Positions 1-64,000 of a DNA stretch of 64,000 nucleotides are shown here, one piece after another (position 1 is the first letter of the stretch; the number at the start of each line of letters is the position of its first letter). The position numbers and the translations under genes are program-made. The stretch covers positions 1,240,001 to 1,304,000 of the forward strand of contig NZ_AP022577.1 of the NCBI RefSeq assembly GCF_010730955.1, read 5' to 3'. Source of the stretch: Mycolicibacterium aubagnense (lineage in GTDB: Bacteria > Actinomycetota > Actinomycetes > Mycobacteriales > Mycobacteriaceae). The notes under the pieces were generated by a model that was not told the DNA's origin, did not search any database, and was given only the letters and a program-made list of their open reading frames with translations.

Positions 1-325
1 TGGCGCCGCTGGCCACCTGCATGCAGGCCTGGATGACGGCCTGCAGACCCGACCCGCAGCGCCGATCGACCTGCATGCCCGGCACCGTGACGGGTAGTCC
101 GGCGTCGAGCGCTACCACGCGGCCGATCGCCGGGGCCTCACTGGACGGGTAGCAGTGCCCGAGAACGACGTCCTGCACCGCGTCGACCGGAATCCCGGTG
201 CGCTGCAACAGACCCTGCAATGCGGCGACGCCGAGCTCGACCGCGGTGAGGGACTTGAACACGCCACCGTAGCGGCCGATGGGGGTACGCACCGGCGCGC
301 AGATGACAGGACTGGTCGCGGCCAT
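1..325 (-). CDS. Acetyl-CoA acetyltransferase (thiolase), N-terminal part only
   Basis: N-terminal 108 residues of a thiolase; the gene runs off the left edge of the window. Thiolases cleave 3-ketoacyl-CoA with CoA in beta-oxidation or condense acetyl-CoA units. The start region reads PVRTPIGRYGG, typical of the family, and the acyl-accepting catalytic cysteine lies at about residue 90 in RRCGSGLQA. The ATG directly follows the stop codon of the upstream SDR gene (TAGATG), so the two are almost certainly cotranscribed and translationally coupled. A thiolase beside a 3-ketoacyl reductase-type SDR and opposite an acyl-CoA dehydrogenase suggests a fatty-acid or acyl side-chain degradation set. 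The C-terminal His and Cys motifs cannot be checked. Degradative versus biosynthetic use is not decidable here. Confidence 0.9.
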   Translation of the reverse strand, partial: MAATSPVICAPVRTPIGRYGGVFKSLTAVELGVAALQGLLQRTGIPVDAVQDVVLGHCYPSSEAPAIGRVVALDAGLPVTVPGMQVDRRCGSGLQAVIQACMQVASGA

Positions 326-1072
326 CTAGATGTGCCGTCCCCCGGTGATTTCCAGGACACAGCCCGTCATGTACGACGACATGTCCGACGCCAGGAACGT
401 GACCACCGACGCCACCTCACTGGGTTCGGCGGCCCGTCCCATCGGGATCTCTGCCAGCTTCTGGTCCCAAATCCGTTGCGGCATGGCCTCGGTCATCGCG
501 GACCGGATCAACCCCGGCTGCACAGCGTTGATCCGCACTCCGAGGTGGGCGACCTCCTTGGCGGCCGCCTTGGTCAGGCCCACGATGCCCGCCTTGGCCG
601 CCGAGTAGTTGGTCTGGCCGATCAGGCCGACCTTGCCCGAGATCGACGAGATATTGATGATGGCACCGCGTTTCGCTTCCCGCATGACATTGGCGGCCAG
701 CCGGGTGCCGTTCCAACAGCCTTTCAGATGGACGTCGATGACCTGGTCGAACTGCTCCTCGGTCATCTTGCGCATGGTGGCGTCGCGGGTGATGCCGGCG
801 TTGTTGACCATGACATCGATGGCGCCAAGGCCTCCGAACTCGATGGCGGCATCGATCAGTGCCTGCACGTCGGCAGCCGATGTGACGTCGCACCGGACGG
901 CCTTGGCCACGTCGGAGCCGCCGAGCGTGGCGACAGCCGCTTCGGTGGCGTCGAGATTCAGGTCACCGATCACCACGCGGGCGCCTTCGGCGATGAAACG
1001 CTCCGCGATCGCATAACCGATCCCCTGAGCACCACCGGTGATCACCGCGATACGTCCGTCCAGCAGCGGCAT
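326..1072 (-). CDS. Short-chain dehydrogenase/reductase, FabG-like
   Basis: 248-residue classical SDR. The nucleotide-binding motif TGGAQGIG lies at residues 12-19, NNAG follows, and the catalytic Ser and YSAAK (Tyr-x-x-x-Lys) are intact, so it should be an active NAD(P)-dependent oxidoreductase. FabG-like enzymes reduce 3-oxoacyl thioesters or oxidise 3-hydroxyacyl-CoA. The chosen start, MPLLDGR, has a GAGAGGG stretch upstream and matches the family length; an in-frame start at 1138 would add 22 residues without SDR character. It abuts the downstream thiolase without a gap and is divergent from an acyl-CoA dehydrogenase, so 3-hydroxyacyl-CoA oxidation is a reasonable inference. Substrate and cofactor are not determined. 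Confidence 0.88.
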
Positions 1073-1143
1073 GGTCGTCCATTCCCTCTCGATCGTCGGA
1101 GCCGGCCACGACCCTCGCGGCACCGTGGACAGCTCCATACATA

Positions 1144-1156
1144 AAATATGATATTT
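1144..1156. promoter_or_regulatory. AT-rich palindrome in divergent promoter
   Basis: AAATAT-G-ATATTT is a perfect 6-bp inverted repeat with a single-base centre in the 133-bp gap between the leftward SDR-thiolase genes and the rightward acyl-CoA dehydrogenase. Its position suits a shared operator or overlapping -10 elements. No known regulator motif is recognised. Confidence 0.3.
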
Positions 1157-1205
1157 CTTGCATCAAACCAGAACCCCGCTCGTGTCGCGCAAGGAGACCC
1201 CCGAG

Positions 1206-2408
1206 ATGGCCGAACCCACCGGTGCGCCCACCGCCCCGCAGTCAGTCAGTGAGCAGGATTTCCGCGACATCCTCGACGCGACCCGCCAGTTCGTCCGCAC
1301 CGCGGTGGTGCCACGCGAGCTGGAGATCATGAACGACAACCGCGTACCCGACGACATCCGCGACCAGGCCAAGAACATGGGGCTGTTCGGCTACGCGATC
1401 CCCCAGGAATGGGGCGGCCTGGGACTGCACCTGGTCCAGGACGTCGAGATGGCGATGGAACTGGGTTACACCACCCTCGCCGTGCGCTCGATGTTCGGCA
1501 CCAACAACGGCATTGCCGGGCAGGTGCTGGTCGGGTTCGGCACCGACACGCAGAAGCAGCGGTGGCTGGAGCCGATCGCCAGTGGCGACTGCGTCGCATC
1601 CTTCGCATTGACCGAATCCGGGGCCGGCTCCAACCCCGCAGGTCTGCGCACCAAGGCCGTCCGCGAGGGGGACGGCTGGATCATCAGCGGCCACAAGCGA
1701 TTCATCACCAACGCTCCCACCGCGAACCTCTTCGTCGTGTTCGCCCGGACTCGGCCCGCCGACATCGACGGACCCGGCATCGCCGTCTTCCTGGTACCCG
1801 CCGACGCGCCCGGCGTCGTGGTCGGACCCAAAGACGCGAAGATGGGCCAGGAAGGGGCATGGACCTCCGACATCACGTTCGACGACGTCCGCGTCGGTCC
1901 GGATGCCCTCATCGGCGGCAACGAGGACATCGGTTACCGTGCCGCGCTGACCTCGCTGGCCCGCGGCCGGGTGCACATCGCCGCGGTGGCGGTGGGGGCG
2001 GCACAACGCGCCCTCGACGAGTCGGTCGCGTACGCCGCGACCGCCACCCAGGGCGGGACCGCGATCGGCGAATTCCAGCTGGTGCAGGCCATGCTGGCCG
2101 ATATGCAGACCGGCGTGATGGCCGGCCGGGCCCTCGTCCGCGACGCGGCACGGCTGTGGGTCAGCGGCGCGGACCGCCGCATCGCGCCGTCCGCGGCCAA
2201 GCTGTTCTGCACCGAGATGGTCGGCAAGGTCGCCGACCTGGCCGTGCAGGTGCACGGCGGCAGCGGCTATATGCGCGATGTGCCCGTCGAACGGATCTAC
2301 CGCGACGTCCGACTGCTGCGCCTGTACGAGGGCACCAGCGAGATTCAGCGTCTGATCATCGGCGGCGGACTGGTGAAGGCCGCGCAGCGCGCAGGCTCGG
2401 GCCGCTGA
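1206..2408 (+). CDS. Acyl-CoA dehydrogenase
   Basis: 400-residue acyl-CoA dehydrogenase, an FAD enzyme that introduces the alpha-beta double bond of an acyl-CoA and passes electrons to ETF. Family signatures are present: the FAD-loop segment ALTESGAGSNPAG, the QVHGGSGYMRD segment and, near the C terminus, LYEGTSEIQ, whose glutamate is the catalytic base in short- and medium-chain members. The ATG at 1206 was chosen because AAGGAG lies 9 bases upstream; an in-frame start at 1158 would add 16 atypical residues. It is divergent from the SDR-thiolase pair and precedes a convergent MaoC-type hydratase, so all four beta-oxidation activities are gathered here. Acyl-chain specificity cannot be read. 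Confidence 0.92.
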   Translation: MAEPTGAPTAPQSVSEQDFRDILDATRQFVRTAVVPRELEIMNDNRVPDDIRDQAKNMGLFGYAIPQEWGGLGLHLVQDVEMAMELGYTTLAVRSMFGTNNGIAGQVLVGFGTDTQKQRWLEPIASGDCVASFALTESGAGSNPAGLRTKAVREGDGWIISGHKRFITNAPTANLFVVFARTRPADIDGPGIAVFLVPADAPGVVVGPKDAKMGQEGAWTSDITFDDVRVGPDALIGGNEDIGYRAALTSLARGRVHIAAVAVGAAQRALDESVAYAATATQGGTAIGEFQLVQAMLADMQTGVMAGRALVRDAARLWVSGADRRIAPSAAKLFCTEMVGKVADLAVQVHGGSGYMRDVPVERIYRDVRLLRLYEGTSEIQRLIIGGGLVKAAQRAGSGR

Positions 2409-2448
2409 CCGGAGCCCGCGGCCCCGAAATCAGCGGCCCGTCCAGCAA

Positions 2449-2901
2449 TCAACCGATGATTCGCACGATCGACTCGACCACCGCAGCCGGCTTTTCCGAT
2501 CCTTCGATCTCGACGGTCACCGTCACGGTCGCTTGAACGGCACCATCGAGCTCATCGACTTTCGAAATGATGGCACTGGCGCGCACATTTGCTCCGACCT
2601 TGACCGGTGTGATGAATCGCACCTTGTTATAACCGTAATTGACTGCCAACGCGACGTTGTCGACGCGATACAGCTGGTGCATGAAATGTGGTAGCAGTGA
2701 AAGCGTCAGCAAACCATGAGCAATTGTGCCGCCGAACGGCCCCGCGGCGGCGCGCTCAGGATCGACGTGAATCCACTGGTGGTCATCAGTGGCTTCGGCG
2801 AACAGATTCACCCGGTCCTGGGTGATTTCCATCCACTCGGTCGGCCCAAGCTGACTACCTGCTGCTGCGACGAACTCGGACAGATTGTCGAAGACCTTCA
2901 C
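2449..2901 (-). CDS. MaoC-type (R)-specific enoyl-CoA hydratase, HtdZ-like
   Basis: 150-residue single hot-dog MaoC-domain protein. It closely resembles the M. tuberculosis Rv0130 (HtdZ) family in length and in the conserved block ATDDHQWIHVDPERA, whose Asp and His form the hydratase catalytic pair. Such enzymes hydrate trans-2-enoyl-CoA to (R)-3-hydroxyacyl-CoA. The GTG at 2901 is preferred because GAGAGGAG sits about 5 bases upstream and it gives the family length; an upstream in-frame ATG adds 13 atypical residues. It converges on the acyl-CoA dehydrogenase and supplies the hydration step missing from that group. Confidence 0.88.
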   Translation of the reverse strand: MKVFDNLSEFVAAAGSQLGPTEWMEITQDRVNLFAEATDDHQWIHVDPERAAAGPFGGTIAHGLLTLSLLPHFMHQLYRVDNVALAVNYGYNKVRFITPVKVGANVRASAIISKVDELDGAVQATVTVTVEIEGSEKPAAVVESIVRIIG

Positions 2902-3281
2902 GCTTACTCCTCTCGGGCTCGGCCGCTTCCCGGGCCACACCGCTATTACTTCTAACGCCTCCGCCAGGCCGGCACAATGCCCAGATTTTTGGCCGATGTC
3001 TCGTACTTAGCCGCTCAAAGTTCGCCCTCTTCGCGCACCATCTGGGTTAACCTGCAAATATAGAGATATCCGGGATTGCCGTGGTCCTCACCACCAGCAC
3101 ACTTGTTTTGGCCAATTCTTCGGCACTCCGAAGGTCGACAGACAACGTTTCACCGCTAGCTGGCTGAAGGACCCCAACAACCCCGATACTGAATTAGGGA
3201 ATGCAGTCCGCGCGAGATGCGTTTACCGCATCCGACTGCCAACTGACGTTGCAGTGACCGCTGGGAACGAATGGGGCAACA
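2902..3281. other. 380-bp intergenic region, divergent promoters
   Basis: Non-coding gap between the leftward MaoC gene and the rightward three-gene signalling run. It contains a GGTTAACC palindrome (3045-3052), an AT-richer stretch near 3055-3075 and a nested inverted repeat at 3203-3239. No convincing small gene was found. Confidence 0.5.
3203..3239 (+). promoter_or_regulatory. Nested hairpin in putative 5' leader
   Basis: GCAGTC (3203-3208) pairs with GACTGC (3234-3239), and inside it GATGCG (3216-3221) pairs with CGCATC (3227-3232) around a 5-base loop, leaving an asymmetric bulge of seven bases on one side and one on the other. It ends 42 bases before the ATG at 3282, so it would lie in a leader if transcription starts upstream. 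It does not match a riboswitch that I recognise. Confidence 0.3.
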
Positions 3282-3998
3282 ATGTCGGTGGAGTATGTCG
3301 AATACGAATCCAACGTCGATATTCGCTTTGCCGAAAACATCGCCTGGTCCGATCCTGACACCGATTGCAGCGTGGTGCTGTCGCAGCCCGAAACCGACCC
3401 CGAACTCTGGAACCGCTACCTCGATGCGGCTGAGCAAAGTTATCGCCGGCACGGCGTCGAAGCGGTGGTCGGCGCTGCCGCGATCCGCGACGGTGCGGAC
3501 ACCGCGCTCTTCTGGACGGTCTTCGACCGCCGGGGCAACATGGTCGGCGGACTGCGCGCCAAAGCCCCACTCAGCTGCGCCGACGACTCCCACGCCGTGG
3601 TCGAGTGGGACGGTTGGCCCGGGCTGGCCATGGTGCGCAAGATGATCAACGACCGAGTGCCATTCGGCGTCATGGAGATGAAGACCGCCTGGGTATCCGA
3701 CAGCCGCGCGAGCCAGCACGCCATCACCAATCTCCTGGCCCGCACCGCCTACCACGCGACCAGTGTCATGGGCGTGCAGTTCGTGATGGCCACGGCCGCC
3801 CAGCACGTCCTGGAGTTGTGGAAATCCGGTGGTGGCGTGGTGGCGCCCATTCCGGCCACGCCGTACCCGGACGAGCGCTACCGCACCAAGATGATGTGGT
3901 GGGATCGAAGGACCATGGTCAATCATTCTCAGCCGGAGCAGATTACGAAGGCGCTGCACGAGATCGACGCGATATCAACCAGGCTGGTCGCCGGTTGA
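3282..3998 (+). CDS. Uncharacterised protein, possible GNAT/FeeM-like acyltransferase
   Basis: 238-residue soluble protein without signal peptide or membrane span. The second half (about residues 110-220) alternates strands and helices in a GNAT-like way, with a run ending in PATPYPDERYRTKMMWWDRRT, and weakly recalls the N-acyl amino-acid synthase (FeeM) and autoinducer-synthase side of the superfamily. This is pattern recognition, not an established assignment. Its stop codon shares its last base with the ATG of the next gene (TGATG), so it is tightly coupled to the E1-like/nitroreductase fusion and then to the c-di-GMP enzyme. No classical ribosome site is visible at a good distance from the ATG. 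If it is a GNAT, it might acylate a product of the next gene; that is speculative. Confidence 0.6.
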   Translation: MSVEYVEYESNVDIRFAENIAWSDPDTDCSVVLSQPETDPELWNRYLDAAEQSYRRHGVEAVVGAAAIRDGADTALFWTVFDRRGNMVGGLRAKAPLSCADDSHAVVEWDGWPGLAMVRKMINDRVPFGVMEMKTAWVSDSRASQHAITNLLARTAYHATSVMGVQFVMATAAQHVLELWKSGGGVVAPIPATPYPDERYRTKMMWWDRRTMVNHSQPEQITKALHEIDAISTRLVAG

Positions 3999-6127
3999 TG
4001 CCAGCTTTGGACGCTAACCGCATCTCCGTCCTCGATCCACAGCTCACAGCTGACGCGGAATCGCTCGATGTGCTGCTGCGCGATCCGGCGGTGAACGTTG
4101 TCGACACCTGGGCCGAGCAGTTCGCCGCGCTGGCCGAACTCCGGCCGGCGCCCACGCCCGACCTTCTCGACGAACCCGCCCGCTGGGTCTACTACCCGTG
4201 GCGCGCAGCGGTGCTGAAGCTGCTGGGACCTCGGTCCTACCGCCGCCTGCGCCTGGACCGCAATCGCCAGCTGGCCACGACGGACGAACAGGACCGCCTG
4301 GGCCGGCTTCGCATCGGCATCGTCGGGCTCAGCTCGGGCCACCTCATCGCTCATTCCCTCGCCGTGGCCGGTTTCTGCGGGGAACTGCGGCTCACCGATT
4401 TCGACACCCTCGGGGTGTCCAACCTCAACCGCATTCCCGCAACGGTTTTCGACATCGGTCTCAACAAAGCGACAGCCGCCATGCGCCGGATCGCTGAACT
4501 CGATCCCTATCTCCCGGTCCAGTATTCGACCGCCGGGTTGAGCGTCGAGTCCCTCGCGCCGTTCCTCGACGGACTCGACGTCCTGGTCGAGCAGTGCGAC
4601 TCGCTGGAGATGAAACTGCACCTACGCCACGCTGCCAAGACCCGCGGCATCCCGGTGCTGATGGCCACCAGCGACCGCGGCCTGATCGATGTCGAACGCT
4701 TCGATCTGGAGCCCACGCGGCCCGTTTTCCACGGCCTGCTCGGGGACGTTGCCCCGGACACGATGGCCGGCCTGTCGATCGCCGAAAAGCTGCCCTACCT
4801 CATGCAGATCTTCGATCCGGCCCGGGTGTCGCCGCGGATGGGCGCGTCCCTACTCGAGGTGGGCCGAACCCTGTCGGCATGGCCGCAACTCGTCGGCGAC
4901 GTAACCGTCGGGGCGGCAACCGTTTTGGAGGCCATCCGCCGGATCGGACTCGACGAACCCCTGGCATCGGGCCGTACCCAGGTCGACATCGGCGGTCTTC
5001 TCGACGAGTTGGCCGAACCAACCGTCGCGGCCCGGCCGACCGACGTCGCCCCACCGGCAGCCGGTGCCGTGTCCACCGGCCTTGGTGAGGTGATCGACGC
5101 CGCCGTCGTCGCCGCGATCCGCGCCCCGTCCGGCGGTAATTCCCAGCCTTGGCGCATCGCGGCGACGGCCGACAACATCGTGGTCAGCATCGATCCGGCA
5201 CGGACGTCGACCATGGACGTCGGTTTCCGGGGCAGCGCCGTGGCTGTCGGGGCCGCGGCGTTCAACGCCCGAGTTGCCGCCGCCGCCAAAGGTTTCGCCA
5301 CCGACGTGACCTACCCCGACGCGGGCGCGGAGCACCCACTGCAGATCGCCTTGCGACTGCGGCCGGGCGATGCCCCCGAGCTTGCCGACTGGTACCCCGC
5401 GGTTTTCGAGCGTGAGACCAACCGCCACCGCGGCACCGCCGCGCCGCTGACACCAGAGGTGGTCGAGACGTTGTCGCGGGTGGCGCAGCATCACGACGCA
5501 CGGCTGCACCTCATGGTCGACCGCGACGAGATTTCACGCGCGGCAACGGTCTTCGCCGACGCTGACCGGATCCGCTATCTCACCCCCGCCCTGCACCGCG
5601 AGATGATCGCGGAGCTGCGCTGGCCGGGTGATGACGACATGGACTTCGGCATCGACATCGGTTCCCTCGCGCTCGATGCCGCTGATCTGGCTGTGCTACC
5701 CCTGTTGCGCCGGACGGACGTTGTTGCGACGCTCGACAACTGGGATGCCGGAACAGTCCTCGGGGACGACACACTTGATCGGATGCGTTCCAGCAGTGCG
5801 GTCGCCACCGTGTTCACCCGAGGTTCCGCGCTGAGCGATTTCGCCCGAGGCGGCGCGGCCGTGGTTGCCGTGTGGATGGCCGCACAGGCCTCCGGACTGG
5901 CCGTGCAGCCGATGTCGCCGCCGTTTCTCTACGCGCACACCGACACCGAGCTCGGCGAACTCTCCAGCAAGTACGCCGACGAACTCCGCCGACTCCAGGG
6001 CGCATTCAACGCATTGACCAGCAAAGCGCAAGACGAGTCGATGGTGCTCACGCTCCGAATATCGGCTGCGCCACCGGCTTCGGTATCGAGCCGCAGGTGC
6101 ACAGCCTTTGAGGTCAGCGCGGGTTAA
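3998..6127 (+). CDS. moeY: MoeY-like ThiF/E1-type domain fused to nitroreductase
   Basis: 709-residue fusion, close in length to M. tuberculosis MoeY (Rv1355c), which likewise neighbours a GGDEF-EAL gene. After a helical N terminus of about 105 residues comes a ThiF/MoeB-type Rossmann domain (about 106-330) with a degenerate glycine loop (GIVGLSSGH) and DFDTLGVSNLNR, which keeps the acidic and arginine residues used by E1-like enzymes to adenylate a C-terminal carboxylate. No CxxC zinc pairs are seen. From about residue 365 to the end is a nitroreductase-like FMN domain starting with APSGGNSQPWR. The name implies molybdopterin synthesis, but nothing nearby supports that. Its ATG overlaps the previous stop by one base and the next gene begins 12 bases after it. 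Substrate, electron donor and modified partner are unknown. Confidence 0.82.
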   Translation: MPALDANRISVLDPQLTADAESLDVLLRDPAVNVVDTWAEQFAALAELRPAPTPDLLDEPARWVYYPWRAAVLKLLGPRSYRRLRLDRNRQLATTDEQDRLGRLRIGIVGLSSGHLIAHSLAVAGFCGELRLTDFDTLGVSNLNRIPATVFDIGLNKATAAMRRIAELDPYLPVQYSTAGLSVESLAPFLDGLDVLVEQCDSLEMKLHLRHAAKTRGIPVLMATSDRGLIDVERFDLEPTRPVFHGLLGDVAPDTMAGLSIAEKLPYLMQIFDPARVSPRMGASLLEVGRTLSAWPQLVGDVTVGAATVLEAIRRIGLDEPLASGRTQVDIGGLLDELAEPTVAARPTDVAPPAAGAVSTGLGEVIDAAVVAAIRAPSGGNSQPWRIAATADNIVVSIDPARTSTMDVGFRGSAVAVGAAAFNARVAAAAKGFATDVTYPDAGAEHPLQIALRLRPGDAPELADWYPAVFERETNRHRGTAAPLTPEVVETLSRVAQHHDARLHLMVDRDEISRAATVFADADRIRYLTPALHREMIAELRWPGDDDMDFGIDIGSLALDAADLAVLPLLRRTDVVATLDNWDAGTVLGDDTLDRMRSSSAVATVFTRGSALSDFARGGAAVVAVWMAAQASGLAVQPMSPPFLYAHTDTELGELSSKYADELRRLQGAFNALTSKAQDESMVLTLRISAAPPASVSSRRCTAFEVSAG

Positions 6128-6139
6128 GCTGATCGTCTC

Positions 6140-8029
6140 ATGTCCATCGACGAGTCTCCCCCTTCACTGGATCGCGTGGTGACAGAGGTTGCGACGCGGC
6201 TGATGGCGGCGGACTCCACCAACCACACCGAGGTGTACACGGACGTCCTGGAGATCCTCGTCGACTACTTCGGGGTCGACGTCAGCTTTCTCCGCCGCAA
6301 CGATCATGAGATCGGAGCCTCGATACTCGTGGCGGAATGGCCACGGCGACCGGAGATTCCGGACCCCGATCCCCTGCGCGTCGTGTACTTTGCCGACGCG
6401 GACCCGGTTTTCGCGGAAACCGAACATCGCAAGACACCGCTGATCGTGCACCCCGACCCGGAGCCCGACGACTATCAGCGCCGCATCGAGGCGGACCGCA
6501 ACGTCCCCCAGATATCACTGGCAGCAACACCTTTGGTGTCGGGCGAGCGCACCACCGGCGCGCTCGGCTTCGTCAAGTACGGCAACCGTGAATGGCTCAC
6601 CGAAGAGATCAATGCGCTGCAGGCCATCGCTTCGCTGTTGACCCAGGCGCAATCTCGGGTCCTCGCCGAGGAGCAGCTTCGCTACCTGGCCGAACACGAT
6701 GACCTCACCGGACTGAACAACCGGCGCGCGCTCATCGCCCACCTCGATGCCCGGTTGCAGCCGGAACAGCCCGGTCCGGTGACCGCCCTCTTCTTCGACC
6801 TCGATCGACTCAAGGCCATCAACGACTATCTGGGGCACAGCGCCGGCGATTCGTTCATCCGCGTCTTCGCCCAGCGGCTCACCGAGGGGGTCGACGACAA
6901 GACAGTGATCGCCCGCCTCGGCGGTGACGAATTCGTCGTCGTCCCGGCTGAACCGATATCCGAGAGCAAGGCCGAGGCTCTCGCCTATCAGCTCCAGGAC
7001 TCGTTGCGGCGCCGAGTGTGGATCGATGGTGAACGGCTCACGCGGGCAGTGAGTGTCGGCGTCGCCTCCGGCATTCCCGGCTCAGACAGTTCGTCCGATC
7101 TGCTGCGCCGGGCCGACCAGGCTGTCCTGAGCGCGAAGTCTGGCGGCGGCGACCGCGTCGCGGTGTTCACCAACGCGATGTCGCTGGAAACGGCCTACCG
7201 CAACGACATCGAGCTGCATCTGCAGGACGTCATCGAGAACGGTGCGCTGCTGCTCAACTATCTACCCGAGATCGACATGCGCACCGGCAAGCTACTCGCC
7301 ACCGAAGCACTCGTGCGCTGGGACCACCCCACCCGCGGGCTGCTCCCCCCGGCCGCCTTCATCGGCATCGCCGAATCGATCAACCTGGCGGGCGAATTGG
7401 GCCGCTGGGTGCTGCGCACCGCCTGCCGCGAATTCGCACGATGGCGTGAGGACTTCCAGGCGCACAAGGCCGGCCCCGGCGACTCCGACGATCGCGACGA
7501 TTTCGAATTGCGCGTCAACGTCTCCCCCGTGCAATTGGTCACCGACGGCTTCGCCGAGTCCGTGGCCGACATCCTCGACGAATTCCGTCTCGACCGCGGA
7601 TCCGTGTGTCTGGAGATCACCGAGAACGTCGTCGTCCAGGACAGCGAGGCGTCCCGAGCGACCCTGGCCGACCTCCGGAGAACCGGCGTCCGGTTGGCGA
7701 TCGACGACTTCGGCACCGGGTACAGCGTGCTGTCCCACCTCAAGTCGCTGCCGGTCGACATCCTCAAGATTGATCGCAGCTTCGTGACCGACCTCGGCTC
7801 CAACCCCGGCGATCTGGCGATCGTCCGGGCCATCATCGCCCTGGCCGACTCATTCGGTCTGCAGATCGTCGCCGAGGGTGTCGAAACCAAGGCCGCCGCA
7901 ACGACATTGCTGCGTCATGGCTGCCACCGGGCACAGGGGTTCCTGCTGTCGCGGCCGCTACCGAGCGATCAGATGGCGACGCTGTATCGCAAGGGCCGCG
8001 TTCCGGTCCGGTTCACCAGCGAGATGTGA
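6140..8029 (+). CDS. dcpA: Bifunctional c-di-GMP synthase/phosphodiesterase (GAF-GGDEF-EAL)
   Basis: 629-residue cytoplasmic signalling enzyme matching M. tuberculosis Rv1354c and M. smegmatis DcpA in domain order, length and neighbourhood. An N-terminal GAF-like sensor covers about residues 15-175. The diguanylate cyclase domain has an intact GGDEF at about 261 with DDLTGLNNRR upstream. The EAL domain has EALVRW at about 389, then ITENVV, IDDFGTGYS (near 520), KIDRSFV and VAEGVET, all expected of an active phosphodiesterase. Both making and breaking c-di-GMP therefore look possible. It lies 12 bases behind the MoeY-like gene, suggesting cotranscription, so its GAF domain may respond to something linked to that pathway. 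The convergent FAD-type gene ends 12 bases beyond. Confidence 0.92.
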   Translation: MSIDESPPSLDRVVTEVATRLMAADSTNHTEVYTDVLEILVDYFGVDVSFLRRNDHEIGASILVAEWPRRPEIPDPDPLRVVYFADADPVFAETEHRKTPLIVHPDPEPDDYQRRIEADRNVPQISLAATPLVSGERTTGALGFVKYGNREWLTEEINALQAIASLLTQAQSRVLAEEQLRYLAEHDDLTGLNNRRALIAHLDARLQPEQPGPVTALFFDLDRLKAINDYLGHSAGDSFIRVFAQRLTEGVDDKTVIARLGGDEFVVVPAEPISESKAEALAYQLQDSLRRRVWIDGERLTRAVSVGVASGIPGSDSSSDLLRRADQAVLSAKSGGGDRVAVFTNAMSLETAYRNDIELHLQDVIENGALLLNYLPEIDMRTGKLLATEALVRWDHPTRGLLPPAAFIGIAESINLAGELGRWVLRTACREFARWREDFQAHKAGPGDSDDRDDFELRVNVSPVQLVTDGFAESVADILDEFRLDRGSVCLEITENVVVQDSEASRATLADLRRTGVRLAIDDFGTGYSVLSHLKSLPVDILKIDRSFVTDLGSNPGDLAIVRAIIALADSFGLQIVAEGVETKAAATTLLRHGCHRAQGFLLSRPLPSDQMATLYRKGRVPVRFTSEM

Positions 8030-8041
8030 CGCCGAACAGCG

Positions 8042-8953
8042 TTACCGTGCAACAAGTTCCACTCGGGCGAACCTACTGGCGGGGCGGCCCACGATGCAGA
8101 CCTCAACGGTCCCGGCAGGCGGGGCGTCATCGACGGCCGGTGCGCCCACATCAACGAAATCGGGCGAAATCACCACACTGTGGCGGGCCCGAACGAAGTA
8201 CAGCCCATCGGGCGTGTTCAGTTCCGCACCGATGATTCGACGGTTCTCGAAGAGCAGCGACTGAAGTGTGCTGGCCGAGCTGACTGCGATGTCACGTTCG
8301 GCGGCAGCCGCCGCCAGCCAGTCGAACAGTTCGCCGAGCCCGCCGGCGTTCCAGTCGATGGCGCCGAGCGAAGAGATCCGCAGCGTGTTGTCGGCCGAGT
8401 CTCGCACCGTCTCCGACGACCAGCCGCGAACCGTGCTGTAGAGCGCACCGGTGGTGGAGCCAAGACACACCCGGGCCCAGTCGAGGAGTCTCGCACCGAA
8501 GAAGGTCTCGATGCCCCGGGCGTGTGTTTCTGACTCCGTCAGCTCGCGCACGGTGCGAGTCGGCACCGACCAACCGCTCGATGGTTCCGCGCTCCCCTCG
8601 ACGTCTACTTCGGCGGTCACCGCCGCGAAATAGACGGCGGTGGCATCGAGCCGCTCATCCGTTCGCAGGTCGCCTGATCCGGCTTCGCCCAGCTCGCCGG
8701 TCTCCTCGGATTCCGGCTCGGGCGCGTCGTCGGCGGGTCCCCGTGGCACCCCGAACTCGTCGATCCGGGCATCGAGGACGGCGCCCAAAGTGGCGCAGCG
8801 CACTTCGCCGCCGCGCACCCAGCGCCCGTCGTCGGCATGCAGCGCTCCGGCAACCATCACATCTGCGGCGGCGTCGACCGCGGCAATGGCCGTCGCCAGG
8901 CCACCGATACCGGCGCCGACGCACAGCACGTCAACTTCTGCGTCCCAATCCAA
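8042..8953 (-). CDS. FAD/NAD-binding oxidoreductase-like protein
   Basis: 303-residue protein opening with a dinucleotide-binding Rossmann motif, VDVLCVGAGIGGLATA (about residues 8-23), as in FAD-dependent fumarate reductase or ketosteroid dehydrogenase-type flavoproteins. It is shorter than those enzymes and has a very acidic segment (about residues 65-100, rich in Glu, Asp, Pro) where they carry catalytic domains, so it may bind FAD without being a full dehydrogenase. It converges on the c-di-GMP gene and is divergent from a TetR gene across 187 bp, which makes regulation by that TetR plausible. No specific function is assigned. Confidence 0.7.
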   Translation of the reverse strand: MDWDAEVDVLCVGAGIGGLATAIAAVDAAADVMVAGALHADDGRWVRGGEVRCATLGAVLDARIDEFGVPRGPADDAPEPESEETGELGEAGSGDLRTDERLDATAVYFAAVTAEVDVEGSAEPSSGWSVPTRTVRELTESETHARGIETFFGARLLDWARVCLGSTTGALYSTVRGWSSETVRDSADNTLRISSLGAIDWNAGGLGELFDWLAAAAAERDIAVSSASTLQSLLFENRRIIGAELNTPDGLYFVRARHSVVISPDFVDVGAPAVDDAPPAGTVEVCIVGRPASRFARVELVAR

Positions 8954-9140
8954 CCTGAATTCCCTGAGTTAAGCGGCAGCGAACTGCAACAATCCGACAG
9001 CCAGGGATCGATATCGCCGTTCGGCTACTGTACATACTCTCCGAATGAACGACACCACCAACGGCCTACGTTATGGCACCCTTAGGATGATCCCGGGGGG
9101 CTAGCCACTGAACGCGCGCTGACGGAAGGTGTATCGACGA

Positions 9141-9806
9141 ATGGGGCGCCAGCCGCGATCCGTAGTGACCCGACGCAAAATCATTGACTCTGCCGTCGAT
9201 TTGATCAACGAGATCGGTTATCCCGCCGCCGGATTGGCTGACATCATCGAACGCGCCGAGCTGACCAAAGGCGCGCTCTACTACCACTTCGACTCCAAAG
9301 AAGCACTGGCCACTGTCATCATCGAAGAGGCAATGGCGCTGCTGCACAACGTGTTCCAGTCTGCACGGGACTCGGAGCACAACGCGATGGAGTCACTGAT
9401 CGTCGGCACCTTCACCACCAGTGATCTGCTGGCGACCAACCGGACCGCCCAGGCGGGTACCAAACTGCTGCGCACGTTCGCGGGGTTCAACCCAACGGCA
9501 CGACACAGCTACGTCAACTTTGTCGACCAGTTCACCTCAGACATCAAACGGGCCGAAACGGACGGCGACCTGCGCCCCGGCGCGAACCCCGCGGATGTCG
9601 CCAACACCCTGGTGGCCTGGATCCTGGGCGCCGAGCTGATGTCCAGCGCGGCGTCCGACGGTCAAGACCTACGGGACCGGTTCACCCAGCAATGGCGTGT
9701 TCTGATGCCGGCAATCGTCACCGCGGAATCACTCGACCATCACCTCACCTTCATGGTCGCCGCGTCCACGCGACAGCTGAACACCGCGGAGCGCACCACC
9801 AGCTGA
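9141..9806 (+). CDS. TetR-family regulator, gamma-butyrolactone-receptor type
   Basis: 221-residue TetR protein. The N-terminal helix-turn-helix (about residues 10-55) ends in ALYYHFDSKEALATVIIEE, resembling the ArpA/ScbR butyrolactone receptors of Streptomyces more than ordinary mycobacterial TetRs; the rest is a helical ligand-binding domain. The ATG at 9141 has GGAAGG about 10 bases upstream; an in-frame GTG at 9129 is an alternative. It is divergent from the FAD-type gene and 71 bp upstream of the paired acyl-CoA dehydrogenase operon in the same direction, so either could be its target. The ligand is unknown; similarity to butyrolactone receptors does not show that the organism makes butyrolactones. 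Confidence 0.88.
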   Translation: MGRQPRSVVTRRKIIDSAVDLINEIGYPAAGLADIIERAELTKGALYYHFDSKEALATVIIEEAMALLHNVFQSARDSEHNAMESLIVGTFTTSDLLATNRTAQAGTKLLRTFAGFNPTARHSYVNFVDQFTSDIKRAETDGDLRPGANPADVANTLVAWILGAELMSSAASDGQDLRDRFTQQWRVLMPAIVTAESLDHHLTFMVAASTRQLNTAERTTS

Positions 9807-9877
9807 GCCCACATCGCTAACTAAGTTCACTTCTTTGTTGCTAGGCTGCCATCAGCCCAAGCGACAGAGGAGTCTGT

Positions 9878-11110
9878 ATGGACCTCAATTGGTCGGCCAG
9901 CGATCTGGCATTCCGCGATGAAGTACGCACGTTTCTGCAGGAGAACCTGACACCGGAGATTCAAGCAGCCGGCCGTCTGATGACCAGCGTCTACAGCGAT
10001 CACGACGCGAGCCTGGCCTGGCAGCGCATCCTGCACGAGCGCGGCTGGGCGGCGCCCGCGTGGCCGGTCGAATACGGCGGCTGCGATTGGAGCCTGACCC
10101 AGCACTACATCTTCAGCCGGGAATCGATCCTGGCCGGAGCGCCGTCCCTGTCCCCGATGGGCATCCGGATGGTGGCCCACGCGATCGTCCGGTTCGGCAC
10201 CACCGAACAGAAGGACTACTTTCTGCCCCGCATCCTGACCGGGGAGGTTTTCTTCTGCCAGGGCTATTCCGAGCCCGAAGCCGGATCCGACCTGGCCGCC
10301 CTGACCATGGCGGCCGTGTCCGACGGCGACGACCTGGTGTGCACCGGCAGCAAGATTTGGACCACCCACGCCAGCGAAGCCAACTGGATGTTCGCGCTGG
10401 TGCGCACCACCCGTACGGCAAAGAAGCAGCAGGGCATCACCTTCGTGCTGATCGACATGAGCACGCCGGGCATAGAGATCCGGCCACTGGTGATGACCTC
10501 CGGCGAGGAGGTCCAGAACCAGGTGTTCTTCGATGAGGTCCGGGTTCCCAAGAGCAACGTCATCGGCCAGATCGACGACGGCTGGACCGTCGCAAAGTAT
10601 CTGCTCGAGTTCGAACGCGGCGGCGGTGCCGCTGCCCCGGGCCTGCAGGTGCTGGCCGACGAGATCGCCACCGCGGCGGCGCACGCACCCGGCCCCGACG
10701 GCGGCCTGCTGGTCGACGACGCCGCGTTCTCCCGCAAGCTGGCCGACGCGCGCATCCGTACCGAGGTGCTCGAAATCCTCGAATACCGCGTGCTGGCCGC
10801 GCTGGCCGGAGGCGGACATCCCGGCGCAGCGTCGTCGATGCTGAAGGTGCTCTCCACCGAGTTGAGCCAGACCTTGACCGAACTCGCCATGGAAGCTGCC
10901 GGGCCCCGCGGCCGCGCGTACCAACCGCACGCCACCCGCCCCGGCGGGCCGGTGGCCGAATTCACCCCTCCCCCAGACGGTTACGTCAGTGGCGAGCCAT
11001 GGCAGGCGGTCGCGCCACTGCGATACTTCAACGACCGCGCCGGGTCGATATACGCCGGCAGCAACGAAATTCAGCGCAATATCCTCGCCAAAGCAGAATT
11101 GGGGCTGTAG
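9878..11110 (+). CDS. Acyl-CoA dehydrogenase, first subunit of a likely heteromeric pair
   Basis: 410-residue acyl-CoA dehydrogenase with a strong ribosome site (AGAGGAG, 5 bases before ATG). It has GYSEPEAGSDLAALTM in the FAD region and ends with IYAGSNEIQRNILAKAELG. In that terminal motif the usual catalytic glutamate of YEGT enzymes is alanine, as in the mycobacterial alpha2beta2 (ChsE/FadE26-29 type) dehydrogenases, which place their base elsewhere; LLEFERGGG may supply it. The next gene, another acyl-CoA dehydrogenase, starts immediately after the stop (TAGATG), supporting an obligate two-subunit enzyme. Such heterotetramers act on bulky substrates such as steroid side-chain CoA esters; the substrate here is unknown. 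Confidence 0.9.
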   Translation: MDLNWSASDLAFRDEVRTFLQENLTPEIQAAGRLMTSVYSDHDASLAWQRILHERGWAAPAWPVEYGGCDWSLTQHYIFSRESILAGAPSLSPMGIRMVAHAIVRFGTTEQKDYFLPRILTGEVFFCQGYSEPEAGSDLAALTMAAVSDGDDLVCTGSKIWTTHASEANWMFALVRTTRTAKKQQGITFVLIDMSTPGIEIRPLVMTSGEEVQNQVFFDEVRVPKSNVIGQIDDGWTVAKYLLEFERGGGAAAPGLQVLADEIATAAAHAPGPDGGLLVDDAAFSRKLADARIRTEVLEILEYRVLAALAGGGHPGAASSMLKVLSTELSQTLTELAMEAAGPRGRAYQPHATRPGGPVAEFTPPPDGYVSGEPWQAVAPLRYFNDRAGSIYAGSNEIQRNILAKAELGL

Positions 11111-12235
11111 ATGGACTTCACCTTCTCCGCGGAACAGGAACTTCTCCGGGACGGCCTGTCCAGGTTCCTGTCCAGCCGTTATGACCTCGAAAGCAGCCGG
11201 GCGGCAGCCAAATCCGGCCCTGGCTGGCAGCCCGACATCTGGCAGTCGTTCGCCGAGGAACTCGGTATTCTCGGCGCCTCGCTGCCGGAGGACGTCGGCG
11301 GCATCGGCGGTGGCCCGGTCGAGGTCATGCTGATCGCCGAAGCGCTGGGCCATGCGCTGGTCATCGAACCGTACGTGGATACCGCGGTCGTGGCCGCCGG
11401 CCTGCTGCTGCGTTCAGGCAGTGCCGCTGCCGGTCCGATCCTGGAGGAAATCGCCTCCGGCACAGCGGTTGTCGCACTTGCCGCAGCCGAGGCCCACAGC
11501 GGCGACCGGTGGCAGGACGTCCAGACCGCCGCCGTACGCGACGGCGACGCCTGGGTACTCACCGGCGGCAAGATCATGGCCGTGAACGCACCGGTGGCGA
11601 CGCACCTGCTGATCACCGCCCGGACGGACAACGGCATCTCGCTGTTCCTGGTCGACATCTCCGAGCCCCGCGAGGGACTGGCCATACACGGCTATCGCAC
11701 GGTCGACGATCGTCGCGCAGCCGATCTGGAGCTACGCGGACTCCGACTGCCGGTCGCCGCACTACTCGGCGCCGAAGGCGGGGCCTGGCCGTCGCTCGCC
11801 CAGGCCCGTGACGAAGGCGCCGCCGCCGTGTGCGCCGAGGCCGTCGGCAACATGCGAAAGGTACTGACCGACACCGTCGAATACGCCAAGCAGCGTCAAC
11901 AGTTCGGCCGGCCCATCGGGAGTTTCCAGGCCCTGCAGCATCGCATGGTCGACATGCACATGGAGCTCGAGCAGTCCGTGTCCGCGGTCTATCTGGCCGT
12001 GCTCAACCTGGAGGCCGACGCGCACATCCGGGCGCGTTCGGTGTCCGCGGCCAAGGCCACGATCGGGCGGGCGGCGCGGTTCATCGGCCAGAACGCAGTG
12101 CAGCTGCACGGCGGCATGGGCATGACCGAAGAGCTCGCCATCGGCCATTACTTCAAGCGGCTCACCGCCGTGCAGTACGAATACGGCTCGACCGACCACC
12201 ACGTGGCTCGCTACGCCGAACTGACCCGCGGCTGA
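11111..12235 (+). CDS. Acyl-CoA dehydrogenase, second subunit of the pair
   Basis: 374-residue partner of the preceding dehydrogenase, with no intergenic base between the genes. It keeps the C-terminal FAD/dimer elements RQQFGRPIGSFQALQH and QLHGGMGMTEE, but the mid-domain FAD loop is poorly conserved and the terminal segment (QYEYGSTDHH) lacks YEGT. Split conservation between two adjacent subunits is the hallmark of mycobacterial heterotetrameric acyl-CoA dehydrogenases, which share composite FAD sites. It should form an alpha2beta2 complex with the upstream product and oxidise an acyl-CoA. The operon ends at a strong hairpin shared with the convergent amidohydrolase. Confidence 0.9.
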   Translation: MDFTFSAEQELLRDGLSRFLSSRYDLESSRAAAKSGPGWQPDIWQSFAEELGILGASLPEDVGGIGGGPVEVMLIAEALGHALVIEPYVDTAVVAAGLLLRSGSAAAGPILEEIASGTAVVALAAAEAHSGDRWQDVQTAAVRDGDAWVLTGGKIMAVNAPVATHLLITARTDNGISLFLVDISEPREGLAIHGYRTVDDRRAADLELRGLRLPVAALLGAEGGAWPSLAQARDEGAAAVCAEAVGNMRKVLTDTVEYAKQRQQFGRPIGSFQALQHRMVDMHMELEQSVSAVYLAVLNLEADAHIRARSVSAAKATIGRAARFIGQNAVQLHGGMGMTEELAIGHYFKRLTAVQYEYGSTDHHVARYAELTRG

Positions 12236-12263
12236 GTTCGGCGCCGCCCGACTCGGCACGCGT

Positions 12264-12298
12264 CCGCATCTGATCCGGCCGGGTCGGATCAGATGCGG
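12264..12298. terminator. Bidirectional hairpin terminator
   Basis: A perfect 14-bp inverted repeat (CCGCATCTGATCCG / CGGATCAGATGCGG) with a 7-base loop lies between the convergent dehydrogenase operon and the amidohydrolase. It overlaps the last codons of the amidohydrolase. There is no strong T tract, as is usual in mycobacteria. Confidence 0.75.
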
Positions 12299-13551
12299 GT
12301 CATCTGCTTCTGCGCGTACAGCTTTGCCCACTCGGCGCGCGGCCGGATCGACACGTCGACATCAGCACCCTTGGCCCGCAGGGCGCCTGCCGTCGCCTGG
12401 TCCTTCGGGGTCAGCTTGAAGGGATCCCAGCCGAAGAACCGGCAGGAGTTCTGCCAGGTGATCTTGTTGATGTCGGAATCCGAGGCGCCGGCCGCGTTGA
12501 GTTCGGCCAGAACCTGCTCAGGGGCGTCGGGCCAAAAGCAGTCCGAATGCGGGTAGTCGCACTCCCACGCGATGATGTCGATACCGATCTCGTGGCGCAG
12601 CTTCAGCGACGTCTTGTCGGTGACGTAGCAGGCCAGCGAGTGCTCGCGAAAGACGTCGCTGGGTAGCTTGTTTCCGAAGTCGCGGCGCAGCCACTTCTGA
12701 TTGGTGTAGTGCCGGTCGCTGCGATCCAGATAGAACGGGATCCAGCCGATACCGCCCTCGGAGAACGCGAATTTCAGGTCCGGATAGTTGCGCATCGCCG
12801 GACCCCACAACAAGTCCTGGGCACACATCGCCGAGACCTGCGTGGCCAGGATGATCAGGTTATCGATGGGCGCATTCGGGGCCATACTTATCGCGCCGAA
12901 GCCGGTGCCGATATGCAGACACATCACCACGTTCTCCTCGGACAGGGTCTGGAACACCGGGCCCCAGTAGTCCTCGTCGAAGTAGCTGGGCAGGCCTTCC
13001 AGGTGCGGCAGCTCGGGCATCGTGACAGCCCGGCAGCCCTTGGCGGCCACCCGGCGGATCTCACGGCACATCGCCTCGGGGTTCCACGTCGGCAGGATCG
13101 CGATGGGGATGAACCGGTCCGGGTACGCCCCGGCCCATTCATCGATGTGCCAGTCGTTGTAGGCCGAGACCATCACCAGGGTGGCCTCTTCGCGGTGCAT
13201 GTTGAGGTGTCGGGCGGAGAAACCGGTGAAGGTCGGGAAGCACATCGAGGCCAGGATGCCGTTACGGTTCATGTCTCGCACCCGCTCATGCACGTCATAG
13301 ACGCCGGGGCGCATTTCGGCGAAGCCGGCGGGATCGCGGCCCCACTCCTCGGCCGGCCAGGACACGACGGCGTTGAGTCCGCTCACCCCCTGGGGACGGC
13401 CCTGATACATCCACTGGTCGACGCCCTTGTCGTCGGTGACGACGATCGGCGCCTCAGGCTTGTACTTGTCCGGGACATGGTTGACGAACATGTCGGGCGG
13501 CTCCACGACATGGTCATCGATGCTCACCAGAATCAGGTCGTCGGTATTCAC
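12289..13551 (-). CDS. Amidohydrolase-superfamily metal enzyme (COG2159 type)
   Basis: 420-residue member of the amidohydrolase-2 (ACMSD / resorcylate decarboxylase-like) TIM-barrel group. Likely metal or catalytic elements are the N-terminal ISIDDH-type motif (SIDDHVVEP, near residue 12), CLHIGTG in the middle and WECDYPHSD near residue 330. These enzymes hydrolyse amides or esters or decarboxylate aromatic acids using Zn or Mn. The GTG at 13551 was chosen because GAGGAG lies 4-5 bases upstream; an in-frame GTG at 13563 would place that ribosome site inside the gene. It is divergent from an AraC regulator across about 50 bp, so that protein probably controls it. No leader peptide is seen, so it is cytoplasmic. 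Confidence 0.85.
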   Translation of the reverse strand: MNTDDLILVSIDDHVVEPPDMFVNHVPDKYKPEAPIVVTDDKGVDQWMYQGRPQGVSGLNAVVSWPAEEWGRDPAGFAEMRPGVYDVHERVRDMNRNGILASMCFPTFTGFSARHLNMHREEATLVMVSAYNDWHIDEWAGAYPDRFIPIAILPTWNPEAMCREIRRVAAKGCRAVTMPELPHLEGLPSYFDEDYWGPVFQTLSEENVVMCLHIGTGFGAISMAPNAPIDNLIILATQVSAMCAQDLLWGPAMRNYPDLKFAFSEGGIGWIPFYLDRSDRHYTNQKWLRRDFGNKLPSDVFREHSLACYVTDKTSLKLRHEIGIDIIAWECDYPHSDCFWPDAPEQVLAELNAAGASDSDINKITWQNSCRFFGWDPFKLTPKDQATAGALRAKGADVDVSIRPRAEWAKLYAQKQMTRI

Positions 13552-13601
13552 ATTGCTCCTCACGTCCGCGCCCGCTCACCTCAGTAGTACCGTCTGGAGG
13601 C

Positions 13602-14462
13602 GTGACCGTCTCTGCACTTTCGGACAAGGGTTTATCCCAAACGGCCAAGATGGCTGAGCGGCCGGTAATCGAGCTGCGCCGCGGCGGTCGCGCCCTCGGC
13701 GGCAGCTACCTCTACGAAGGCGACGCGCTGATCACCGGCTGGCACTCGCACGAGGTGCACCAGATCGAATACGCACTGCACGGTCTGGTCGAGGTGGAAA
13801 CCGATGTCGCGCACTACCTGCTGCCGCCGCAGCAGGCCGCCTGGATACCGGCGGGCCTGCCACATCAGGCGGTGATGAACCCGGACGTCAAGACCGTTGC
13901 CGTGATGTTCGATCCCGGCCTGATCTCGGACCGGTCGGATCGGGCACGCATCATCGCCGTCTCCCCGCTGATCCGCGAGATGATGATCTACGCGTTGCGG
14001 TGGCCCATCAACCGGCCCCACGGCGACGCCGTCTCGGACGGCTTTTTTCGCACCCTGGCACATCTCGTGTCCGAAGCGTTGGACCACGAAGCGCCGCTGA
14101 GCCTGCCGACGTCCGAGCACCCGATCGTTGCCGCAGCCATGGCTTACACAAAAGAACATCTGGCTTCGGCAACGGCCGAGCAGGTGAGCCGGGCGGTCTC
14201 GGTGTCCGAGCGGACGCTGCGCCGGCTGTTCCAGGATTCCATCGGATTATCTTGGCGCACTTATCTTCTCAACGCCCGGATGCTGCGGGCGATGGCGTTG
14301 CTGACAGAGCCGGAACAGTCGGTGCAAGCCACTGCCACCGCGGTGGGCTTCGAGAGCCTCAGCGCGTTCACCCGCTGCTTCACCCAGTTCAGCGGGCAAT
14401 CGCCGTCGGGTTACCGCCGCCAGACTGCGGAGACGGCGCGATCGCTGCACGAGTCCAGGTAG
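13602..14462 (+). CDS. AraC-family transcriptional regulator
   Basis: 286-residue regulator with an N-terminal cupin-like sensor (about residues 30-110, including GWHSHEVHQIEYALHG) and a C-terminal double helix-turn-helix (about 185-280) with VSERTLRRLFQDSIG and AVGFESLSAFTRCF. A GTG start at 13602 is used, with GGAG only a few bases upstream; ATG at 13650 is an alternative that still keeps both domains. It is divergently paired with the amidohydrolase, the usual arrangement for an AraC activator and its target. The ligand is likely a small aromatic or acid metabolite by analogy with cupin-AraC proteins, which is inference only. Confidence 0.88.
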   Translation: MTVSALSDKGLSQTAKMAERPVIELRRGGRALGGSYLYEGDALITGWHSHEVHQIEYALHGLVEVETDVAHYLLPPQQAAWIPAGLPHQAVMNPDVKTVAVMFDPGLISDRSDRARIIAVSPLIREMMIYALRWPINRPHGDAVSDGFFRTLAHLVSEALDHEAPLSLPTSEHPIVAAAMAYTKEHLASATAEQVSRAVSVSERTLRRLFQDSIGLSWRTYLLNARMLRAMALLTEPEQSVQATATAVGFESLSAFTRCFTQFSGQSPSGYRRQTAETARSLHESR

Positions 14463-14471
14463 GGGTCGCGA

Positions 14472-15113
14472 TCACGGCCACTCGCCGTCATCCATCTCCC
14501 ACGTGCGATCACATCGCTCCTCGGTCTCGGCGATCAGCCGCGCGTTCGGTTCGTCGACCGCACGTACCCAACGCTCGGCGGCGATCAGGCTCCGCCCTCC
14601 GGCGATATGGCGCGCGAGCAGCCGTTTCCGCCGCACGTCGTCCGCGGCGCTGAGGTAGTACAGCCGGTCGATCAACTCGCGCGCACCGGAGAAGCCGTTG
14701 CCGGGCAGCGCAAGGTAGTTGCCCTCCGTGACCACCAACCGAGCCGATGCCGGCACAACCAGGCCGGCGGCGATGGACTCTTCGAGCGCCCGATCGAACT
14801 GTGGCACATAGACATCAGCGGTCTGGTAGGCGTCCCGCGCCCGAGTCAGCGATACCAGAAAGCCGGCAGCATCGAACGTATCCGGGGCACCTTTACGACC
14901 TTTCCGACCGAGTCGCGCCAGCTGCGCATTGGCGAGGTGGAATCCGTCCATCGGCAGCAGGGCAGCGAAATCGCGCCGGGCGGAGTTGAATTCGTCGACG
15001 AGCAACGCAGCCACCGTCGACTTGCCGACGCCTGGTGGCCCGGTCAGACCGACGACGACACGCCCCGACCGCTCATCGAGCAGTCGGGTGACATCGTCTG
15101 TCAATGCGGCCAT
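14472..15113 (-). CDS. P-loop nucleoside/nucleotide kinase-like protein
   Basis: 213-residue kinase-fold protein with Walker A GPPGVGKST (about residues 25-33) followed by PMDGFHLAN, a signature shared with uridine kinase, pantothenate kinase and YFH7/fructokinase-like P-loop kinases. ERWVRAVDEPNARLI near the C terminus is typical of the lid and substrate part of this group. It is generally annotated only as 'nucleoside/nucleotide kinase family'; its substrate could be a nucleoside, a sugar or pantothenate. It converges on the AraC gene with a 9-bp gap and stands alone otherwise, so context gives no clue. Confidence 0.8.
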   Translation of the reverse strand: MAALTDDVTRLLDERSGRVVVGLTGPPGVGKSTVAALLVDEFNSARRDFAALLPMDGFHLANAQLARLGRKGRKGAPDTFDAAGFLVSLTRARDAYQTADVYVPQFDRALEESIAAGLVVPASARLVVTEGNYLALPGNGFSGARELIDRLYYLSAADDVRRKRLLARHIAGGRSLIAAERWVRAVDEPNARLIAETEERCDRTWEMDDGEWP

Positions 15114-15373
15114 TCCGCGGACACTAGCCGCTCGGCGCGCCCAAGTCGAAGTCGTGCGGCAGCTGGATCCGATATTGTCACCGGCGCCGAGGCTCGGTCG
15201 CGCATGCCGTCAACAGCTCCTTGCCGTTTTGCCGGCCACGTGCGTGGGAAAGTCATCCTCGCAACACATACCGACTGAAGACCTCCCAGCCAAAACCCTT
15301 GGGACGGAGAAGTATCCGCTCACCGAGGCTGGTAGCGTGATGCGGACGTTCAGGCGGAGACACGGGAGGCGTT

Positions 15374-16843
15374 GTGGGGCGCGGTGAATTGCTCTATCGC
15401 ATGGTGTCCGACGCGGCTGCCGTCGTGCCCGACCGCCCGGCTGTCATCTCCGAAGACGGCACCATCACGACGTTCGCGCAATTCGACCAATCGATCACGG
15501 CGGCTGCCGGTTGGATCGCATCCCGAACCACCCGCGGCGACCGCGTCGCGGTCATCGCCGACAACAGCCCCGACTACGCGACGCTCTACTACGCGGTGCC
15601 TCGCGCCGGACGCATCCTCGTACTGGTCAATCAACGGCTCAGTGCCGACGAACATGTCGCGCAACTGGCCGCCGCGTCACCCACCCTGGTCCTGGGCGAT
15701 GCCCACTATGTGGCGCCACTGAACCGGCCTGACGCGATCTCGTTCGACGACGACCAATGGACTGCGGCAACGCAATCGACGGAGTGGCCGCTGCCCGACG
15801 AGCCGGACCCGGACGACCCGGTCTGGCTGCTCTTCACCAGCGGGTCGACCGGGACACCGAAAGGTGTTGTGCACACCCATCGTTCGATCGCCGCGGCGGT
15901 GCGCGGCAGCATCGCCGGCAGGTCGGTCCGTTCCGGCGGCGTCTATCTACTGCCATTCCCCATGTGCCACATCGCCGGGTACAACATGCTGGTGCACCAC
16001 GCCGCACAGTCGACAGTGTTGCCGGTAGCGGCGTTCCGGCCGGATGCCTTTGCCGCCGCGGTAAACCGGTACCAGGTGACCTCGTGTTCCCTGGCCCCGA
16101 CCATGCTGCACAGCCTGCTGGCCCATCTCGACGAGACCGGCACCGATCTGCCGTCACTGCGAGACATCGCCTACGGCTCGTCGGCCATCCCGGCCGACCT
16201 GCTTCGGCGCGCGCTCGACCGCCTCGACGTCGGCTTCCACCAGGGCTATGGAATGACCGAAACCGGCGGCAACGTCACGTTTCTCGGCCCCGACGACCAT
16301 CGTGCGGGTGCCGCGGGTGACACCGACGTGCTCGCGACGGCCGGCCGGCCGCACGCCGACGTGCAGATCCGGATTGCCCCGAACGGCGAAATCCTGGTTC
16401 GCGGGGACCAAGTGGCCGTCCGGTACTGGCCCGACACGACTACGACCGACGACGGCTGGCTGCGCACCGGCGACGTCGGATACCTCGACGACGAAGGTCG
16501 GCTCGTGGTGTCCGACCGGCTGAAGGACATCATCATCACCGGCGGCGAGAACGTGTCCTCACGGGAAGTCGAAGACGTACTGTCATCTCATCCCGACGTG
16601 GATCAGGTTGCGGTCGTGGGGGTTCCCGATCCGTACTGGGGCGAGGCGATCTGCGCGGTCGTCGTGCCCACCGCCAACGGCCGGCCCGACGCCGACGCCC
16701 TCGTCGCGCACGTGCGCGAGCGCATCGCGGCCTTCAAACGACCCCGCCATGTCGTGTTCGTCGACGCGCTACCCCTGACGACCAATGGCAAGATCGCCAA
16801 ACAGGTACTGCGCGAACAACTCCGGGGGCGCTTCGCCGGCTAG
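15374..16843 (+). CDS. Fatty-acid/aryl-CoA ligase (AMP-binding)
   Basis: 489-residue ANL-superfamily ligase. The P-loop LFTSGSTGTPKGV, the GYGMTETGG motif (A5), WLRTGDVGYLD (A7) and the C-terminal catalytic lysine in TTNGKIAKQVL are all present, so it should form an acyl-adenylate and then an acyl-CoA. The GTG start at 15374 has GGGAGG four bases upstream. It stands alone after a 260-bp non-coding gap, with no obvious operon partner; the convergent DUF2127 gene ends 15 bases beyond. Specificity (fatty versus aromatic acid) cannot be read from the motifs. Confidence 0.88.
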   Translation: MGRGELLYRMVSDAAAVVPDRPAVISEDGTITTFAQFDQSITAAAGWIASRTTRGDRVAVIADNSPDYATLYYAVPRAGRILVLVNQRLSADEHVAQLAAASPTLVLGDAHYVAPLNRPDAISFDDDQWTAATQSTEWPLPDEPDPDDPVWLLFTSGSTGTPKGVVHTHRSIAAAVRGSIAGRSVRSGGVYLLPFPMCHIAGYNMLVHHAAQSTVLPVAAFRPDAFAAAVNRYQVTSCSLAPTMLHSLLAHLDETGTDLPSLRDIAYGSSAIPADLLRRALDRLDVGFHQGYGMTETGGNVTFLGPDDHRAGAAGDTDVLATAGRPHADVQIRIAPNGEILVRGDQVAVRYWPDTTTTDDGWLRTGDVGYLDDEGRLVVSDRLKDIIITGGENVSSREVEDVLSSHPDVDQVAVVGVPDPYWGEAICAVVVPTANGRPDADALVAHVRERIAAFKRPRHVVFVDALPLTTNGKIAKQVLREQLRGRFAG

Positions 16844-16858
16844 CTCAGGTCGACGGCC

Positions 16859-17626
16859 TCACGACGCGGCGGTCGCCAGGCCCGCCCGCTCGACGCTCAT
16901 CAGACTCTCGGTCTCGTGTTCCCGCCGGTAGGCCGCGCCACCACCGTTGAGCCCGAACAGCCGCTTGCTCCACAACAACCAGAGCACCGCAATGATGTTC
17001 ACCAACAGCATCGCCAACCGCAGCGCGGTGACCTTCTCGGTCAGCTCGTAGATCTCCAGCGGCAGAAAGACGCTGGTGGCCACCACCGCGAAATACTCGC
17101 CCCAGCGCCACATCCCCCACAGCCCGACGGCTTCCACCAACTCGATCAACGCATATACGGCAATGCCGATCGCGATCAGCAACAACGTCGCGCTCGACAT
17201 CGTGAAGGCGTCGTTGATGTGGCGGACGATCTTGGAGCTGTCAAGGTTCCAGCCGATCTGGTCGGCCAGTGGCCGGAGCAGCGGCAGATCCTTCTCGAAC
17301 ATGTCCTGTAGATGGACTCGCGCCGCCCGCACCCGGAAGACGCCATAGGACATCAGAGCCAGCAACAGGAATCGGAAGAACCGCTCCACGGCCAGCACAC
17401 GCATCAGCACGCGGTCGCGCAACAGCCGGCCGCGGGGAACTTCAGGCGCTGATTCCGCCGGTCCCTTCCCTCGCGGCGGACCGACCACGAATGTCTCGCA
17501 CCGCAGGCACCGCCACGCCTCGCCGACCGGCGTCTGCACGTGCAAGCGAGCAGCCAGCTCCGGTTCGTCGGGGGCGAACGTTGCGTGACCGCGGAGTCCA
17601 CAGGAACGCAGGGCGAAATCCACCAT
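16859..17626 (-). CDS. DUF2127-family membrane protein
   Basis: 255-residue integral membrane protein of the DUF2127 type, with about four hydrophobic segments in the second half (FRFLLLALMSYGVF, ATLLLIAIGIAVYALIEL, YFAVVATSVFLPLEI, LAMLLVNIIAVLWLLW). The N-terminal soluble part holds a CxxC pair in WRCLRCETF, a possible zinc ribbon that is not universal in the family. ATG at 17626 is used; an in-frame GTG at 17662 would add 12 residues, and neither has a strong ribosome site. It is divergent from the two-component system across 171 bp that contains an OmpR-type repeat. Function unknown. Confidence 0.72.
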   Translation of the reverse strand: MVDFALRSCGLRGHATFAPDEPELAARLHVQTPVGEAWRCLRCETFVVGPPRGKGPAESAPEVPRGRLLRDRVLMRVLAVERFFRFLLLALMSYGVFRVRAARVHLQDMFEKDLPLLRPLADQIGWNLDSSKIVRHINDAFTMSSATLLLIAIGIAVYALIELVEAVGLWGMWRWGEYFAVVATSVFLPLEIYELTEKVTALRLAMLLVNIIAVLWLLWSKRLFGLNGGGAAYRREHETESLMSVERAGLATAAS

Positions 17627-17737
17627 GTTCGTACCGTAGTGGCAGCTCTTGACCGTCGGCACTCAATTCGGTCGGCGCGCCTGAAACGCCCTGAATCACG
17701 CCGCAAATACAGCGCTCACCAGCGGGAACACCTCGTT

Positions 17738-17759
17738 CATAGGTTATCCATAGGTCAAC
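17738..17759 (+). promoter_or_regulatory. Tandem 11-bp direct repeat, putative response-regulator box
   Basis: CATAGGTTATC is followed directly by CATAGGTCAAC (9 of 11 bases identical). Two head-to-tail 11-bp repeats are the typical binding site of OmpR/PhoB-type response regulators. It lies 38 bp before the regulator's ATG, so autoregulation, and possibly control of the divergent DUF2127 gene, is likely. Confidence 0.5.
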
Positions 17760-17797
17760 CACAGATCGTCGCTAACCCGGTTCGCAACAATGTCGCG

Positions 17798-18571
17798 ATG
17801 CGATACGCGCCAGACGCCCACGAGGCGGCTCGTCGGCCGCAAGCCGCCGGCCCTGCGGTTCCGGCCCCGATGACTCGCCACGACGGTAGCCCCATCGAGG
17901 TCCTCGTGGTCGACGACGAACCGGCGCTCGGCGACCTGGTAGCCATGGTGTTGCGGTACGAGGGCTGGCGGGTCACGGCTGCGCGCGACGGTGCGTCGGC
18001 CATCAAGAAGGCCGCTGCCGAGAAGCCCGACATCGTGGTGCTCGACGTCATGTTGCCGGACATGAGTGGGCTCGATGTGCTCCACGAATTGCACCGGATC
18101 CGCCCCGAACTACCAGTACTGCTACTCACTGCCAAAGACACCATCGAAGACCGCATCGCCGGATTGTCAGCGGGCGGAGACGATTACGTCACCAAGCCGT
18201 TCAATGTCGAGGAAATGGTGCTGCGGATGCGGGCACTGATTCGGCGGACCGGCGTCGGCGTCGCAGCCGACAGCGCGCAACTGGTCGTCGGCGATCTGGT
18301 ACTGGACGAAGACAGTCGCGAAGTCACCAGGGCGGGCACCGACATCACTTTGACCGCGACCGAATTCGAGGTGCTTCGGCTGATGATGAACAATCCTCGG
18401 CGGGTGCTGACCAAGACCCAGATCCTGCACGCCGTATGGGACTATGATTTCGAGGGCCGCTCAAACGTGGTGGAGCTGTACATCTCCTACCTACGCAAGA
18501 AGATCGATGCCGACCGCGCACCCATGATCCACACGGTCCGCGGGGTCGGCTATGTCCTCAAACCGCAGTGA
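17798..18571 (+). CDS. OmpR/PhoB-family response regulator
   Basis: 257-residue DNA-binding response regulator. The receiver domain (about residues 30-145) shows the acidic pair VDDEPALGD, the phospho-acceptor Asp in VVLDVMLPDMSG, Thr in LLLTAKD and Lys in DDYVTKPF. The C-terminal winged helix (about 165-257) contains LTATEFEVLRLM and RSNVVELYISYLRKKID. Size and partner resemble mycobacterial TrcR/TrcS, but orthology is not established. ATG at 17798 is chosen; ATG 17870 would remove only a disordered leader. It overlaps the histidine kinase gene by 20 bp, and a GT39-like membrane enzyme follows, so it probably adjusts envelope glycosylation or lipid decoration. Confidence 0.9.
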   Translation: MRYAPDAHEAARRPQAAGPAVPAPMTRHDGSPIEVLVVDDEPALGDLVAMVLRYEGWRVTAARDGASAIKKAAAEKPDIVVLDVMLPDMSGLDVLHELHRIRPELPVLLLTAKDTIEDRIAGLSAGGDDYVTKPFNVEEMVLRMRALIRRTGVGVAADSAQLVVGDLVLDEDSREVTRAGTDITLTATEFEVLRLMMNNPRRVLTKTQILHAVWDYDFEGRSNVVELYISYLRKKIDADRAPMIHTVRGVGYVLKPQ

Positions 18572-20102
18572 CGTCGTGGTGGCGGCCCCTCCGCCGCGGT
18601 CGCGAAGTGGCCGGAAGTATGCACCGCGCACTTGGACGTTGCGGCGCCGCCTGATCGTCGTGGTGTCGGTGCTCGGCGCGGGGCTGTGCGTCGCTGTTGG
18701 CGCCGGCACACTGATTGCGTTGCGGCACTTCCTCATCGGCCAACTCGACAACCAGGTTCTCGATGCCCAATCCCGGTCGATGACGTTCTTCGAGTTCGGG
18801 CCCCCGCCATTCCTGCGGTTCTCCGGTCCCGGGCCGATGTTCCTCGACGGCCCCGGCCAATCGGCGGGCACCGTGGGCGCGATCATCTCGCAGCCCGGGC
18901 AGAGCCACGCGGCGGTCATCTTGACCAGCGGCGACCGCCGGCCGGTCAGCTCGGCGGCATTGATACAGCTGGAACGAATTCCCCAGGGACGCACCGTCAG
19001 CGTCGACCTGGACGGCCTGGGTCCGTACCGGCTCGTCGCGCAGCCGTCCCACAATGAGGTCGTGGTGTCGGGTCTGCCGCTGGCTGGAGTGCAACAGACT
19101 CTGCGATCCGTCACCTGGATGATCGGTGGCTTTTCCACGCTGGCTCTGGTGGCGGCGACTGCCGCGGGGACTGTGATGATTCGCCGCGAACTCGTTCCGC
19201 TGTCACGGATGTCCGACGCCGCGCAATACGTTGCCGGACTGCCGCTGCACGAAGGTGACGTGCAAATTCCGTCGCAGATCGAGCCTGTGGACGCCGACAC
19301 CGCGCATACCGAGGTGGGCCGGTTGGGCACCGCGCTCAACAGCATGGTCGACCGGGTGGCCGACGGGCTGGCCACCCGCCACGCAAGCGAGACTCGGGTA
19401 CGGCAGTTCGTCGCCGATGCAAGCCACGAGCTGCGAACACCACTGGCCTCGATCCAGGGGTACACCGAGGTGGCCCGCCGGTTGATCACCGGGATACCTG
19501 ATGACGCGGCGGATGGATTGCGCACCGACCTGGTCTATGCGCTGACCCGCGTGCATGCCGAGTCCCGGCGGATGGGTCAACTGGTTGAGGACATGCTGCT
19601 GTTGGCCCGGCTCGACGCCGGCCGGCCCTTGGAGCACGACGAAGTCGACCTGTCCCAGATGGTGATCGACGCCGTGAGCGACGCCCACATGGCCGGCCCC
19701 GAACACCGGTGGGCCCTGGACCTGCCGGACCACCCGGTGATGGTCGTCGGCGACCGGGCGCGGTTGCAGCAGGTGCTGACCAATCTGCTGTCGAACGCCC
19801 GAGTCCATACCCCACCCGGCACCACGGTGGTCACCGCGCTCGCCGGGGCCGCCGGCGGGCCGGTCTCGTTGACAGTGACCGACGACGGACCGGGAATTGC
19901 ACCCGACGTGCTGCCGGAGATCTTCGAACGCTTCGCGCGCGGCGACGAATCCCGCTCCCGGGCAGCCGGGAGCACCGGGCTGGGTCTGGCCATCGCGCAA
20001 GCCGTGGCCAAAGCACACGCCGGCACGATCACCGTGCACAGCGATGCGGCCGGATCGGCGTTCACAGTGACGTTGCCCGCGCCGGACGGCCCGCGATCAT
20101 AG
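18552..20102 (+). CDS. Sensor histidine kinase
   Basis: 516-residue membrane histidine kinase. One membrane helix (about residues 32-55) and another (about 190-212) enclose an extracytoplasmic sensor of about 130 residues rich in Phe, Pro and Gly. HAMP follows (about 213-275), then the dimerisation domain with the phospho-accepting His in VADASHELRTPLASIQGY, and an ATPase domain with N box (LTNLLSNARVHTPPG), DDGPGI and GLGLAIAQ. All catalytic boxes are intact. Its start lies inside the 3' end of the response-regulator gene, so the two are translationally coupled. The signal is unknown. Confidence 0.92.
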   Translation: MSSNRSDVVVAAPPPRSRSGRKYAPRTWTLRRRLIVVVSVLGAGLCVAVGAGTLIALRHFLIGQLDNQVLDAQSRSMTFFEFGPPPFLRFSGPGPMFLDGPGQSAGTVGAIISQPGQSHAAVILTSGDRRPVSSAALIQLERIPQGRTVSVDLDGLGPYRLVAQPSHNEVVVSGLPLAGVQQTLRSVTWMIGGFSTLALVAATAAGTVMIRRELVPLSRMSDAAQYVAGLPLHEGDVQIPSQIEPVDADTAHTEVGRLGTALNSMVDRVADGLATRHASETRVRQFVADASHELRTPLASIQGYTEVARRLITGIPDDAADGLRTDLVYALTRVHAESRRMGQLVEDMLLLARLDAGRPLEHDEVDLSQMVIDAVSDAHMAGPEHRWALDLPDHPVMVVGDRARLQQVLTNLLSNARVHTPPGTTVVTALAGAAGGPVSLTVTDDGPGIAPDVLPEIFERFARGDESRSRAAGSTGLGLAIAQAVAKAHAGTITVHSDAAGSAFTVTLPAPDGPRS

Positions 20103-20125
20103 CTGCCCCTCAGACTCGACCAACG

Positions 20126-22105
20126 ATGAACCCAGGTAACTCACGAACCATGAGGAGCATGTTGCAGAACCTGACCGCACCGCATGCGCGACAACCCGAT
20201 GCCGAGTCGGCTCCTTGTGCGTCCCAGCCGGCGGCAGACCCGCGTTGGGCGCGGCCGGCTCTCGCTGTACTGCTGGTGGCCACCGCCGCGTTCTGGACTG
20301 TCACGCTGGGCCGGATGGGTTGGGCCAACGCGTTCTACGCCGCTGCGGTACAGGCCGGCACCCAGAGCTGGAAGGCGGTGCTGTTCGGCTCGTCGGACGC
20401 CGCGAATTCCATCACGGTGGACAAGCCACCCGCGTCGCTGTGGCCAATGGAGTTGAGCGCCAGAATATTCGGCGTCAACACCTGGTCGATACTGGTCCCG
20501 CAAGTCGTGATAGGCGTCGCCTCGGTCGGGCTGTTGTACATGATCGTACGACGGCAATTCGGCCCAGTCGCGGGCCTGATCACCGGTGGCACACTGGCTT
20601 TGACACCCGTGGCCACGCTGATGTTCCGGTACGACAATCCGGACGCTCTGCTGGTGCTGCTGATGATCGGTGCCGTCGGCGCCCTGATGCGGGCGGTAGA
20701 GGACGGCCGCACCCGGTGGTTGGTGCTGTGCGGCGCTCTCATCGGATTCGGCTTTCTGACAAAACAATTGCAGGTCATGCTGGTGGTTCCGGGTTTGGCG
20801 CTGACCTTTGTGGCCGCAGGTCCGTCGCGGCTGCGCACGCGGATGCTGCAATTGGTCGCAGCACTGCTGTCGATGGTGGTAGCAGGTGGATGGTGGGTCG
20901 CGCTGGTGGAGCTCATCCCAGCGGCCGACCGGCCCTACATCGGCGGGTCGACGGACAACAGCTTCTTGAACCTGACGTTCGGGTACAACGGCATGTCCCG
21001 GCTCAGTGGCAGTCATGGCGGTTTCCCCGAGCCGCCACCGGGCCTTTCCACGCCCCCTGGTGGCAAGCACGGCGGGTTCCCGTTCGGCTCAGATCCGAGC
21101 ATTCTCCGTCTGTTCACCGGCGAGTCCGGGACCCAGATCTCGTGGCTGCTGCCCGCCGCGCTGATCTTTCTCGTCGCCGGAATCATCTTGTGCGGCAAGG
21201 CTGCCCGCACCGATCCGCGACGTGCTCAGTATCTGGTTTGGGGAGGTTGGCTGCTCGGCACGGGCGGTGTGTTCAGCTTCATGTCGGGCCTGTACCACGA
21301 TTACTACACAATGGCACTGTCGCCGGCCGTAGCCGCGCTGGTCGGCATCGGCGCGACCCAGCTGTGGCACCGTCGTTCGACCATCTGGGCTTCGCTGACC
21401 CTGGCCACAACGGCCGCGATCACCACCGGATGGTCGTGGGTATTGCTGAACCGCACACCGGATTTCGTGCCATGGTTGCGCTGGGCCGTACTGGCTGTCG
21501 GTATCGCCGCGGCGGTGCTGCTGGTGCTGGATCGGCTACGTGGTGCCCGATTCGGATCGTGGGCCGCCGCGCTCGCCCTCGTCGCCGCATTGGCCGGCCC
21601 ACTCGCGTACTGCGTACAAACCGTAGCCACGTCGCACAACGGCGGCGTCGTCACCGCCGGGCCGCAGGTGGCCGGTGCACATCCCCCCGGGCCGCTTCCG
21701 GGGTTCGACAAGGCGCCCAGCGCGCACCTGGCCCAGCTGTTGCGGGCCGATGCTGGTGAATACACCTGGGCAGCGGCCACCATCGGATCCAACGAAGCGG
21801 CGAACTACCAGTTGGCCTCGGGTGAGCCGGTGATGCCGATCGGCGGATTCATCGGCAGTGACCCCTCGCCGACACTTGCACAATTCCAGAAGTACGTCGC
21901 CGACGGTCAGATCCACTACTTCATCGTGTCGCGGGGACCTGGTGGACCTGGGATGCCCGACGCGCCCGGGCGGCAGGGCAAGGCGGACAAAACTGTGACC
22001 GAGGGCGCCAAGATCTCCGACTGGGTGAAGCAGAACTTCATTGCCGACACCGCCGACGGGGCGACCTACTACGACCTGACCTCGCCACAGCACCACGGTG
22101 CCTAG
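20126..22105 (+). CDS. GT39-like membrane glycosyltransferase (PMT/ArnT-type)
   Basis: 659-residue polytopic membrane protein with about ten hydrophobic segments. The early acidic region VDKPPASLWP (in the first extracytoplasmic loop after the first helix) and FRYDNPDALLVLLM are typical of ArnT/PMT_2-type transferases that use polyprenyl-phosphate sugars. A Gly/Pro-rich loop (about residues 290-330) and a C-terminal extracytoplasmic domain with GPGGPGMPDAPGRQG are low-complexity insertions. It starts 23 bp after the kinase gene, and RR-HK-GT39 gene sets are recurrent in Gram-positive bacteria, so it is probably the main output gene of the two-component system. The acceptor (protein, lipid or wall polymer) is unknown. 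Confidence 0.85.
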   Translation: MNPGNSRTMRSMLQNLTAPHARQPDAESAPCASQPAADPRWARPALAVLLVATAAFWTVTLGRMGWANAFYAAAVQAGTQSWKAVLFGSSDAANSITVDKPPASLWPMELSARIFGVNTWSILVPQVVIGVASVGLLYMIVRRQFGPVAGLITGGTLALTPVATLMFRYDNPDALLVLLMIGAVGALMRAVEDGRTRWLVLCGALIGFGFLTKQLQVMLVVPGLALTFVAAGPSRLRTRMLQLVAALLSMVVAGGWWVALVELIPAADRPYIGGSTDNSFLNLTFGYNGMSRLSGSHGGFPEPPPGLSTPPGGKHGGFPFGSDPSILRLFTGESGTQISWLLPAALIFLVAGIILCGKAARTDPRRAQYLVWGGWLLGTGGVFSFMSGLYHDYYTMALSPAVAALVGIGATQLWHRRSTIWASLTLATTAAITTGWSWVLLNRTPDFVPWLRWAVLAVGIAAAVLLVLDRLRGARFGSWAAALALVAALAGPLAYCVQTVATSHNGGVVTAGPQVAGAHPPGPLPGFDKAPSAHLAQLLRADAGEYTWAAATIGSNEAANYQLASGEPVMPIGGFIGSDPSPTLAQFQKYVADGQIHYFIVSRGPGGPGMPDAPGRQGKADKTVTEGAKISDWVKQNFIADTADGATYYDLTSPQHHGA

Positions 22106-22177
22106 GCCGGTACTGCCGAATACCGTTGTCAAATAACGAAAGAACGAAGGAACTCGCTGAGCGGTCGACCAGAACCG

Positions 22178-22363
22178 TCAACCACCGGGCTGCGACCGGG
22201 CCGGCTCCGACGAGGAGCCGGCCGCAAAATCAGCGGTCGGGTCGGCGGCCTGCTGGATCAAGACGGCTGCGATAGCCGCGCCCAAACCCGCACCTGCGCT
22301 GATCAACCCGAAAGCTGCCAGTGCCACCCCGGCCCGACGACGCGTCTTGCGCTGCATGATCAT
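22178..22363 (-). CDS. Small membrane/exported protein, paralogue of the 24.2-kb gene
   Basis: 61-residue protein: a basic start (MIMQRKTRRRAG) followed by a hydrophobic segment (VALAAFGLISAGAGLGAAIA) and a short polar tail rich in Ala, Ser and Pro. It looks like a signal peptide or single membrane anchor. ATG at 22363 is preferred because GAGGAG lies 9 bases upstream. The start, hydrophobic core and upstream DNA are clearly related to the proline-rich gene at 24200-24442; here the tail is shorter and lacks the proline repeats. It converges on the GT39 gene. Function unknown. Confidence 0.6.
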   Translation of the reverse strand: MIMQRKTRRRAGVALAAFGLISAGAGLGAAIAAVLIQQAADPTADFAAGSSSEPARSQPGG

Positions 22364-22750
22364 GCGCACCATCTCCTCGTTGCGGAACAACCTGACAGTC
22401 GCAGACCATATCGCAGCGTGGTTCGGTGCGCTGAACTGTCGAATTTGCTGACATAGCACCAGAAAATGCGCTCGAACATCCACTCGTGACGAAGGGCCTT
22501 GCGCCATCGATTCCCTTGACCATGTTGCGCTACAGCATATTTCAGCGGTCTGTCGATCAACTCAACAGCGTTTGAGGCCGATGGGAATTGGCGTCAAGAA
22601 GGCCGATCAACAGTCCCGCCGCCGCATATTCATACCGCCGCAATACAGTATCCATACGAATTCCCCAGGGTCGGAGTCGAAGCGGGCCAAGTTTCCGAGC
22701 CTTCGATCACGGCCTGGCGTTGCGGCCCCGTGGTCGGTAAGTATGTACTC
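22364..22750. other. 387-bp non-coding region, duplicated leader copy 1
   Basis: Divergent gap between the small-protein gene and the photolyase gene. Much of it aligns with the equivalent gap at about 24443-24760: the stretch next to the small gene (such as GACAGTTCAGCGCACC here and GACAATTCACCCCACC there), the internal ATGCTGTA, and the 50-bp element at the far end. No coding region is evident in it. Confidence 0.6.
22621..22671 (+). repeat. About 50-bp upstream element, copy 1
   Basis: This element, ending in ATACGAATTCCCCAGGGT, recurs at 24710-24760 as ATATGAATTCCCCAGGGT with roughly 80 percent identity over its length. Here it lies about 80 bp before the photolyase start. It may be a shared promoter or operator rather than a mobile repeat. 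Confidence 0.6.
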
Positions 22751-24103
22751 GTGCCATCCCTGCTCTGGTTCCGCCGAGACCTCCGGTTGAGCGATCTACC
22801 CGCGCTATCGGCAGCGGTCGACCAAGACCGTGATGTACTCGCCTGCTTCGTTCTCGATCCTCGGCTCGAAGCCTCCTCGAGTGCCCGCCGCCTGCAATTC
22901 CTCGGAGACTCCCTGCGGCAGTTGCACGCGGATCTGTCCGGCCGATTGCTGGTCACTCGTGGACGTCCGGAGGAGCGAATTCCGTTGCTCGCCGATGAGA
23001 TCAACGCGTCCGCAGTTCACGTGTCGGCGGACTTCACTCCGTTCGGCCGACACCGCGATGCACGCGTACAGGATGCGTTGGGCAACGTACCGCTGGTGTC
23101 CACGGGCTCCGCGTACCTGGTCTCACCCGGCCGGGTCATGAAAGACGACGACACACCTTATCGGGTGTTCACCCCGTACTTCCGGCGATGGCGCGATCAT
23201 GGATGGCGCCGGCCGGCCCGAACCGGAGTGCATTCGGCGCAGTGGATCGACCCGGACGGGTTGCACACAGCGGCGGGCCAGCCGGGCCACATTCCGGATC
23301 CCGGTGTGCCGCTCTGCTTCACCGCCGGCGAGGCGTCGGCCCTGCAGCGGTGGAGGCGATTCGTCGCCGATGGATTGATGGACTACGCCGATCAACGAGA
23401 CCGGCCCGCAGCCGACGGCACCAGCGCACTGTCGGCGCATTTGAAGTTCGGCACGATCCATCCCCGCACCATGGCCGACGATCTGGACCTCGGGCAGAGC
23501 AGCCACGTTGCGTATCTGCGGCAGTTGGCTTTTCGTGATTTCTACGCGGCAGTGTTGTACCACTGGCCGGACAGCGCGTGGCACAACTGGAACCGCGATT
23601 TCGACGCGATCGAAACGGACACCGACGCCGCGGCGGTACGACTGTTCGAGGCGTGGAAGCAGGGCCTGACGGGATTCCCGTTCATCGATGCCGGAATGCG
23701 GCAGCTGAGCCAGACCGGTTTCATGCCCAACCGGCTGCGGATGGTCACCGCGTCGTTCCTCGTCAAAGACCTACACCTGCCGTGGCAGTGGGGCGCCCGC
23801 TGGTTCATGGCACAGTTGGTCGACGGCGACATCGCCAACAATCAGCACGGCTGGCAATGGTCCGCCGGCTGCGGAACTGACGCCGCCCCGTACTTTCGGG
23901 TGTTCAACCCCACGACGCAGGGAAAGAAGTTCGATCCCACAGGCGCCTACATCCGCCGCTGGGTTCCTGAGTTGGCGGACGTCGCAGATGTCCACCTCGC
24001 ATCTGGCACCCGTCCACCCGGTTACCCGGCACCGATCGTTGACCACGGCGACGAACGTGCCGAAGCACTTCGGCGATATCGGGCAGTCGGGAGTCAAGGT
24101 TGA
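22751..24103 (+). CDS. phr: Deoxyribodipyrimidine photolyase / cryptochrome family
   Basis: 450-residue photolyase that would use FAD and blue light to split cyclobutane pyrimidine dimers. LLWFRRDLRLSD at the start marks the antenna-binding alpha/beta domain; the helical FAD domain has LSAHLKFGTIHPRTM, RQLAFRDFYAAVLYHWP, FPFIDAGMRQLSQTGFMPNRLRM and DGDIANNQHGWQWSAG, including the Trp/Met/Asn residues that contact dimer and flavin in class I CPD photolyases. GTG at 22751 gives the family-typical start; an in-frame GTG at 22730 is possible. It lies downstream of the duplicated 50-bp element that also precedes the GerW-like gene, hinting at common, perhaps stress-linked, control. Confidence 0.93.
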   Translation: MPSLLWFRRDLRLSDLPALSAAVDQDRDVLACFVLDPRLEASSSARRLQFLGDSLRQLHADLSGRLLVTRGRPEERIPLLADEINASAVHVSADFTPFGRHRDARVQDALGNVPLVSTGSAYLVSPGRVMKDDDTPYRVFTPYFRRWRDHGWRRPARTGVHSAQWIDPDGLHTAAGQPGHIPDPGVPLCFTAGEASALQRWRRFVADGLMDYADQRDRPAADGTSALSAHLKFGTIHPRTMADDLDLGQSSHVAYLRQLAFRDFYAAVLYHWPDSAWHNWNRDFDAIETDTDAAAVRLFEAWKQGLTGFPFIDAGMRQLSQTGFMPNRLRMVTASFLVKDLHLPWQWGARWFMAQLVDGDIANNQHGWQWSAGCGTDAAPYFRVFNPTTQGKKFDPTGAYIRRWVPELADVADVHLASGTRPPGYPAPIVDHGDERAEALRRYRAVGSQG

Positions 24104-24199
24104 CCCGAGGCACGGAGACGGGCCGACCACCCGGCCGTATCCCGTTCCGCGTCAACGGTGAGCGGGCTACGAGCCGGGCGGTCGAGTTGCTACGCGGGA

Positions 24200-24442
24200 T
24201 CAGAATGGCGGAGGCGGCAGCAACGGTCCACCCGGGGGCGGCGGAATCCCCGGCCCCGGCGGCGCGAGGCCGGGCCCGCCGGGAGGCGGCACATTGGGTC
24301 CGGGCGGCAGGATGCCCGGACCGGGCGGTGGGGGCGGCTGCGCGCCGGCGACGGCTGCGCTGAATCCTGCGCCCGCACCCATCAGCGCGATCGCAACCAA
24401 TGCGACCCCCGTACGGTGACGTGTCTTGTGCTGCTTTGACAT
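24200..24442 (-). CDS. Small exported proline/glycine-rich protein
   Basis: 80-residue protein with a basic start (MSKQHKTRHRTG), a hydrophobic core ending in AVAGAQ that fits a cleavable signal peptide (about residues 1-35), and a mature part made almost wholly of proline, glycine and leucine in PPGPGI/PPPG-type repeats. ATG at 24442 has AGGAG 8 bases upstream. It is a paralogue of the gene at 22178-22363, sharing the signal region and the leader. Such low-complexity mature peptides suggest an envelope or cell-wall matrix role, which is inference only. It converges on the photolyase gene. Confidence 0.68.
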   Translation of the reverse strand: MSKQHKTRHRTGVALVAIALMGAGAGFSAAVAGAQPPPPPGPGILPPGPNVPPPGGPGLAPPGPGIPPPPGGPLLPPPPF

Positions 24443-24466
24443 TCGCACATCTCCTAGATTGTGGAA

Positions 24467-24628
24467 CTACTGACGGTTGCCGACAGTAACCCATTTCAGC
24501 AGGTGGGGTGAATTGTCTGATTTCGGCAACATCGCGCACCGAAGCACTATTTCGTGGGACATTTCGCTAATGTCACGTTCCGTACCGTTGTAGCCAAATG
24601 TATTGTCATACAGCATCTTACGATCCAT
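24467..24628 (-). CDS. Possible 53-codon small ORF in the leader
   Basis: A 53-codon reading frame starting MDRKMLYDNTFGYNG with an excellent ribosome site (GGAGG, 7 bases before ATG) ends 24 bp before the proline-rich small gene. Composition and codon use are far less GC-rich than neighbouring genes. In the paralogous leader at 22.4-22.6 kb the aligned DNA has a stop soon after the matching ATGCTGTA, so the frame is not conserved. It may be a real leader peptide, a decayed gene or chance. Confidence 0.3.
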   Translation of the reverse strand: MDRKMLYDNTFGYNGTERDISEMSHEIVLRCAMLPKSDNSPHLLKWVTVGNRQ

Positions 24629-24818
24629 CAAACGTCCTCCGGAAATGTCACTTTCATTCACCGGACAAGGCAATCGATCAGGTTGCGCGCATTCCCGACT
24701 CCATTCTCCGCGCCACATTCATATCGGCGCAGTACGGAATCCATATGAATTCCCCAGGGTTTGACGCGCGTTGTTCTTCAACCGCTGTGTTGTGCGGACA
24801 TATCCGGCAGCTGAACAG
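24629..24818. other. Duplicated leader copy 2 and GerW promoter region
   Basis: Non-coding DNA between the small ORF and the GerW-like gene. It carries the second copy of the 50-bp element (24710-24760) and is clearly less GC-rich than the surroundings. No other gene is seen. Confidence 0.5.
24710..24760 (+). repeat. About 50-bp upstream element, copy 2
   Basis: Partner of the element at 22621-22671. This copy contains the inverted pair GGAAT...ATTCC around CCATATGA and ends 58 bp before the GTG of the GerW-like gene. A weaker echo (GTACGAATACTCCCAG) occurs near 25528, upstream of the secreted phosphoesterase. Confidence 0.6.
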
Positions 24819-25259
24819 GTGAGTACGCCGACCGCAGCCGCAGACGGGCCTGGCACATGGCAGGCCCGTCGCCTTACGCTGACGACCATCACGCACGACC
24901 ACGCGGAGGCCACGTTGCAGAATCCAGAAGCTTTTCTCGACCAGTTCGCCGACGACGCAGGTGGTCGGGTATTCGCCGAGCCGTACCACACGCCCGACGG
25001 GGCGACCGTCATTCCCGTGGCGAAGATCGGCCGCGGCGGCGGCGCCACGACGGCAAAACCGCTCGGCGTGTTCGTTATTCGCGATGGCGGCACAACGTGG
25101 GTACCGGCGGTGGATGCCGACCGTATCGCGTTGATCGGCGTGGTGACCGGCCTGATCACCGCGGTGATCGGTTGCCTGGCGATCCTGCGGCGTCCGCCGT
25201 GGCCTGACCTGTCCGACCACGGGAATCCGGTGTCGCGTCGCCGCCGATTCAATCCATAA
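24819..25259 (+). CDS. GerW/YtfJ-family protein with C-terminal membrane helix
   Basis: 146-residue protein of the GerW (sporulation protein YtfJ) family: ADDAGGRVFAEPYHTPDGATVIPVAKIGRGGG is the family core, split by a glycine-rich turn, followed by PLGVFVIRDGG and a hydrophobic helix (ALIGVVTGLITAVIGCLAIL). In Bacillus and Streptomyces relatives link to spore development, but the family is widespread in non-sporulating actinobacteria, where its role is unknown. GTG at 24819 follows an AACAG stretch with no strong ribosome site, so the start is the least sure part. It follows the duplicated 50-bp element and is followed by a long hairpin about 180 bp downstream. Confidence 0.78.
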   Translation: MSTPTAAADGPGTWQARRLTLTTITHDHAEATLQNPEAFLDQFADDAGGRVFAEPYHTPDGATVIPVAKIGRGGGATTAKPLGVFVIRDGGTTWVPAVDADRIALIGVVTGLITAVIGCLAILRRPPWPDLSDHGNPVSRRRRFNP

Positions 25260-25633
25260 CTCCCTCGTTGCGTGGTTTCGCGATTCCACGCCCGGGTAAC
25301 CGTGGTGCGGGGGTCGTGGAGTTGTTCTGCCGCGGGACATGGGCCACCGGCATGCAGGCCGTTTGGAACCCTGACCTGGGCGCCTGGGGCGTTTGGGACA
25401 TGCGGACCAGCACGTTCAATCGGCTTTAGCACCCCAAGAAGCGGCCGCCACCCCGTCGTGACGACGCGGTGGCGGCCCGCATTTGTCCACCGCCAGAAGC
25501 GGTCATCACCAAAATCACTGGAAACTGTACGAATACTCCCAGCTTCATTCCAGGCGGAAATGCTAATCGCTACGTCAATTCTTTCTACCGTTACCGCCAG
25601 ACATTGGCAGCGGGCGGGCGGAGGGGATGAACC
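25260..25633. other. 374-bp non-coding region with hairpin
   Basis: Gap between the GerW-like gene and the secreted phosphoesterase. It contains the strong hairpin at 25443-25477, an echo of the 50-bp promoter element near 25528, and an AT-rich stretch (about 25560-25600) that may hold the promoter of the next gene. No coding frame is convincing. Confidence 0.5.
25443..25477. terminator. Strong GC-rich hairpin, probable terminator
   Basis: GGCCGCCACC pairs with GGTGGCGGCC, then after one C-C mismatch CGTCG pairs with CGACG around a TGA loop: 15 pairs in a 35-base element. It is followed by ATTTGT rather than a long T tract. It would separate the GerW transcript from the phosphoesterase. Confidence 0.6.
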
Positions 25634-27955
25634 ATGGGTTGCGCACGGTATGTCGGTCGGGTCGGGGCCTTGGCGGTGTTCCTCGGAGTGGGTGTATCGG
25701 TCACAACAGGACAGGGACTCGCCTACGCCGAGCCGACATCGACATCGACGTCGACCAACACGTCGCATGCGACGGGTGCGACGGATGCGACGGGCTCGGA
25801 GAAGGCGGCGCCCAAACACGCGCCTGCCCCAGCCACCGCGACACAGCCCGACGCCACACCGGCATCGACAACAGCGGATTCCACGCCGTCTCCTGTCCAC
25901 AATCCGAAACCGCGGTCCAACAACGACAATAAGGGCACCGACACGGCCGACCGTCACCGTACCGCCAATCTCAATCGTCACGCGGCAAGCGTCACCACGA
26001 CAGCGTCAACCTCGACAACTGCCGACATATCCATCAGCGCCACAAAGAAACCCATCCAGCCGCAACCCACCGCTGCCACGATCAGCCACTCCCCCGCGCC
26101 GTCGATCGTCGCAACGGCGGCGGTGCCTGCCACCGCATCACCAGGGCATACGACCACGACGACCCCGTTGGCGGCGGTCGTGACCCCGACCGTGTCCGCA
26201 CCGACCGCGCCCAACCTCATCGGCCAGATCGTCAGCGCGGCAAAACAACTCATCGGCATCGCCCTGCAACCCCTGGTGTCGGCCCTGCCGTCGAACGTGC
26301 CCGCCAATTCACCGGTACTGTGGACGGTGCTCGCTTGGGTGCGCAAGCAGATCGAGACGAATCTGCTTCCCCCACATGTGGTTTCCGCTTGGAACGTGAC
26401 CAGCCCGAACCTGCTGGTCAACCCGAGCGCAGAACTCGGGGACCCGTCACTGTCCGGCGGCAGCACGGTGTCCATTCCCGGCTGGACCGTCACCGGCACG
26501 CCGACCGTCATCAAATACGGGACCGTGCGCCAGATCCCGCTGGGCCTGTCGACGCCCGGGCCGACGCTGCCGTCGATCTTCAATTTCCCGAGTGATCCTC
26601 CGACGTCCAGCGACACGCAGTTCTTCGGCGGCGGCAATGTTGCGACCTCGACGCTCAGCCAGACAGTCGATCTGAGTGGCGCCGCGTCGGGCATCGACGC
26701 CGGCACGACGCCCTTCAAGCTCAGCGGGTACCTGGGCGGCGCCATGATCGACCCGTCTGAAGCGTCGGTCAAGGTCACCTTCCTCGACGCCAATGGGACG
26801 CAATTGGGGGTCGGCAATGTCGCGCCCGTCGGTCCCCTCGATCGCTGGCTCCAAACCGGACTACTCCAGCGCAGCACCGAAGGGACCATCCCCGTCGGCA
26901 CGCGGTCAGCGCAAGTGACGCTGACACTGCAGGACTTGAACCCATTCACCGGTGGTTACAACAACGCGTTCGCCGACGACCTGTCATTCACTGTGGGCGC
27001 CGCCCTCCCGGCTCCACCGCCGCCCACCCCGCCGAAGTCGACGGTCGGCGCACTGGATCACGTCTTCATGGTCTATCTGGAGAACAAGGGCTACGGCGAC
27101 ATCGTCGGCAGCCCCAATGCGCCGTACCTCAACAGCCTGATCAACACCTACGGTGTCGAGACGGATTACTACGCGCTGACCCACCCGAGCGATCCGAACT
27201 ACTACCCGATCCTCGGCGGCTCGGACTTCGGGCTCAGCTACAACTGTGCGACCAACTGCATCAACGCCACGAACCTCGCCGACAGAATCGAGGGCGCCGG
27301 CAAGACGTGGGCCGGGTACGCGCAGGGCATGTCCGCGGCCGGGCCGTACGTGTCGACAAGCGACTACGCGCCCGACCAGCTGCCGTTCCTGGCCTTCAGC
27401 GACATCTACAACAACCAGGCCCGGGCCGATGCACATCTGCACCCGCTGACCCAGTTGGCGACCGACCTCTCGTCGTCGACGACCGCACCGAATTTCGCCT
27501 GGTTCGCGGCGAACGAGGCCAACAACGGCGAGGGCCCCATCGATTTCCCCACGGGCATCCTCAATTTCATCGGCAGCATGTTGACCAACCACCAGTACAA
27601 CGTCAAGGCCGCCGACGAGTTCCTGCAGCAGACGGTCCCCACCATCGTGAATTCAGCGGTGTGGAATGACCCGACGCAGAAGAGCGCAATATTCATCACG
27701 TTCGACGAAGACACCGACAATCTGTCGCTGGGCTTCGGCAATGGCGGCAATCACGTTGTCACCGTGGCGATCCCGTCGCCCGGCGCCGTCGCAGCCGGGA
27801 TGCGTTCCGGCAACTTCTCTGACAGCAGCTACGCCAACCACTACAGCCTGCTCCGGACCATCGAGAATTCGCTCGGCGTGGCGCCGTTGACCAACAACGA
27901 CGCCTTCGCCGATCCTCTCAACGGGTTCTGGGACCCGGCACCCGTGATTCCGTAA
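25634..27955 (+). CDS. Large secreted phosphoesterase (acid phosphatase/PLC-superfamily)
   Basis: 773-residue exported protein with a good ribosome site (GGAGGGG, about 8 bases before ATG). Residues 1-32 form a signal peptide ending near AYAEP. Residues about 33-190 are Thr/Ser/Ala/Pro-rich low complexity, then comes a helical stretch, a beta-rich module (about 255-455, beginning NPSAELGDPSLSGGS) resembling a carbohydrate-binding or anchor domain, a Pro-rich hinge (PAPPPPTPPKS) and a phosphoesterase domain (about 475-770). That domain has VFMVYLENKGYGDI, FITFDEDTDN and YSLLRTIENSLG, matching the AcpA/phospholipase C phosphoesterase family. It probably hydrolyses phosphate esters outside the cell; the substrate is unknown. 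The Thr/Pro region is a likely mannosylation target. It ends at a strong bidirectional terminator. Confidence 0.85.
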   Translation: MGCARYVGRVGALAVFLGVGVSVTTGQGLAYAEPTSTSTSTNTSHATGATDATGSEKAAPKHAPAPATATQPDATPASTTADSTPSPVHNPKPRSNNDNKGTDTADRHRTANLNRHAASVTTTASTSTTADISISATKKPIQPQPTAATISHSPAPSIVATAAVPATASPGHTTTTTPLAAVVTPTVSAPTAPNLIGQIVSAAKQLIGIALQPLVSALPSNVPANSPVLWTVLAWVRKQIETNLLPPHVVSAWNVTSPNLLVNPSAELGDPSLSGGSTVSIPGWTVTGTPTVIKYGTVRQIPLGLSTPGPTLPSIFNFPSDPPTSSDTQFFGGGNVATSTLSQTVDLSGAASGIDAGTTPFKLSGYLGGAMIDPSEASVKVTFLDANGTQLGVGNVAPVGPLDRWLQTGLLQRSTEGTIPVGTRSAQVTLTLQDLNPFTGGYNNAFADDLSFTVGAALPAPPPPTPPKSTVGALDHVFMVYLENKGYGDIVGSPNAPYLNSLINTYGVETDYYALTHPSDPNYYPILGGSDFGLSYNCATNCINATNLADRIEGAGKTWAGYAQGMSAAGPYVSTSDYAPDQLPFLAFSDIYNNQARADAHLHPLTQLATDLSSSTTAPNFAWFAANEANNGEGPIDFPTGILNFIGSMLTNHQYNVKAADEFLQQTVPTIVNSAVWNDPTQKSAIFITFDEDTDNLSLGFGNGGNHVVTVAIPSPGAVAAGMRSGNFSDSSYANHYSLLRTIENSLGVAPLTNNDAFADPLNGFWDPAPVIP

Positions 27956-27996
27956 CCGGCCCCGGACGCCCACATCTCGCTACCTCCCGAAATTGA

Positions 27997-28029
27997 ACGT
28001 AGGACCCGAGGAAACCTCGGGTCCTACGT
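27997..28029. terminator. Perfect 15-bp bidirectional terminator hairpin
   Basis: ACGTAGGACCCGAGG and CCTCGGGTCCTACGT form a perfect 15-bp stem with an AAA loop, placed between two convergent genes, 41 bp after the phosphoesterase stop and 24 bp before the dehydrogenase stop. It should end transcription from both sides. Confidence 0.85.
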
Positions 28030-28053
28030 CTACTTCAGTGCGGGTTCAGCAGA

Positions 28054-29829
28054 TCAGAACCAGTCGACCTGCGCCTCGACGGTGGTGCGGTCCAGGCTGG
28101 CCAGCAGGTCCAGCTGGGTCGTCACCTTGGGCAGCTCGTAGCGGAAGAAGTACTGTGCGGCAGCACGTTTCCCGTCGTAGAAGTTGCCGGTGTTGCCGCC
28201 GACGGCGTTCAGCTGCTCCAGCCAAATCCAGGCCATCACGATGTGGCCGGCGGCCTCCAGGTAGGCAGTCGAGTTCGCCAGGGTGGTCTCGGGATCACCG
28301 GCGGCCCACAGCGTCGCGGTCACCTCGACCAGGCGCTCGGTCTGGGCCTGCAGCTCCCGTGCGTAGTCGGCGGTGGCCTCCGATTGCAGTGCGGCCTGGA
28401 CGGTCTCGTTGATCCGCCCCTGCAGCAGCTTCAAGCCGGCGCCGTCCTGCATGACGACCTTGCGGCCCAGCAGGTCGATGCCGTGGATGCCGTGCGTGCC
28501 TTCGTGAATGGCGTTCAGGCGGTTGTCGCGGTACTGCTGCTCCACGTCGTATTCGGTGGTGTAGCCGTAACCACCGTGGATCTGGATGCCCAGGTTGTTG
28601 GCTTCCAGGCACCACTGCGACGGCCAGCTCTTGGCGATCGGGGTGAGGACCTCGAGCATGAGGTTGGCCTCGTCCAGCTCGGCACCGGTGAAGATCCGCA
28701 TCTCGTCGACCAGGCGCGCGCAGTACAGGCCGAGCGCCAAAGCGCCTTCCACATAAGACTTTTGAGCCAGCAGCATGCGCTTGACGTCGGCGTGCTCGAT
28801 GATCGGGACCTGGGAGCGTGTCGGGTCCTTGTCGCCGACCGGACGGCCCTGGGTGCGCACCTTGGCGTACTCCAGTGACGTGAGGTAACCGGCGTAGCCG
28901 ATGGCGGTGGCCATGGAGCCGACAGCGACACGGGCCTCGTTCATCATGTGGAACATGTAGGCCAGGCCGCGGTGCTCTTCGCCCACAAGGTAGCCGACAG
29001 CGCCCGGCTCGTCGGTGGGCCGGTGGCTGCCGTCGCCGAAGTTCAGCAGGGCGTTGGTGGTGCCGTGGTTGCCCATCTTGTGGTTGAGGCTCACGAGCGC
29101 GACGTCGTTGCGGGTGCCGTCGGTCAGGAACTTCGGCACGATGAACAGCGAGATGCCCTTCACGCCGGGGCCGCCGCCGGGGACCTTGGCCAGCACCAGG
29201 TGGACGATGTTCTCGGTCAGCTCGTGGTCACCACCGGTGATCCACATCTTGGTGCCGGTGACGCGGTAGGTGCCGTCGGCGGCCTTGGTGGCCTTGGTGC
29301 TGATGTCGGCGAGCGAGGAGCCGGCGTCCGGCTCCGAGAGGCACATGGTGCCGAAGTAGCGGCCTTCGAGCATGGGGCGAACCCAGGTGTCGATCTGCTC
29401 GTCGGTGCCGTACTCGGTCAGCAGGTTCGCGTTACCGACAGTGAGGAACGCGTACGAGAAGGTGGCGGGGTTGGCGGCGCGGAAGAACGCCGCCGAGGAC
29501 TGCGCGACCACGTTGGGCAGCTGCATGCCGCCGACGCGTTCGTCGAACGAGCTGGCCATCAGGCCCGCGGCGTTGAAGTCGTCCAGGGCCTGCTTGATCT
29601 CGTCGATCAGCACCACTTTGCCGGTCTCGTCGACGAACGGCGGGTTGTGGTCGGCCTTCTTGTTGTGCGGTGCGAAGCGCTTGGTCGCGATGTCGGCGCT
29701 CAGGTCGAGGACGGCGTCGAAGGTGTCACGCGAATGCTCCGCGAAGTGCTCGTGCTTGGTGAGCTCGACCACGTCGAGCCACTCGTAGAGCAAGAAGTCC
29801 AGGTCGCGCCGAGACATGAAATCACTCAC
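28054..29829 (-). CDS. Large acyl-CoA dehydrogenase with C-terminal extension (DmdC-type)
   Basis: 591-residue acyl-CoA dehydrogenase of the long group that carries an additional C-terminal domain (about residues 470-591), as in DmdC-like enzymes. FAD-domain motif MCLSEPDAGSSLADI, substrate region MWITGGDHELTENI and the catalytic segment NAIHEGTHGIHGIDLLGRK (glutamate base present) are intact. The GTG at 29829 is chosen because GGAAGG lies about 10 bases upstream. It is divergent from a TetR gene, with a 35-bp palindromic operator between them, so it is very likely a TetR-repressed fatty-acyl-CoA dehydrogenase. Chain-length range is not known. Confidence 0.92.
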   Translation of the reverse strand: MSDFMSRRDLDFLLYEWLDVVELTKHEHFAEHSRDTFDAVLDLSADIATKRFAPHNKKADHNPPFVDETGKVVLIDEIKQALDDFNAAGLMASSFDERVGGMQLPNVVAQSSAAFFRAANPATFSYAFLTVGNANLLTEYGTDEQIDTWVRPMLEGRYFGTMCLSEPDAGSSLADISTKATKAADGTYRVTGTKMWITGGDHELTENIVHLVLAKVPGGGPGVKGISLFIVPKFLTDGTRNDVALVSLNHKMGNHGTTNALLNFGDGSHRPTDEPGAVGYLVGEEHRGLAYMFHMMNEARVAVGSMATAIGYAGYLTSLEYAKVRTQGRPVGDKDPTRSQVPIIEHADVKRMLLAQKSYVEGALALGLYCARLVDEMRIFTGAELDEANLMLEVLTPIAKSWPSQWCLEANNLGIQIHGGYGYTTEYDVEQQYRDNRLNAIHEGTHGIHGIDLLGRKVVMQDGAGLKLLQGRINETVQAALQSEATADYARELQAQTERLVEVTATLWAAGDPETTLANSTAYLEAAGHIVMAWIWLEQLNAVGGNTGNFYDGKRAAAQYFFRYELPKVTTQLDLLASLDRTTVEAQVDWF

Positions 29830-29858
29830 GTGGGTTCTACCTTCCAAAGCAGCCGAAC

Positions 29859-29893
29859 ATTAGCAGTCGCTCATTTCCTAAGCGATTGCTAAT
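29859..29893. promoter_or_regulatory. Probable TetR operator in divergent promoter
   Basis: ATTAGCAGTCGCT and AGCGATTGCTAAT form a 13-bp inverted repeat with one mismatch, separated by 9 bases. It lies 29 bp upstream of the dehydrogenase start and 49 bp before the TetR ATG, as expected for an operator controlling both. Confidence 0.7.
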
Positions 29894-29942
29894 ATCGCCT
29901 ATTGACCAGGCCCGTGTCAACTGTGTGTACGATCACGTGCAC

Positions 29943-30527
29943 ATGAAGACCGACCGGACAACCGATTCGGCCGCAGCCGAACGCATCCGGCGCGCGGCCA
30001 TCGAGGCGTTCGCCGAGTCCGGCTACGGCGGCACCTCCACCCGCCAGATCGCCAAGCGCCTCAACATGAGCGCGACGGCCATGTACCCGCACTACCGGTC
30101 AAAGGAAGAGTTGCTCTACGCCATTGCGCTCGAAGGCCACGGCAGCCTCCTCGCGACCTTGCGCGCCACGGACGACGCCGCCGCACCATGTGCCGAGCGC
30201 TTCCACGCGGTCGTCGCGGCGTTCGCCACCTGGCATGCAGAGAACAGCAAGCAGGCCAGGGTGGTGCAGTACGAACTGCACGGCCTGACCCCGGCCCACT
30301 ACCGCACCATCGCCCCGCTGCGCCACCAGGTCACCGCCGTGATCGCCAACATCATCGAAAGCGGTATGGCGACAGGCGAATTCCACGTCGACAACCTCGA
30401 CGACGTGGTCATGGCGATCTCGTCGCTGTGCGTCGACGTCTGCCGGTGGTTCCCCTCACGCACGCACCGCGATCCCCATAAATTGGGCGAAATCTACGCC
30501 CAGGTCGCCGCCCGGCTGGTGCGCTGA
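29943..30527 (+). CDS. TetR-family transcriptional repressor
   Basis: 194-residue TetR protein with a typical helix-turn-helix (about residues 12-58: GYGGTSTRQIAKRLNMSATAM, then YPHYRSKEELL) and a helical ligand-binding domain. ATG at 29943 gives the usual short leader. The divergent partner is the large acyl-CoA dehydrogenase, and a near-perfect palindrome lies between them. By analogy with fatty-acid TetR regulators the inducer is probably an acyl-CoA or fatty acid linked to the dehydrogenase's substrate. The following cyclase gene starts 124 bp later and is probably independent. Confidence 0.9.
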   Translation: MKTDRTTDSAAAERIRRAAIEAFAESGYGGTSTRQIAKRLNMSATAMYPHYRSKEELLYAIALEGHGSLLATLRATDDAAAPCAERFHAVVAAFATWHAENSKQARVVQYELHGLTPAHYRTIAPLRHQVTAVIANIIESGMATGEFHVDNLDDVVMAISSLCVDVCRWFPSRTHRDPHKLGEIYAQVAARLVR

Positions 30528-30651
30528 CCGCGCTCGTCTGAGTGCCGGCCGATAGGCCAATCGGTACTCGATTTTCCGCGGATTACGTGCAATAACCGGC
30601 CAGCCGGCGCTGACCGTCGTGGTGTACTTGCTGCCGACGACAGGAGGCCCG

Positions 30652-32850
30652 ATGGTCAACCCTCCACCGGAGGTCCGCGATGAGGTCGTACCGGCAACAA
30701 CGGACAACCCATCCACTGTGGACGACGCACTGGCGCCTGAGGTCCGGTTGCGGCGCGTGCGCGGCCGCTTCAGCATCCAGTCGAAGCTCATCACGATGCT
30801 GTTGGGGGCCAGCATCGTGTCGGCTGCCGTGGTGGGATTCATCGGTTACCAGACCGGGCAGGCCTCGTTGCGAAACGCTGCCTTCGACCGGCTCACCCAG
30901 GTCCGGGAGACCCAGGCGCGCCAGTTCGGCAGTCAGGTCTCCACCTTGAAGAAGGCGCTGCTCGTCTACACCAGCGGCCCGGCGATGGGCGATGCGCTGC
31001 AGGCCTTCAGCGCCGGATTCAACGAATTGACCAACACCCCAATTGATCCCGCGCAGCAGCAGGCCATTGTCAACTACTACGAAAAAGAGCTGATCAACCC
31101 GATCCAACAGGCGACGGGCGCCAAGCTCAATATCGACCTGCTGCTCCCGTCGACCAACGCCGCCAAGTACCTGCAGGCCCACTACGCCGTCCCGGCTGCG
31201 CAGCCGAATGGGCCGGCACCCGCCCCGGATCCCAGCGCCTGGGGGGCCGCAGCGACCCGCTACGACCCGTTCTTCGACAAGATCGTGAACTTGTTCGGAT
31301 ATGGCGACGCGCTCCTGATCGACCCGGCAGGCACCGTCGTGTACTCGGCGAGAAAGCGTGCCGACCTCGGAACCAACATTCTGTCCGGACCGTACGAACA
31401 AGGGAATCTGCACGAGGCCTACGTGAAAGCGATGGGCGCTGATCGGGTCGACTATGTGTCGGTCACCGATTTCCAGACCTATCACCCGGCCGGCGACCAT
31501 CCCGTCGCCTGGATGGGAGCGCCCGTCGTGGCCGGAGGTCGCACGATAGGCGTCCTCGCCCTCCAGCTTCCCATCACCGGGATCAACGCGCTGATGACAT
31601 TCAACGGTGAATGGCAGGACAACGGCCTCGGCGCCACCGGCGAAACCTACCTCGCCGGGGCCGACGATCTGATGCGGTCGAACTCCCGCCTGTTCGTCGA
31701 GAACAAGGATGCCTTTCAGCGAGAGGTCACCGCGGCCGGGACGCCCGCCGAACTGGCGGAGCGGGCAGTCCGCCTCGGCGGCACCACGCTGATTCAGCCT
31801 GTCGGTGGCGACGCCACCCGAGCGGCGCAACGCGGCCAGACCGGGGTGCGGATCACGACGGACTACCTCGGCCAGGAGACCCTGCAGTCCTATGCGCCGG
31901 TGTCCGTGGGGCCCGACGTGACGTGGACGATCGTGGCCAAGATCGACACCGCCGAAGCCTTTGCCCCGGAACGGGTTTTCACCAGAACCATGGGTGTCGC
32001 CGTGGCGGCGATCGTCATTCTGGACTGCCTGGCCGCCATGGCCCTGGCGCAGTTGTTCGTGCGCCCCATCCGCCGGCTCGAGGCCGGTGCGCAAAAAGTC
32101 AGCCGGGGCGACTACGACGCCGTGATCCCGGCGCGGACCCGGGACGAATTCGGCGATCTGACCAAGACTTTCAACGACATGAGCCGGCTACTGGGTATCA
32201 AGGACGAGCTGCTGCGCCGCGAACGCCAAGAGAACGCACAGCTGCTGCGGTCACTGATGCCGGAGTCGGTCGCGCAGCGGTACCGCCGAGGCGATGAAAC
32301 CATCGGCGAGAGCCATCAGGACGTCGCCGTGCTCTTCGCGGACATCGACGGCCTGGACACCCTGGCCGGCGACCTACCGTCCGACGAATTCCTCACCGTC
32401 GTCAACGAATTGGTCCGCCAGTTCGACGATGCCGCCGAACGGTGCGGCGTCGAGGCAATGCGCATTCTGCGCAACGGCTACACGGCCAGTTGCGGCCTGA
32501 ATGTGCCTCGGTTGGACAACGTCGAACGCATCGTGGCGTTCGCCATCGAGATGCAACGCATCGTGGGCCGCCTCAACGCCGAGGACAATCTGCAGCTCGG
32601 TTTCCGGGCCGGTATCGACACCGGCCAGGTCACCAGCGGGCTGGTCGGCAGCAACACGATGATCTACGACATGTGGGGCAGCGCAGTCGACCTGGCCTAT
32701 CAGATCCAGGCCGGCGGCGGCGAACCCGGCATCTACGTCACGTCGCGGGTGCGCGACGCGGTGCATGACACTCACCGGCTCACCCAGGCGGGACAGTTCG
32801 CCGCCGGTGACGCCGAGGAGCCGGTCTGGCGGCTGACGGGGCGGCGGTGA
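30652..32850 (+). CDS. Membrane class III nucleotidyl cyclase homologue, degenerate active site
   Basis: 732-residue membrane protein resembling M. tuberculosis Rv2435c. A helix at about 48-68 and one at about 445-467 flank a large extracytoplasmic sensor of the Cache type; HAMP (about 468-520) and a class III cyclase domain (about 545-732) follow. In that domain the first metal Asp (LFADIDG) and the Asp of YDMWG are kept, but the second metal Asp is Asn (RILRNGY), the purine-recognition Lys is Ala, and the transition-state Asn and Arg (usually NVASR) are Asp and Gln (DLAYQ). It may be inactive, or bind rather than make a nucleotide. The start has AGGAGG 4 bases upstream. It overlaps the cNMP-binding channel gene by 4 bp. 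Confidence 0.88.
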   Translation: MVNPPPEVRDEVVPATTDNPSTVDDALAPEVRLRRVRGRFSIQSKLITMLLGASIVSAAVVGFIGYQTGQASLRNAAFDRLTQVRETQARQFGSQVSTLKKALLVYTSGPAMGDALQAFSAGFNELTNTPIDPAQQQAIVNYYEKELINPIQQATGAKLNIDLLLPSTNAAKYLQAHYAVPAAQPNGPAPAPDPSAWGAAATRYDPFFDKIVNLFGYGDALLIDPAGTVVYSARKRADLGTNILSGPYEQGNLHEAYVKAMGADRVDYVSVTDFQTYHPAGDHPVAWMGAPVVAGGRTIGVLALQLPITGINALMTFNGEWQDNGLGATGETYLAGADDLMRSNSRLFVENKDAFQREVTAAGTPAELAERAVRLGGTTLIQPVGGDATRAAQRGQTGVRITTDYLGQETLQSYAPVSVGPDVTWTIVAKIDTAEAFAPERVFTRTMGVAVAAIVILDCLAAMALAQLFVRPIRRLEAGAQKVSRGDYDAVIPARTRDEFGDLTKTFNDMSRLLGIKDELLRRERQENAQLLRSLMPESVAQRYRRGDETIGESHQDVAVLFADIDGLDTLAGDLPSDEFLTVVNELVRQFDDAAERCGVEAMRILRNGYTASCGLNVPRLDNVERIVAFAIEMQRIVGRLNAEDNLQLGFRAGIDTGQVTSGLVGSNTMIYDMWGSAVDLAYQIQAGGGEPGIYVTSRVRDAVHDTHRLTQAGQFAAGDAEEPVWRLTGRR

Positions 32851-34337
32851 GCATGTACACCTCGGGGCCGGCGTGGTTCTTGTGGGTGGCCGCCATTGCC
32901 ATCGGCCTGCCGGCCAGCCTGATCATCCTCACCGAATGGCGCCGGTCCCTGTTGCGCCGGAACAGTCCGCTGGCTGCGCCCGTGGGGCTCTTGCGCACCT
33001 ACGTGCTGCCGGTCGTGGCCGTACTGTTCCTGCTGCTCAAAGTCGCCGTCGTCCCCGCGCGCGATATGCCCATCCGGATCGTGGCGACCCTACTGGTGTT
33101 CCTGACGCTGCTGCTGGTGCTCTCCGGCCTCAGCAACACCATGTTCGCCAACGCGCCAGAAACGTCGTGGCGGAGCCGGATCCCGCGGATCTTCATCGAC
33201 GTGGCCCGCATGGTGTTCATCATCCTGGGCCTGGCGGTGATCTCCCGCTACATCTGGGGCGCCAACGTCAAGGGCGTGTTCACCGCCGTCGGCGTGAGCT
33301 CGGTGGTCATCGGCCTCATGCTTCAGCACTCCGTCGGCCAGATCGTGTCCGGTTTGTTCATGCTGTTCGAGCAGCCGTTCCGGATGGGCGACTGGCTGGA
33401 CACCTCGGCGGCCCGCGGCCGCGTCGTCGAGGTGAACTGGCGGGCCGTCCACATCGAATCCAGTACCGGCGTGCAGATCACCCCCAACTCGGTGCTGGCC
33501 GGCACGTCCTTCACCAACCTGAGCCGGTTGGCCACCGCGCACACCACGGTGACCACCACGTTCGCCGCCACAGATTCGCCCGACCAGGTGTGCGCCACCC
33601 TCACCCGGATCGCGACCAATCTGCCGCAGCGTGGCGACGACGTCGAGCCGACGACAGTGCCGATCGGGGACCACAAGTACCGCACCACCATCGGCCTCAA
33701 ATCCCCCGGCGACGACGACGCCGTGCAGGCCACGTTCCTGCGCTGGGCCTGGTACGCCGCGCGGCGCGACAAACTGCACCTCGACGGTGTCGCCGACGAC
33801 TACTCCACCCCGAAACGCCTCGAGGCGGCGCTCGACGAAGTCGCCGCACCGGCGATGCGGCTGAGCCAGAGCGACCAGCGGGCCCTGATGCCCTACGCAC
33901 GTCTGATCCGTTACGGCACAGGCGAACTCATTCACGCCCCAGGAGAGGTTCCCAAGACCATCACGGTGCTGGTCTCTGGCCGGGTGCGGTTGACCGTGCC
34001 CGCCGGCGACGGGTCCGTCACCGCGGTCCGCAGCCTCGACAAGGGTGCGCTCCTGGGCGTTGCCGCGTTCACCCACCAGGCCAACCTGGCGTACGCGCAC
34101 GCCCTCGACGAGGTCACCCTCCTGCAGATCGAGCACGACGAGATTCAGCGGCTGCTGACCGACCGTCCACTGCTGTCCCGGGAATTCGGCCGCCTCATCG
34201 ACGAACGTCGTACCGAGGTGCAGTCCGTCCGCAGCGCCGCGAAGAAGGCGATCCAGGCGGCCGGTCAGGACGTCACCGGTCAGGACGCGCTGCCGTCAAT
34301 CGCGACCCCCGGCAGTCAGGGAGCCGAATCCCGTTAG
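32847..34337 (+). CDS. MscS-type channel with C-terminal cyclic-nucleotide-binding domain
   Basis: 496-residue membrane protein like M. tuberculosis Rv2434c. About four N-terminal hydrophobic segments are followed by the MscS pore and beta domain (about residues 140-235: VSSVVIGLMLQHSVGQIVSG, then FEQPFRMGDWLDT) and, from about 345 to 450, a cNMP-binding fold (RYGTGELIHAPGEVPKTITVLVSG, interrupted here) with a C-terminal helix. The start GTG overlaps the cyclase stop (GTGA), so channel and cyclase homologue are translationally coupled and probably act together: the sensor modulates gating, perhaps through a cyclic nucleotide or direct contact. An ATG six bases downstream is an alternative start. 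It overlaps the convergent ligase gene by 4 bases. Confidence 0.88.
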   Translation: MSMYTSGPAWFLWVAAIAIGLPASLIILTEWRRSLLRRNSPLAAPVGLLRTYVLPVVAVLFLLLKVAVVPARDMPIRIVATLLVFLTLLLVLSGLSNTMFANAPETSWRSRIPRIFIDVARMVFIILGLAVISRYIWGANVKGVFTAVGVSSVVIGLMLQHSVGQIVSGLFMLFEQPFRMGDWLDTSAARGRVVEVNWRAVHIESSTGVQITPNSVLAGTSFTNLSRLATAHTTVTTTFAATDSPDQVCATLTRIATNLPQRGDDVEPTTVPIGDHKYRTTIGLKSPGDDDAVQATFLRWAWYAARRDKLHLDGVADDYSTPKRLEAALDEVAAPAMRLSQSDQRALMPYARLIRYGTGELIHAPGEVPKTITVLVSGRVRLTVPAGDGSVTAVRSLDKGALLGVAAFTHQANLAYAHALDEVTLLQIEHDEIQRLLTDRPLLSREFGRLIDERRTEVQSVRSAAKKAIQAAGQDVTGQDALPSIATPGSQGAESR

Positions 34338-35824
34338 CTCGCAGGCACGCTCAGTTCGCCGGCCAGTTCGCGCCGCAGGACCTTGCCGGTCGGAGAGGTC
34401 GGCAACTCGTCCCGAAACACCACGCGATCGGGCGTTCGAGAACCGCGCAGGGCTGCCCGCACATGCTGGCGCAGTGCCTCGGGGTCCGGCGACTCGTCGG
34501 CCTCGGGCACGACGACCGCGACAATGATCTGTCCCCACTCGGGATCCGGCACGCCCACCACCGCGACGTCGCGTACCTGCGGATGTTCGACGAGGACGTC
34601 CTCGAGCTCCGCGGGCGCGATGTTCTCCCCTCCGCGGATGATGGTGTCGTCGGACCGGCCGTTGATGAAAAGGAAGCCCTCGGAATCCAGCCAGGCGAGA
34701 TCGCGGGTCGGGAACCAGCCGTTCTCGTCCAGCACCGAACCGAGGTCAGTGTACTTGCCCGACACCTGCTCGCCGCGGATGAAGAGCTCACCGATCTCGC
34801 CGTGGCCCAACGGTTTACCGTCTTCGGCCCGGATCTCCACCTCGATCCCGGGCACCGGCCGGCCGACCGATCCCAATCGTCGCTTCACGTCCTCATCTGG
34901 TGACTCGTGTGCGGCACGGTGGTCCTCGGGTGTCAGGACGGCAATGGTCGAGCTCGTCTCGGTCAGCCCATAGGCATTGACGAACCCGACCTCCGGCAAC
35001 AGGTCGAGGGCCCGACGCACCAGTGGCAGCGGCACTTTCGATCCGCCGTAGGCCAGGTTGCGCAGGGCACCCGGAGCGGCCGCGCCGCGCACGAGTTCGG
35101 CGACGATCCGGTCCAACATGGTCGGCACCACGGTGCCCGATGTGACAGCTTCCGCGGCTGCCAGTCGGAGCCATTCGGCGGCGTCGAACTTTGGCAGGTA
35201 CACCATCTTTCGACCCGCATACAGGTTCGACAGCGCCGCGCTCACGCCGGCGATGTGGTACGGCGGCACGCAGATCAGCGCGGCGTCCCGCGCGTCGGCC
35301 GAGTCGAATTCGACGGTGCGGGTGACGTAACTGGTCAGGTTGTGATGCGAGAGCTCGACAGCCTTCGGCTTGTTCGTCGTGCCGGAGGTGAACAGCACGA
35401 TGGCAACATCATCGGGGTCGGCGAACTCGGCCGCTGCCTCCGTGGTTTTGCCCGCGTCGACGAAAGCCTTCGATTCCATTGCGCGGTCGTAGTTTTCGGC
35501 GACGTCGGCGTACTCCTCGTCGTAGATCACCAACGGATCCGGCAAGCGCGCGATGAGGTCGCGCAACGCGCCGGGGCTGAGGCGGTAATTCAGCGGCGTC
35601 AGCGGACGGTTCGCCCGCGCCGACGCGAAGATGAGGAGCGGCAGCATGGCGCCGCCGGTCCCGATGTACGCGACGCTACCTGCGCCGGACGCCGAGACGA
35701 CACCACCTCCGCCGTCGGCGAGCCGGTTCAGTTCATCTGTCGTCCAGCGGGTTTCGCCGGAGACGACCGCGGCACGGTCCGAATTGGCCGACGCCGCCAT
35801 ATCGAGCAGAATCGCAAGACTCAC
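34334..35824 (-). CDS. Acyl-CoA ligase (AMP-binding, FadD-like)
   Basis: 496-residue ANL ligase. It has LFTSGTTNKPKAV (P-loop, with Ala replacing the usual second Gly), NAYGLTETSS, WFPTRDLAWLD where most family members have TGD (Arg for Gly), GRSDDTIIRGGENIAP and the catalytic lysine in PTGKVLRREL. It should make acyl-CoA through an adenylate. It is the first of three ligases in 6 kb on this strand and lies 12 bp after the Mce-associated pair in transcriptional order, so cotranscription is possible. Specificity is unknown. Confidence 0.86.
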   Translation of the reverse strand: MSLAILLDMAASANSDRAAVVSGETRWTTDELNRLADGGGGVVSASGAGSVAYIGTGGAMLPLLIFASARANRPLTPLNYRLSPGALRDLIARLPDPLVIYDEEYADVAENYDRAMESKAFVDAGKTTEAAAEFADPDDVAIVLFTSGTTNKPKAVELSHHNLTSYVTRTVEFDSADARDAALICVPPYHIAGVSAALSNLYAGRKMVYLPKFDAAEWLRLAAAEAVTSGTVVPTMLDRIVAELVRGAAAPGALRNLAYGGSKVPLPLVRRALDLLPEVGFVNAYGLTETSSTIAVLTPEDHRAAHESPDEDVKRRLGSVGRPVPGIEVEIRAEDGKPLGHGEIGELFIRGEQVSGKYTDLGSVLDENGWFPTRDLAWLDSEGFLFINGRSDDTIIRGGENIAPAELEDVLVEHPQVRDVAVVGVPDPEWGQIIVAVVVPEADESPDPEALRQHVRAALRGSRTPDRVVFRDELPTSPTGKVLRRELAGELSVPAS

Positions 35825-35836
35825 GGAAGACTCCGT

Positions 35837-36343
35837 CTAAATGGGATCGAACTTCGAAATGAGCCAATTGCCACCGCTTTTGGCCATGGTCACCCGAACG
35901 CTACTGGCGGCCAGGCTCGGTTGCGGCCGCTCGGTGCTCCGCGTCTCCTGATCGATGAACAACAGCACCACGGCCGAGTCGGGCTTCAGCTCCGAGACCG
36001 CCGACTGGACCACGGACGCGGTCGTCTTCACGCCACGCTGCTTGGCGGCCGGCGCCACGATCTGCTGGCTGAATTGGCTGTAGTACGTGAGGAAATCGCC
36101 GGTGAGATGCGACTTGGCAGCCGAGAAGTCCTTGTCCAGCGTGTCAGGCGAATAGGACAGCAGGGCCACCGCGCCGGCTGATGCCGCATCGATCACCGTG
36201 TGTTCAGCAGCGGCATCGGTCTGCTTGTCAGGCCGATACTGGGTCCAGTACAGCGATCCCGCCAGCGCCGCCGACGCGGCGACCAGCAGCGCCACGACGA
36301 TCGGCAGCCACCACTTCTTGATGCTCACGTTCTTGACACTCAC
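35837..36343 (-). CDS. Mce-associated membrane protein (second of pair)
   Basis: 168-residue protein with a short basic N terminus, one membrane helix ([19 protein letters not shown], about residues 11-29) and an extracytoplasmic alpha/beta domain ending in [12 protein letters not shown], the characteristic Mas-protein end. The GTG at 36343 overlaps the upstream stop by four bases (GTGA). Mas proteins such as OmamA/OmamB stabilise or assist Mce lipid importers; no mce operon is in this window, so this is an orphan pair of the Rv1362c/Rv1363c kind. It probably forms a heteromer with the product of the upstream gene. Confidence 0.8.
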
Positions 36344-37122
36344 GGTACGAACTCCACCTTCGCCATTTTGAGCACGCCGCCGTCGCGGCTCACAGTGACC
36401 TTCAGCCGCCACGCGCGCGGGTCGTTCTTCGCGCCTGCGGAATTCGTGACCTCCGATGTGGCGGCGACCAGCACCACCGCGGAATCCTCGCTCATCGACT
36501 GCACCGCGGTGAGGTTGACGGTGCCGTTCGTCACGACCTTGGACTCTTGCACCACCTTGACGAAGTCGGTTGCGCGCGAGGCGAAGTCGGCCTTGAATTC
36601 GCCGGTGGAGCTGTCAAGGATGTGCTGCACACCCTCTTTGGCGTTGTTGAAGTCGAGCGATGTCATGTTGACCACACCCAGCCGGGCCGCCGCGGTGAAC
36701 TCTGCCGCCCGTTGCCGGTCGGCCTCGACGCCGCGGTGGTGCCAGATGATGGCGGCACTGATACCCAGCAGCGCGACGATCAGCAGTGCGGCCACCCCTA
36801 CCGCGAGTACTCCACGGAGCGACCGCCAACGGGGTGACTCACTCGGGTCCGCGGGCTCACCGACGAGATCAGGGTCACCGACGGCTGCGGCGTCGTCCAC
36901 TTCCGGCTCATTGAGTTCAACGGCAGCCACCGGCGCCTCATCGACGGCCGCGGCGGTCGCCTGCGCCTGCCTGCGCAGTCGGATGGCTCGTGCCCGAGCG
37001 CGCGCGGCTTCGGCAGCCGCTTCGGCCGCTTCGGCTTCCGCCTCTGCTTCCTCGGCCAGGATCGCCGGATCGTCGTTCGGTGCGTGGGCTAGCTCGTCGG
37101 CCATGGCGCTCTTCGGGGTCAT
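36340..37122 (-). CDS. Mce-associated membrane protein (first of pair)
   Basis: 260-residue protein. The N-terminal 60 residues are acidic then strongly Ala/Glu/Arg-rich ([20 protein letters not shown]), probably helical or coiled-coil, followed by an acidic linker, one membrane helix near residues 120-143 ([20 protein letters not shown]) and a Mas-type extracytoplasmic domain ending in [14 protein letters not shown] at 37122 is used; ATG 37104 is an alternative. It overlaps the next gene by four bases. An AT-rich stretch with two palindromes lies upstream and probably carries its promoter. Likely role: accessory factor for lipid uptake by Mce complexes encoded elsewhere. Confidence 0.8.
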
Positions 37123-37284
37123 GAGTCGGAGTCCAGTGCCGCCGACTCGACGGACTCCGTTATGCCTACCATCCGCCATGCGCACGTCACAGCCGAACTC
37201 GCGGTGGAGTGCCATGCAGACCACCATCGTCGTTGCGCCGCGGCAGCATGGACACCTCCTCATCCGATCAGCAGATGCAAACGA

Positions 37285-37304
37285 CATTATCAGAAGCGAT
37301 AATG
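37285..37304. promoter_or_regulatory. Palindrome upstream of Mce-associated genes (distal from ligase)
   Basis: CATTATC-AGAAGC-GATAATG, a perfect 7-bp inverted repeat with a 6-base spacer in an unusually AT-rich 256-bp gap. It could be an operator for the Mce-associated pair or a weak terminator for the upstream ligase. Confidence 0.4.
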
Positions 37305-37352
37305 GCATTTCTAGACATCGCCTAATTGCCCACTCTAAATGCGTTTCTAACT

Positions 37353-37371
37353 GCGAGAATATTATTCTCGC
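37353..37371. promoter_or_regulatory. Palindrome directly after ligase stop
   Basis: GCGAGAAT-ATT-ATTCTCGC, a perfect 8-bp inverted repeat with a 3-base centre, 8 bases beyond the ligase stop codon. Its position suits a terminator, but the short AT-rich loop also suits an operator for the Mce-associated pair downstream. Confidence 0.4.
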
Positions 37372-37378
37372 TATTTGT

Positions 37379-38863
37379 TCAGCGGTCGGATGGTGCCGCG
37401 TCGGCGCGACGCTGCAACGTCGGACCAGCCATCGCCACCAGCGCGTCCTTGGTGACCTTGCCGGTGGCGTTCTGCGGCAGTTCCTCGACGAATTCGACGA
37501 ACCGCGGCGCCTTGTACCCCGCCATCCGCTCCCGACTCCACGCGATCAGTTGCTGTTCGGTCATCGGCGACGCCGAGACGACGAACGCCATCCCTACTTG
37601 CCCCAACCGGTCGTCGGGAACACCGATGACCGCGACCTGATCCACCGCCGGATGTTCGAGCAGGTAACCCTCGATTTCCGCCGGATACGCATTGAAGCCA
37701 CCGACGATGAACATGTCCTTCTTCCGGCCGATGATGCGCAGCCGGCCGCTGTCGTCGAACGATCCGAGATCACCGGTGTGCAACCAGCCGTCGGTGTCGA
37801 CGGCCTCCGCGGTGGCGACCGGATCGTCGAGGTATCCCGCCATCACGGTGTAGCCGCGGACCAACACTTCGCCGTCGTCGGCGATGCGTACCTCGACGCC
37901 GTCCGAAGGGCGACCCACCGTGGTGGCGATGTCCTCGAACGAGTCGCCAGGCCGGGACATCGTGGCCGTGCCGCACTCGGTGAGCCCGTACCCCGTCGCG
38001 AGCGTCTGGAAAGGCAGCTCGTGCAGGACGCGGCGCACCAACTCCACGGGGATATCCGCGGCGCCGGTGACGCCGGCCCGCAGCGTCGCGAGCCTCGCCT
38101 TGTCCGGCACCGCGAGCAGCGAGTGGTAGAGCGTCGGTGGACCGGGAAGCACGGTGATACTTTCGCGCTCAACGAGTTCCACGACGGCGTCGGCGTCGAA
38201 CACCGCCACCGGCAGTATGGTGGCGCCGCGGATCAGCGCGGCGATGATGCCCGCCTTATAACCGAAGGTGTGGAAGAACGGGTTGACGATCAGATATCGG
38301 TCGCTTTCCCGAAGGTCGACCCGGTCGCACCACTCGGCGTACTGCCGCAGGGTCTGCCGGTGGTTCATCATCACGCCCTTGGGGCGGCCGGTGGTACCCG
38401 ACGTGTAGATGATGTCGGCGATGTCGTCGCCGTCGATGTCGCGGCACTCGTAGGGCTCTGCGTTGTCGAGGAACCCCGACCTCAGGTCGATGGCCGGCAC
38501 ACCGGCGGGGACATCGAAATCCTGCCCCAGGAAACCTTTCTCGACCATCACCGCCTTGGCGCCGCTGCGGGTGATGATGTCGGCCGCCTCCTCGGCCTTG
38601 AACCGGGTGTTGACCGGAACCACTACTCCCCCAGCGGTGATCAGCCCCAACGCGGCGATCACCCAGTCGGCCGAGTTGGGCGCCCAGATGGCGACCCGGT
38701 CGCCCTTCGCGATCCCCAGCGCGTGGAAGGCGCCCGCTGCTCGCCGGATACGCCCCGCCAGTTCGGCGTACGACAGGCGCAGCGGTCCGTCGACCAGCGC
38801 TTCCGCGTCGCCGAATCTCTCCGCGGTGCTCAGCACCATCTCCGGAATTGTGCACCAGCTCAT
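37379..38863 (-). CDS. Acyl-CoA ligase (FadD-like), second of a coupled pair
   Basis: 494-residue ANL ligase with [63 protein letters not shown] and the catalytic lysine in [10 protein letters not shown]. The A8 hinge variant (FNAYPAEIE) is typical of mycobacterial FadD3/medium-chain or ring-acid ligases, but that is only suggestive. The ATG overlaps the stop of the upstream ligase (ATGA), so two full ligases are translationally coupled, an unusual arrangement that points to two related substrates or to one acting on a product of the other. Confidence 0.88.
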
Positions 38864-40413
38864 GATCGAAGCCCTTGGCGCACCAGGAATTTCTGCACTT
38901 TCCCGCTGGCGGTCCGCGGATAATCCGCCACCTCGTGTAGTTCCTCGGGCCACTTCTGGCGCGCCACACCCGCAGTCGCGAAGTGCTCGCGCACCTGCTG
39001 CAGCGTCGGCAGGACCTGGCCGGGCCTGACCCGCACGACGGCGGCCACCCGCTCGCCGAGCCGGGCGTCGGGTGCCGCCACCACCACAGCGTCGGCGATG
39101 TTCTCCATGCCCAGCAGCACCTCTTCCACTTCCACGGCACTGACGTTCTCCCCGCCGCGGATGATCACGTCGGCCTTGCGATCGGTGATCGTGAGATACC
39201 CGTCCGCGTCGAGGAATCCGATGTCGCCGGTGCGGTACCAGCCGTCGTCGTCGAAGGCCTGCGCAGTCAGCGCGTCGTCGGTGTAGCCGAGGCACAAGTC
39301 GGGGCCACGGCTGAAGATCTCGCCCTCGTCGTCCAACCGGATCTCGACGCCCGGCCGGGGATCGCCGTCGGTGAAGAGACGTTTCACCTCAGGCGCGGTC
39401 GGATGAGTGCCGGTGATCGACGGATGCTCGGTGCTGCCGTACGCGCGGTAGACGAATACGCCCAAGTCTGACAACCGGCGCGTCACCGCCGCCGGCACCG
39501 ATGATCCGCCCAGGCCAACGGTTTTCAGCAACGCATGGTGTTCGTCCGTGCAGTCGGGATGGTCCAGCAGGCTTGTGACGAAGTACGGCGGTCCGCCGCC
39601 GACCGCGAGTCCGTCACGCTTCATCAATGCCAGCACCTGGCCGGCATCCCAGCTGTCGCAGAGGTTGATGGGCCGTCCTTCCAGCACCGGGATGAGGAAC
39701 GCGCCGACCATGCCGATGAAATGGCCGACGGGCGCGACAGTCAGCTCTTTGCCACGCTTGGTGGGGTATCCGGCGTTGAGTTGGCGCGTCTCGCAGACCA
39801 GCGACTGATGGGTGTGGACGACGCCTTTGGGGTTGCTGGTCGTGCCGGACGTGTAAGCGATGAGCGCCGGTGCGGCCGGGTCGACGGGGAGGGTGCCCGT
39901 CATCGGTTCGTCGGCGAGCAGGTTGTCGAAGTCGCGGCCCACCACCCCGACGATCGGCACGTCGGCGCACAGATCGGCGTGGTGGGCCGGCCGACCGGCG
40001 TTATCGGCGGTGATGAAGACGCGCGGGGCGGCGTCCGCGAGGATGTGCGCCAGTTCCTTGCGGCCGTAGAAGTGCACGATCGGTACGACGACCGCGCCCA
40101 GAAACGCCGCCGCCCAGAACACCGCGGCGGCTTCCATCCAGTTCGGCAGTTGGAAGGCGACGACGTCGCCGGGGCCGACGCCACGTGCCCGCAGTCCCGC
40201 GGCGAGCCGGCGGGCCACATGCTCGGCCTCGGCGTAGGTACCCGACCAGCCCCGGACTGCCGAGTGGATCCGGAAGTCGGCGTCGGGCGCGGCCCGCACG
40301 CCGGCAGCCAGCAGGTCACCGACGGTTTCGGTGGTCCACCAGCCGTTGTCTCGGTATCTGGCGGCGAGATCGGCGGGCACGGTGCGGTTTACGGGGCTGC
40401 GGAGACCAGTCAT
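38860..40413 (-). CDS. Acyl-CoA ligase / cyclohexanecarboxylate-CoA ligase-like, first of pair
   Basis: 517-residue ANL ligase with AYTSGTTSNPKGVVH, RAYGSTEHPSITG, WYRTGDIGFLDADG, DRKADVIIRGGENVSAVEVE and the catalytic lysine in ASGKVQKFLV. It resembles cyclohexanecarboxylate- and FadD13-type medium-chain ligases. ATG at 40413 was chosen because the in-frame extension upstream would run through a palindromic element that looks like an operator. That element (40430-40446) sits 17 bases before the start and belongs to a family found at other catabolic promoters in this window. It is followed by a second ligase with a 4-base overlap. Confidence 0.88.
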   Translation of the reverse strand: MTGLRSPVNRTVPADLAARYRDNGWWTTETVGDLLAAGVRAAPDADFRIHSAVRGWSGTYAEAEHVARRLAAGLRARGVGPGDVVAFQLPNWMEAAAVFWAAAFLGAVVVPIVHFYGRKELAHILADAAPRVFITADNAGRPAHHADLCADVPIVGVVGRDFDNLLADEPMTGTLPVDPAAPALIAYTSGTTSNPKGVVHTHQSLVCETRQLNAGYPTKRGKELTVAPVGHFIGMVGAFLIPVLEGRPINLCDSWDAGQVLALMKRDGLAVGGGPPYFVTSLLDHPDCTDEHHALLKTVGLGGSSVPAAVTRRLSDLGVFVYRAYGSTEHPSITGTHPTAPEVKRLFTDGDPRPGVEIRLDDEGEIFSRGPDLCLGYTDDALTAQAFDDDGWYRTGDIGFLDADGYLTITDRKADVIIRGGENVSAVEVEEVLLGMENIADAVVVAAPDARLGERVAAVVRVRPGQVLPTLQQVREHFATAGVARQKWPEELHEVADYPRTASGKVQKFLVRQGLRS

Positions 40414-40429
40414 GACACCGGGAATCGTA

Positions 40430-40446
40430 TTCTCCAAAATAGAGAA
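40430..40446. promoter_or_regulatory. 17-bp operator-like palindrome, site A
   Basis: TTCTC-CAAAATA-GAGAA, 17 bases before the start of the ligase gene. It matches sites at 54410 and 61754; with the 54.4-kb copy the similarity extends into both flanks (ending GCCA-TATC on the right), giving over 30 related bases. Confidence 0.6.
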
Positions 40447-40554
40447 AGCCAATATCGCCGGTTGGGCCTTGGCGCTGAAAACTTTGGCCACTTTGTTTGC
40501 GCTGGTCACGGTAGGTAACTAGCGCCCCATCTGGCACGCTCACTTGTCAGTGCT

Positions 40555-40570
40555 TCGAACTAGTGTTCGC
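40555..40570 (+). promoter_or_regulatory. LexA (SOS) box
   Basis: TCGAAC-TAGT-GTTCGC matches the mycobacterial LexA consensus TCGAAC-N4-GTTCGA in 11 of 12 fixed positions. It ends 3 bases before the ATG of the 13E12-type gene, as known for several M. tuberculosis 13E12 genes induced by DNA damage. Confidence 0.8.
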
Positions 40571-40573
40571 AGC

Positions 40574-41974
40574 ATGAGATTCGCCGATCCGGCTGTTATC
40601 GAGGAGGCCTACGCCGACCTCGAAGCTGACACCACCCGGATCGCAGACCTCGACTACAGCAGGTTGAGTGTGCCGGACCTACTGGAGTTGCAGTCCCGCC
40701 GCGAACGACAGAAGTGCGCCGCCGAAGCGGTCGATCACCGCATCCTGGCCGCCCTGGTAGCCCAAACCAGCCCGAAAGAGATCGGCGGGAAAAACTGGGC
40801 CGACGTGCTGCGGATCCGCCTGCACATCGACGCCAAGGAAGCCCGCCGGCGGGTTCGGGATATGGAGAATCTAGGTCCACGATTGGGGTTGACCGGCGAG
40901 GTGTTGCCACCGCGGTGGGAAGAAGCCGCCCGGGCTCAAGCCGATGGGGCGATCAACACCGACCACGTCGAAGTGATCGCAAACTTCATGGCGAACCTGC
41001 CCGACTGGGTGGATCCGGCGACCACAACCCAGAGTGAGCAGACGCTGGTGGCCCGGGCGAGGCACCAGACCCCCGAAGAGCTGCGAGCCGCGGCCAACAA
41101 ACTGCTCTACGAACTCGACCAGGACGGGCCCGAGCCCGACGACACCGAACGCGACCGCAAACGCGGGATCAGCCACGGTAAGCAACGCCAGGATGGGACC
41201 TCGGAGGTCAGCGGCCCCCTGACCCCCGAAGCCCGCGGGTATTGGGATGCGATCTACGACAAGTACGCCGCCCCCGGGATGTGCAACCCCGCCGATGAGG
41301 TGCCCTGCATCAGCGGGACGCCCACGGCGGAGCAGATCGCGGGCGACACCCGCACTCTCGCGCAACGTCAACATGACGCGCAGATGTGGGTCGCCCGCAT
41401 GGCCCTGACCTCAGGCATGATGGGCGAACACAACGGGCTACCCGTCACCGTGATCGCGACCGGGACCGTCACAGACCTCGAACGCGGCGCCGGTGTCGCG
41501 GTCACCCATACCGGGACGAAGCTGCCGATCCGAGATCTGATCCGTATGGCGGGTCAGGGTGCGCATCACTATCTGACGGTGTTCGACCAGCACAGCAGCA
41601 TTCCGCTGTATCTGGCCCGGGCCCGCCGCACCGCATCACCGGGCCAACGCCTCGCCCTGTTCGCCGCCCACCTGGGCTGCACCCGACCCAATTGCACCGC
41701 CCCAGCCTCGCGCTCCCAAGCCCACCACCTGATCCCATGGAAACACGGCGGCAGCACCGACATCACCAACCTCACCCTGGCCTGCGGCTGCGACAACCGG
41801 CTCGCCGACACCGGCGGCTGGAGCACCACCATGGGCCCCCACGGCCGCACCCCGTGGACCCCACCACCACTCTTAGATGTCGGCCAACCAAGAACGAATC
41901 AGTATCACCACCCGACGCTGCATCCCACCGAGGGTGAGGACGCCGATGGCGAAATCGAGAGTCCCACAGACTGA
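40574..41974 (+). CDS. 13E12-family protein: DUF222 plus HNH endonuclease domain
   Basis: 466-residue member of the repeated mycobacterial 13E12 family. A helical DUF222-type region (about residues 30-330) is followed by a C-terminal HNH nuclease-like domain with CTRPNCTAPASRSQAHHLIPW, then GGSTDITNLTLACGCDNR; the paired cysteines and the His-His core look intact, so zinc binding and nicking activity are possible. The start is ATG 40574, just behind a near-perfect LexA box, implying SOS induction with an almost leaderless transcript. The family occurs in many copies per genome and is often associated with insertion or recombination sites; no repeat ends are visible here. Cellular role unknown. 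Confidence 0.88.
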   Translation: MRFADPAVIEEAYADLEADTTRIADLDYSRLSVPDLLELQSRRERQKCAAEAVDHRILAALVAQTSPKEIGGKNWADVLRIRLHIDAKEARRRVRDMENLGPRLGLTGEVLPPRWEEAARAQADGAINTDHVEVIANFMANLPDWVDPATTTQSEQTLVARARHQTPEELRAAANKLLYELDQDGPEPDDTERDRKRGISHGKQRQDGTSEVSGPLTPEARGYWDAIYDKYAAPGMCNPADEVPCISGTPTAEQIAGDTRTLAQRQHDAQMWVARMALTSGMMGEHNGLPVTVIATGTVTDLERGAGVAVTHTGTKLPIRDLIRMAGQGAHHYLTVFDQHSSIPLYLARARRTASPGQRLALFAAHLGCTRPNCTAPASRSQAHHLIPWKHGGSTDITNLTLACGCDNRLADTGGWSTTMGPHGRTPWTPPPLLDVGQPRTNQYHHPTLHPTEGEDADGEIESPTD

Positions 41975-42131
41975 TTGGCATTCATGGCGGGGTGGCAGCC
42001 ACCGCGCGATGCCGCACGCGCAGGCGGCAGGCCGGCACGGCACGCACCGTAGGGCCTACACCTCGGCCTGCGCACTCGTGGCCTTCCGCAATACGCTCCC
42101 GCGGAGGAACTCTCAGATCGGGAGACACGCG

Positions 42132-43400
42132 CTAGCCGGCAGGACTGAACTCCAGATGCAGCTCGGTGAGCCCGCGCATCTGCCAGGTCGGCTCGTAGGT
42201 GTAGCGCCGCGTGCCGGCCGGGCCATGGTGCTCTTCGCTGATGCGGATGTCGGCCATTCGGTCGAGGATCCGGTTGAGCGAGATGCGGCCCTCGGCCCGT
42301 GCCAGCGGTGCGCCGGGGCACGAATGGCTCCCCCGGCCGAACGCGATGTGCTCGCGCACGTTGGGCCGGTCGAGACGAAATTCATGGGGCTGCTCGAACT
42401 TTCGCTCGTCGCGGTTGCTCGCGCCGGGCAGGAGCATCACCATCGAGCCGGCCGGCACCACGGTGTCACCGACGGTGGTCGACGTACGCGCCATCCGGAA
42501 GTGACATTTCACCGGGCTCTCCATCCGCAGCGCCTCCTCGACGAAAAGCGGTATCAATTCCCGGTTTTCGCACAGCAGCTGCTGCATGTCGGGGTTCTCT
42601 CCGAGCACCTGCATGCCGAAGCTCAGCAGCTTCGTCGTGGTCTCCTGGCCCGCCGCGAACACGAACGTCGCCAACCGCACGACATCGATGATCTCGGGCG
42701 TCGATCCGTCCGGGTATTTCGCCTGCGCCATCTCGGTCAGTACGTCCTCGCGCGGCTCGCGGCGGCGCTCGGTGATGTAGCCGGTGAATTTCTCGTCGAG
42801 CCATTCCAGTGGGTTGTGAGCGCGGGTGACGGTGTCGTCCGTGATATCGCCGACCACCTGGCTCCCGTTCACCGCCCGGAACTCGTCGTGGTCGGAGCGC
42901 GGTATGCCCAGCAGGTCGGCGATCACCAACCCGGAGAACGGCCGCGCGTAGTCGGCCAGGAATTCGCCCGATCCGCGGGAGACAAACCGGTCCAGCAATT
43001 GGTCCGACAGCTCCCACATGAAGTCTTCGTTCTCCTTGAGCCGCTTGGGGGTCAGTAGTCGGCTCAGGAGCCCGCGGGTTCGGGCATGCAGCGCACCGTC
43101 CTGGGTGACGATGTGTTCGCTCATCGGAATCCGATCGCGGTACTCCTCGAGCAAATCACTGATGTCGTCGCCTTCCGGCTGAAAAGGCAACCCGGAGAAG
43201 GGGCCTGCCACCGACACGCACGACGAGAACGCGCCGTCCTTGTAGACGGCGAGCGCTTCGGAGTGCCCCGACACCGCCAGCACCCCGTGGTGCGGTTGGT
43301 CCAGTACAGGGCATTTCGCGCGCAACCCGTCGAAATAGGGGTACGGATCGTCGACCAGCGAAGGATCGGCGAAGAAGTTGGTCGAGTCGAGGTCGGTCAT
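42132..43400 (-). CDS. Cytochrome P450 (last gene of leftward operon)
   Basis: 422-residue bacterial class P450. Oxygen-binding I-helix motif AAGQETTTK, the ExxR segment EEALRMES and heme-ligand loop FGRGSHSCPGAPLAR (Cys near residue 360) are present. AGGAG lies about 6 bases before the ATG. It needs ferredoxin and reductase encoded elsewhere. It follows another P450 by 19 bp in an operon with an aldehyde dehydrogenase, SDR, AveC-like membrane protein and binding-protein fold, suggesting sequential hydroxylation and oxidation of a hydrophobic substrate. The CYP family cannot be fixed without a search. Confidence 0.93.
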   Translation of the reverse strand: MTDLDSTNFFADPSLVDDPYPYFDGLRAKCPVLDQPHHGVLAVSGHSEALAVYKDGAFSSCVSVAGPFSGLPFQPEGDDISDLLEEYRDRIPMSEHIVTQDGALHARTRGLLSRLLTPKRLKENEDFMWELSDQLLDRFVSRGSGEFLADYARPFSGLVIADLLGIPRSDHDEFRAVNGSQVVGDITDDTVTRAHNPLEWLDEKFTGYITERRREPREDVLTEMAQAKYPDGSTPEIIDVVRLATFVFAAGQETTTKLLSFGMQVLGENPDMQQLLCENRELIPLFVEEALRMESPVKCHFRMARTSTTVGDTVVPAGSMVMLLPGASNRDERKFEQPHEFRLDRPNVREHIAFGRGSHSCPGAPLARAEGRISLNRILDRMADIRISEEHHGPAGTRRYTYEPTWQMRGLTELHLEFSPAG

Positions 43401-43419
43401 CAGACGCTCCTGGTTGATT

Positions 43420-44625
43420 TCAGCCGAACAGCACGGGCAAGGCGGTCGGCGACCGGAAGACCTGCCCACGGATATGGGGGGCCTCGGCCGCAGGGTCCAA
43501 GCGCAGATTGGGCAGCCGGTCGAACAGCAGGTTCAGCGCCACCCGCATCTCCAGCCGGGCGAGGTGCATGCCCATACACACGTGCGCGCCGTGCCCCCAT
43601 GAGATTGGCGTGCGGGCCGCCCGGAAGATGTCGAAGCTGTCCGGATCGGCGTAGCGGTCCTCCTGGCGGTTCGCGGCCCCGAGCATCGGCATCACCGACG
43701 AACCCGCCGGGATGTCGACGCCACCCAGCTGAGTGTCGCGCACGGCGACGCGGGTGATGGTCAGCAGCGGCGCCTCCCAGCGCACCGCCTCCTCGATGGC
43801 CTGCGGGATGAGCGACCGGTCGGCCCGGACGGCGTCGAGTTGGTCCGGGTGGGTCAACAGGCCGAGCAGCAGGTTGCCCAGCGAGCGGTAAGTGGTCTCC
43901 ACGCCGGCCGGCAACAGCAGCCGCAGGAACGAGAAGATCTCGTCGTCGTCGAGCTTCTCGCCGTCGATTTCCGCCACGGCGAGGCTGCTGATCAGGTCGT
44001 CCTGCGGGTCGGCGCGGCGGGCAGCAAGGATCGGGGCGAAGTACTCCTCCAGCGCCTTGGAAGCGGCCTTCCCGCGTTCGGGATTGATGGTGAACGACAA
44101 CAGCGAGATCGACCACCGCTGGAACTGCGGGTAGTCCTCTTCCGGCAGGCCCAGCAGGCCGGCGATGATCCGGGTCGGGTAGGGAAAAGTGAATTCCTTC
44201 ACCAGGTCCACCTGGCCGTCGCCGACGAAGCCGTCGATCAGTTCGTTGCCGACACGACCGACCAGGTTCCCCTCCCATCGCGCAAGAGCCTTCTGGGAGA
44301 ACGCCTTTGATACCAGCGCACGATGTCTGCCGTGGTCGGGCTCGTCCATACCCAGCATCACCCGCTGTCCCAGCACCTCACCGAACGCCTGGATCACGAT
44401 GGCCGACGAGAAGGTCTCGTTGTCCCGCAGCATCGTGGCAATGTCCTCGTGGCGGTACACGATGAACAGCGGCTTGCCCTCTTCGCCCGGCATCACCGAC
44501 ATGTCGATGCGCTGGATGCCCTCCTCTCGCCGCAGTCGGGCCATCTCGGTGTAGGGGTCGCGGACGTCACCCGACACGACGTCGTCGAACGCGCCGAAAT
44601 CCTCGAGGTCATCGAACAGCTCCAT
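43420..44625 (-). CDS. Cytochrome P450 (fifth gene of operon)
   Basis: 401-residue soluble P450 with I-helix LLLPAGVETTYRS, EEAVRWEAP (ExxR) and heme loop WGHGAHVCMGMHLAR (Cys near residue 348). AAGGAG lies 9 bases before the ATG. It differs clearly from its neighbour, so the two P450s probably act on different positions or successive intermediates. The gene follows the aldehyde dehydrogenase by 25 bp. This P450 type, with Ala-Gly-Val-Glu-Thr-Thr in the I helix, is common among mycobacterial enzymes for lipids and terpenoids; that is only a hint. Confidence 0.93.
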   Translation of the reverse strand: MELFDDLEDFGAFDDVVSGDVRDPYTEMARLRREEGIQRIDMSVMPGEEGKPLFIVYRHEDIATMLRDNETFSSAIVIQAFGEVLGQRVMLGMDEPDHGRHRALVSKAFSQKALARWEGNLVGRVGNELIDGFVGDGQVDLVKEFTFPYPTRIIAGLLGLPEEDYPQFQRWSISLLSFTINPERGKAASKALEEYFAPILAARRADPQDDLISSLAVAEIDGEKLDDDEIFSFLRLLLPAGVETTYRSLGNLLLGLLTHPDQLDAVRADRSLIPQAIEEAVRWEAPLLTITRVAVRDTQLGGVDIPAGSSVMPMLGAANRQEDRYADPDSFDIFRAARTPISWGHGAHVCMGMHLARLEMRVALNLLFDRLPNLRLDPAAEAPHIRGQVFRSPTALPVLFG

Positions 44626-44650
44626 TGTGTTGGGCTCCTTGGGTTTCTGG

Positions 44651-46120
44651 TCAGTTGTTGCGCGCTGGGTACGAGACCGACTTGATCTCGGTGTACTGGT
44701 CGAATCCGGCGGCGCCGTTCTGTCGGCCGACGCCGCTGGCCTTGTAGCCGCCGAAGGGCGCCTCGGCGCCGTAAGCCGAGGTCCCATTGAGGCCGATGAA
44801 TCCGGCCCGCAGGCGGCGCGCGACGGCGACCGAATGCTCGATGGATCCGGACATCACGTTGCCGGCGAGGCCGTACACGCTGTCGTTGGCGATGCGGATC
44901 GCATCCTCTTCGTCGTCGAACGGGATCACCGCGAGCACCGGCCCGAAGATCTCCTCCTGCGCGATCGTCATCGCGTTGTCGACATCGACGAAAAGCGTTG
45001 GCCGGACCCAGAATCCCTTGGCGAATCCAGCGGGTGGCTCGGGGCTGCCGACCAAGCAGGTGGCACCCTCGTCGATGCCCTTCTGGATGTACCCGAGTAC
45101 GCGGCTGCGCTGTTTGGCCGAGATCACCGGCCCGCACAGGGTCGCGGCGTCCTGCGGATCACCCGGGGCGACGTTCTCGTAGATCGCTTTGAGGATGGCC
45201 ACGCCCTCGTCGTAGCGGCTTCGTGGCAGCAGCATTCGCGTCGGGTTGGCACAGCCCTGACCGGCGTGCATGCAGGGCGCGATACCGATGGCGCAGGCGA
45301 GACCGAAATCCGCGTCCTCCAGCACAATGGTCGCGGACTTCCCGCCGAGTTCGAGGAACAACCGCTTCATGGATGCGGCACCCTTCTCCATGATCCGTAC
45401 GCCGACCGGTGTCGAGCCGGTGAACGAGATCATGTCGACCTTCGGCGACAGCGTGAGTTCCTCGCCCACCAGGTGATCGGAGGCGGTCACGACGTTCACG
45501 ACGCCTGCCGGGATGTCGGTCGACTCGGCGATCAGCCGGCCCAGCCGGGTGGCGTGGAACGGTGTGTCGGGTGCCGGCTTGAGTACGACGGTGTTGCCGG
45601 TGGCCAGCGCCTGGGCAAGCTTGTGGATGCTGACCTCGAACGGGAAGTTCCACGGTGTGATGGCGCCGACCACGCCGACCGGTTCACGCCACACCTTGCG
45701 CGTGGTCAGCTGCCCGGTCAGCGCGACGAAGGCGTCGCCCAGGTCGGTCTCCCAGGGGTATTCGTCCATCAGCTGGATCGGGTATCTCAGTGCGTCGGAG
45801 AGCGGGGCATCCAGCTGGGGGCCATAGGTGATGGCACGCGGGGCGCCGGCTTCGAGAATGAGTTCCTCACGTAGGGCTTCCTTTTCGCCTTTGAGCGCGT
45901 CGTCGAGCTGTTGCAGGCAGCGCTTGCGGAACTCGAGATCGGTGGACCAATCGGTGTCATCGAACGCCCGCCGCGCGGCGTCGATGGCCCGCAGCATGTC
46001 GGCCCTCGACGCGTCGGAAACCTCTCCGATGACTTCCTCGGTAGCGGGGTTGATATTGGCGAACGTGCCCGCTTCTCCGTCGAGGAGCTTGCCGTCGATC
46101 AGCATGCGCGACTCAGACAT
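44651..46120 (-). CDS. Aldehyde dehydrogenase
   Basis: 489-residue NAD(P)-dependent aldehyde dehydrogenase. TPWNFPFEVSIHKLAQAL and FTGSTPVGVRIME mark the coenzyme domain, catalytic Glu is in LELGGKS (about residue 258) and catalytic Cys in HAGQGCANPT (about 289), with EEIFGPVLAVIPF near the C terminus. It should oxidise an aldehyde to a carboxylic acid. The gene overlaps the upstream SDR by 8 bases, so they are coupled: alcohol to aldehyde (SDR) and aldehyde to acid (this enzyme) after P450 hydroxylation is a consistent reading. Confidence 0.93.
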   Translation of the reverse strand: MSESRMLIDGKLLDGEAGTFANINPATEEVIGEVSDASRADMLRAIDAARRAFDDTDWSTDLEFRKRCLQQLDDALKGEKEALREELILEAGAPRAITYGPQLDAPLSDALRYPIQLMDEYPWETDLGDAFVALTGQLTTRKVWREPVGVVGAITPWNFPFEVSIHKLAQALATGNTVVLKPAPDTPFHATRLGRLIAESTDIPAGVVNVVTASDHLVGEELTLSPKVDMISFTGSTPVGVRIMEKGAASMKRLFLELGGKSATIVLEDADFGLACAIGIAPCMHAGQGCANPTRMLLPRSRYDEGVAILKAIYENVAPGDPQDAATLCGPVISAKQRSRVLGYIQKGIDEGATCLVGSPEPPAGFAKGFWVRPTLFVDVDNAMTIAQEEIFGPVLAVIPFDDEEDAIRIANDSVYGLAGNVMSGSIEHSVAVARRLRAGFIGLNGTSAYGAEAPFGGYKASGVGRQNGAAGFDQYTEIKSVSYPARNN

Positions 46121-47123
46121 GATCCCCGCTCTCGGAGGTGTTTCTGGTGGACGAAAGGCGCATCCCCACAGCGGCGACGCGTTGCAGAACGGCGGTCGGC
46201 ACGATGCGGGCAGCCAGCACCATGGCCCGCTGCCCGGCCGTCAAGTGGATCGCGCCCGGCCGCAGTCTGCCCTGACGCGGCAAGCCCATCGCGATCCGCA
46301 CCATCTGATGCAGGCCCGCCGTCGGCAGCACCTTGTTCGATAGCAACAGCATTCGCGCGTCGAGGCCGACCGGGTGCTTGGTGAACGGTCCGCCGTCCTC
46401 CAGCGCCGCGGCCAGGCCACGGGCAAACCGTTCGGGTGACTGCGCCAACCGCATCGCCGCGCGGCCCCGCTTGTCGATGTTGCGGTGGTGCGGGGCATAT
46501 GGGCCGTCGAAATCTCGGAGGTCCGTGGTCCCGGCGTCGGTGATGATGTCGGTGTCGAACGTGCCGGTGACCAGAACGGTGACGCCCAGTCCGAACGGGG
46601 CGACCTCACCGGCCAGGGACTCCGCCCAGCGTTCGAGGGCACCTTTCGCGGCGGAATACGCTGCGATGGCGGGCATTCCGCGGACCCCACCCTGGCTGGA
46701 GATCACCACGATCCGGCCCTGACCGGCTGCCCGCATCGCCGGCAGCAGCGCCTTCGTGAGCAGTACCGGACCCGTCACGTGGGTGGCGAGCATCTGGTCC
46801 CACAACTCGATGGGCGTCTCCTCCACCATCCCGGCCGCCGAGATTCCCGCGTTGTGCACCAACGCATGCGGGGCGCCCACGGCATCCTCGATGAGTTCGG
46901 CCGCCGCGGCGATCGACGCCCGGTCCTGTAGATCGAGGGGCACGCCGATCAGGCGCGGGTCGTCGTCGAGTGCACCGGTGGCCTCGCGCAGCCGTGGCAT
47001 TCCCGCGTCCGGGGTCCGCATCGCGGCGACCACCCGCCAGCCATCCCGATAGAGGCGCACCGCGGAGGCGAAGCCCAGCCCCCGGGATGCGCCGGTGATG
47101 ACGACCGTGCGTGACTCAGCCAT
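46113..47123 (-). CDS. Short-chain dehydrogenase with C-terminal extension
   Basis: 336-residue SDR, longer than the 250-residue classical form. It has TGASRGLG, HNAGIS, a Ser-containing VISSQGG and catalytic YSAAKGA, then an additional 90 residues with PRQGRLRPGAIHLTAGQRAM of unknown role. ATG at 47123 is used; further in-frame DNA upstream would run deep into the preceding gene. It overlaps the genes on both sides by 8 bases, giving a tightly coupled AveC-like/SDR/aldehyde dehydrogenase trio. Likely an alcohol dehydrogenase-type oxidoreductase in the operon's pathway. Confidence 0.88.
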   Translation of the reverse strand: MAESRTVVITGASRGLGFASAVRLYRDGWRVVAAMRTPDAGMPRLREATGALDDDPRLIGVPLDLQDRASIAAAAELIEDAVGAPHALVHNAGISAAGMVEETPIELWDQMLATHVTGPVLLTKALLPAMRAAGQGRIVVISSQGGVRGMPAIAAYSAAKGALERWAESLAGEVAPFGLGVTVLVTGTFDTDIITDAGTTDLRDFDGPYAPHHRNIDKRGRAAMRLAQSPERFARGLAAALEDGGPFTKHPVGLDARMLLLSNKVLPTAGLHQMVRIAMGLPRQGRLRPGAIHLTAGQRAMVLAARIVPTAVLQRVAAVGMRLSSTRNTSESGDHV

Positions 47124-48231
47124 GCTGTCCTTGCGCCGCGCAGCGGTTGCTCGTGGCACCCAGCTGAACGTCCGGACGACCGGCGGGCTGGCCTGTCATC
47201 CACGTCGACAGGATGCCCACCGAGTACGGGCCCTTCTGTCCGTTCTCCTCGTAATAGCCCTGTGGATCATAGATTTTGGCTTCCGGATATGGCCAAGGAC
47301 AGGCCACGGAGGTGGCATAGCCCGACATGCGGATGGCCGTGAACCCGGCCCCGTAACAGAAATAGGCGATGTTCACGACGACGAACATGACCGTGAACAT
47401 GCCGAGCACTGGACGGCCCGCAAACAACCGGGCCCGCTGCGCCAACTTCTCGGCCACGGTGCGGCCGGTGTCGTCGCGGTAGACGAGGATGCCCGCGGGC
47501 ACCATGACGAAGGTGACCATGGTCGACTCCCAGAGCAGCGGGAACTGGAACGTGGTGCCGGTGAAGATGGAGCCGAACGGGATCACTTGCGAGTAGATGT
47601 ACAGCCCGGTGCGGACCAGGGTGAGCTCGAGCATCATGTCGAACAGGAACCCAATGACGAAGATGAACCCGCCCAGTGTCACCAGTGGGTGGCGCCACAC
47701 GAACGAGTCGACGGGCTTGCGGGCCTGAATCTTTCGCAGAATCCACACTGCCGGGAAGTACGGACCGAATTGGAACATGACGTAGCCGAGAACGATGAAG
47801 GGTTCGACCGTCGGCGACAGCGACACCCAGGGCCAGTCCTCGGGCCAGTGCCACAGCGCCGGGTTGTAGACCGCGTACGGCGACCAGTTCATGTACGGGT
47901 CCTGCCACACGATCGCCGTGGTGATGAAGGCCATCAGCACGATCGGGCTACCCGGGTTGCGCCGCCACCCCCAGACGCAGACACCGATCAGCGCGGGCAC
48001 CGAGAAGATCGTGAAGACCTCCCAGACGGTGATCCAGTGGCTGAAACCGAACAGGAAGTCGACGGGCCGGGGCGCGCCCTCCACATTGGGATTGCGGATG
48101 CGCGGCGACACCGCTCCCCTGCGGGCGTAGTGGCCGACAATCGCGACGAGCGCGACGATGACCACCGACCACACCCACGGCCAGGGTGAACGACTCTGCC
48201 GCGGAGCGGGTTTGGCTTCCAGTGCGGTCAT
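47116..48231 (-). CDS. AveC-like polytopic membrane protein
   Basis: 371-residue integral membrane protein with about seven hydrophobic segments. It resembles the group annotated in mycobacteria as 'spirocyclase AveC family': Trp/Tyr/Pro-rich loops such as WQDPYMNWSPYAVYNP, GYVMFQFGPYFPAVWILRK and a C-terminal CPWPYPEAKIYDP. In Streptomyces AveC acts in avermectin spiroketal formation, but the mycobacterial relatives are functionally unassigned and often accompany P450 genes, as here. It lies 3 bases after the binding-protein gene and overlaps the SDR by 8. It may process or handle a lipophilic substrate in the membrane. Confidence 0.65.
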   Translation of the reverse strand: MTALEAKPAPRQSRSPWPWVWSVVIVALVAIVGHYARRGAVSPRIRNPNVEGAPRPVDFLFGFSHWITVWEVFTIFSVPALIGVCVWGWRRNPGSPIVLMAFITTAIVWQDPYMNWSPYAVYNPALWHWPEDWPWVSLSPTVEPFIVLGYVMFQFGPYFPAVWILRKIQARKPVDSFVWRHPLVTLGGFIFVIGFLFDMMLELTLVRTGLYIYSQVIPFGSIFTGTTFQFPLLWESTMVTFVMVPAGILVYRDDTGRTVAEKLAQRARLFAGRPVLGMFTVMFVVVNIAYFCYGAGFTAIRMSGYATSVACPWPYPEAKIYDPQGYYEENGQKGPYSVGILSTWMTGQPAGRPDVQLGATSNRCAAQGQHG

Positions 48232-48234
48232 GCG

Positions 48235-49347
48235 TCACTCCTCGCCGAAGCGGTCGACCAGATGCGAATTGATGCCGTCGGCATCGAGTTGCCGCGCGAC
48301 GAGATAGCCGGCGCCCATCCAGGCACGGCGGGTCCACCTGCCGAATGACACGCGGGTGCCCGGCGCGCCGGCAGCGGCGGGCATCATCTTGACCCGTTCC
48401 AGCGCCTCTTTGACGCCGCGGGGGCTCAGCGGGTGCGCATCGGTGAAGGCCCGCAGCAAGGCGGTGGCGACGTCGCGGTTGACGACGGGAACGCAGTATT
48501 GCGGGCGCCGCCCGTATTCCTTCTCGTACTCGTCGAGGAATCGCTGCCCGACGGAGTTGGCTTCGTCGTACTGGTCGACGCCGGTCCATCCCATGAACGC
48601 CTGCCACATCACGGGGTTGATCCAGGCGTTCTGGAAGGCGGTGCTGGTGTACCGCGGTGGGTCCCAGTCGAGGGCCTGCAGCGCCGCGTTGAGGAACACG
48701 ATCCCGAAACCGAAACCGCAGTGCACCAACGCATCCGGCCTCGCGTCGGACATGGCCTTGACGACCTCGTTGATGTTCTGTGCCGTCTGCGCGATCTTCG
48801 CTTCGGCGACGATGCGAATGCCCTTGCGCTGACAGGCATTCCGGAAGTGCTTCAGATAGGTGTCGCCGACCAGCGAGTGCTCGATGAGCACACCCACTTC
48901 GCGGTGCCCGGCCTTGGCCAGCAGGTCGGCCCAGAAGATCGGCTCGTCGGTGAGCGAACCCTGGGGAAACGAGAACGTCCATTCGCCCAGCCAGTCGTCA
49001 CTGCCGCTGACGCTGATAGCCGGAATCCGGAAACGCTCCTCGATGGCCTCGCGGGTGGGAACCGCGTTGTCGGAGATGTGCGGCCCGAAAACCGCCAGAC
49101 ATCCTTCGTCGACGAGTTCACCGAACGCGTCGATGACGGCCTTGACGGTACCTTTCGGCAGGCCTTCGACCTCCTTGTAGACGATCTCGACCGGGCGGTC
49201 GATGATGCCCTCGGCCAGGGCCGTTTTGAACACGAGCTCGAAGGACCGTGAGAGGTCGTCCTTCATCTCCTTCGGGTACACGTCCGGCAGCCGGAAATCC
49301 ATCAGGTAGCCCAATTTGATGGGCTGCGCAGTGCTCTCGTAAGACAT
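48235..49347 (-). CDS. Periplasmic-binding-protein-fold protein without signal peptide
   Basis: 370-residue protein of the branched-chain-amino-acid/amide binding-protein type (Peripla_BP_6): LGYLMDFRLPDVYPKEMKDD at the start, then VEGLPKGTVKAVIDAFGELV, AVFGPHISDNAVPTREAIEE and VGVLIEHSLVGDTYLKHFR. It lacks any N-terminal signal peptide or lipobox, although GGAGG lies 4 bases before this ATG and the fold begins within ten residues, so it is apparently cytoplasmic. No ABC permease or ATPase genes accompany it. It is the first gene after a 100-bp gap holding an inverted repeat, leading SBP-AveC-SDR-ALDH-P450-P450. It may be an intracellular substrate carrier or sensor. Confidence 0.82.
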   Translation of the reverse strand: MSYESTAQPIKLGYLMDFRLPDVYPKEMKDDLSRSFELVFKTALAEGIIDRPVEIVYKEVEGLPKGTVKAVIDAFGELVDEGCLAVFGPHISDNAVPTREAIEERFRIPAISVSGSDDWLGEWTFSFPQGSLTDEPIFWADLLAKAGHREVGVLIEHSLVGDTYLKHFRNACQRKGIRIVAEAKIAQTAQNINEVVKAMSDARPDALVHCGFGFGIVFLNAALQALDWDPPRYTSTAFQNAWINPVMWQAFMGWTGVDQYDEANSVGQRFLDEYEKEYGRRPQYCVPVVNRDVATALLRAFTDAHPLSPRGVKEALERVKMMPAAAGAPGTRVSFGRWTRRAWMGAGYLVARQLDADGINSHLVDRFGEE

Positions 49348-49391
49348 GCCACCTCCGTTGGTACCTGCCAGGAGAGATGAAACCTAATATT

Positions 49392-49407
49392 TGTTCTGAA
49401 CCTAGCT
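49392..49407. promoter_or_regulatory. Weak member of the TGTTC...TAG promoter motif
   Basis: TGTTCTGAACCTAGCT upstream of the binding-protein operon resembles the TGTTCCAC-NN-TAGA elements at 51967 and 53048 but with one additional base between TGTTC and TAG. It may be a divergent copy of the same operator. Confidence 0.3.
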
Positions 49408-49422
49408 GAGCACTCGCTCAGC
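49405..49422. promoter_or_regulatory. Inverted repeat upstream of P450 operon
   Basis: GCTGAGC-ACTC-GCTCAGC, a perfect 7-bp inverted repeat with a 4-base spacer, 57 bp before the start of the binding-protein gene. Size and symmetry fit a TetR-type operator. Confidence 0.5.
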
Positions 49423-49447
49423 GTCAATCATCGCGGTGACGCGTGGG

Positions 49448-50236
49448 TCAGTCCCGCAGGTAGACGTCGATCATCTCGTCGAGACCCCGGCCCACAATCG
49501 GATCGTCGGTGAGTGGACCGGCGATGGCCGCGCGGGCAGCCTCCGGCGCGCTCAGCCCCTCGGCGATCAACCGTCCGGCGGCGATGAGCACCCGGGTCGA
49601 GGCCACCTCCCGCAGGCCGGCAGTCTCCAAGCGGCGTATCGCGTGCGCGAACGACACCAGGCGGGCCGCGGCATCACTGCCCACCCCAGCCTCGTGCGCG
49701 ACGATTTTCTCCTCGACTTCGCCTGCGGGGAAATCGAATTCGATGGCGACCAGCCGTTGCCGGGTCGAGTCCTTCAAGTCTTTCAACACACTCTGATAGC
49801 CCGGGTTGTAGGACACCACCAGACCAAAACCCGGGGCGGCATCGAGCGTGATGCCGAGCCTCTCGATGGGCAGCTGCCTGCGATGATCAGCCAGCGGGTG
49901 CAGCACCACGGTCGTGTCCTGCCTCGCTTCGACCACCTCGTCGAGATAACAGATGGCGCCCTCCCGGACGGCCCGGGTCAGCGGGCCGTCGACCCACTCG
50001 GTCTCACCACCCCGCAACAGGAATCGTCCGACGAGGTCGGCCGTGGTCAGGTCGTCGTGGCACGACACCGTGATCAGCGGGCGACCCAGGTCGTAGGCCA
50101 TGGCCTCGACGAAACGAGTCTTACCGCAACCGGTCGGCCCTTTCAGCACTATCGAAAGCCCCTGCCGGAAGGCCGCTTTGAATACCTGCTCCTCGTTGCC
50201 GACCACTACGTAGTAGGGCCGCGCCCCTGCCGTCAT
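49448..50236 (-). CDS. MoxR/NorQ-CbbQ-type AAA+ ATPase
   Basis: 262-residue AAA+ protein. Walker A GPTGCGKT (residues 33-40), Walker B ICYLDEVVEA (about 97-106), and a sensor-type SYNPGYQS are present, with a C-terminal lid. NorQ/CbbQ ATPases work with a VWA-domain partner to activate or insert metal into enzymes such as NO reductase or Rubisco. The ATG overlaps the VWA gene stop by four bases, so they form a pair. No NO reductase or Rubisco gene is present; the target is probably an enzyme of the neighbouring oxidation operon, which is inference. Confidence 0.9.
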   Translation of the reverse strand: MTAGARPYYVVVGNEEQVFKAAFRQGLSIVLKGPTGCGKTRFVEAMAYDLGRPLITVSCHDDLTTADLVGRFLLRGGETEWVDGPLTRAVREGAICYLDEVVEARQDTTVVLHPLADHRRQLPIERLGITLDAAPGFGLVVSYNPGYQSVLKDLKDSTRQRLVAIEFDFPAGEVEEKIVAHEAGVGSDAAARLVSFAHAIRRLETAGLREVASTRVLIAAGRLIAEGLSAPEAARAAIAGPLTDDPIVGRGLDEMIDVYLRD

Positions 50237-51939
50237 ACAGCTGATCCTTTGGTGGTGGGTTTCGAGATGCACCGACGGACGTCGGCCGACTGCAACGCCG
50301 ATCGGAACAGCGGGCCGATGGTGACACTGAGCTGATCGAGCCGCGGCAGTATCGCATGCGCAGCACTGCCGAAAACCTTTCGCAATTGGTCGGTTTCGGT
50401 GCCGGCGCCGACAGTCAGGCACAGACAGCCGATCCCCTGGCGCCGAGCTTCGGCAAGGGCATGACGAGCGTCTGCCGCCCCGTATGCCCGCTCGTAGCCA
50501 TGGTCGTACGCAAGCCCATCGGATAGCACGACCAGCAGCCGCCGCGCGGTGCCGCCGTCGCGTTGCAGCACCGCAGCTCCGTGCCGGATCGCCGCACCGA
50601 GCCGCGAGTAGGCGCCGGGGCGCAGACCGTGGAGACGGCGCAGCACCACTGCGCTCACGTCGTCGCCGAAACGCTTCACCGGCATCGTCCGCACCGCCGA
50701 ACGCCCTTGGGATTGAAAGGCATACAGCGCCACGCGGTCACCGAGGTCGTGCAGCGCGACCATCAACGCGGCGGCGGCGGCCCGCTGGTGTTCATGCACC
50801 GTCCGCCCCGCGGGGCCGAGTTGCCCCACCGAACCGGAAGTGTCCAGCAACAGCAGTACCGACAGGTCGCGGCGGCGCCGGAGGCTCGCGATGTACACAG
50901 CCTCGTCGGGCGCGGAACCCGCGAGTAATTCCGCCTGCGCCTCGACCGCGGCGTCGATGTCGATATCGTCGCCCTGAGCCTGCCTGCGGCACCGATCGAG
51001 CCCGACACCGAGCCGAGCCAGCGGCCGGCGCAGGCCATGGGCGTCGGGCACCCAAGGCACGCTGGTCCGGTCGGGCTCGGGTTCGACCTCCTGGACCGTG
51101 CACCAGTCCGCCCGGTAGCCGCGCCGGTGGACATCCCACTCCGGATAGCTGAATCCGCCGGTGTCCCAGGCACTCCCCTCGTCGGCAGCGGTGGCCATCG
51201 AGACCACGGCATGCCCGCCGCCCACCGGTCCGGACCGGGTCCGGTGCGTCGGGGTATCGGCACCAGGCGTGCCGCCCTCCCCGAGCTTGCGCGCCATCGA
51301 CATCATCTTCGCGAGCAGCTTGCCCACGCCACCGCCACCGCCGACCGGGCTGGTGAAGATGTCCACAACATCGCCTTGGTCTTCGTCGGTGTCACAGGGT
51401 AGTTCGGCAAGTTCACACTGTCGCCGGCCACGCGGAACATGCTGGCCGTGCCCGCCGTATTTCGCCGCCGCCAAGACCTTTCGCGATCTGATCGCACCGA
51501 AGATCGGGGGCGGATCCGCGATCGGTTCGCGGCCGAACGCCAGGGCGAGGGATGCATCGGGCGAGTCGCTGCGGCGCGCGAGGTCCGTGTCGATGAGTAC
51601 CCGCACCGCCGGCGGCAACAGTGCCTCCATCTGTGCCAGGGCGCGGTGGCCTTCGACGGCCAGATACCGGCGCGCGATGTCGCCGCGCCGGCCGATCCGG
51701 CGCATGATGTCGGCGTCCAGGCTGCCGGCCGCCAACAGCGACGACTGCACCGCCAACGCGCGCCGCTGATCGATCGCGGTGGCGGACGGATCGACGAACA
51801 TCGTGTCGCCGTCGGTCCACGCCGGCTCCCCCGGAACGGCCTCCGCGACGTCGACGGGGCGGCCCGCCATGGCGGATGCGAGCAGGCCGAACCGGTGGAT
51901 GTCCTCACCGGTCGCGTCGGTCTCCACGGAATCTGTCAT
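50233..51939 (-). CDS. NorD/CoxE-like VWA-domain protein
   Basis: 568-residue protein with an N-terminal helical region, a Gly/Pro-rich middle (about residues 190-250) and a C-terminal von Willebrand A domain whose metal-ion site LLLLDTSGSVGQ lies near residue 360, followed by VVLSDGLAYD. This is the NorD/CbbO-type partner of the AAA+ protein encoded immediately downstream. The pair would form a remodelling complex that docks on a target through the metal-ion site. ATG at 51939 is used; upstream in-frame codons overlap the opposing promoter. A TGTTCCAC element lies 27 bp before the start. Confidence 0.86.
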   Translation of the reverse strand: MTDSVETDATGEDIHRFGLLASAMAGRPVDVAEAVPGEPAWTDGDTMFVDPSATAIDQRRALAVQSSLLAAGSLDADIMRRIGRRGDIARRYLAVEGHRALAQMEALLPPAVRVLIDTDLARRSDSPDASLALAFGREPIADPPPIFGAIRSRKVLAAAKYGGHGQHVPRGRRQCELAELPCDTDEDQGDVVDIFTSPVGGGGGVGKLLAKMMSMARKLGEGGTPGADTPTHRTRSGPVGGGHAVVSMATAADEGSAWDTGGFSYPEWDVHRRGYRADWCTVQEVEPEPDRTSVPWVPDAHGLRRPLARLGVGLDRCRRQAQGDDIDIDAAVEAQAELLAGSAPDEAVYIASLRRRRDLSVLLLLDTSGSVGQLGPAGRTVHEHQRAAAAALMVALHDLGDRVALYAFQSQGRSAVRTMPVKRFGDDVSAVVLRRLHGLRPGAYSRLGAAIRHGAAVLQRDGGTARRLLVVLSDGLAYDHGYERAYGAADARHALAEARRQGIGCLCLTVGAGTETDQLRKVFGSAAHAILPRLDQLSVTIGPLFRSALQSADVRRCISKPTTKGSAV

Positions 51940-51966
51940 ACCTCGCCACAACCTTGACCAAATATC

Positions 51967-51983
51967 TGTTCCACCATAGAGTT
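51967..51983. promoter_or_regulatory. 17-bp operator-like element, site S2
   Basis: TGTTCCACCATAGAGTT lies between the divergent VWA gene (27 bp away) and SDR gene (91 bp away). Within a 16-base window it shares TCTGTTCCAC-NN-TAGA exactly with the site before the tandem-TetR gene, and it fits the looser A/B/C palindrome family. Confidence 0.5.
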
Positions 51984-52074
51984 CGAATTCGACCGCAGTC
52001 AATGACAACGTCGGAGAACGTGGACTTCTTGCGGAGGATGCCTCGTGCAATGGCGAATTCATCTGGAGCAGAAC

Positions 52075-53007
52075 ATGATTGACTTCGCGGGACAGTCGGT
52101 GATCGTGACCGGGGCCGGCCGCGGCCTGGGCCGCCTGTACGCGCTCGAACTCGCCCGCCGCGGAGCCGCCGTGGTTGTCAACGACCTGGGCGGCTCGATG
52201 CGGGGTGACGGCGCGGATCCCAGCGTGGCCGACGATGTCGTCGCCGAGATCACGACCGCCGGCGGCTGTGCGGTGGCATCGCATGATTCGGTGGACACCC
52301 CGGCGGGCGGTGCCGCGATCGTCGCCACGGCGGTCGAGAGTTTCGGGCGGGTCGACGCGGTGATCAGCAATGCCGGCATCTTCAACAGCATTGCGTTCGA
52401 GGACCTCTCGGCCGACGACTGGCGCCGGATGCTGAGCGTGCACCTCGACGGCGGTTTCTACCTGAGTCAGCCGGCTTACCGCGTGATGAAGAACCAGGGC
52501 TACGGACGATTCGTCTTCGTCTCGTCGTCGGGCGGCATGTTCGGTCAGCCGATGGAAGCGCACTACGCGGCGGCCAAGGCGGGTCTGGTCGGGCTCTCGA
52601 ATGTCATCGCGATCGAGGGCGCCGCCCACGGCATCCTGTCCAATACGGTGCTGCCGTTTGGCTTCTCCCGCATGGTCACCGAGACGGTTGGCGATCCGAA
52701 AGCCCTGGAAGAGACGGGCTTCCTGAAACTGATCGCACCAGAGTTGGTGGTGCCACTCGCGGTGTTCCTGGCCAGCCGGACCTGCGAGTTCACCCACCAC
52801 AACTATTCAGCTTGCGCGGGACGTTACGCGCGGGTGTTCGTCGGTCTCGGTGATGGCTGGCTGGCCGGCACCGAACCCGCGCCGAGTGTCGAGGACCTCG
52901 TCTCGCATCTCGACGAGGCCACTGCCACCGAACCGTTCGCCATACCCGGCTCGATCTTCGAGGAGGTGTTCGGCGTCTGCGATCGCCTGGGCGTCAAGGT
53001 CTTTTAG
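52075..53007 (+). CDS. SDR, multifunctional-enzyme-type 3-hydroxyacyl-CoA dehydrogenase-like
   Basis: 310-residue SDR whose start, VIVTGAGRGLGRLYALELA followed by VVVNDLGGS, is that of the peroxisomal multifunctional enzyme 2 / 17-beta-HSD type 4 group, which oxidises (R)-3-hydroxyacyl-CoA. SNAGIF, the SSSGG segment and YAAAKAG complete the active site. GGAG lies 6-7 bases before the ATG at 52075. It is divergent from the VWA-AAA+ genes and upstream of the tandem-TetR gene with an 58-bp gap. It probably acts in side-chain beta-oxidation together with the nearby crotonase. Confidence 0.87.
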   Translation: MIDFAGQSVIVTGAGRGLGRLYALELARRGAAVVVNDLGGSMRGDGADPSVADDVVAEITTAGGCAVASHDSVDTPAGGAAIVATAVESFGRVDAVISNAGIFNSIAFEDLSADDWRRMLSVHLDGGFYLSQPAYRVMKNQGYGRFVFVSSSGGMFGQPMEAHYAAAKAGLVGLSNVIAIEGAAHGILSNTVLPFGFSRMVTETVGDPKALEETGFLKLIAPELVVPLAVFLASRTCEFTHHNYSACAGRYARVFVGLGDGWLAGTEPAPSVEDLVSHLDEATATEPFAIPGSIFEEVFGVCDRLGVKVF

Positions 53008-53047
53008 GCCACGATCGAACCGTTACCGGAGCAGGACCCCGAACTTC

Positions 53048-53064
53048 TGTTCCACGCTAGATTG
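53048..53064. promoter_or_regulatory. 17-bp operator-like element, site S3
   Basis: TGTTCCACGCTAGATTG lies directly before the tandem-TetR gene, with TAGATT also fitting a -10 element. It abuts the first possible GTG start (53066), which argues that translation begins further downstream and that the protein represses its own gene. Confidence 0.5.
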
Positions 53065-53065
53065 G

Positions 53066-54370
53066 GTGGAGCGTGGTAGCCGACCGCGCACGTCCGGAGG
53101 GAGGGCTCTGCTGACCCACGCATATGACGACGGCACCCGTCGGACCGAAATCCTCCAGACCGCCGCGTCGCTCATCGCCTCCACCGGCCTGCGGACGTCG
53201 CTGCAGGAGATCTCCACCGCCGCAGGCATTCTGCCTGGCAGCCTGTATCACCATTTCGAGTCCAAGGAAGCGATCCTGGTCGAGCTGATCCGGCGCTTCC
53301 ATGCCGATCTCCATCGGATCGGCGCCACCGCCCAGGAGCGGCTCGACGGACCCGACGCCGCCCCGTTCCCGGAGAAGATCGTCGCGCTCGGGTCCGCCAT
53401 CGCGCGGTGCGCCGTCCAGCACGGCGCTGCCCTGCAAATGTCGTTCTACGAATCCCCCAGCGACAACCGCGAACTCGTCAAGCTGCTCGGTGAGCCGCAC
53501 ACCGCCGTCCAGCAGGCCATGCTGAACACCCTCCGCGCGGGTAAATGGGCCGGTTACCTCAGGCCGGAGATCTCCGACCTCCCCACGCTGGCCGACCGCA
53601 TCTGCCAGTCGATGATGCACGTGGGCCTCGACGTGATTCGGAACAACGCGTCTCCCGATCAGGTCGCCACGGTCATGTGCCGGATCATGCTCGGCGGCCT
53701 GGCCGGCCGGCTGCCCACCGATGCCGAACTCGACCGCTCGCCCGCGCTTGGCGTCGCCCGAGCCGCGATCGAAACCTGGTCGGACGACGTGGTTTCCGAA
53801 GGCAGCGACAGAGCGATCCACGTGCGCGCGGTGGCACGGGCCGAATTCGGCCGTCGCGGTTACGAAGTCACCACGATCCGGGACATCGCGTCGGCAGCCG
53901 GGATGGGGATCGGGACCGTGTACCGACTCATCGGGTCGAAGGAAGAACTTCTGGCCTCCATCATGGCGTCCTTCGGCACGAAGGTGGGCGAGGGTTTCGA
54001 CCGCGTGCTGAGGGCGGACGCGACGCCGGTGCAGAAGCTGGACGCGCTGAGTTGGGTGAACATCAACGCACTGGACCGGTTCCCGGACGAGTGGAAGATT
54101 CAGCTGGCTTGGATGCGACAGTCACCACCTGATACGCCCGCCATCGGTCTGGCGTTCACCACCCGTATGCGGCAGCTGAAGACCCTGGTGTCGGAGGGCC
54201 TGCGGTCCGGCGATATCCGCATCGACAGCCCGAACCGCGAAATGCTGGCCCGCTGCGTCATGGACGTGTTGTGGATGCCGCAGAACATCGTCGCGGCCGA
54301 AGGCACGCGCGCGGCGTTGATCACCGCGCGCGACACCATGGTGCGCGGCATCGCCGTCCGCGACACCTGA
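53066..54370 (+). CDS. Tandem double-TetR transcriptional regulator (Mce3R-like architecture)
   Basis: About 420-434 residues with two complete TetR units in one chain. The first helix-turn-helix (TSLQEISTAAGILPGSLYHHF, interrupted) is near residues 35-75, followed by a helical ligand domain; a second helix-turn-helix (EVTTIRDIASAAGMGIGTVY) is near 265-290 and is followed by another ligand domain. M. tuberculosis Mce3R has the same layout. The start is uncertain: GTG 53066 is contiguous with a putative operator, whereas CTG 53108 has an ideal GGAGGGAGG site 7 bases upstream. It sits between the SDR and crotonase genes and is the best candidate for the regulator of the 17-bp operator family here. 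Such a pseudo-dimer could recognise asymmetric sites. Confidence 0.85.
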   Translation: MERGSRPRTSGGRALLTHAYDDGTRRTEILQTAASLIASTGLRTSLQEISTAAGILPGSLYHHFESKEAILVELIRRFHADLHRIGATAQERLDGPDAAPFPEKIVALGSAIARCAVQHGAALQMSFYESPSDNRELVKLLGEPHTAVQQAMLNTLRAGKWAGYLRPEISDLPTLADRICQSMMHVGLDVIRNNASPDQVATVMCRIMLGGLAGRLPTDAELDRSPALGVARAAIETWSDDVVSEGSDRAIHVRAVARAEFGRRGYEVTTIRDIASAAGMGIGTVYRLIGSKEELLASIMASFGTKVGEGFDRVLRADATPVQKLDALSWVNINALDRFPDEWKIQLAWMRQSPPDTPAIGLAFTTRMRQLKTLVSEGLRSGDIRIDSPNREMLARCVMDVLWMPQNIVAAEGTRAALITARDTMVRGIAVRDT

Positions 54371-54409
54371 GTCGCAGCATCCCCCTTGGCCAGCACTGCG
54401 GTGATGCTA

Positions 54410-54426
54410 TTCTCTCAAATGGAGAA
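54410..54426. promoter_or_regulatory. 17-bp operator-like palindrome, site B
   Basis: TTCTC-TCAAATG-GAGAA (ATTCTC/GAGAAT when extended), 24 bp upstream of the crotonase ATG and 39 bp after the tandem-TetR stop. It resembles site A over more than 30 bases including flanks. Confidence 0.6.
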
Positions 54427-54450
54427 TGCCACTATCAGTTAGGTAGCGCC

Positions 54451-55221
54451 ATGCAGGGCCAGCACAGCGACGGGTCGCGTTCGGTGAACGTGGAGTTCGA
54501 CAGCGGGTTGGCTGTGCTGACCATCGACCGCCCGCACGCCCGCAATGCGATTTCGCTCGACACGATGGACCAGCTGAATGCCGCGCTGGACACCGTGGTC
54601 GAGGCCCGGGTGCTGGTGATCAAGGGCGCGGGAGACCGCGCCTTCGTGTCGGGCGGGGACCTCAAGGAACTGGCCGCCATCACCACTCACGACGAGGCCG
54701 CCGAGATGGCGTGGCGGATGCGCGGCATCTGCGATCGGCTGGTGAATTTCAGCGGCCCGGTGATCGCCGCCCTCAACGGGCACGCGCTCGGCGGGGGCGC
54801 GGAGTTCGCCACCGCCGCCGACATCCGGCTGGCGGCCGACGACATCAAGATCGGCTTCAACCAGGTGACCCTGCAGATCATGCCGGCATGGGGCGGCGCG
54901 GAACGCCTGGCCGCGCTCGTCGGCCCTGGCCGGGCCCTGATGCTCGCGGGGACCGGGGAGGTGCTCAGCGCTGCTGAGGCCGAACGAATCGGCCTGGTGG
55001 ACAAGGTGTTCGAGCGGTCACGCTTCGACGATGGCTGGCTCCAGGTGGCCCACGCACTGACGGCAGCGCCGGTGCGCGATATCAAGCGGGTGGTCCGGGG
55101 GCTGTCACCCACGGACGCCGTGGACGCCTTCGCCCGGCACTGGATTTCCGACGAACATTGGGAAGCCGTCGACAATCGCACCAAACCGGTGCAGAGTCTT
55201 GACGCAGGACGCCCAGCGTGA
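54451..55221 (+). CDS. Enoyl-CoA hydratase/isomerase (crotonase)
   Basis: 256-residue crotonase-fold protein. The CoA and oxyanion-hole segments RAFVSGGDLKEL and NGHALGGGAEFATAADIRLA are present, followed by QVTLQIMPAWGGAERL in the region that holds the catalytic glutamates; the usual Glu of the second position appears as Gln/Met here (VTLQIMP), so it could be an isomerase or other crotonase activity rather than a standard hydratase. Its promoter carries palindrome B. It follows the tandem-TetR gene and the next gene starts 11 bp later. Role: double-bond chemistry on an acyl-CoA of this degradation block. Confidence 0.87.
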   Translation: MQGQHSDGSRSVNVEFDSGLAVLTIDRPHARNAISLDTMDQLNAALDTVVEARVLVIKGAGDRAFVSGGDLKELAAITTHDEAAEMAWRMRGICDRLVNFSGPVIAALNGHALGGGAEFATAADIRLAADDIKIGFNQVTLQIMPAWGGAERLAALVGPGRALMLAGTGEVLSAAEAERIGLVDKVFERSRFDDGWLQVAHALTAAPVRDIKRVVRGLSPTDAVDAFARHWISDEHWEAVDNRTKPVQSLDAGRPA

Positions 55222-55232
55222 AGGGAGCATTC

Positions 55233-55679
55233 GTGTTTCGGCTGCTGCTGACCGCGACGACGGCCGGTGCCGCGGCGCTGGGCTTCGCGTCCCCTGCCGG
55301 TGCGGCGCCGCCGCCCGCCCCCACCGGCTGCATCATCACGGGCTACATGCTCCCCATGGGGTGCGATCAGACCACGGCTGCCTCCAATGGTGTTCCGCGC
55401 TGGGGCAACGCCTGCAACGATCGCAACAAGCTCGCGTGGGATGACACCGACGTCGGCACCGTGATCGGCACCATCCTGTGCGACGGCAACGTGTGGACCC
55501 GCATGGGCCAGCCACCGCAGGGGGTACATCCGGCCGGCTCCCCGTGCGGCGTCGACGACGGCGTACAACCATTCGAGTTCTCGGCGACGCCGGACAACCA
55601 CCTGGTGGTGTGCGACTGGATGCAGCCGCCGGAGACGCGGACCTGGGTGCCGTACGAGAAGAAGTGGTCGAGTTACTGA
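55233..55679 (+). CDS. Small secreted cysteine-containing protein
   Basis: 148-residue protein with a signal peptide (MFRLLLTATTAGAAALGFAS, cleavage near PAGAA, about residue 28). The mature part has five cysteines (TGCIITG, PMGCDQ, GNACND, TILCDGN, SPCGVDD, with a sixth near VVCDW) and many Trp/Pro, suggesting a compact disulphide-bonded domain. GTG at 55233 has AAGGGAG 5 bases upstream; another GTG at 55218 overlaps the crotonase stop. No family is recognised. It overlaps the convergent ligase by 7 bases. A secreted protein within a catabolic operon might help substrate access, but nothing shows it. Confidence 0.72.
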   Translation: MFRLLLTATTAGAAALGFASPAGAAPPPAPTGCIITGYMLPMGCDQTTAASNGVPRWGNACNDRNKLAWDDTDVGTVIGTILCDGNVWTRMGQPPQGVHPAGSPCGVDDGVQPFEFSATPDNHLVVCDWMQPPETRTWVPYEKKWSSY

Positions 55680-57121
55680 GCGGCCAGCCGCGCCCGTAGC
55701 TCACGTTTGAGGACCTTGCCGTAACTGTTCTTGGGCATCTCGTCGAGGTATACGTACCGCTTGGGCCGTTTGAACCGCGCGATGCGCTCCAGCAGATGGG
55801 CGTCCAACTCGTCGCCCGGCGCGGTGCCGACGATGAACGCGACGGCGATCTCGCCCCACTCGGGATCCGGCGCACCCACCACGGCGGCTTCCGCGACGCC
55901 GGGATGCTCCAGCAGCACTTCCTCGACTTCCCGCGGATAGATGTTGCTGCCACCGCTGATCACCACGTCTTTCGACCGGTCACGCAGGGTCAGGTAGCCG
56001 CGGTCGTCGAACGAACCCATGTCCCCGGTGTACAACCAGCCGTCCCGCACCGTGTCGGCGGTGGCGGCAGCGTTGTTCCAGTAGCCGGCCATGACAACGT
56101 CACCACGGCAGACGATTTCGCCGATCTCGCCGGCGTCGGCGCGAGTACCGTCCTGACGCAGCACGGCCACCTCGACACCGGTGCGGGCATAGCCGACGGA
56201 GCCGAGGATGGCGTCATCACCGGATTCGTGGTCCGGGCGGCGCAACCCGGTGATCGTCATGGGCGCTTCGCCCTGGCCGTACAACTGCGCGAACACGGGA
56301 CCGAACGCGGCCATCGCCTTCTTGAGCCCATCGAGGTACATCGGCCCGCCCCCGTAGATGAGGGCGTGCAGATTGCGCGGCCGGGCTCGCCCGGTGCCGA
56401 CCAGACGCGCCACCATGGTTGGGGCCAGGAACGCGCTGCTGCCGGGATGGTGGTCGCAGAGGTCGAGGAATTCGTCGGGGTCGAAGGCACCCGACTCGGG
56501 CACGACCTGACGCGCGCCCCGTAGCACGTACGGCGGGATGTAGAGCCCGGAACCATGCGACATGGGCGCCCCATGCAGGAGGCTGCAGTTCTCATCCGGG
56601 TCATCGAGATCGGCCAGGTGAGCCAGCGTCATGGCCATCAGGTTGCGATGGGACAGCATCGCGCCTTTGGCGCGGCCGGTGGTGCCGCTGGTGTAGAACA
56701 GCCATGCCAGTGCCGACGGGTCGGCGTCCGGTGGGTCGACCGGTGGTGCGGCCAGTCGCCGCGAATACGACTCGGCGCCAATGACTTCGGTGGGCCGCTG
56801 AAGACGAGCCCCAATGGTCGGTGACGCGAAGACCAGCGAAGCGCCGCTGTCGTCGAGGATCTGCCCCATCTCGCGGGCGTGCAGTTTGTAGTTGATCGGT
56901 ACGGCCACACATTGCGCGGCCCAGACCGCGAACAACAGTTCGACGATCTCGGGACAATTCTCGGTGGCGATCGCGATCCGGCTGCCGGGTGTTCCGAGCC
57001 CGGCGGCCAGGGATAGTGCGCGCTGCCGCAACTCTTTCCACGTGTGCAGCTGAGTCTGTCCGTGGTACACCGCACCGCGATCCCCAAATCGGGTGGCGGC
57101 GAGGTCGAGAACGGCGAACAT
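55673..57121 (-). CDS. Acyl-CoA ligase (FadD-like)
   Basis: 482-residue ANL ligase with [63 protein letters not shown] and the catalytic lysine in SYGKVLKREL. ATG at 57121 is used; a GTG two codons earlier would overlap the SDR stop (GTGA). It is the last gene of the leftward operon NHL-GntR-ligase-SDR-ligase and should activate a carboxylate made in that pathway. Two ligases in one operon suggest two acid intermediates. Confidence 0.88.
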   Translation of the reverse strand: MFAVLDLAATRFGDRGAVYHGQTQLHTWKELRQRALSLAAGLGTPGSRIAIATENCPEIVELLFAVWAAQCVAVPINYKLHAREMGQILDDSGASLVFASPTIGARLQRPTEVIGAESYSRRLAAPPVDPPDADPSALAWLFYTSGTTGRAKGAMLSHRNLMAMTLAHLADLDDPDENCSLLHGAPMSHGSGLYIPPYVLRGARQVVPESGAFDPDEFLDLCDHHPGSSAFLAPTMVARLVGTGRARPRNLHALIYGGGPMYLDGLKKAMAAFGPVFAQLYGQGEAPMTITGLRRPDHESGDDAILGSVGYARTGVEVAVLRQDGTRADAGEIGEIVCRGDVVMAGYWNNAAATADTVRDGWLYTGDMGSFDDRGYLTLRDRSKDVVISGGSNIYPREVEEVLLEHPGVAEAAVVGAPDPEWGEIAVAFIVGTAPGDELDAHLLERIARFKRPKRYVYLDEMPKNSYGKVLKRELRARLAAQ

Positions 57122-57123
57122 GT

Positions 57124-57891
57124 TCACCGCGCGATCCACACCGAGTCCAGTGCGTAATCCGACAGGTACTTGGTGGAACTCCACCCGCCGTCGACAACGA
57201 TGGTCTGGCCGTTGATGAAACTCCCTGCCTCCGAACACAGGAACGCCACGGTGCCGGCAACGTCCTCGACCCGGCCGAGCCGTTGGTGCGGGGTCATCTC
57301 GACGTTGATCTTGCGGAACCGCTCGTCGTCCAATCGGTGTGCGACCATCGGTGTGACGGTGACTCCGGGCGCCACGGCGTTGCACCGGATGCCGTGCGCG
57401 CCATACTGGCATGCGATGTGTGTGGTCAACGCTGTCAGCCCGCCTTTGGCCGCCGAATACGCGCCGCCGCGCAGCCCACCGACGACGGCGAAAGTCGACG
57501 TGACGTTGATGATCGCCGAACCCGGCGCCAGGTGCGGGATGACGTCGCGGGCCAGTCGGAACGGCGCACGCAGCATCAGCCCCAGGGCGTAATCCAGTGC
57601 CTCGTCGTCCGTTTCGTGCAGCGGCTTCGGGCTGCCGACCCCGGCGTTGTTCACCAGAAAATCAATGCGTCCCCACCGGCTGAGCGTGGCCTCGACGATG
57701 CGGGACGGCGCATCGTCGTCGGTGAGATTCACGGCCAGGGTGGCGATGCGGTCGGGGTTGCGCTGTCGCAATTCCGCCAGGCGGGTTTCATCCCGACCGG
57801 TACCCAGCACGGCCATGCCGGCCTCGGCCAGCGTTGTCGCGCAACCGAATCCGATCCCGCTACTGGCGCCCGTGACTATCGCTACCTGCAT
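57124..57891 (-). CDS. Short-chain dehydrogenase/reductase
   Basis: 255-residue classical SDR: VTGASSGIG, NNAGVGS, a serine in NVTSTFA, and YSAAKGG with NAVAPGV downstream; all catalytic residues are present. ATG at 57891 (MQVAIVTG) overlaps the stop region of the upstream ligase by 10 bases and its own stop is 2 bases before the next start, so the three genes are coupled. Probable NAD-dependent oxidation of a secondary alcohol in the same pathway as the two flanking ligases. Confidence 0.9.
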   Translation of the reverse strand: MQVAIVTGASSGIGFGCATTLAEAGMAVLGTGRDETRLAELRQRNPDRIATLAVNLTDDDAPSRIVEATLSRWGRIDFLVNNAGVGSPKPLHETDDEALDYALGLMLRAPFRLARDVIPHLAPGSAIINVTSTFAVVGGLRGGAYSAAKGGLTALTTHIACQYGAHGIRCNAVAPGVTVTPMVAHRLDDERFRKINVEMTPHQRLGRVEDVAGTVAFLCSEAGSFINGQTIVVDGGWSSTKYLSDYALDSVWIAR

Positions 57892-59339
57892 GTCAGCCTC
57901 GCTCTGATCTGGTGCTTGAGAACCTTGCCCGCGTCGTTCTTCGGCAGCGCATCCCACGTCTCGACCTGCTCGGGAACCTTGAACCGCGCGATTCCCTTCG
58001 CCACCAGGAAGCTCCGCAATTCCGCGATCCCGGGTGGCGAGCCTGCGGACGGCACGATCACCGCACAGGCCCGTTCGCCCGTCCGCTCGTCGGGCAATCC
58101 CACGATGGCAACCTCCGCGATACCCGGATGGCCGACCAGGATGTCCTCGACTTCCTTGGGCGCGATGTTCTCACCGTTGCGGACAATGATGTCTTTGGCC
58201 CGTCCGGTGACCACGAGGCAGTCGCCCTGCCACCGGCCGAGGTCGCCCGTCGGAAAATACCCTTCCGCGTCGCGGGATTCGTCCTGTGGGTGACGGTAGC
58301 CGACGAGCATCTGCGGTCCCCGGACCCGGATCTCGCCCACGACGAGCCTGATATCGGCGATCGCCGGGCGACCGTCGGTGTCCGCGGCGGCGTCGGGATC
58401 ATCGAGCGCGCCGACCGTGGTGACCGGAACCTCGGTGGAGCCGTAGACGCGGCTGACCTTGGCCCGTTCGAAATAGGCTGTGGCCCTGCGAATCAACGAT
58501 GATGGCACGGATGCTCCGCCGCAGATGAACACCTTCAGGTCGGGTAGCCGGGTCCCGGCCCGCGCGGCGGCGTCCAGAATCTGTTCGAGAAACGGCGTCG
58601 CGCCGGCTACGTGGGTACATCGCTCGGCGACCATGAGCGCCACCGCCTCGTCGGCGTTCCAGCGCTCCATCAGCACGGCGGTGGTGCCGAGCAGCAGCGG
58701 GCACTCGAACGCGTAGATGGAGCCGCCGATGTGGGCGATCGGAGAAGGGACGAGAAAGGTGTCACCCGGCTCGATCAGCCAGTGGTCACGTAGCTGCCCG
58801 ATCAGCGCACCGATCGAATTATGGCTGTGCAGTACACCTTTCGCGCGTCCGCTGGTGCCCGAGGTGTACAGCAGCAGCGCGGGGTCATCGGGTGCGACGG
58901 CCGGGAAATCCGATGGCACCGCGGCGGCCGGCAGTGCGCCGTCGCGCACCGCGACGATCTCTGGCGGCGTGCCCATCGCCGCCGTCACGCGAGCGAGCAT
59001 GGCGGCGTAGTCATGGCCGCGAAACTCTCTCGGGATGAAGATCATCCGGCAGTCCGCGTCAGCGAGGATGAACGACAGTTCATGGTCCCGCAGCGACGGC
59101 AGGATGGGGTTCACCACCATGCCCGCGAGCGCTGCCCCGAGGTAGACGACCGCGGCCTCAGACCAGTTCGGCAGCATGAACGACACCACACTGCCGCGCG
59201 GCAGCCGCGCAGAAAAGTGGGCCGCCAGCGCACACGCCTCGCCATACAGCCCGGCGCCATCGACGCGGTGCGCACCGTCGATCAGGACGGTGCGGCTGCT
59301 GGTCGCGAGTTCGCGGAGGCCATCGACGATTGTCCGCAT
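57882..59339 (-). CDS. Acyl-CoA ligase (FadD-like)
   Basis: 485-residue ANL ligase with LYTSGTSGRAKGVLHS, SRVYGSTEVPVTT, YFPTGDLGRWQGD, GRAKDIIVRNGENIAPKEVE and the catalytic lysine in DAGKVLKHQI. It resembles cyclohexanecarboxylate-CoA ligase-type enzymes in the RVYGSTEVP motif. ATG at 59339 has GAGG 5 bases upstream; a GTG one codon earlier is equally possible. It follows the GntR gene by about 7 bases and overlaps the SDR gene downstream. Confidence 0.88.
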   Translation of the reverse strand: MRTIVDGLRELATSSRTVLIDGAHRVDGAGLYGEACALAAHFSARLPRGSVVSFMLPNWSEAAVVYLGAALAGMVVNPILPSLRDHELSFILADADCRMIFIPREFRGHDYAAMLARVTAAMGTPPEIVAVRDGALPAAAVPSDFPAVAPDDPALLLYTSGTSGRAKGVLHSHNSIGALIGQLRDHWLIEPGDTFLVPSPIAHIGGSIYAFECPLLLGTTAVLMERWNADEAVALMVAERCTHVAGATPFLEQILDAAARAGTRLPDLKVFICGGASVPSSLIRRATAYFERAKVSRVYGSTEVPVTTVGALDDPDAAADTDGRPAIADIRLVVGEIRVRGPQMLVGYRHPQDESRDAEGYFPTGDLGRWQGDCLVVTGRAKDIIVRNGENIAPKEVEDILVGHPGIAEVAIVGLPDERTGERACAVIVPSAGSPPGIAELRSFLVAKGIARFKVPEQVETWDALPKNDAGKVLKHQIRARLTCR

Positions 59340-59346
59340 CACCGCC

Positions 59347-60078
59347 TCAGCTCTTGACCCGCCGCATCGTCATCGAATGCCGGTACCGTGCCGCCGGATG
59401 CGTGTTGACGGTGACCTGGGCGATGTCACCGTCCGACGTCCGGTAGGTACGCCGCATCTGGAGGGCGGCCGTCCCCAGGTCCACCTTGAGCTCCGCAGCC
59501 AGGCGGGATGAGACGACCACCGCCGAAATCTCTTGGTGCACTTCAGCGATACTGACACCGAACAGATCCTCGAGCAGCGGGAAGATGGGCCCCGAGTGCC
59601 GGTGCAGCAACCGGCCGACGGCCGCGAACTCGCGGTTGATGTAGTACTCGGTGCGACAGATGGGCGCACCGTTGCCGCTGCGGAAACCCTCGACCGCCAG
59701 CCACTGCGAGCCGAGCGCGAGCCCGGTCCTGGTCTCGTGATCGGCATCGACGGTCACCATGGCGGTGGACACGATCTCGAACTGTGCGCCCTCTGCAAAG
59801 GCCAGCAGATCGTCTATCGACATCACGTCCTGCGCATAGGCGTTCGCCGTCGACCTGGGCACCACCAGGGTGCCCGCGCGCGGCTTCGACTCGACCAGGT
59901 TGTCGTCGCGAAGTCGGCGCAGGGCTTCCCGAACGGTGTAGCGGGACACGGCGAATCGCTCGCAGAGTTCGTGTTCGGTGGGCAGCTGGGAACCGACGGG
60001 GTACACCCCGTCGACGATCTCCTTGCGCAGAGTGCGCGCCACCTGCAGGTAGCGATGTTCGGCGGTCGGGGCGGTCAC
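59347..60078 (-). CDS. GntR-family regulator with UTRA domain (HutC type)
   Basis: 243-residue GntR regulator. The winged helix (about residues 10-75) has YPVGSQLPTEHELCERFAVS then RYTVREALRRLRDDNLVE; the C-terminal UTRA-type ligand domain (about 95-243) includes SQWLAVEGFRSGNGAPICR. GTG at 60078 is chosen because GGGAG lies 5 bases upstream and it overlaps the NHL-gene stop as GTGA; GTG 60084 is an alternative. As an internal gene of the operon it probably controls that operon in response to a pathway intermediate. Whether it binds palindrome C is untested. Confidence 0.88.
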   Translation of the reverse strand: MTAPTAEHRYLQVARTLRKEIVDGVYPVGSQLPTEHELCERFAVSRYTVREALRRLRDDNLVESKPRAGTLVVPRSTANAYAQDVMSIDDLLAFAEGAQFEIVSTAMVTVDADHETRTGLALGSQWLAVEGFRSGNGAPICRTEYYINREFAAVGRLLHRHSGPIFPLLEDLFGVSIAEVHQEISAVVVSSRLAAELKVDLGTAALQMRRTYRTSDGDIAQVTVNTHPAARYRHSMTMRRVKS

Positions 60079-61709
60079 GAGCACTCCCGACGCAGAGCGA
60101 GCACGCTGCCGTCGCCGTCGGCAGAGACATAGAGGGTGCCGTCGGGTGCCGCGGCGATGCCCGCGAACGGGCCCTGCGGCCCGGAGAACGGCGGCAGGCC
60201 TTTGAGTGGTTTCGGCGCCACCCCGGGTGGCGCGCCGATGGGCAAATCCCAGGCAATGCTCGTGCGGGCCTTGCTGTTCAGATCGAACACGACAATTTCC
60301 TTGCTGCCCGCATCGACGACGTAGAGCCGTCCATCAGCCACGACGATGCCCTGTGGGCACCCCAACCCGTCGGCTACGACCTCGACCATCGAGCCCGTCA
60401 GTTTCACCACCCGGCCCGCCGCCGATTCCGAGACCAGCACCCCGCCGCCAGGCGCCATCGCAACCCCCACCGGATCCAGCAATCCCGTCGCCAGTGTCTC
60501 GACCCCACCGGCCCGCACCGCGAGCACCCGGCCCGACCCGAGTTCGGCGGCGACCACGGTATCGCCGTCGACCGCCACCCCGTACAGCTGGTCGAATCCG
60601 TCTGCCAGCACCTCGGTTTCGGCGCGGGCGGGCGCATACCGACTGATCTGACCACCCGAAGTGGTCACCACGAACTCTCCCGCACCACAGGGCGCCAGGC
60701 CGCGCAGGAACCCGGGATATCCCGGTGAGAACAGCATCCCGACCGTCTGCAGCCCACCGTCGGCGCCCACCGCATAGAGGTAGGTGCCGTCGGCGATGTA
60801 CAGTCGGCCATCATCTCCGACCGCGAGGTCCAGCGGCCAGTTCAGCCCACCCGGCAGCAGAGCACGCGTCGATCCGTCGGGGAGAATCTCGGTGATCTCG
60901 CCCGTGAAATGTGATGCGAACAAACGATTTCCGACAAAGGTCAGGTTGTCGAGCCCCGGCGTCAGCTGCGCCAGCACACGTTGTTCGCCACTGCGCGGGT
61001 CGATGCGGAGTACTTGTCCGCTGGCCACCTGAGTGGAAACCATGAAGCCGTCGGCATCGAACTTCACCGCGTCGGGCACCCCGAGGCCTGCCGCAACCCG
61101 CTGCGGCTCACCACCATTCGGGTCCACCCGCCAGATCTCATTGGCACTCAACACCGGAAAGTACAGCATTCCATCGGGACCGATTTCCATCGCGTTGGGT
61201 GACGGCAAGTCCTCCAACAGAACCCGCACCACTCCCCCGTCACGGTCGAGCTCCATCAGCCGCCCACCGTCACGACATTCGTTGACGAACACCCGATCCT
61301 GGTGCACCGTGATGCCGTTGGCGCTGGGAAGGTCGTCCCGAAGCACGCGGGTCCGGCCCGCGGTGTCGAGCACGCTGACCCGGCCGTCCATCACCTCGGT
61401 GGCGTACAGGTTTCCGGCTGCGTCGAACGCAACGTCGTCGGGCGCGATGATGTCGCCGCCCTTGGCGGCCACGGTCGCCAGCTCTCCGGTGACCGGGTCC
61501 AGGGCGCTGATCTGACTGCCGGTCACCTGCGCGACGTAGATGCGCCCGTCGGGACCGGTACGCAATCCGTTGGCACCGAACAGCCGACTCGGCGCGGTCA
61601 CCCGGTCCAGACGCCAGCCCTGCGCAACACTCGGTCGGGTCGCGATATAGCGGCTCATGAGCGGCGACGGTATCAAGCCGCAGTAGTCCAGACAATAGGG
61701 CGTCGTCAT
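60075..61709 (-). CDS. NHL/SMP-30-like beta-propeller protein
   Basis: 544-residue protein made of repeated NHL/SGL-type blades, each with patterns such as GPDGRIYVAQ, DAAGNLYATEV, DADGFMVSTQ, GDDGRLYIADG and APDGTLYVSADG. There is no signal peptide, so it is cytoplasmic. Strictosidine-synthase-, lactonase- and gluconolactonase-like propellers use similar repeats, so it may be a lactone hydrolase or a binding scaffold; no catalytic set is clear. It is the first gene of the leftward operon with GntR, two ligases and an SDR, and is divergent from the SDR-Rieske genes across a gap holding palindrome C. Confidence 0.82.
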   Translation of the reverse strand: MTTPYCLDYCGLIPSPLMSRYIATRPSVAQGWRLDRVTAPSRLFGANGLRTGPDGRIYVAQVTGSQISALDPVTGELATVAAKGGDIIAPDDVAFDAAGNLYATEVMDGRVSVLDTAGRTRVLRDDLPSANGITVHQDRVFVNECRDGGRLMELDRDGGVVRVLLEDLPSPNAMEIGPDGMLYFPVLSANEIWRVDPNGGEPQRVAAGLGVPDAVKFDADGFMVSTQVASGQVLRIDPRSGEQRVLAQLTPGLDNLTFVGNRLFASHFTGEITEILPDGSTRALLPGGLNWPLDLAVGDDGRLYIADGTYLYAVGADGGLQTVGMLFSPGYPGFLRGLAPCGAGEFVVTTSGGQISRYAPARAETEVLADGFDQLYGVAVDGDTVVAAELGSGRVLAVRAGGVETLATGLLDPVGVAMAPGGGVLVSESAAGRVVKLTGSMVEVVADGLGCPQGIVVADGRLYVVDAGSKEIVVFDLNSKARTSIAWDLPIGAPPGVAPKPLKGLPPFSGPQGPFAGIAAAPDGTLYVSADGDGSVLALRRECS

Positions 61710-61753
61710 CGCACCGAACCTCTTGACGAGCTGATTCTCCCTGCGGAATAGTG

Positions 61754-61770
61754 TTCTCCAATATGCAGAA
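61754..61770. promoter_or_regulatory. 17-bp operator-like palindrome, site C
   Basis: TTCTC-CAATATG-CAGAA; extended it reads TGTTCT...AGAACA. It lies 44 bp before the propeller start and 26 bp before the divergent SDR start, and its left flank (GGAAT-GT) matches site A. Confidence 0.6.
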
Positions 61771-61796
61771 CAAGCTATGTTGTCCGGACAATTAGC

Positions 61797-62648
61797 GTGT
61801 CGACCACAGGACTCTTGAGGTTGGACGGCCGCATCGTTGTCGTCTCCGGCGCCGGCGGTGGTGGCATCGGCACCACCGTGACCCGGATGGCCGCGGAAGC
61901 AGGGGCGACGGTGATCGCCGTCAGCCGTTCACAGGCGAACCTCGATCGGCACGTCGTGCCGCTCACTGCCGCCGGCCTCGCCGTCATCCCCATCGCGGCC
62001 GACGCATCCACCGACGAAGGCATCACCGCGGTGATCGACCTGGTGCGCCGCACCGATGGCGCCCTGCACGGCCTGGTCAACGTTGCGGGCGGTGCCGAGC
62101 CCGGCACCTGGATGCCCTCGACGCGGGTGACGCGTGACGACTGGCGGGCGTTGTTCAACCGCAATCTCGAGACAGCGTTCTTCATGAGCCAGGCCGTGGC
62201 CAACGAACTTCGTGCCACCGGACGTCCCGGGTCCATCGTCTCGATCTCGTCGGTCAGCGGCATGAACACCGCGCCCTTTCACATTGCGTACGGCACGGCC
62301 AAGGCGGCCATCGTCGCGATGACCAGGACCATGGCGGTCGAGCTCGCGGCCCACGACATCCGCGTCAACGCCGTCGCCCCCGGGGTCACCCAGACGGCCG
62401 CCTCGGCGACGTATGTGGACGACGATCCGGATCGCGATCGCCAAGCCATCGCGATGGGCCGCCGCGGGCACCCCGAAGAACAGGCCGGCGCAATCCTTTT
62501 CCTGCTGTCGGACCTGTCGAGCTACATGACCGGCCAGACCCTGCTGGTCGATGGCGGCCTCAATCTCAAGTGGAGTCACCTCGGCGCCGACCACACTTCG
62601 TTGTTCCTCAAAGACGAGGCCTTCCGCACCACGATCAAGGAGATGTGA
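61797..62648 (+). CDS. Short-chain dehydrogenase/reductase
   Basis: 283-residue SDR with a GTG start. The glycine motif is VVSGAGGGGIGTT, slightly expanded, followed by VNVAGGAEPG in place of NNAG, serine in SISSVSG and YGTAKAA as the catalytic Tyr-x-x-x-Lys. All key residues remain. Its stop overlaps the Rieske oxygenase start (TGATG), so the pair is coupled; a dehydrogenase next to a ring-hydroxylating oxygenase often handles the diol or alcohol product. The promoter carries palindrome C. Confidence 0.9.
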   Translation: MSTTGLLRLDGRIVVVSGAGGGGIGTTVTRMAAEAGATVIAVSRSQANLDRHVVPLTAAGLAVIPIAADASTDEGITAVIDLVRRTDGALHGLVNVAGGAEPGTWMPSTRVTRDDWRALFNRNLETAFFMSQAVANELRATGRPGSIVSISSVSGMNTAPFHIAYGTAKAAIVAMTRTMAVELAAHDIRVNAVAPGVTQTAASATYVDDDPDRDRQAIAMGRRGHPEEQAGAILFLLSDLSSYMTGQTLLVDGGLNLKWSHLGADHTSLFLKDEAFRTTIKEM

Positions 62649-64000
62649 TGGAGGAGCTGTCACAGCCGACGATGATCGGCGTCGACGCGTATGTCAGTCC
62701 CGAGTACGCCCGTGCCGAGCGGGATCGGTTGTGGCGCAAGGTATGGCAGCAGGTCGGGCGCGTCGAGGAGCTGCCGGAGATCGGCAGCTACCTGACCTAC
62801 GACATCCTCGATGACTCGATCATCGTGGTCCGCACCGGGGCCGGCACGACGGCAGATGATTTCCGGGCCCACCACAACGTCTGCATGCATCGCGGACGCC
62901 GGTTGGTCGACACCCCGGACGGCGCGAAGCACGCCTGCGGGCGCAGCCCCAAGAGCTTCGTGTGTGGATTCCACGGCTGGACTTACGGACTCGACGGCGC
63001 CTGCACGCATATTCGCGAGCAGGACGACTGGCAGGGTGCACTAACCGGGCAGAACACGCACCTGGCTCCGGTGCGCGTCGAGTGTTGGGGCGGCTGGCTG
63101 TTCATCAACATGGACACCGACTGCGAACCATTGGCTGACTACCTCTTTCCGGCAGCCAAAATCCTTGACCCGTTCCGGCTGGACAACATGCGCTACAAGT
63201 GGCGCAAGTGGCTGAACTTCGACTGCAACTGGAAAGTCGCGATGGAAGCCTTCAACGAGACCTACCACGTGTTCACCACCCATCCGGAGTTCAACCGGTT
63301 CGGCGAGTTCAAGGGCTGGGCCAAGGCACAGGGCCGGCACAGCAACATCGGCTATGACGCACCCAAAGGTCTCGACGAAACAAAGTCGAAGATTCGGCTC
63401 GGGATCGGCGACCCGCGCATCTCGACCGCCGAAATGCAGATCTACACAATGGAAGAGACCAACGCGACCACCACGCAGACGCTCGTAGATGCCGCCAAAC
63501 GCCTGGTCGACGAGTTACCGGAGGACACCCCGGCGGACAAGGTGCTGGAGCATTGGCTGTCCTCGGCACGCCGCGATGACGAGGCGCGCGGCGTCATCTG
63601 GCCGACCATCCCCGCCGATGTCCTGGGCCAGAGCGGCACGGCGTGGCAACTCTTCCCCAACTTCCAGATCGGCCAGGGCCTGACCAGCGCGCTGTGTTAC
63701 AGCGCCCGGCCGGATCCGAGCTACGACCCGAACAAGTGCATCTTCGAAGTCGCGGTGTTCGAGCTGTATCCGAAAGGCCGAGAACCGCAGACGGAATGGG
63801 AGTACACCCCCAAAGACAGCCCGAATTGGCTGTCGGTGCTGCCGCAGGACTTCTCGAACATGGCCGCGGTGCAGCAGGGCATGAAGTCGGCCGGCTTCCC
63901 CGGCACGAAGCCCAATCCCTACCGGGAACGCAGCACCGTGAATCTGCATCACCAGCTGTCGAAGTACATGGGCACCGGCGAACCACAGGAGTTGCGATGA
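62648..64000 (+). CDS. Rieske non-heme iron oxygenase, alpha subunit
   Basis: 450-residue aromatic-ring-hydroxylating-type oxygenase. The [2Fe-2S] Rieske ligands are Cys79/His81 (CMHRGR) and Cys106/His109 (CGFHGW); the non-heme iron ligands are His207 and His212 in NETYHVFTTH with Asp401 in LPQDFSNM. It should hydroxylate or demethylate an aromatic or other hydrophobic substrate with electrons from a reductase not seen here. The start ATG shares one base with the SDR stop. The stop codon falls on the last base of the window, and its final ATGA suggests another coupled gene starting at 63997. Confidence 0.93.
   Translation: MEELSQPTMIGVDAYVSPEYARAERDRLWRKVWQQVGRVEELPEIGSYLTYDILDDSIIVVRTGAGTTADDFRAHHNVCMHRGRRLVDTPDGAKHACGRSPKSFVCGFHGWTYGLDGACTHIREQDDWQGALTGQNTHLAPVRVECWGGWLFINMDTDCEPLADYLFPAAKILDPFRLDNMRYKWRKWLNFDCNWKVAMEAFNETYHVFTTHPEFNRFGEFKGWAKAQGRHSNIGYDAPKGLDETKSKIRLGIGDPRISTAEMQIYTMEETNATTTQTLVDAAKRLVDELPEDTPADKVLEHWLSSARRDDEARGVIWPTIPADVLGQSGTAWQLFPNFQIGQGLTSALCYSARPDPSYDPNKCIFEVAVFELYPKGREPQTEWEYTPKDSPNWLSVLPQDFSNMAAVQQGMKSAGFPGTKPNPYRERSTVNLHHQLSKYMGTGEPQELR

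Follow-up and report, generated by a model that had tools for sequence, protein, structure and literature searches.

The window analysed here is a 64,000-nucleotide stretch of the Mycolicibacterium aubagnense chromosome (C1:1240001-1304000, on one of the two contigs of a 6.32-Mb genome) whose right-hand part holds a block of predicted catabolic genes. Using Pfam, we identified an AMP-binding CoA ligase (38860..40413, minus strand), a VWA-domain gene (50233..51939, minus strand) divergent from an SDR gene (52075..53007, plus strand), a crotonase-family enzyme (54451..55221, plus strand), a beta-propeller protein (60075..61709, minus strand) and an SDR that is the first gene of an SDR-Rieske operon (61797..62648, plus strand). 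Two regulators are encoded among them: a tandem TetR protein of 434 residues (53066..54370, plus strand), in which Pfam places TetR_N in two stretches and whose predicted fold is Mce3R-like, and a GntR/UTRA protein (59347..60084, minus strand; Pfam GntR 2e-21, UTRA 3.9e-17) whose gene overlaps the end of the propeller gene and is likely to be in one operon with it. (The true start of the propeller gene may be 61659; in the ortholog L224/L238 a stop codon breaks the stretch before this position.) An mce operon, identified by reading the sequence, lies at ~1.315-1.324 Mb on C1. The nearest named relatives of the tandem TetR are found in Mycolicibacterium llatzerense (96%) and in Mycolicibacterium sp. 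CBMA 234, CBMA 226 and lyk4-40; the four relatives are syntenic with the window over 43-64 kb at a DNA identity of ~85-88%, CBMA 226 and lyk4-40 being without alignment around the SDR gene at 52075..53007.

An earlier note on this DNA had proposed that one operator family links five promoters of the block, three of them carrying palindromes of the type TTCTC-N7-GAGAA (sites A, B and C) and two the short form TGTTCCAC-NN-TAGA (sites D and E). All five strings are present where they had been placed: A (TTCTCCAAAATAGAGAA, 40430-40446) before the CoA ligase, B (TTCTCTCAAATGGAGAA, 54410-54426) before the crotonase, C (TTCTCCAATATGCAGAA, 61754-61770, with one mismatch in its right arm) between the propeller and SDR-Rieske genes, D (51967-51980) between the VWA and SDR genes, and E (53048-53061) before the tandem TetR gene. 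The inventory had nonetheless missed a further core operator, GAGAATATTATTCTC (37355..37369), upstream of the minus-strand gene 36340-37308, which reads GAGAATCTTATTCTC in L247, the sole relative locus checked that spans 37355. The proposed spacing of about 16-45 bp between site and likely start describes A (16 bp), B (24 bp) and C (26 bp) but not E, which lies ~4 bp from the likeliest GTG of the tandem TetR. The exact palindrome TTCTC-N7-GAGAA occurs twice in the window against an expectation of 0.04, and none of 400 Markov shuffles reached two copies; with at most one mismatch there are 3 matches against 0.83 expected (P ~0.06), and with at most two there are 14 against 13.2-13.7, such that the loose form carries no signal in the window. 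(A loose palindrome count, which gave 154 places versus 33 for the reversed pattern, was set aside as probably inflated by codon use.)

The sites are conserved in orthologous promoters, as would be expected of working operators under the original proposal. When the window is aligned with its four relatives, conserved islands are seen at B, C, D and E; at B the arms are constant and the core is variable (CBMA 234 has TTCTCTGAAAAGGAGAA). At A, a 33-bp block that reaches into the gene start is kept in this genome's second copy as well as in all four relatives; in the second copy the arms are retained and the core is altered. The bases immediately upstream of this block diverge among the copies, and M. 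llatzerense and the second copy have an entirely unrelated upstream stretch.

The observation that A and B are alike over more than 30 bases, flanks included, also held, with 28 of 37 positions identical over the extended arrays (hand count). When we compared degenerate dyads across the 160 kb that begin at the window start, five of nine pairs with spacings of 10-44 and a mismatch sum of at most 6 were spaced by exactly 22 bp. From this preference it follows that the operator resolves into ATTCTC/GAGAAT half-sites separated by gaps of 3 and 7 bp, giving a lattice, GAGAAT-N3-ATTCTC-N7-GAGAAT-N3-ATTCTC, with a period of 22 bp, of which TTCTC-N7-GAGAA is one phase and GAGAAT-N3-ATTCTC the other. 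The conserved flanks of A and B can be read as further, degenerate half-sites. The array at A, GGGAAT-CGT-ATTCTC-CAAAATA-GAGAAA-GCC-AATATC (40420..40456), matches 20/24 of the lattice, that at B, GGTGAT-GCT-ATTCTC-TCAAATG-GAGAAT-GCC-ACTATC (54400..54436), matches 19/24, and the promoter of a TetR gene to the right of the window (TetR-AVERS, see below) matches 21/24.

Arrays of at least 17/24 number 15 (searched as a 37-mer) or 14 (as a 41-mer) in the 300 kb of C1:1.20-1.50 Mb and form 17 distinct clusters between C1:1.277 and 1.441 Mb, whereas a 400-kb control (twenty 20-kb pieces of the same chromosome) contains none, and 20 shuffled 160-kb sequences have on average 0.1 (37-mer) and 0.05 (41-mer) such places. 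Likewise, the core GAGAAT-N3-ATTCTC (at least 11/12) occurs 12 times in 300 kb around the block, two of them within the window (37355 and A) and the other 10 to its right, versus 0 in the 400-kb control. (Note that discovery and counting of the lattice drew on the same region, a circularity that the control pieces and the TetR-AVERS promoter test do not share.) Fifteen of the 17 clusters, namely those with listed neighbours, are at or near predicted gene 5' ends, several of which have probably been placed too far upstream; the other two clusters lie beyond 1.40 Mb, outside the stretch covered by this comparison. The array-bearing genes look, from their sequence, like CoA ligases, P450, amidohydrolases, SDRs, aldehyde dehydrogenase, acyl-CoA dehydrogenase and TetR. 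The elements, their positions, their register, their conservation and their restriction to one region are all directly observed, and a real regulon, coherent and larger than first proposed, is well supported. The idea that an operator family links promoters of the catabolic block is upheld for A, B, 37355 and probably C, and the operator is confined to the region as opposed to being scattered at random over the sampled chromosome; the arrays, however, extend to ~C1:1.44 Mb, so the interval of 38-64 kb, which had been taken for a single regulon, is a part only.

We then asked how widely the operator is distributed, using an A/B pattern, ATTCTC-N7-GAGAAT-GCCANTATC, with 20 fixed positions and at most two mismatches. 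It was present in 156 of 196 same-genus genomes (150 of the 183 good ones), in one to three copies each, and the reversed control pattern had 0 matches in every genome of this search. Across genomes the N7 core is free and the arms are kept. At 30 inspected loci, the window's own included, where gene families were read from the sequence, the operator often sits between a divergent CoA ligase and crotonase, or else precedes genes of that cluster for small secreted proteins or an amidohydrolase-like protein. In one genome (G073) a single site is shared by the CoA ligase and the crotonase. A and B both appear to descend from a bidirectional promoter of this type, a common origin that would explain their resemblance. 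A second model, R1, was built from 14 sites on the chromosome and a mobile element, which it matches by construction; it favours A/T-rich cores and, with at most 38 candidates per genome scored in the genus scan, found 54 of 196 genomes at E<=0.3 (compared with the 156 of the A/B pattern search), missing most of the genus-wide operators. In another genome (G198), the fourth R1 place, at E ~1.2, is a candidate counterpart of the C1:1393559 site. Judged by these patterns, A, B and probably C look like part of a large, widely conserved array set around a mycobacterial gene cluster for the breakdown of lipid- or steroid-like compounds. Within the literature text that we searched (motifs in figures, subscription papers and preprints being outside its scope), TCTCTAAAATAGAGA had no match and GAGAATN none in connection with mycobacteria, and no published description of an A/B regulon was found.

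When regulator genes of C1:1.24-1.40 Mb were compared, it was TetR-AVERS (C1:1385726-1386382), encoded 82 kb right of the window, that had an array upstream. TetR-AVERS is present in 162 of the 196 genomes, comprising 155 of the 156 with the A/B operator and 7 of the 40 without it (raw counts, in which phylogeny and linkage are ignored); the operator is present without TetR-AVERS in one genome (G148, 93% complete, 700 contigs). The promoter region of TetR-AVERS carries GAGAAT-N3-ATTCTC-N7-GAAAGT-TAC-AATCTC or a close variant at every one of the 32 loci inspected (L233, L234 and the 30 genomes, out of 162, that match best), with scores of 20-26/30, whereas 640 shuffles never exceed 18. The operators of local TetR regulons are usually confined near, and co-occur with, the regulator gene. 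Here 17 clusters lie in the TetR-AVERS region, with 0 in the 400-kb control, and an array is found at the gene's own promoter region at all 32 loci. By visual comparison of six genomes (G169, G020, G087, G037, G046 and G096), TetR-AVERS and the operator are ~60-140 kb apart; the distance is 91 kb from B here and, for the listed copy in G073, 2.7 Mb. Such separation argues against a strictly local system. On this evidence we take TetR-AVERS to be the likeliest reader of the array and a second TetR protein, TetR-RRIG (C1:1328635-1329225), to be the next.

A case can be made that TetR-RRIG, the TetR nearest the operator in most genomes compared, reads the array at A, B and C. It mostly lies within ~1-6 kb of the operator (as judged by eye in some two dozen genomes), although 34 kb from B here, and its co-occurrence with the operator is equal to or better than that of TetR-AVERS: it is found in 155 of the 156 genomes that carry the operator and is missing from 37 of the 40 that do not (155/1/3/37; raw counts, phylogeny ignored). 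Linked genes are gained and lost together. However, at 21 loci from 18 genomes the divergent promoter of TetR-RRIG itself contains a different conserved element, of the type TGCTGAGCACNTGCTTAGCA, which in the 160-kb segment has one perfect copy, all other matches being at 5 mismatches. We therefore set TetR-RRIG aside as first-choice reader and regard this assignment as rather unlikely. We consider it still less probable that an unlinked regulator reads the array and that both TetR genes are mere targets or neighbours. The regulators compared were those in the sampled segments, and the TetR-AVERS array is shared with a divergent gene resembling acyl-CoA dehydrogenases, so it need not be autoregulatory; yet the arrays detected all fall within a single region, whose regulator genes they accompany across genomes.

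D and E are of another kind. D is an asymmetric 25-bp element, CCAAATATCTGTTCCACCATAGAGT (51958..51982, plus strand), of which E is a second copy, CCGAACTTCTGTTCCACGCTAGATT (53039..53063, plus strand); the two are identical at 19 of 25 positions, and both are without a half-site array. The short form alone is not significant (TGTTCCACNNTAGA with at most two mismatches, 2 in the window versus 1.6 expected), unlike a longer form with 15 fixed positions, which has just two perfect matches in the genome and 0 at one or two mismatches. The element is seen in the window and its four close relatives only, and distant tandem-TetR orthologs show another element. A structural model of the tandem TetR matches Mce3R along both halves, with 15% identity in the structural alignment, and predicts a single-chain, asymmetric TetR fold. 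At the sequence level the match to Mce3R (phmmer E 1e-8) covers residues 25-103 only and is weaker than that to KstR2 (7e-12), and the NCBIfam KstR score is 37.3 against a cut-off of 280. Mce3R itself binds two 25-bp asymmetric sites (PMC11667970). The tandem TetR shares with this double-TetR repressor of M. tuberculosis the two TetR domains in one polypeptide, and differs from it in its low sequence similarity and in its SDR/VWA and crotonase neighbours. Judged on these features, D, E and the tandem TetR lie outside the array regulon.

That all five sites nevertheless form a single operator family with the tandem TetR as local regulator, as the earlier note had it, now seems very improbable. 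All five are conserved islands near starts, and the tandem TetR gene is directly upstream of site B. Against this, A, B and C are palindromic with kept arms and D and E are asymmetric; the D/E element is absent at A, B and C and makes up a two-member set of its own, the array being found instead upstream of TetR-AVERS; the A/B operator is present in 156 of 196 genomes and distant tandem TetR orthologs have a different promoter element; and an asymmetric single-chain TetR would, on the Mce3R precedent, not be expected to read a palindrome.

The array at C, CGGAAT-AGT-GTTCTC-CAATATG-CAGAAC-AAG-CTATGT (61744..61780), matches 14/24 of the lattice (hand count) and is probably a weaker member of the array set, below the 17/24 cut-off; given this score, it may also be something other than a member. 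All 7 genomes aligned here, two more distant ones included, have kept the C block, with the right arm changed in G020. Close by are two TTGTCYGGACWA sites, the only such sites within one mismatch in the 160-kb segment: a perfect palindrome, TTGTCCGGACAA (61780..61791), and a second copy, TTGTCTGGACTA (61684..61695, minus strand), each conserved in 7 of 7 genomes. They lie near the HutC-like GntR gene and are candidate operators for its product, which would be their natural reader. Because C has these separate sites, we rejected the GntR protein as a reader of the TTCTC-N7-GAGAA palindrome. The protein resembles HutC-type regulators in its GntR and UTRA domains and in having inverted repeats beside its own operon; it differs in scoring 100.4 bits against the HutC equivalog cut-off of 220 (and is under the cut-off for every NCBIfam family shown), and the operator is assigned to it by inference.

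A large mobile element, located at the ends of contig C1 and found also in three other genomes, is dense with sites of a similar appearance, TCTCTA-N3-TAGAGA. Among its products are small XRE proteins that share a helix, and some of their genes have sites just upstream; the element also holds a copy of the CoA-ligase pair, with its site, at 93.8% identity over 3059 bp. It is scarcely credible that the A/B/C palindromes belong to a regulon read by these XRE proteins, even though A closely resembles the element sites and ranks second in the genome under a model trained on both kinds, A included (150 of 182 candidates scored), since the four relatives keep A, B and C despite only 4 model hits each at E<=2, the exact element-type core occurs in just 4 of 198 genomes, the element sites are without the GAGAAT-N3-ATTCTC core (the captured CoA-ligase copy excepted), chromosomal XRE matches are weak (best ~1e-11), and the helix was found in element copies only, by a narrow motif applied to 30 loci that missed at least one element copy (L287). 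On these last two points, which are weak evidence, we also rejected a chromosomal XRE regulator as reader of the palindrome, and we treat the element sites as a separate system.

The reading towards which we lean places the block under at least three local switches, TetR-AVERS at the arrays, the tandem TetR at D and E, and the GntR protein at C; in pairing proteins with elements, and in invoking repression and a ligand, we infer from sequence. TetR-AVERS would be a repressor that reads ATTCTC/GAGAAT half-sites with alternating 3- and 7-bp gaps. The array stands at the promoter at A, B, 37355 and probably C, and recurs in a further 14 clusters as far as ~C1:1.44 Mb, including one next to the TetR-AVERS gene. 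RNA polymerase would be kept off by bound dimers, probably an adjacent pair, until these are released by a ligand, for which an acyl-CoA or some other pathway intermediate is the likeliest candidate. The tandem TetR would be an Mce3R-like single-chain repressor that reads a private 25-bp element at D and E, thereby controlling itself and the divergent VWA/SDR genes, and the GntR protein would probably control the operon at C through TTGTCCGGACAA and TTGTCTGGACTA.

Such control resembles that of sterol catabolism by the TetR repressors KstR and KstR2 in acting on lipid-degradation genes through palindromes, but TetR-AVERS is far below the NCBIfam KstR cut-off (18.9 bits versus 280). The arms of the KstR and KstR2 boxes differ from the ATTCTC/GAGAAT arms. 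The several in-register half-sites suggest two dimers per promoter, as in paired-dimer TetR proteins: QacR binds a 28-bp palindrome as a tetramer (PMC4482099), and DarR is a dimer-of-dimers by the title of its PDB entry. Unlike in these systems, the gaps between half-sites here are 3 and 7 bp in alternation, and individual promoters retain one phase or the other. We put forward tentatively, as a possibility we would not favour as it stands, that the regulator engages the lattice in either phase. Both GAGAAT-N3-ATTCTC and ATTCTC-N7-GAGAAT would then function as operators, and a promoter's strength would be set by how many half-sites it has in register. If true, this code would cover ~17 promoters of the mce-linked catabolic region under a regulator conserved across most of the genus. 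The double TetR protein would provide a second case of this class appearing to use an asymmetric operator. The regulon, defined here from sequence by an operator in ~80% of sampled genus genomes, candidate regulators and a testable operator code, offers a handle on an uncharacterised mce-linked pathway for lipid or steroid-like compounds.

The large mobile element of this genome, which occupies 5.91-6.05 Mb and 0-0.12 Mb of contig C1 (loci L019-L024 and L052-L059), houses the pair of CoA ligases a second time, together with operator A (the site that in the window spans 40420-40456, upstream of the minus-strand CoA ligase). The two stretches (C1:5973858-5976916 and window 37398-40456) are 93.8% identical; in the second copy of operator A the arms are retained, whereas the core is altered relative to the window copy. 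Many palindromes of the form TCTCTA-N3-TAGAGA precede small genes of the mobile element, here and in other genomes (G037, on contig C11; G124; G087), and several of these genes encode XRE regulators with the helix SRIERGERPCR or a close variant. These sites and XRE genes look like an autoregulated, element-wide repressor system. Both ends of C1 repeat one another (2-15080 and 6040302-6055479; repeat blocks approximately 13.6 and 1.5 kb long, 98.7-98.8% identity), perhaps reflecting an unmerged overlap or a duplication.

Many distant orthologs of the tandem TetR (the 434-aa double-TetR regulator) carry a strongly conserved but different element in their promoters, resembling CTCTAACAAAGATTTGGTTC or GTTTAACCAAACATTCGGTC and seen upstream of the gene at loci L095-L169. 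A separate, very conserved element of the type TGCTGAGCACNTGCTTAGCA lies in the divergent promoter between a P450 gene and TetR-RRIG (C1:1328635-1329225), the second-ranked candidate reader of the A/B array, and recurs at 20 other loci (18 genomes in total). Eight stretches of viral_contigs contain TCTCTAAAATAGAGAATA (L082-L089).

In several genomes, a single site lies between SDR/epimerase-like and acyltransferase-like genes (L233-L235 and L243-L245), apparently constituting another branch of the regulon.
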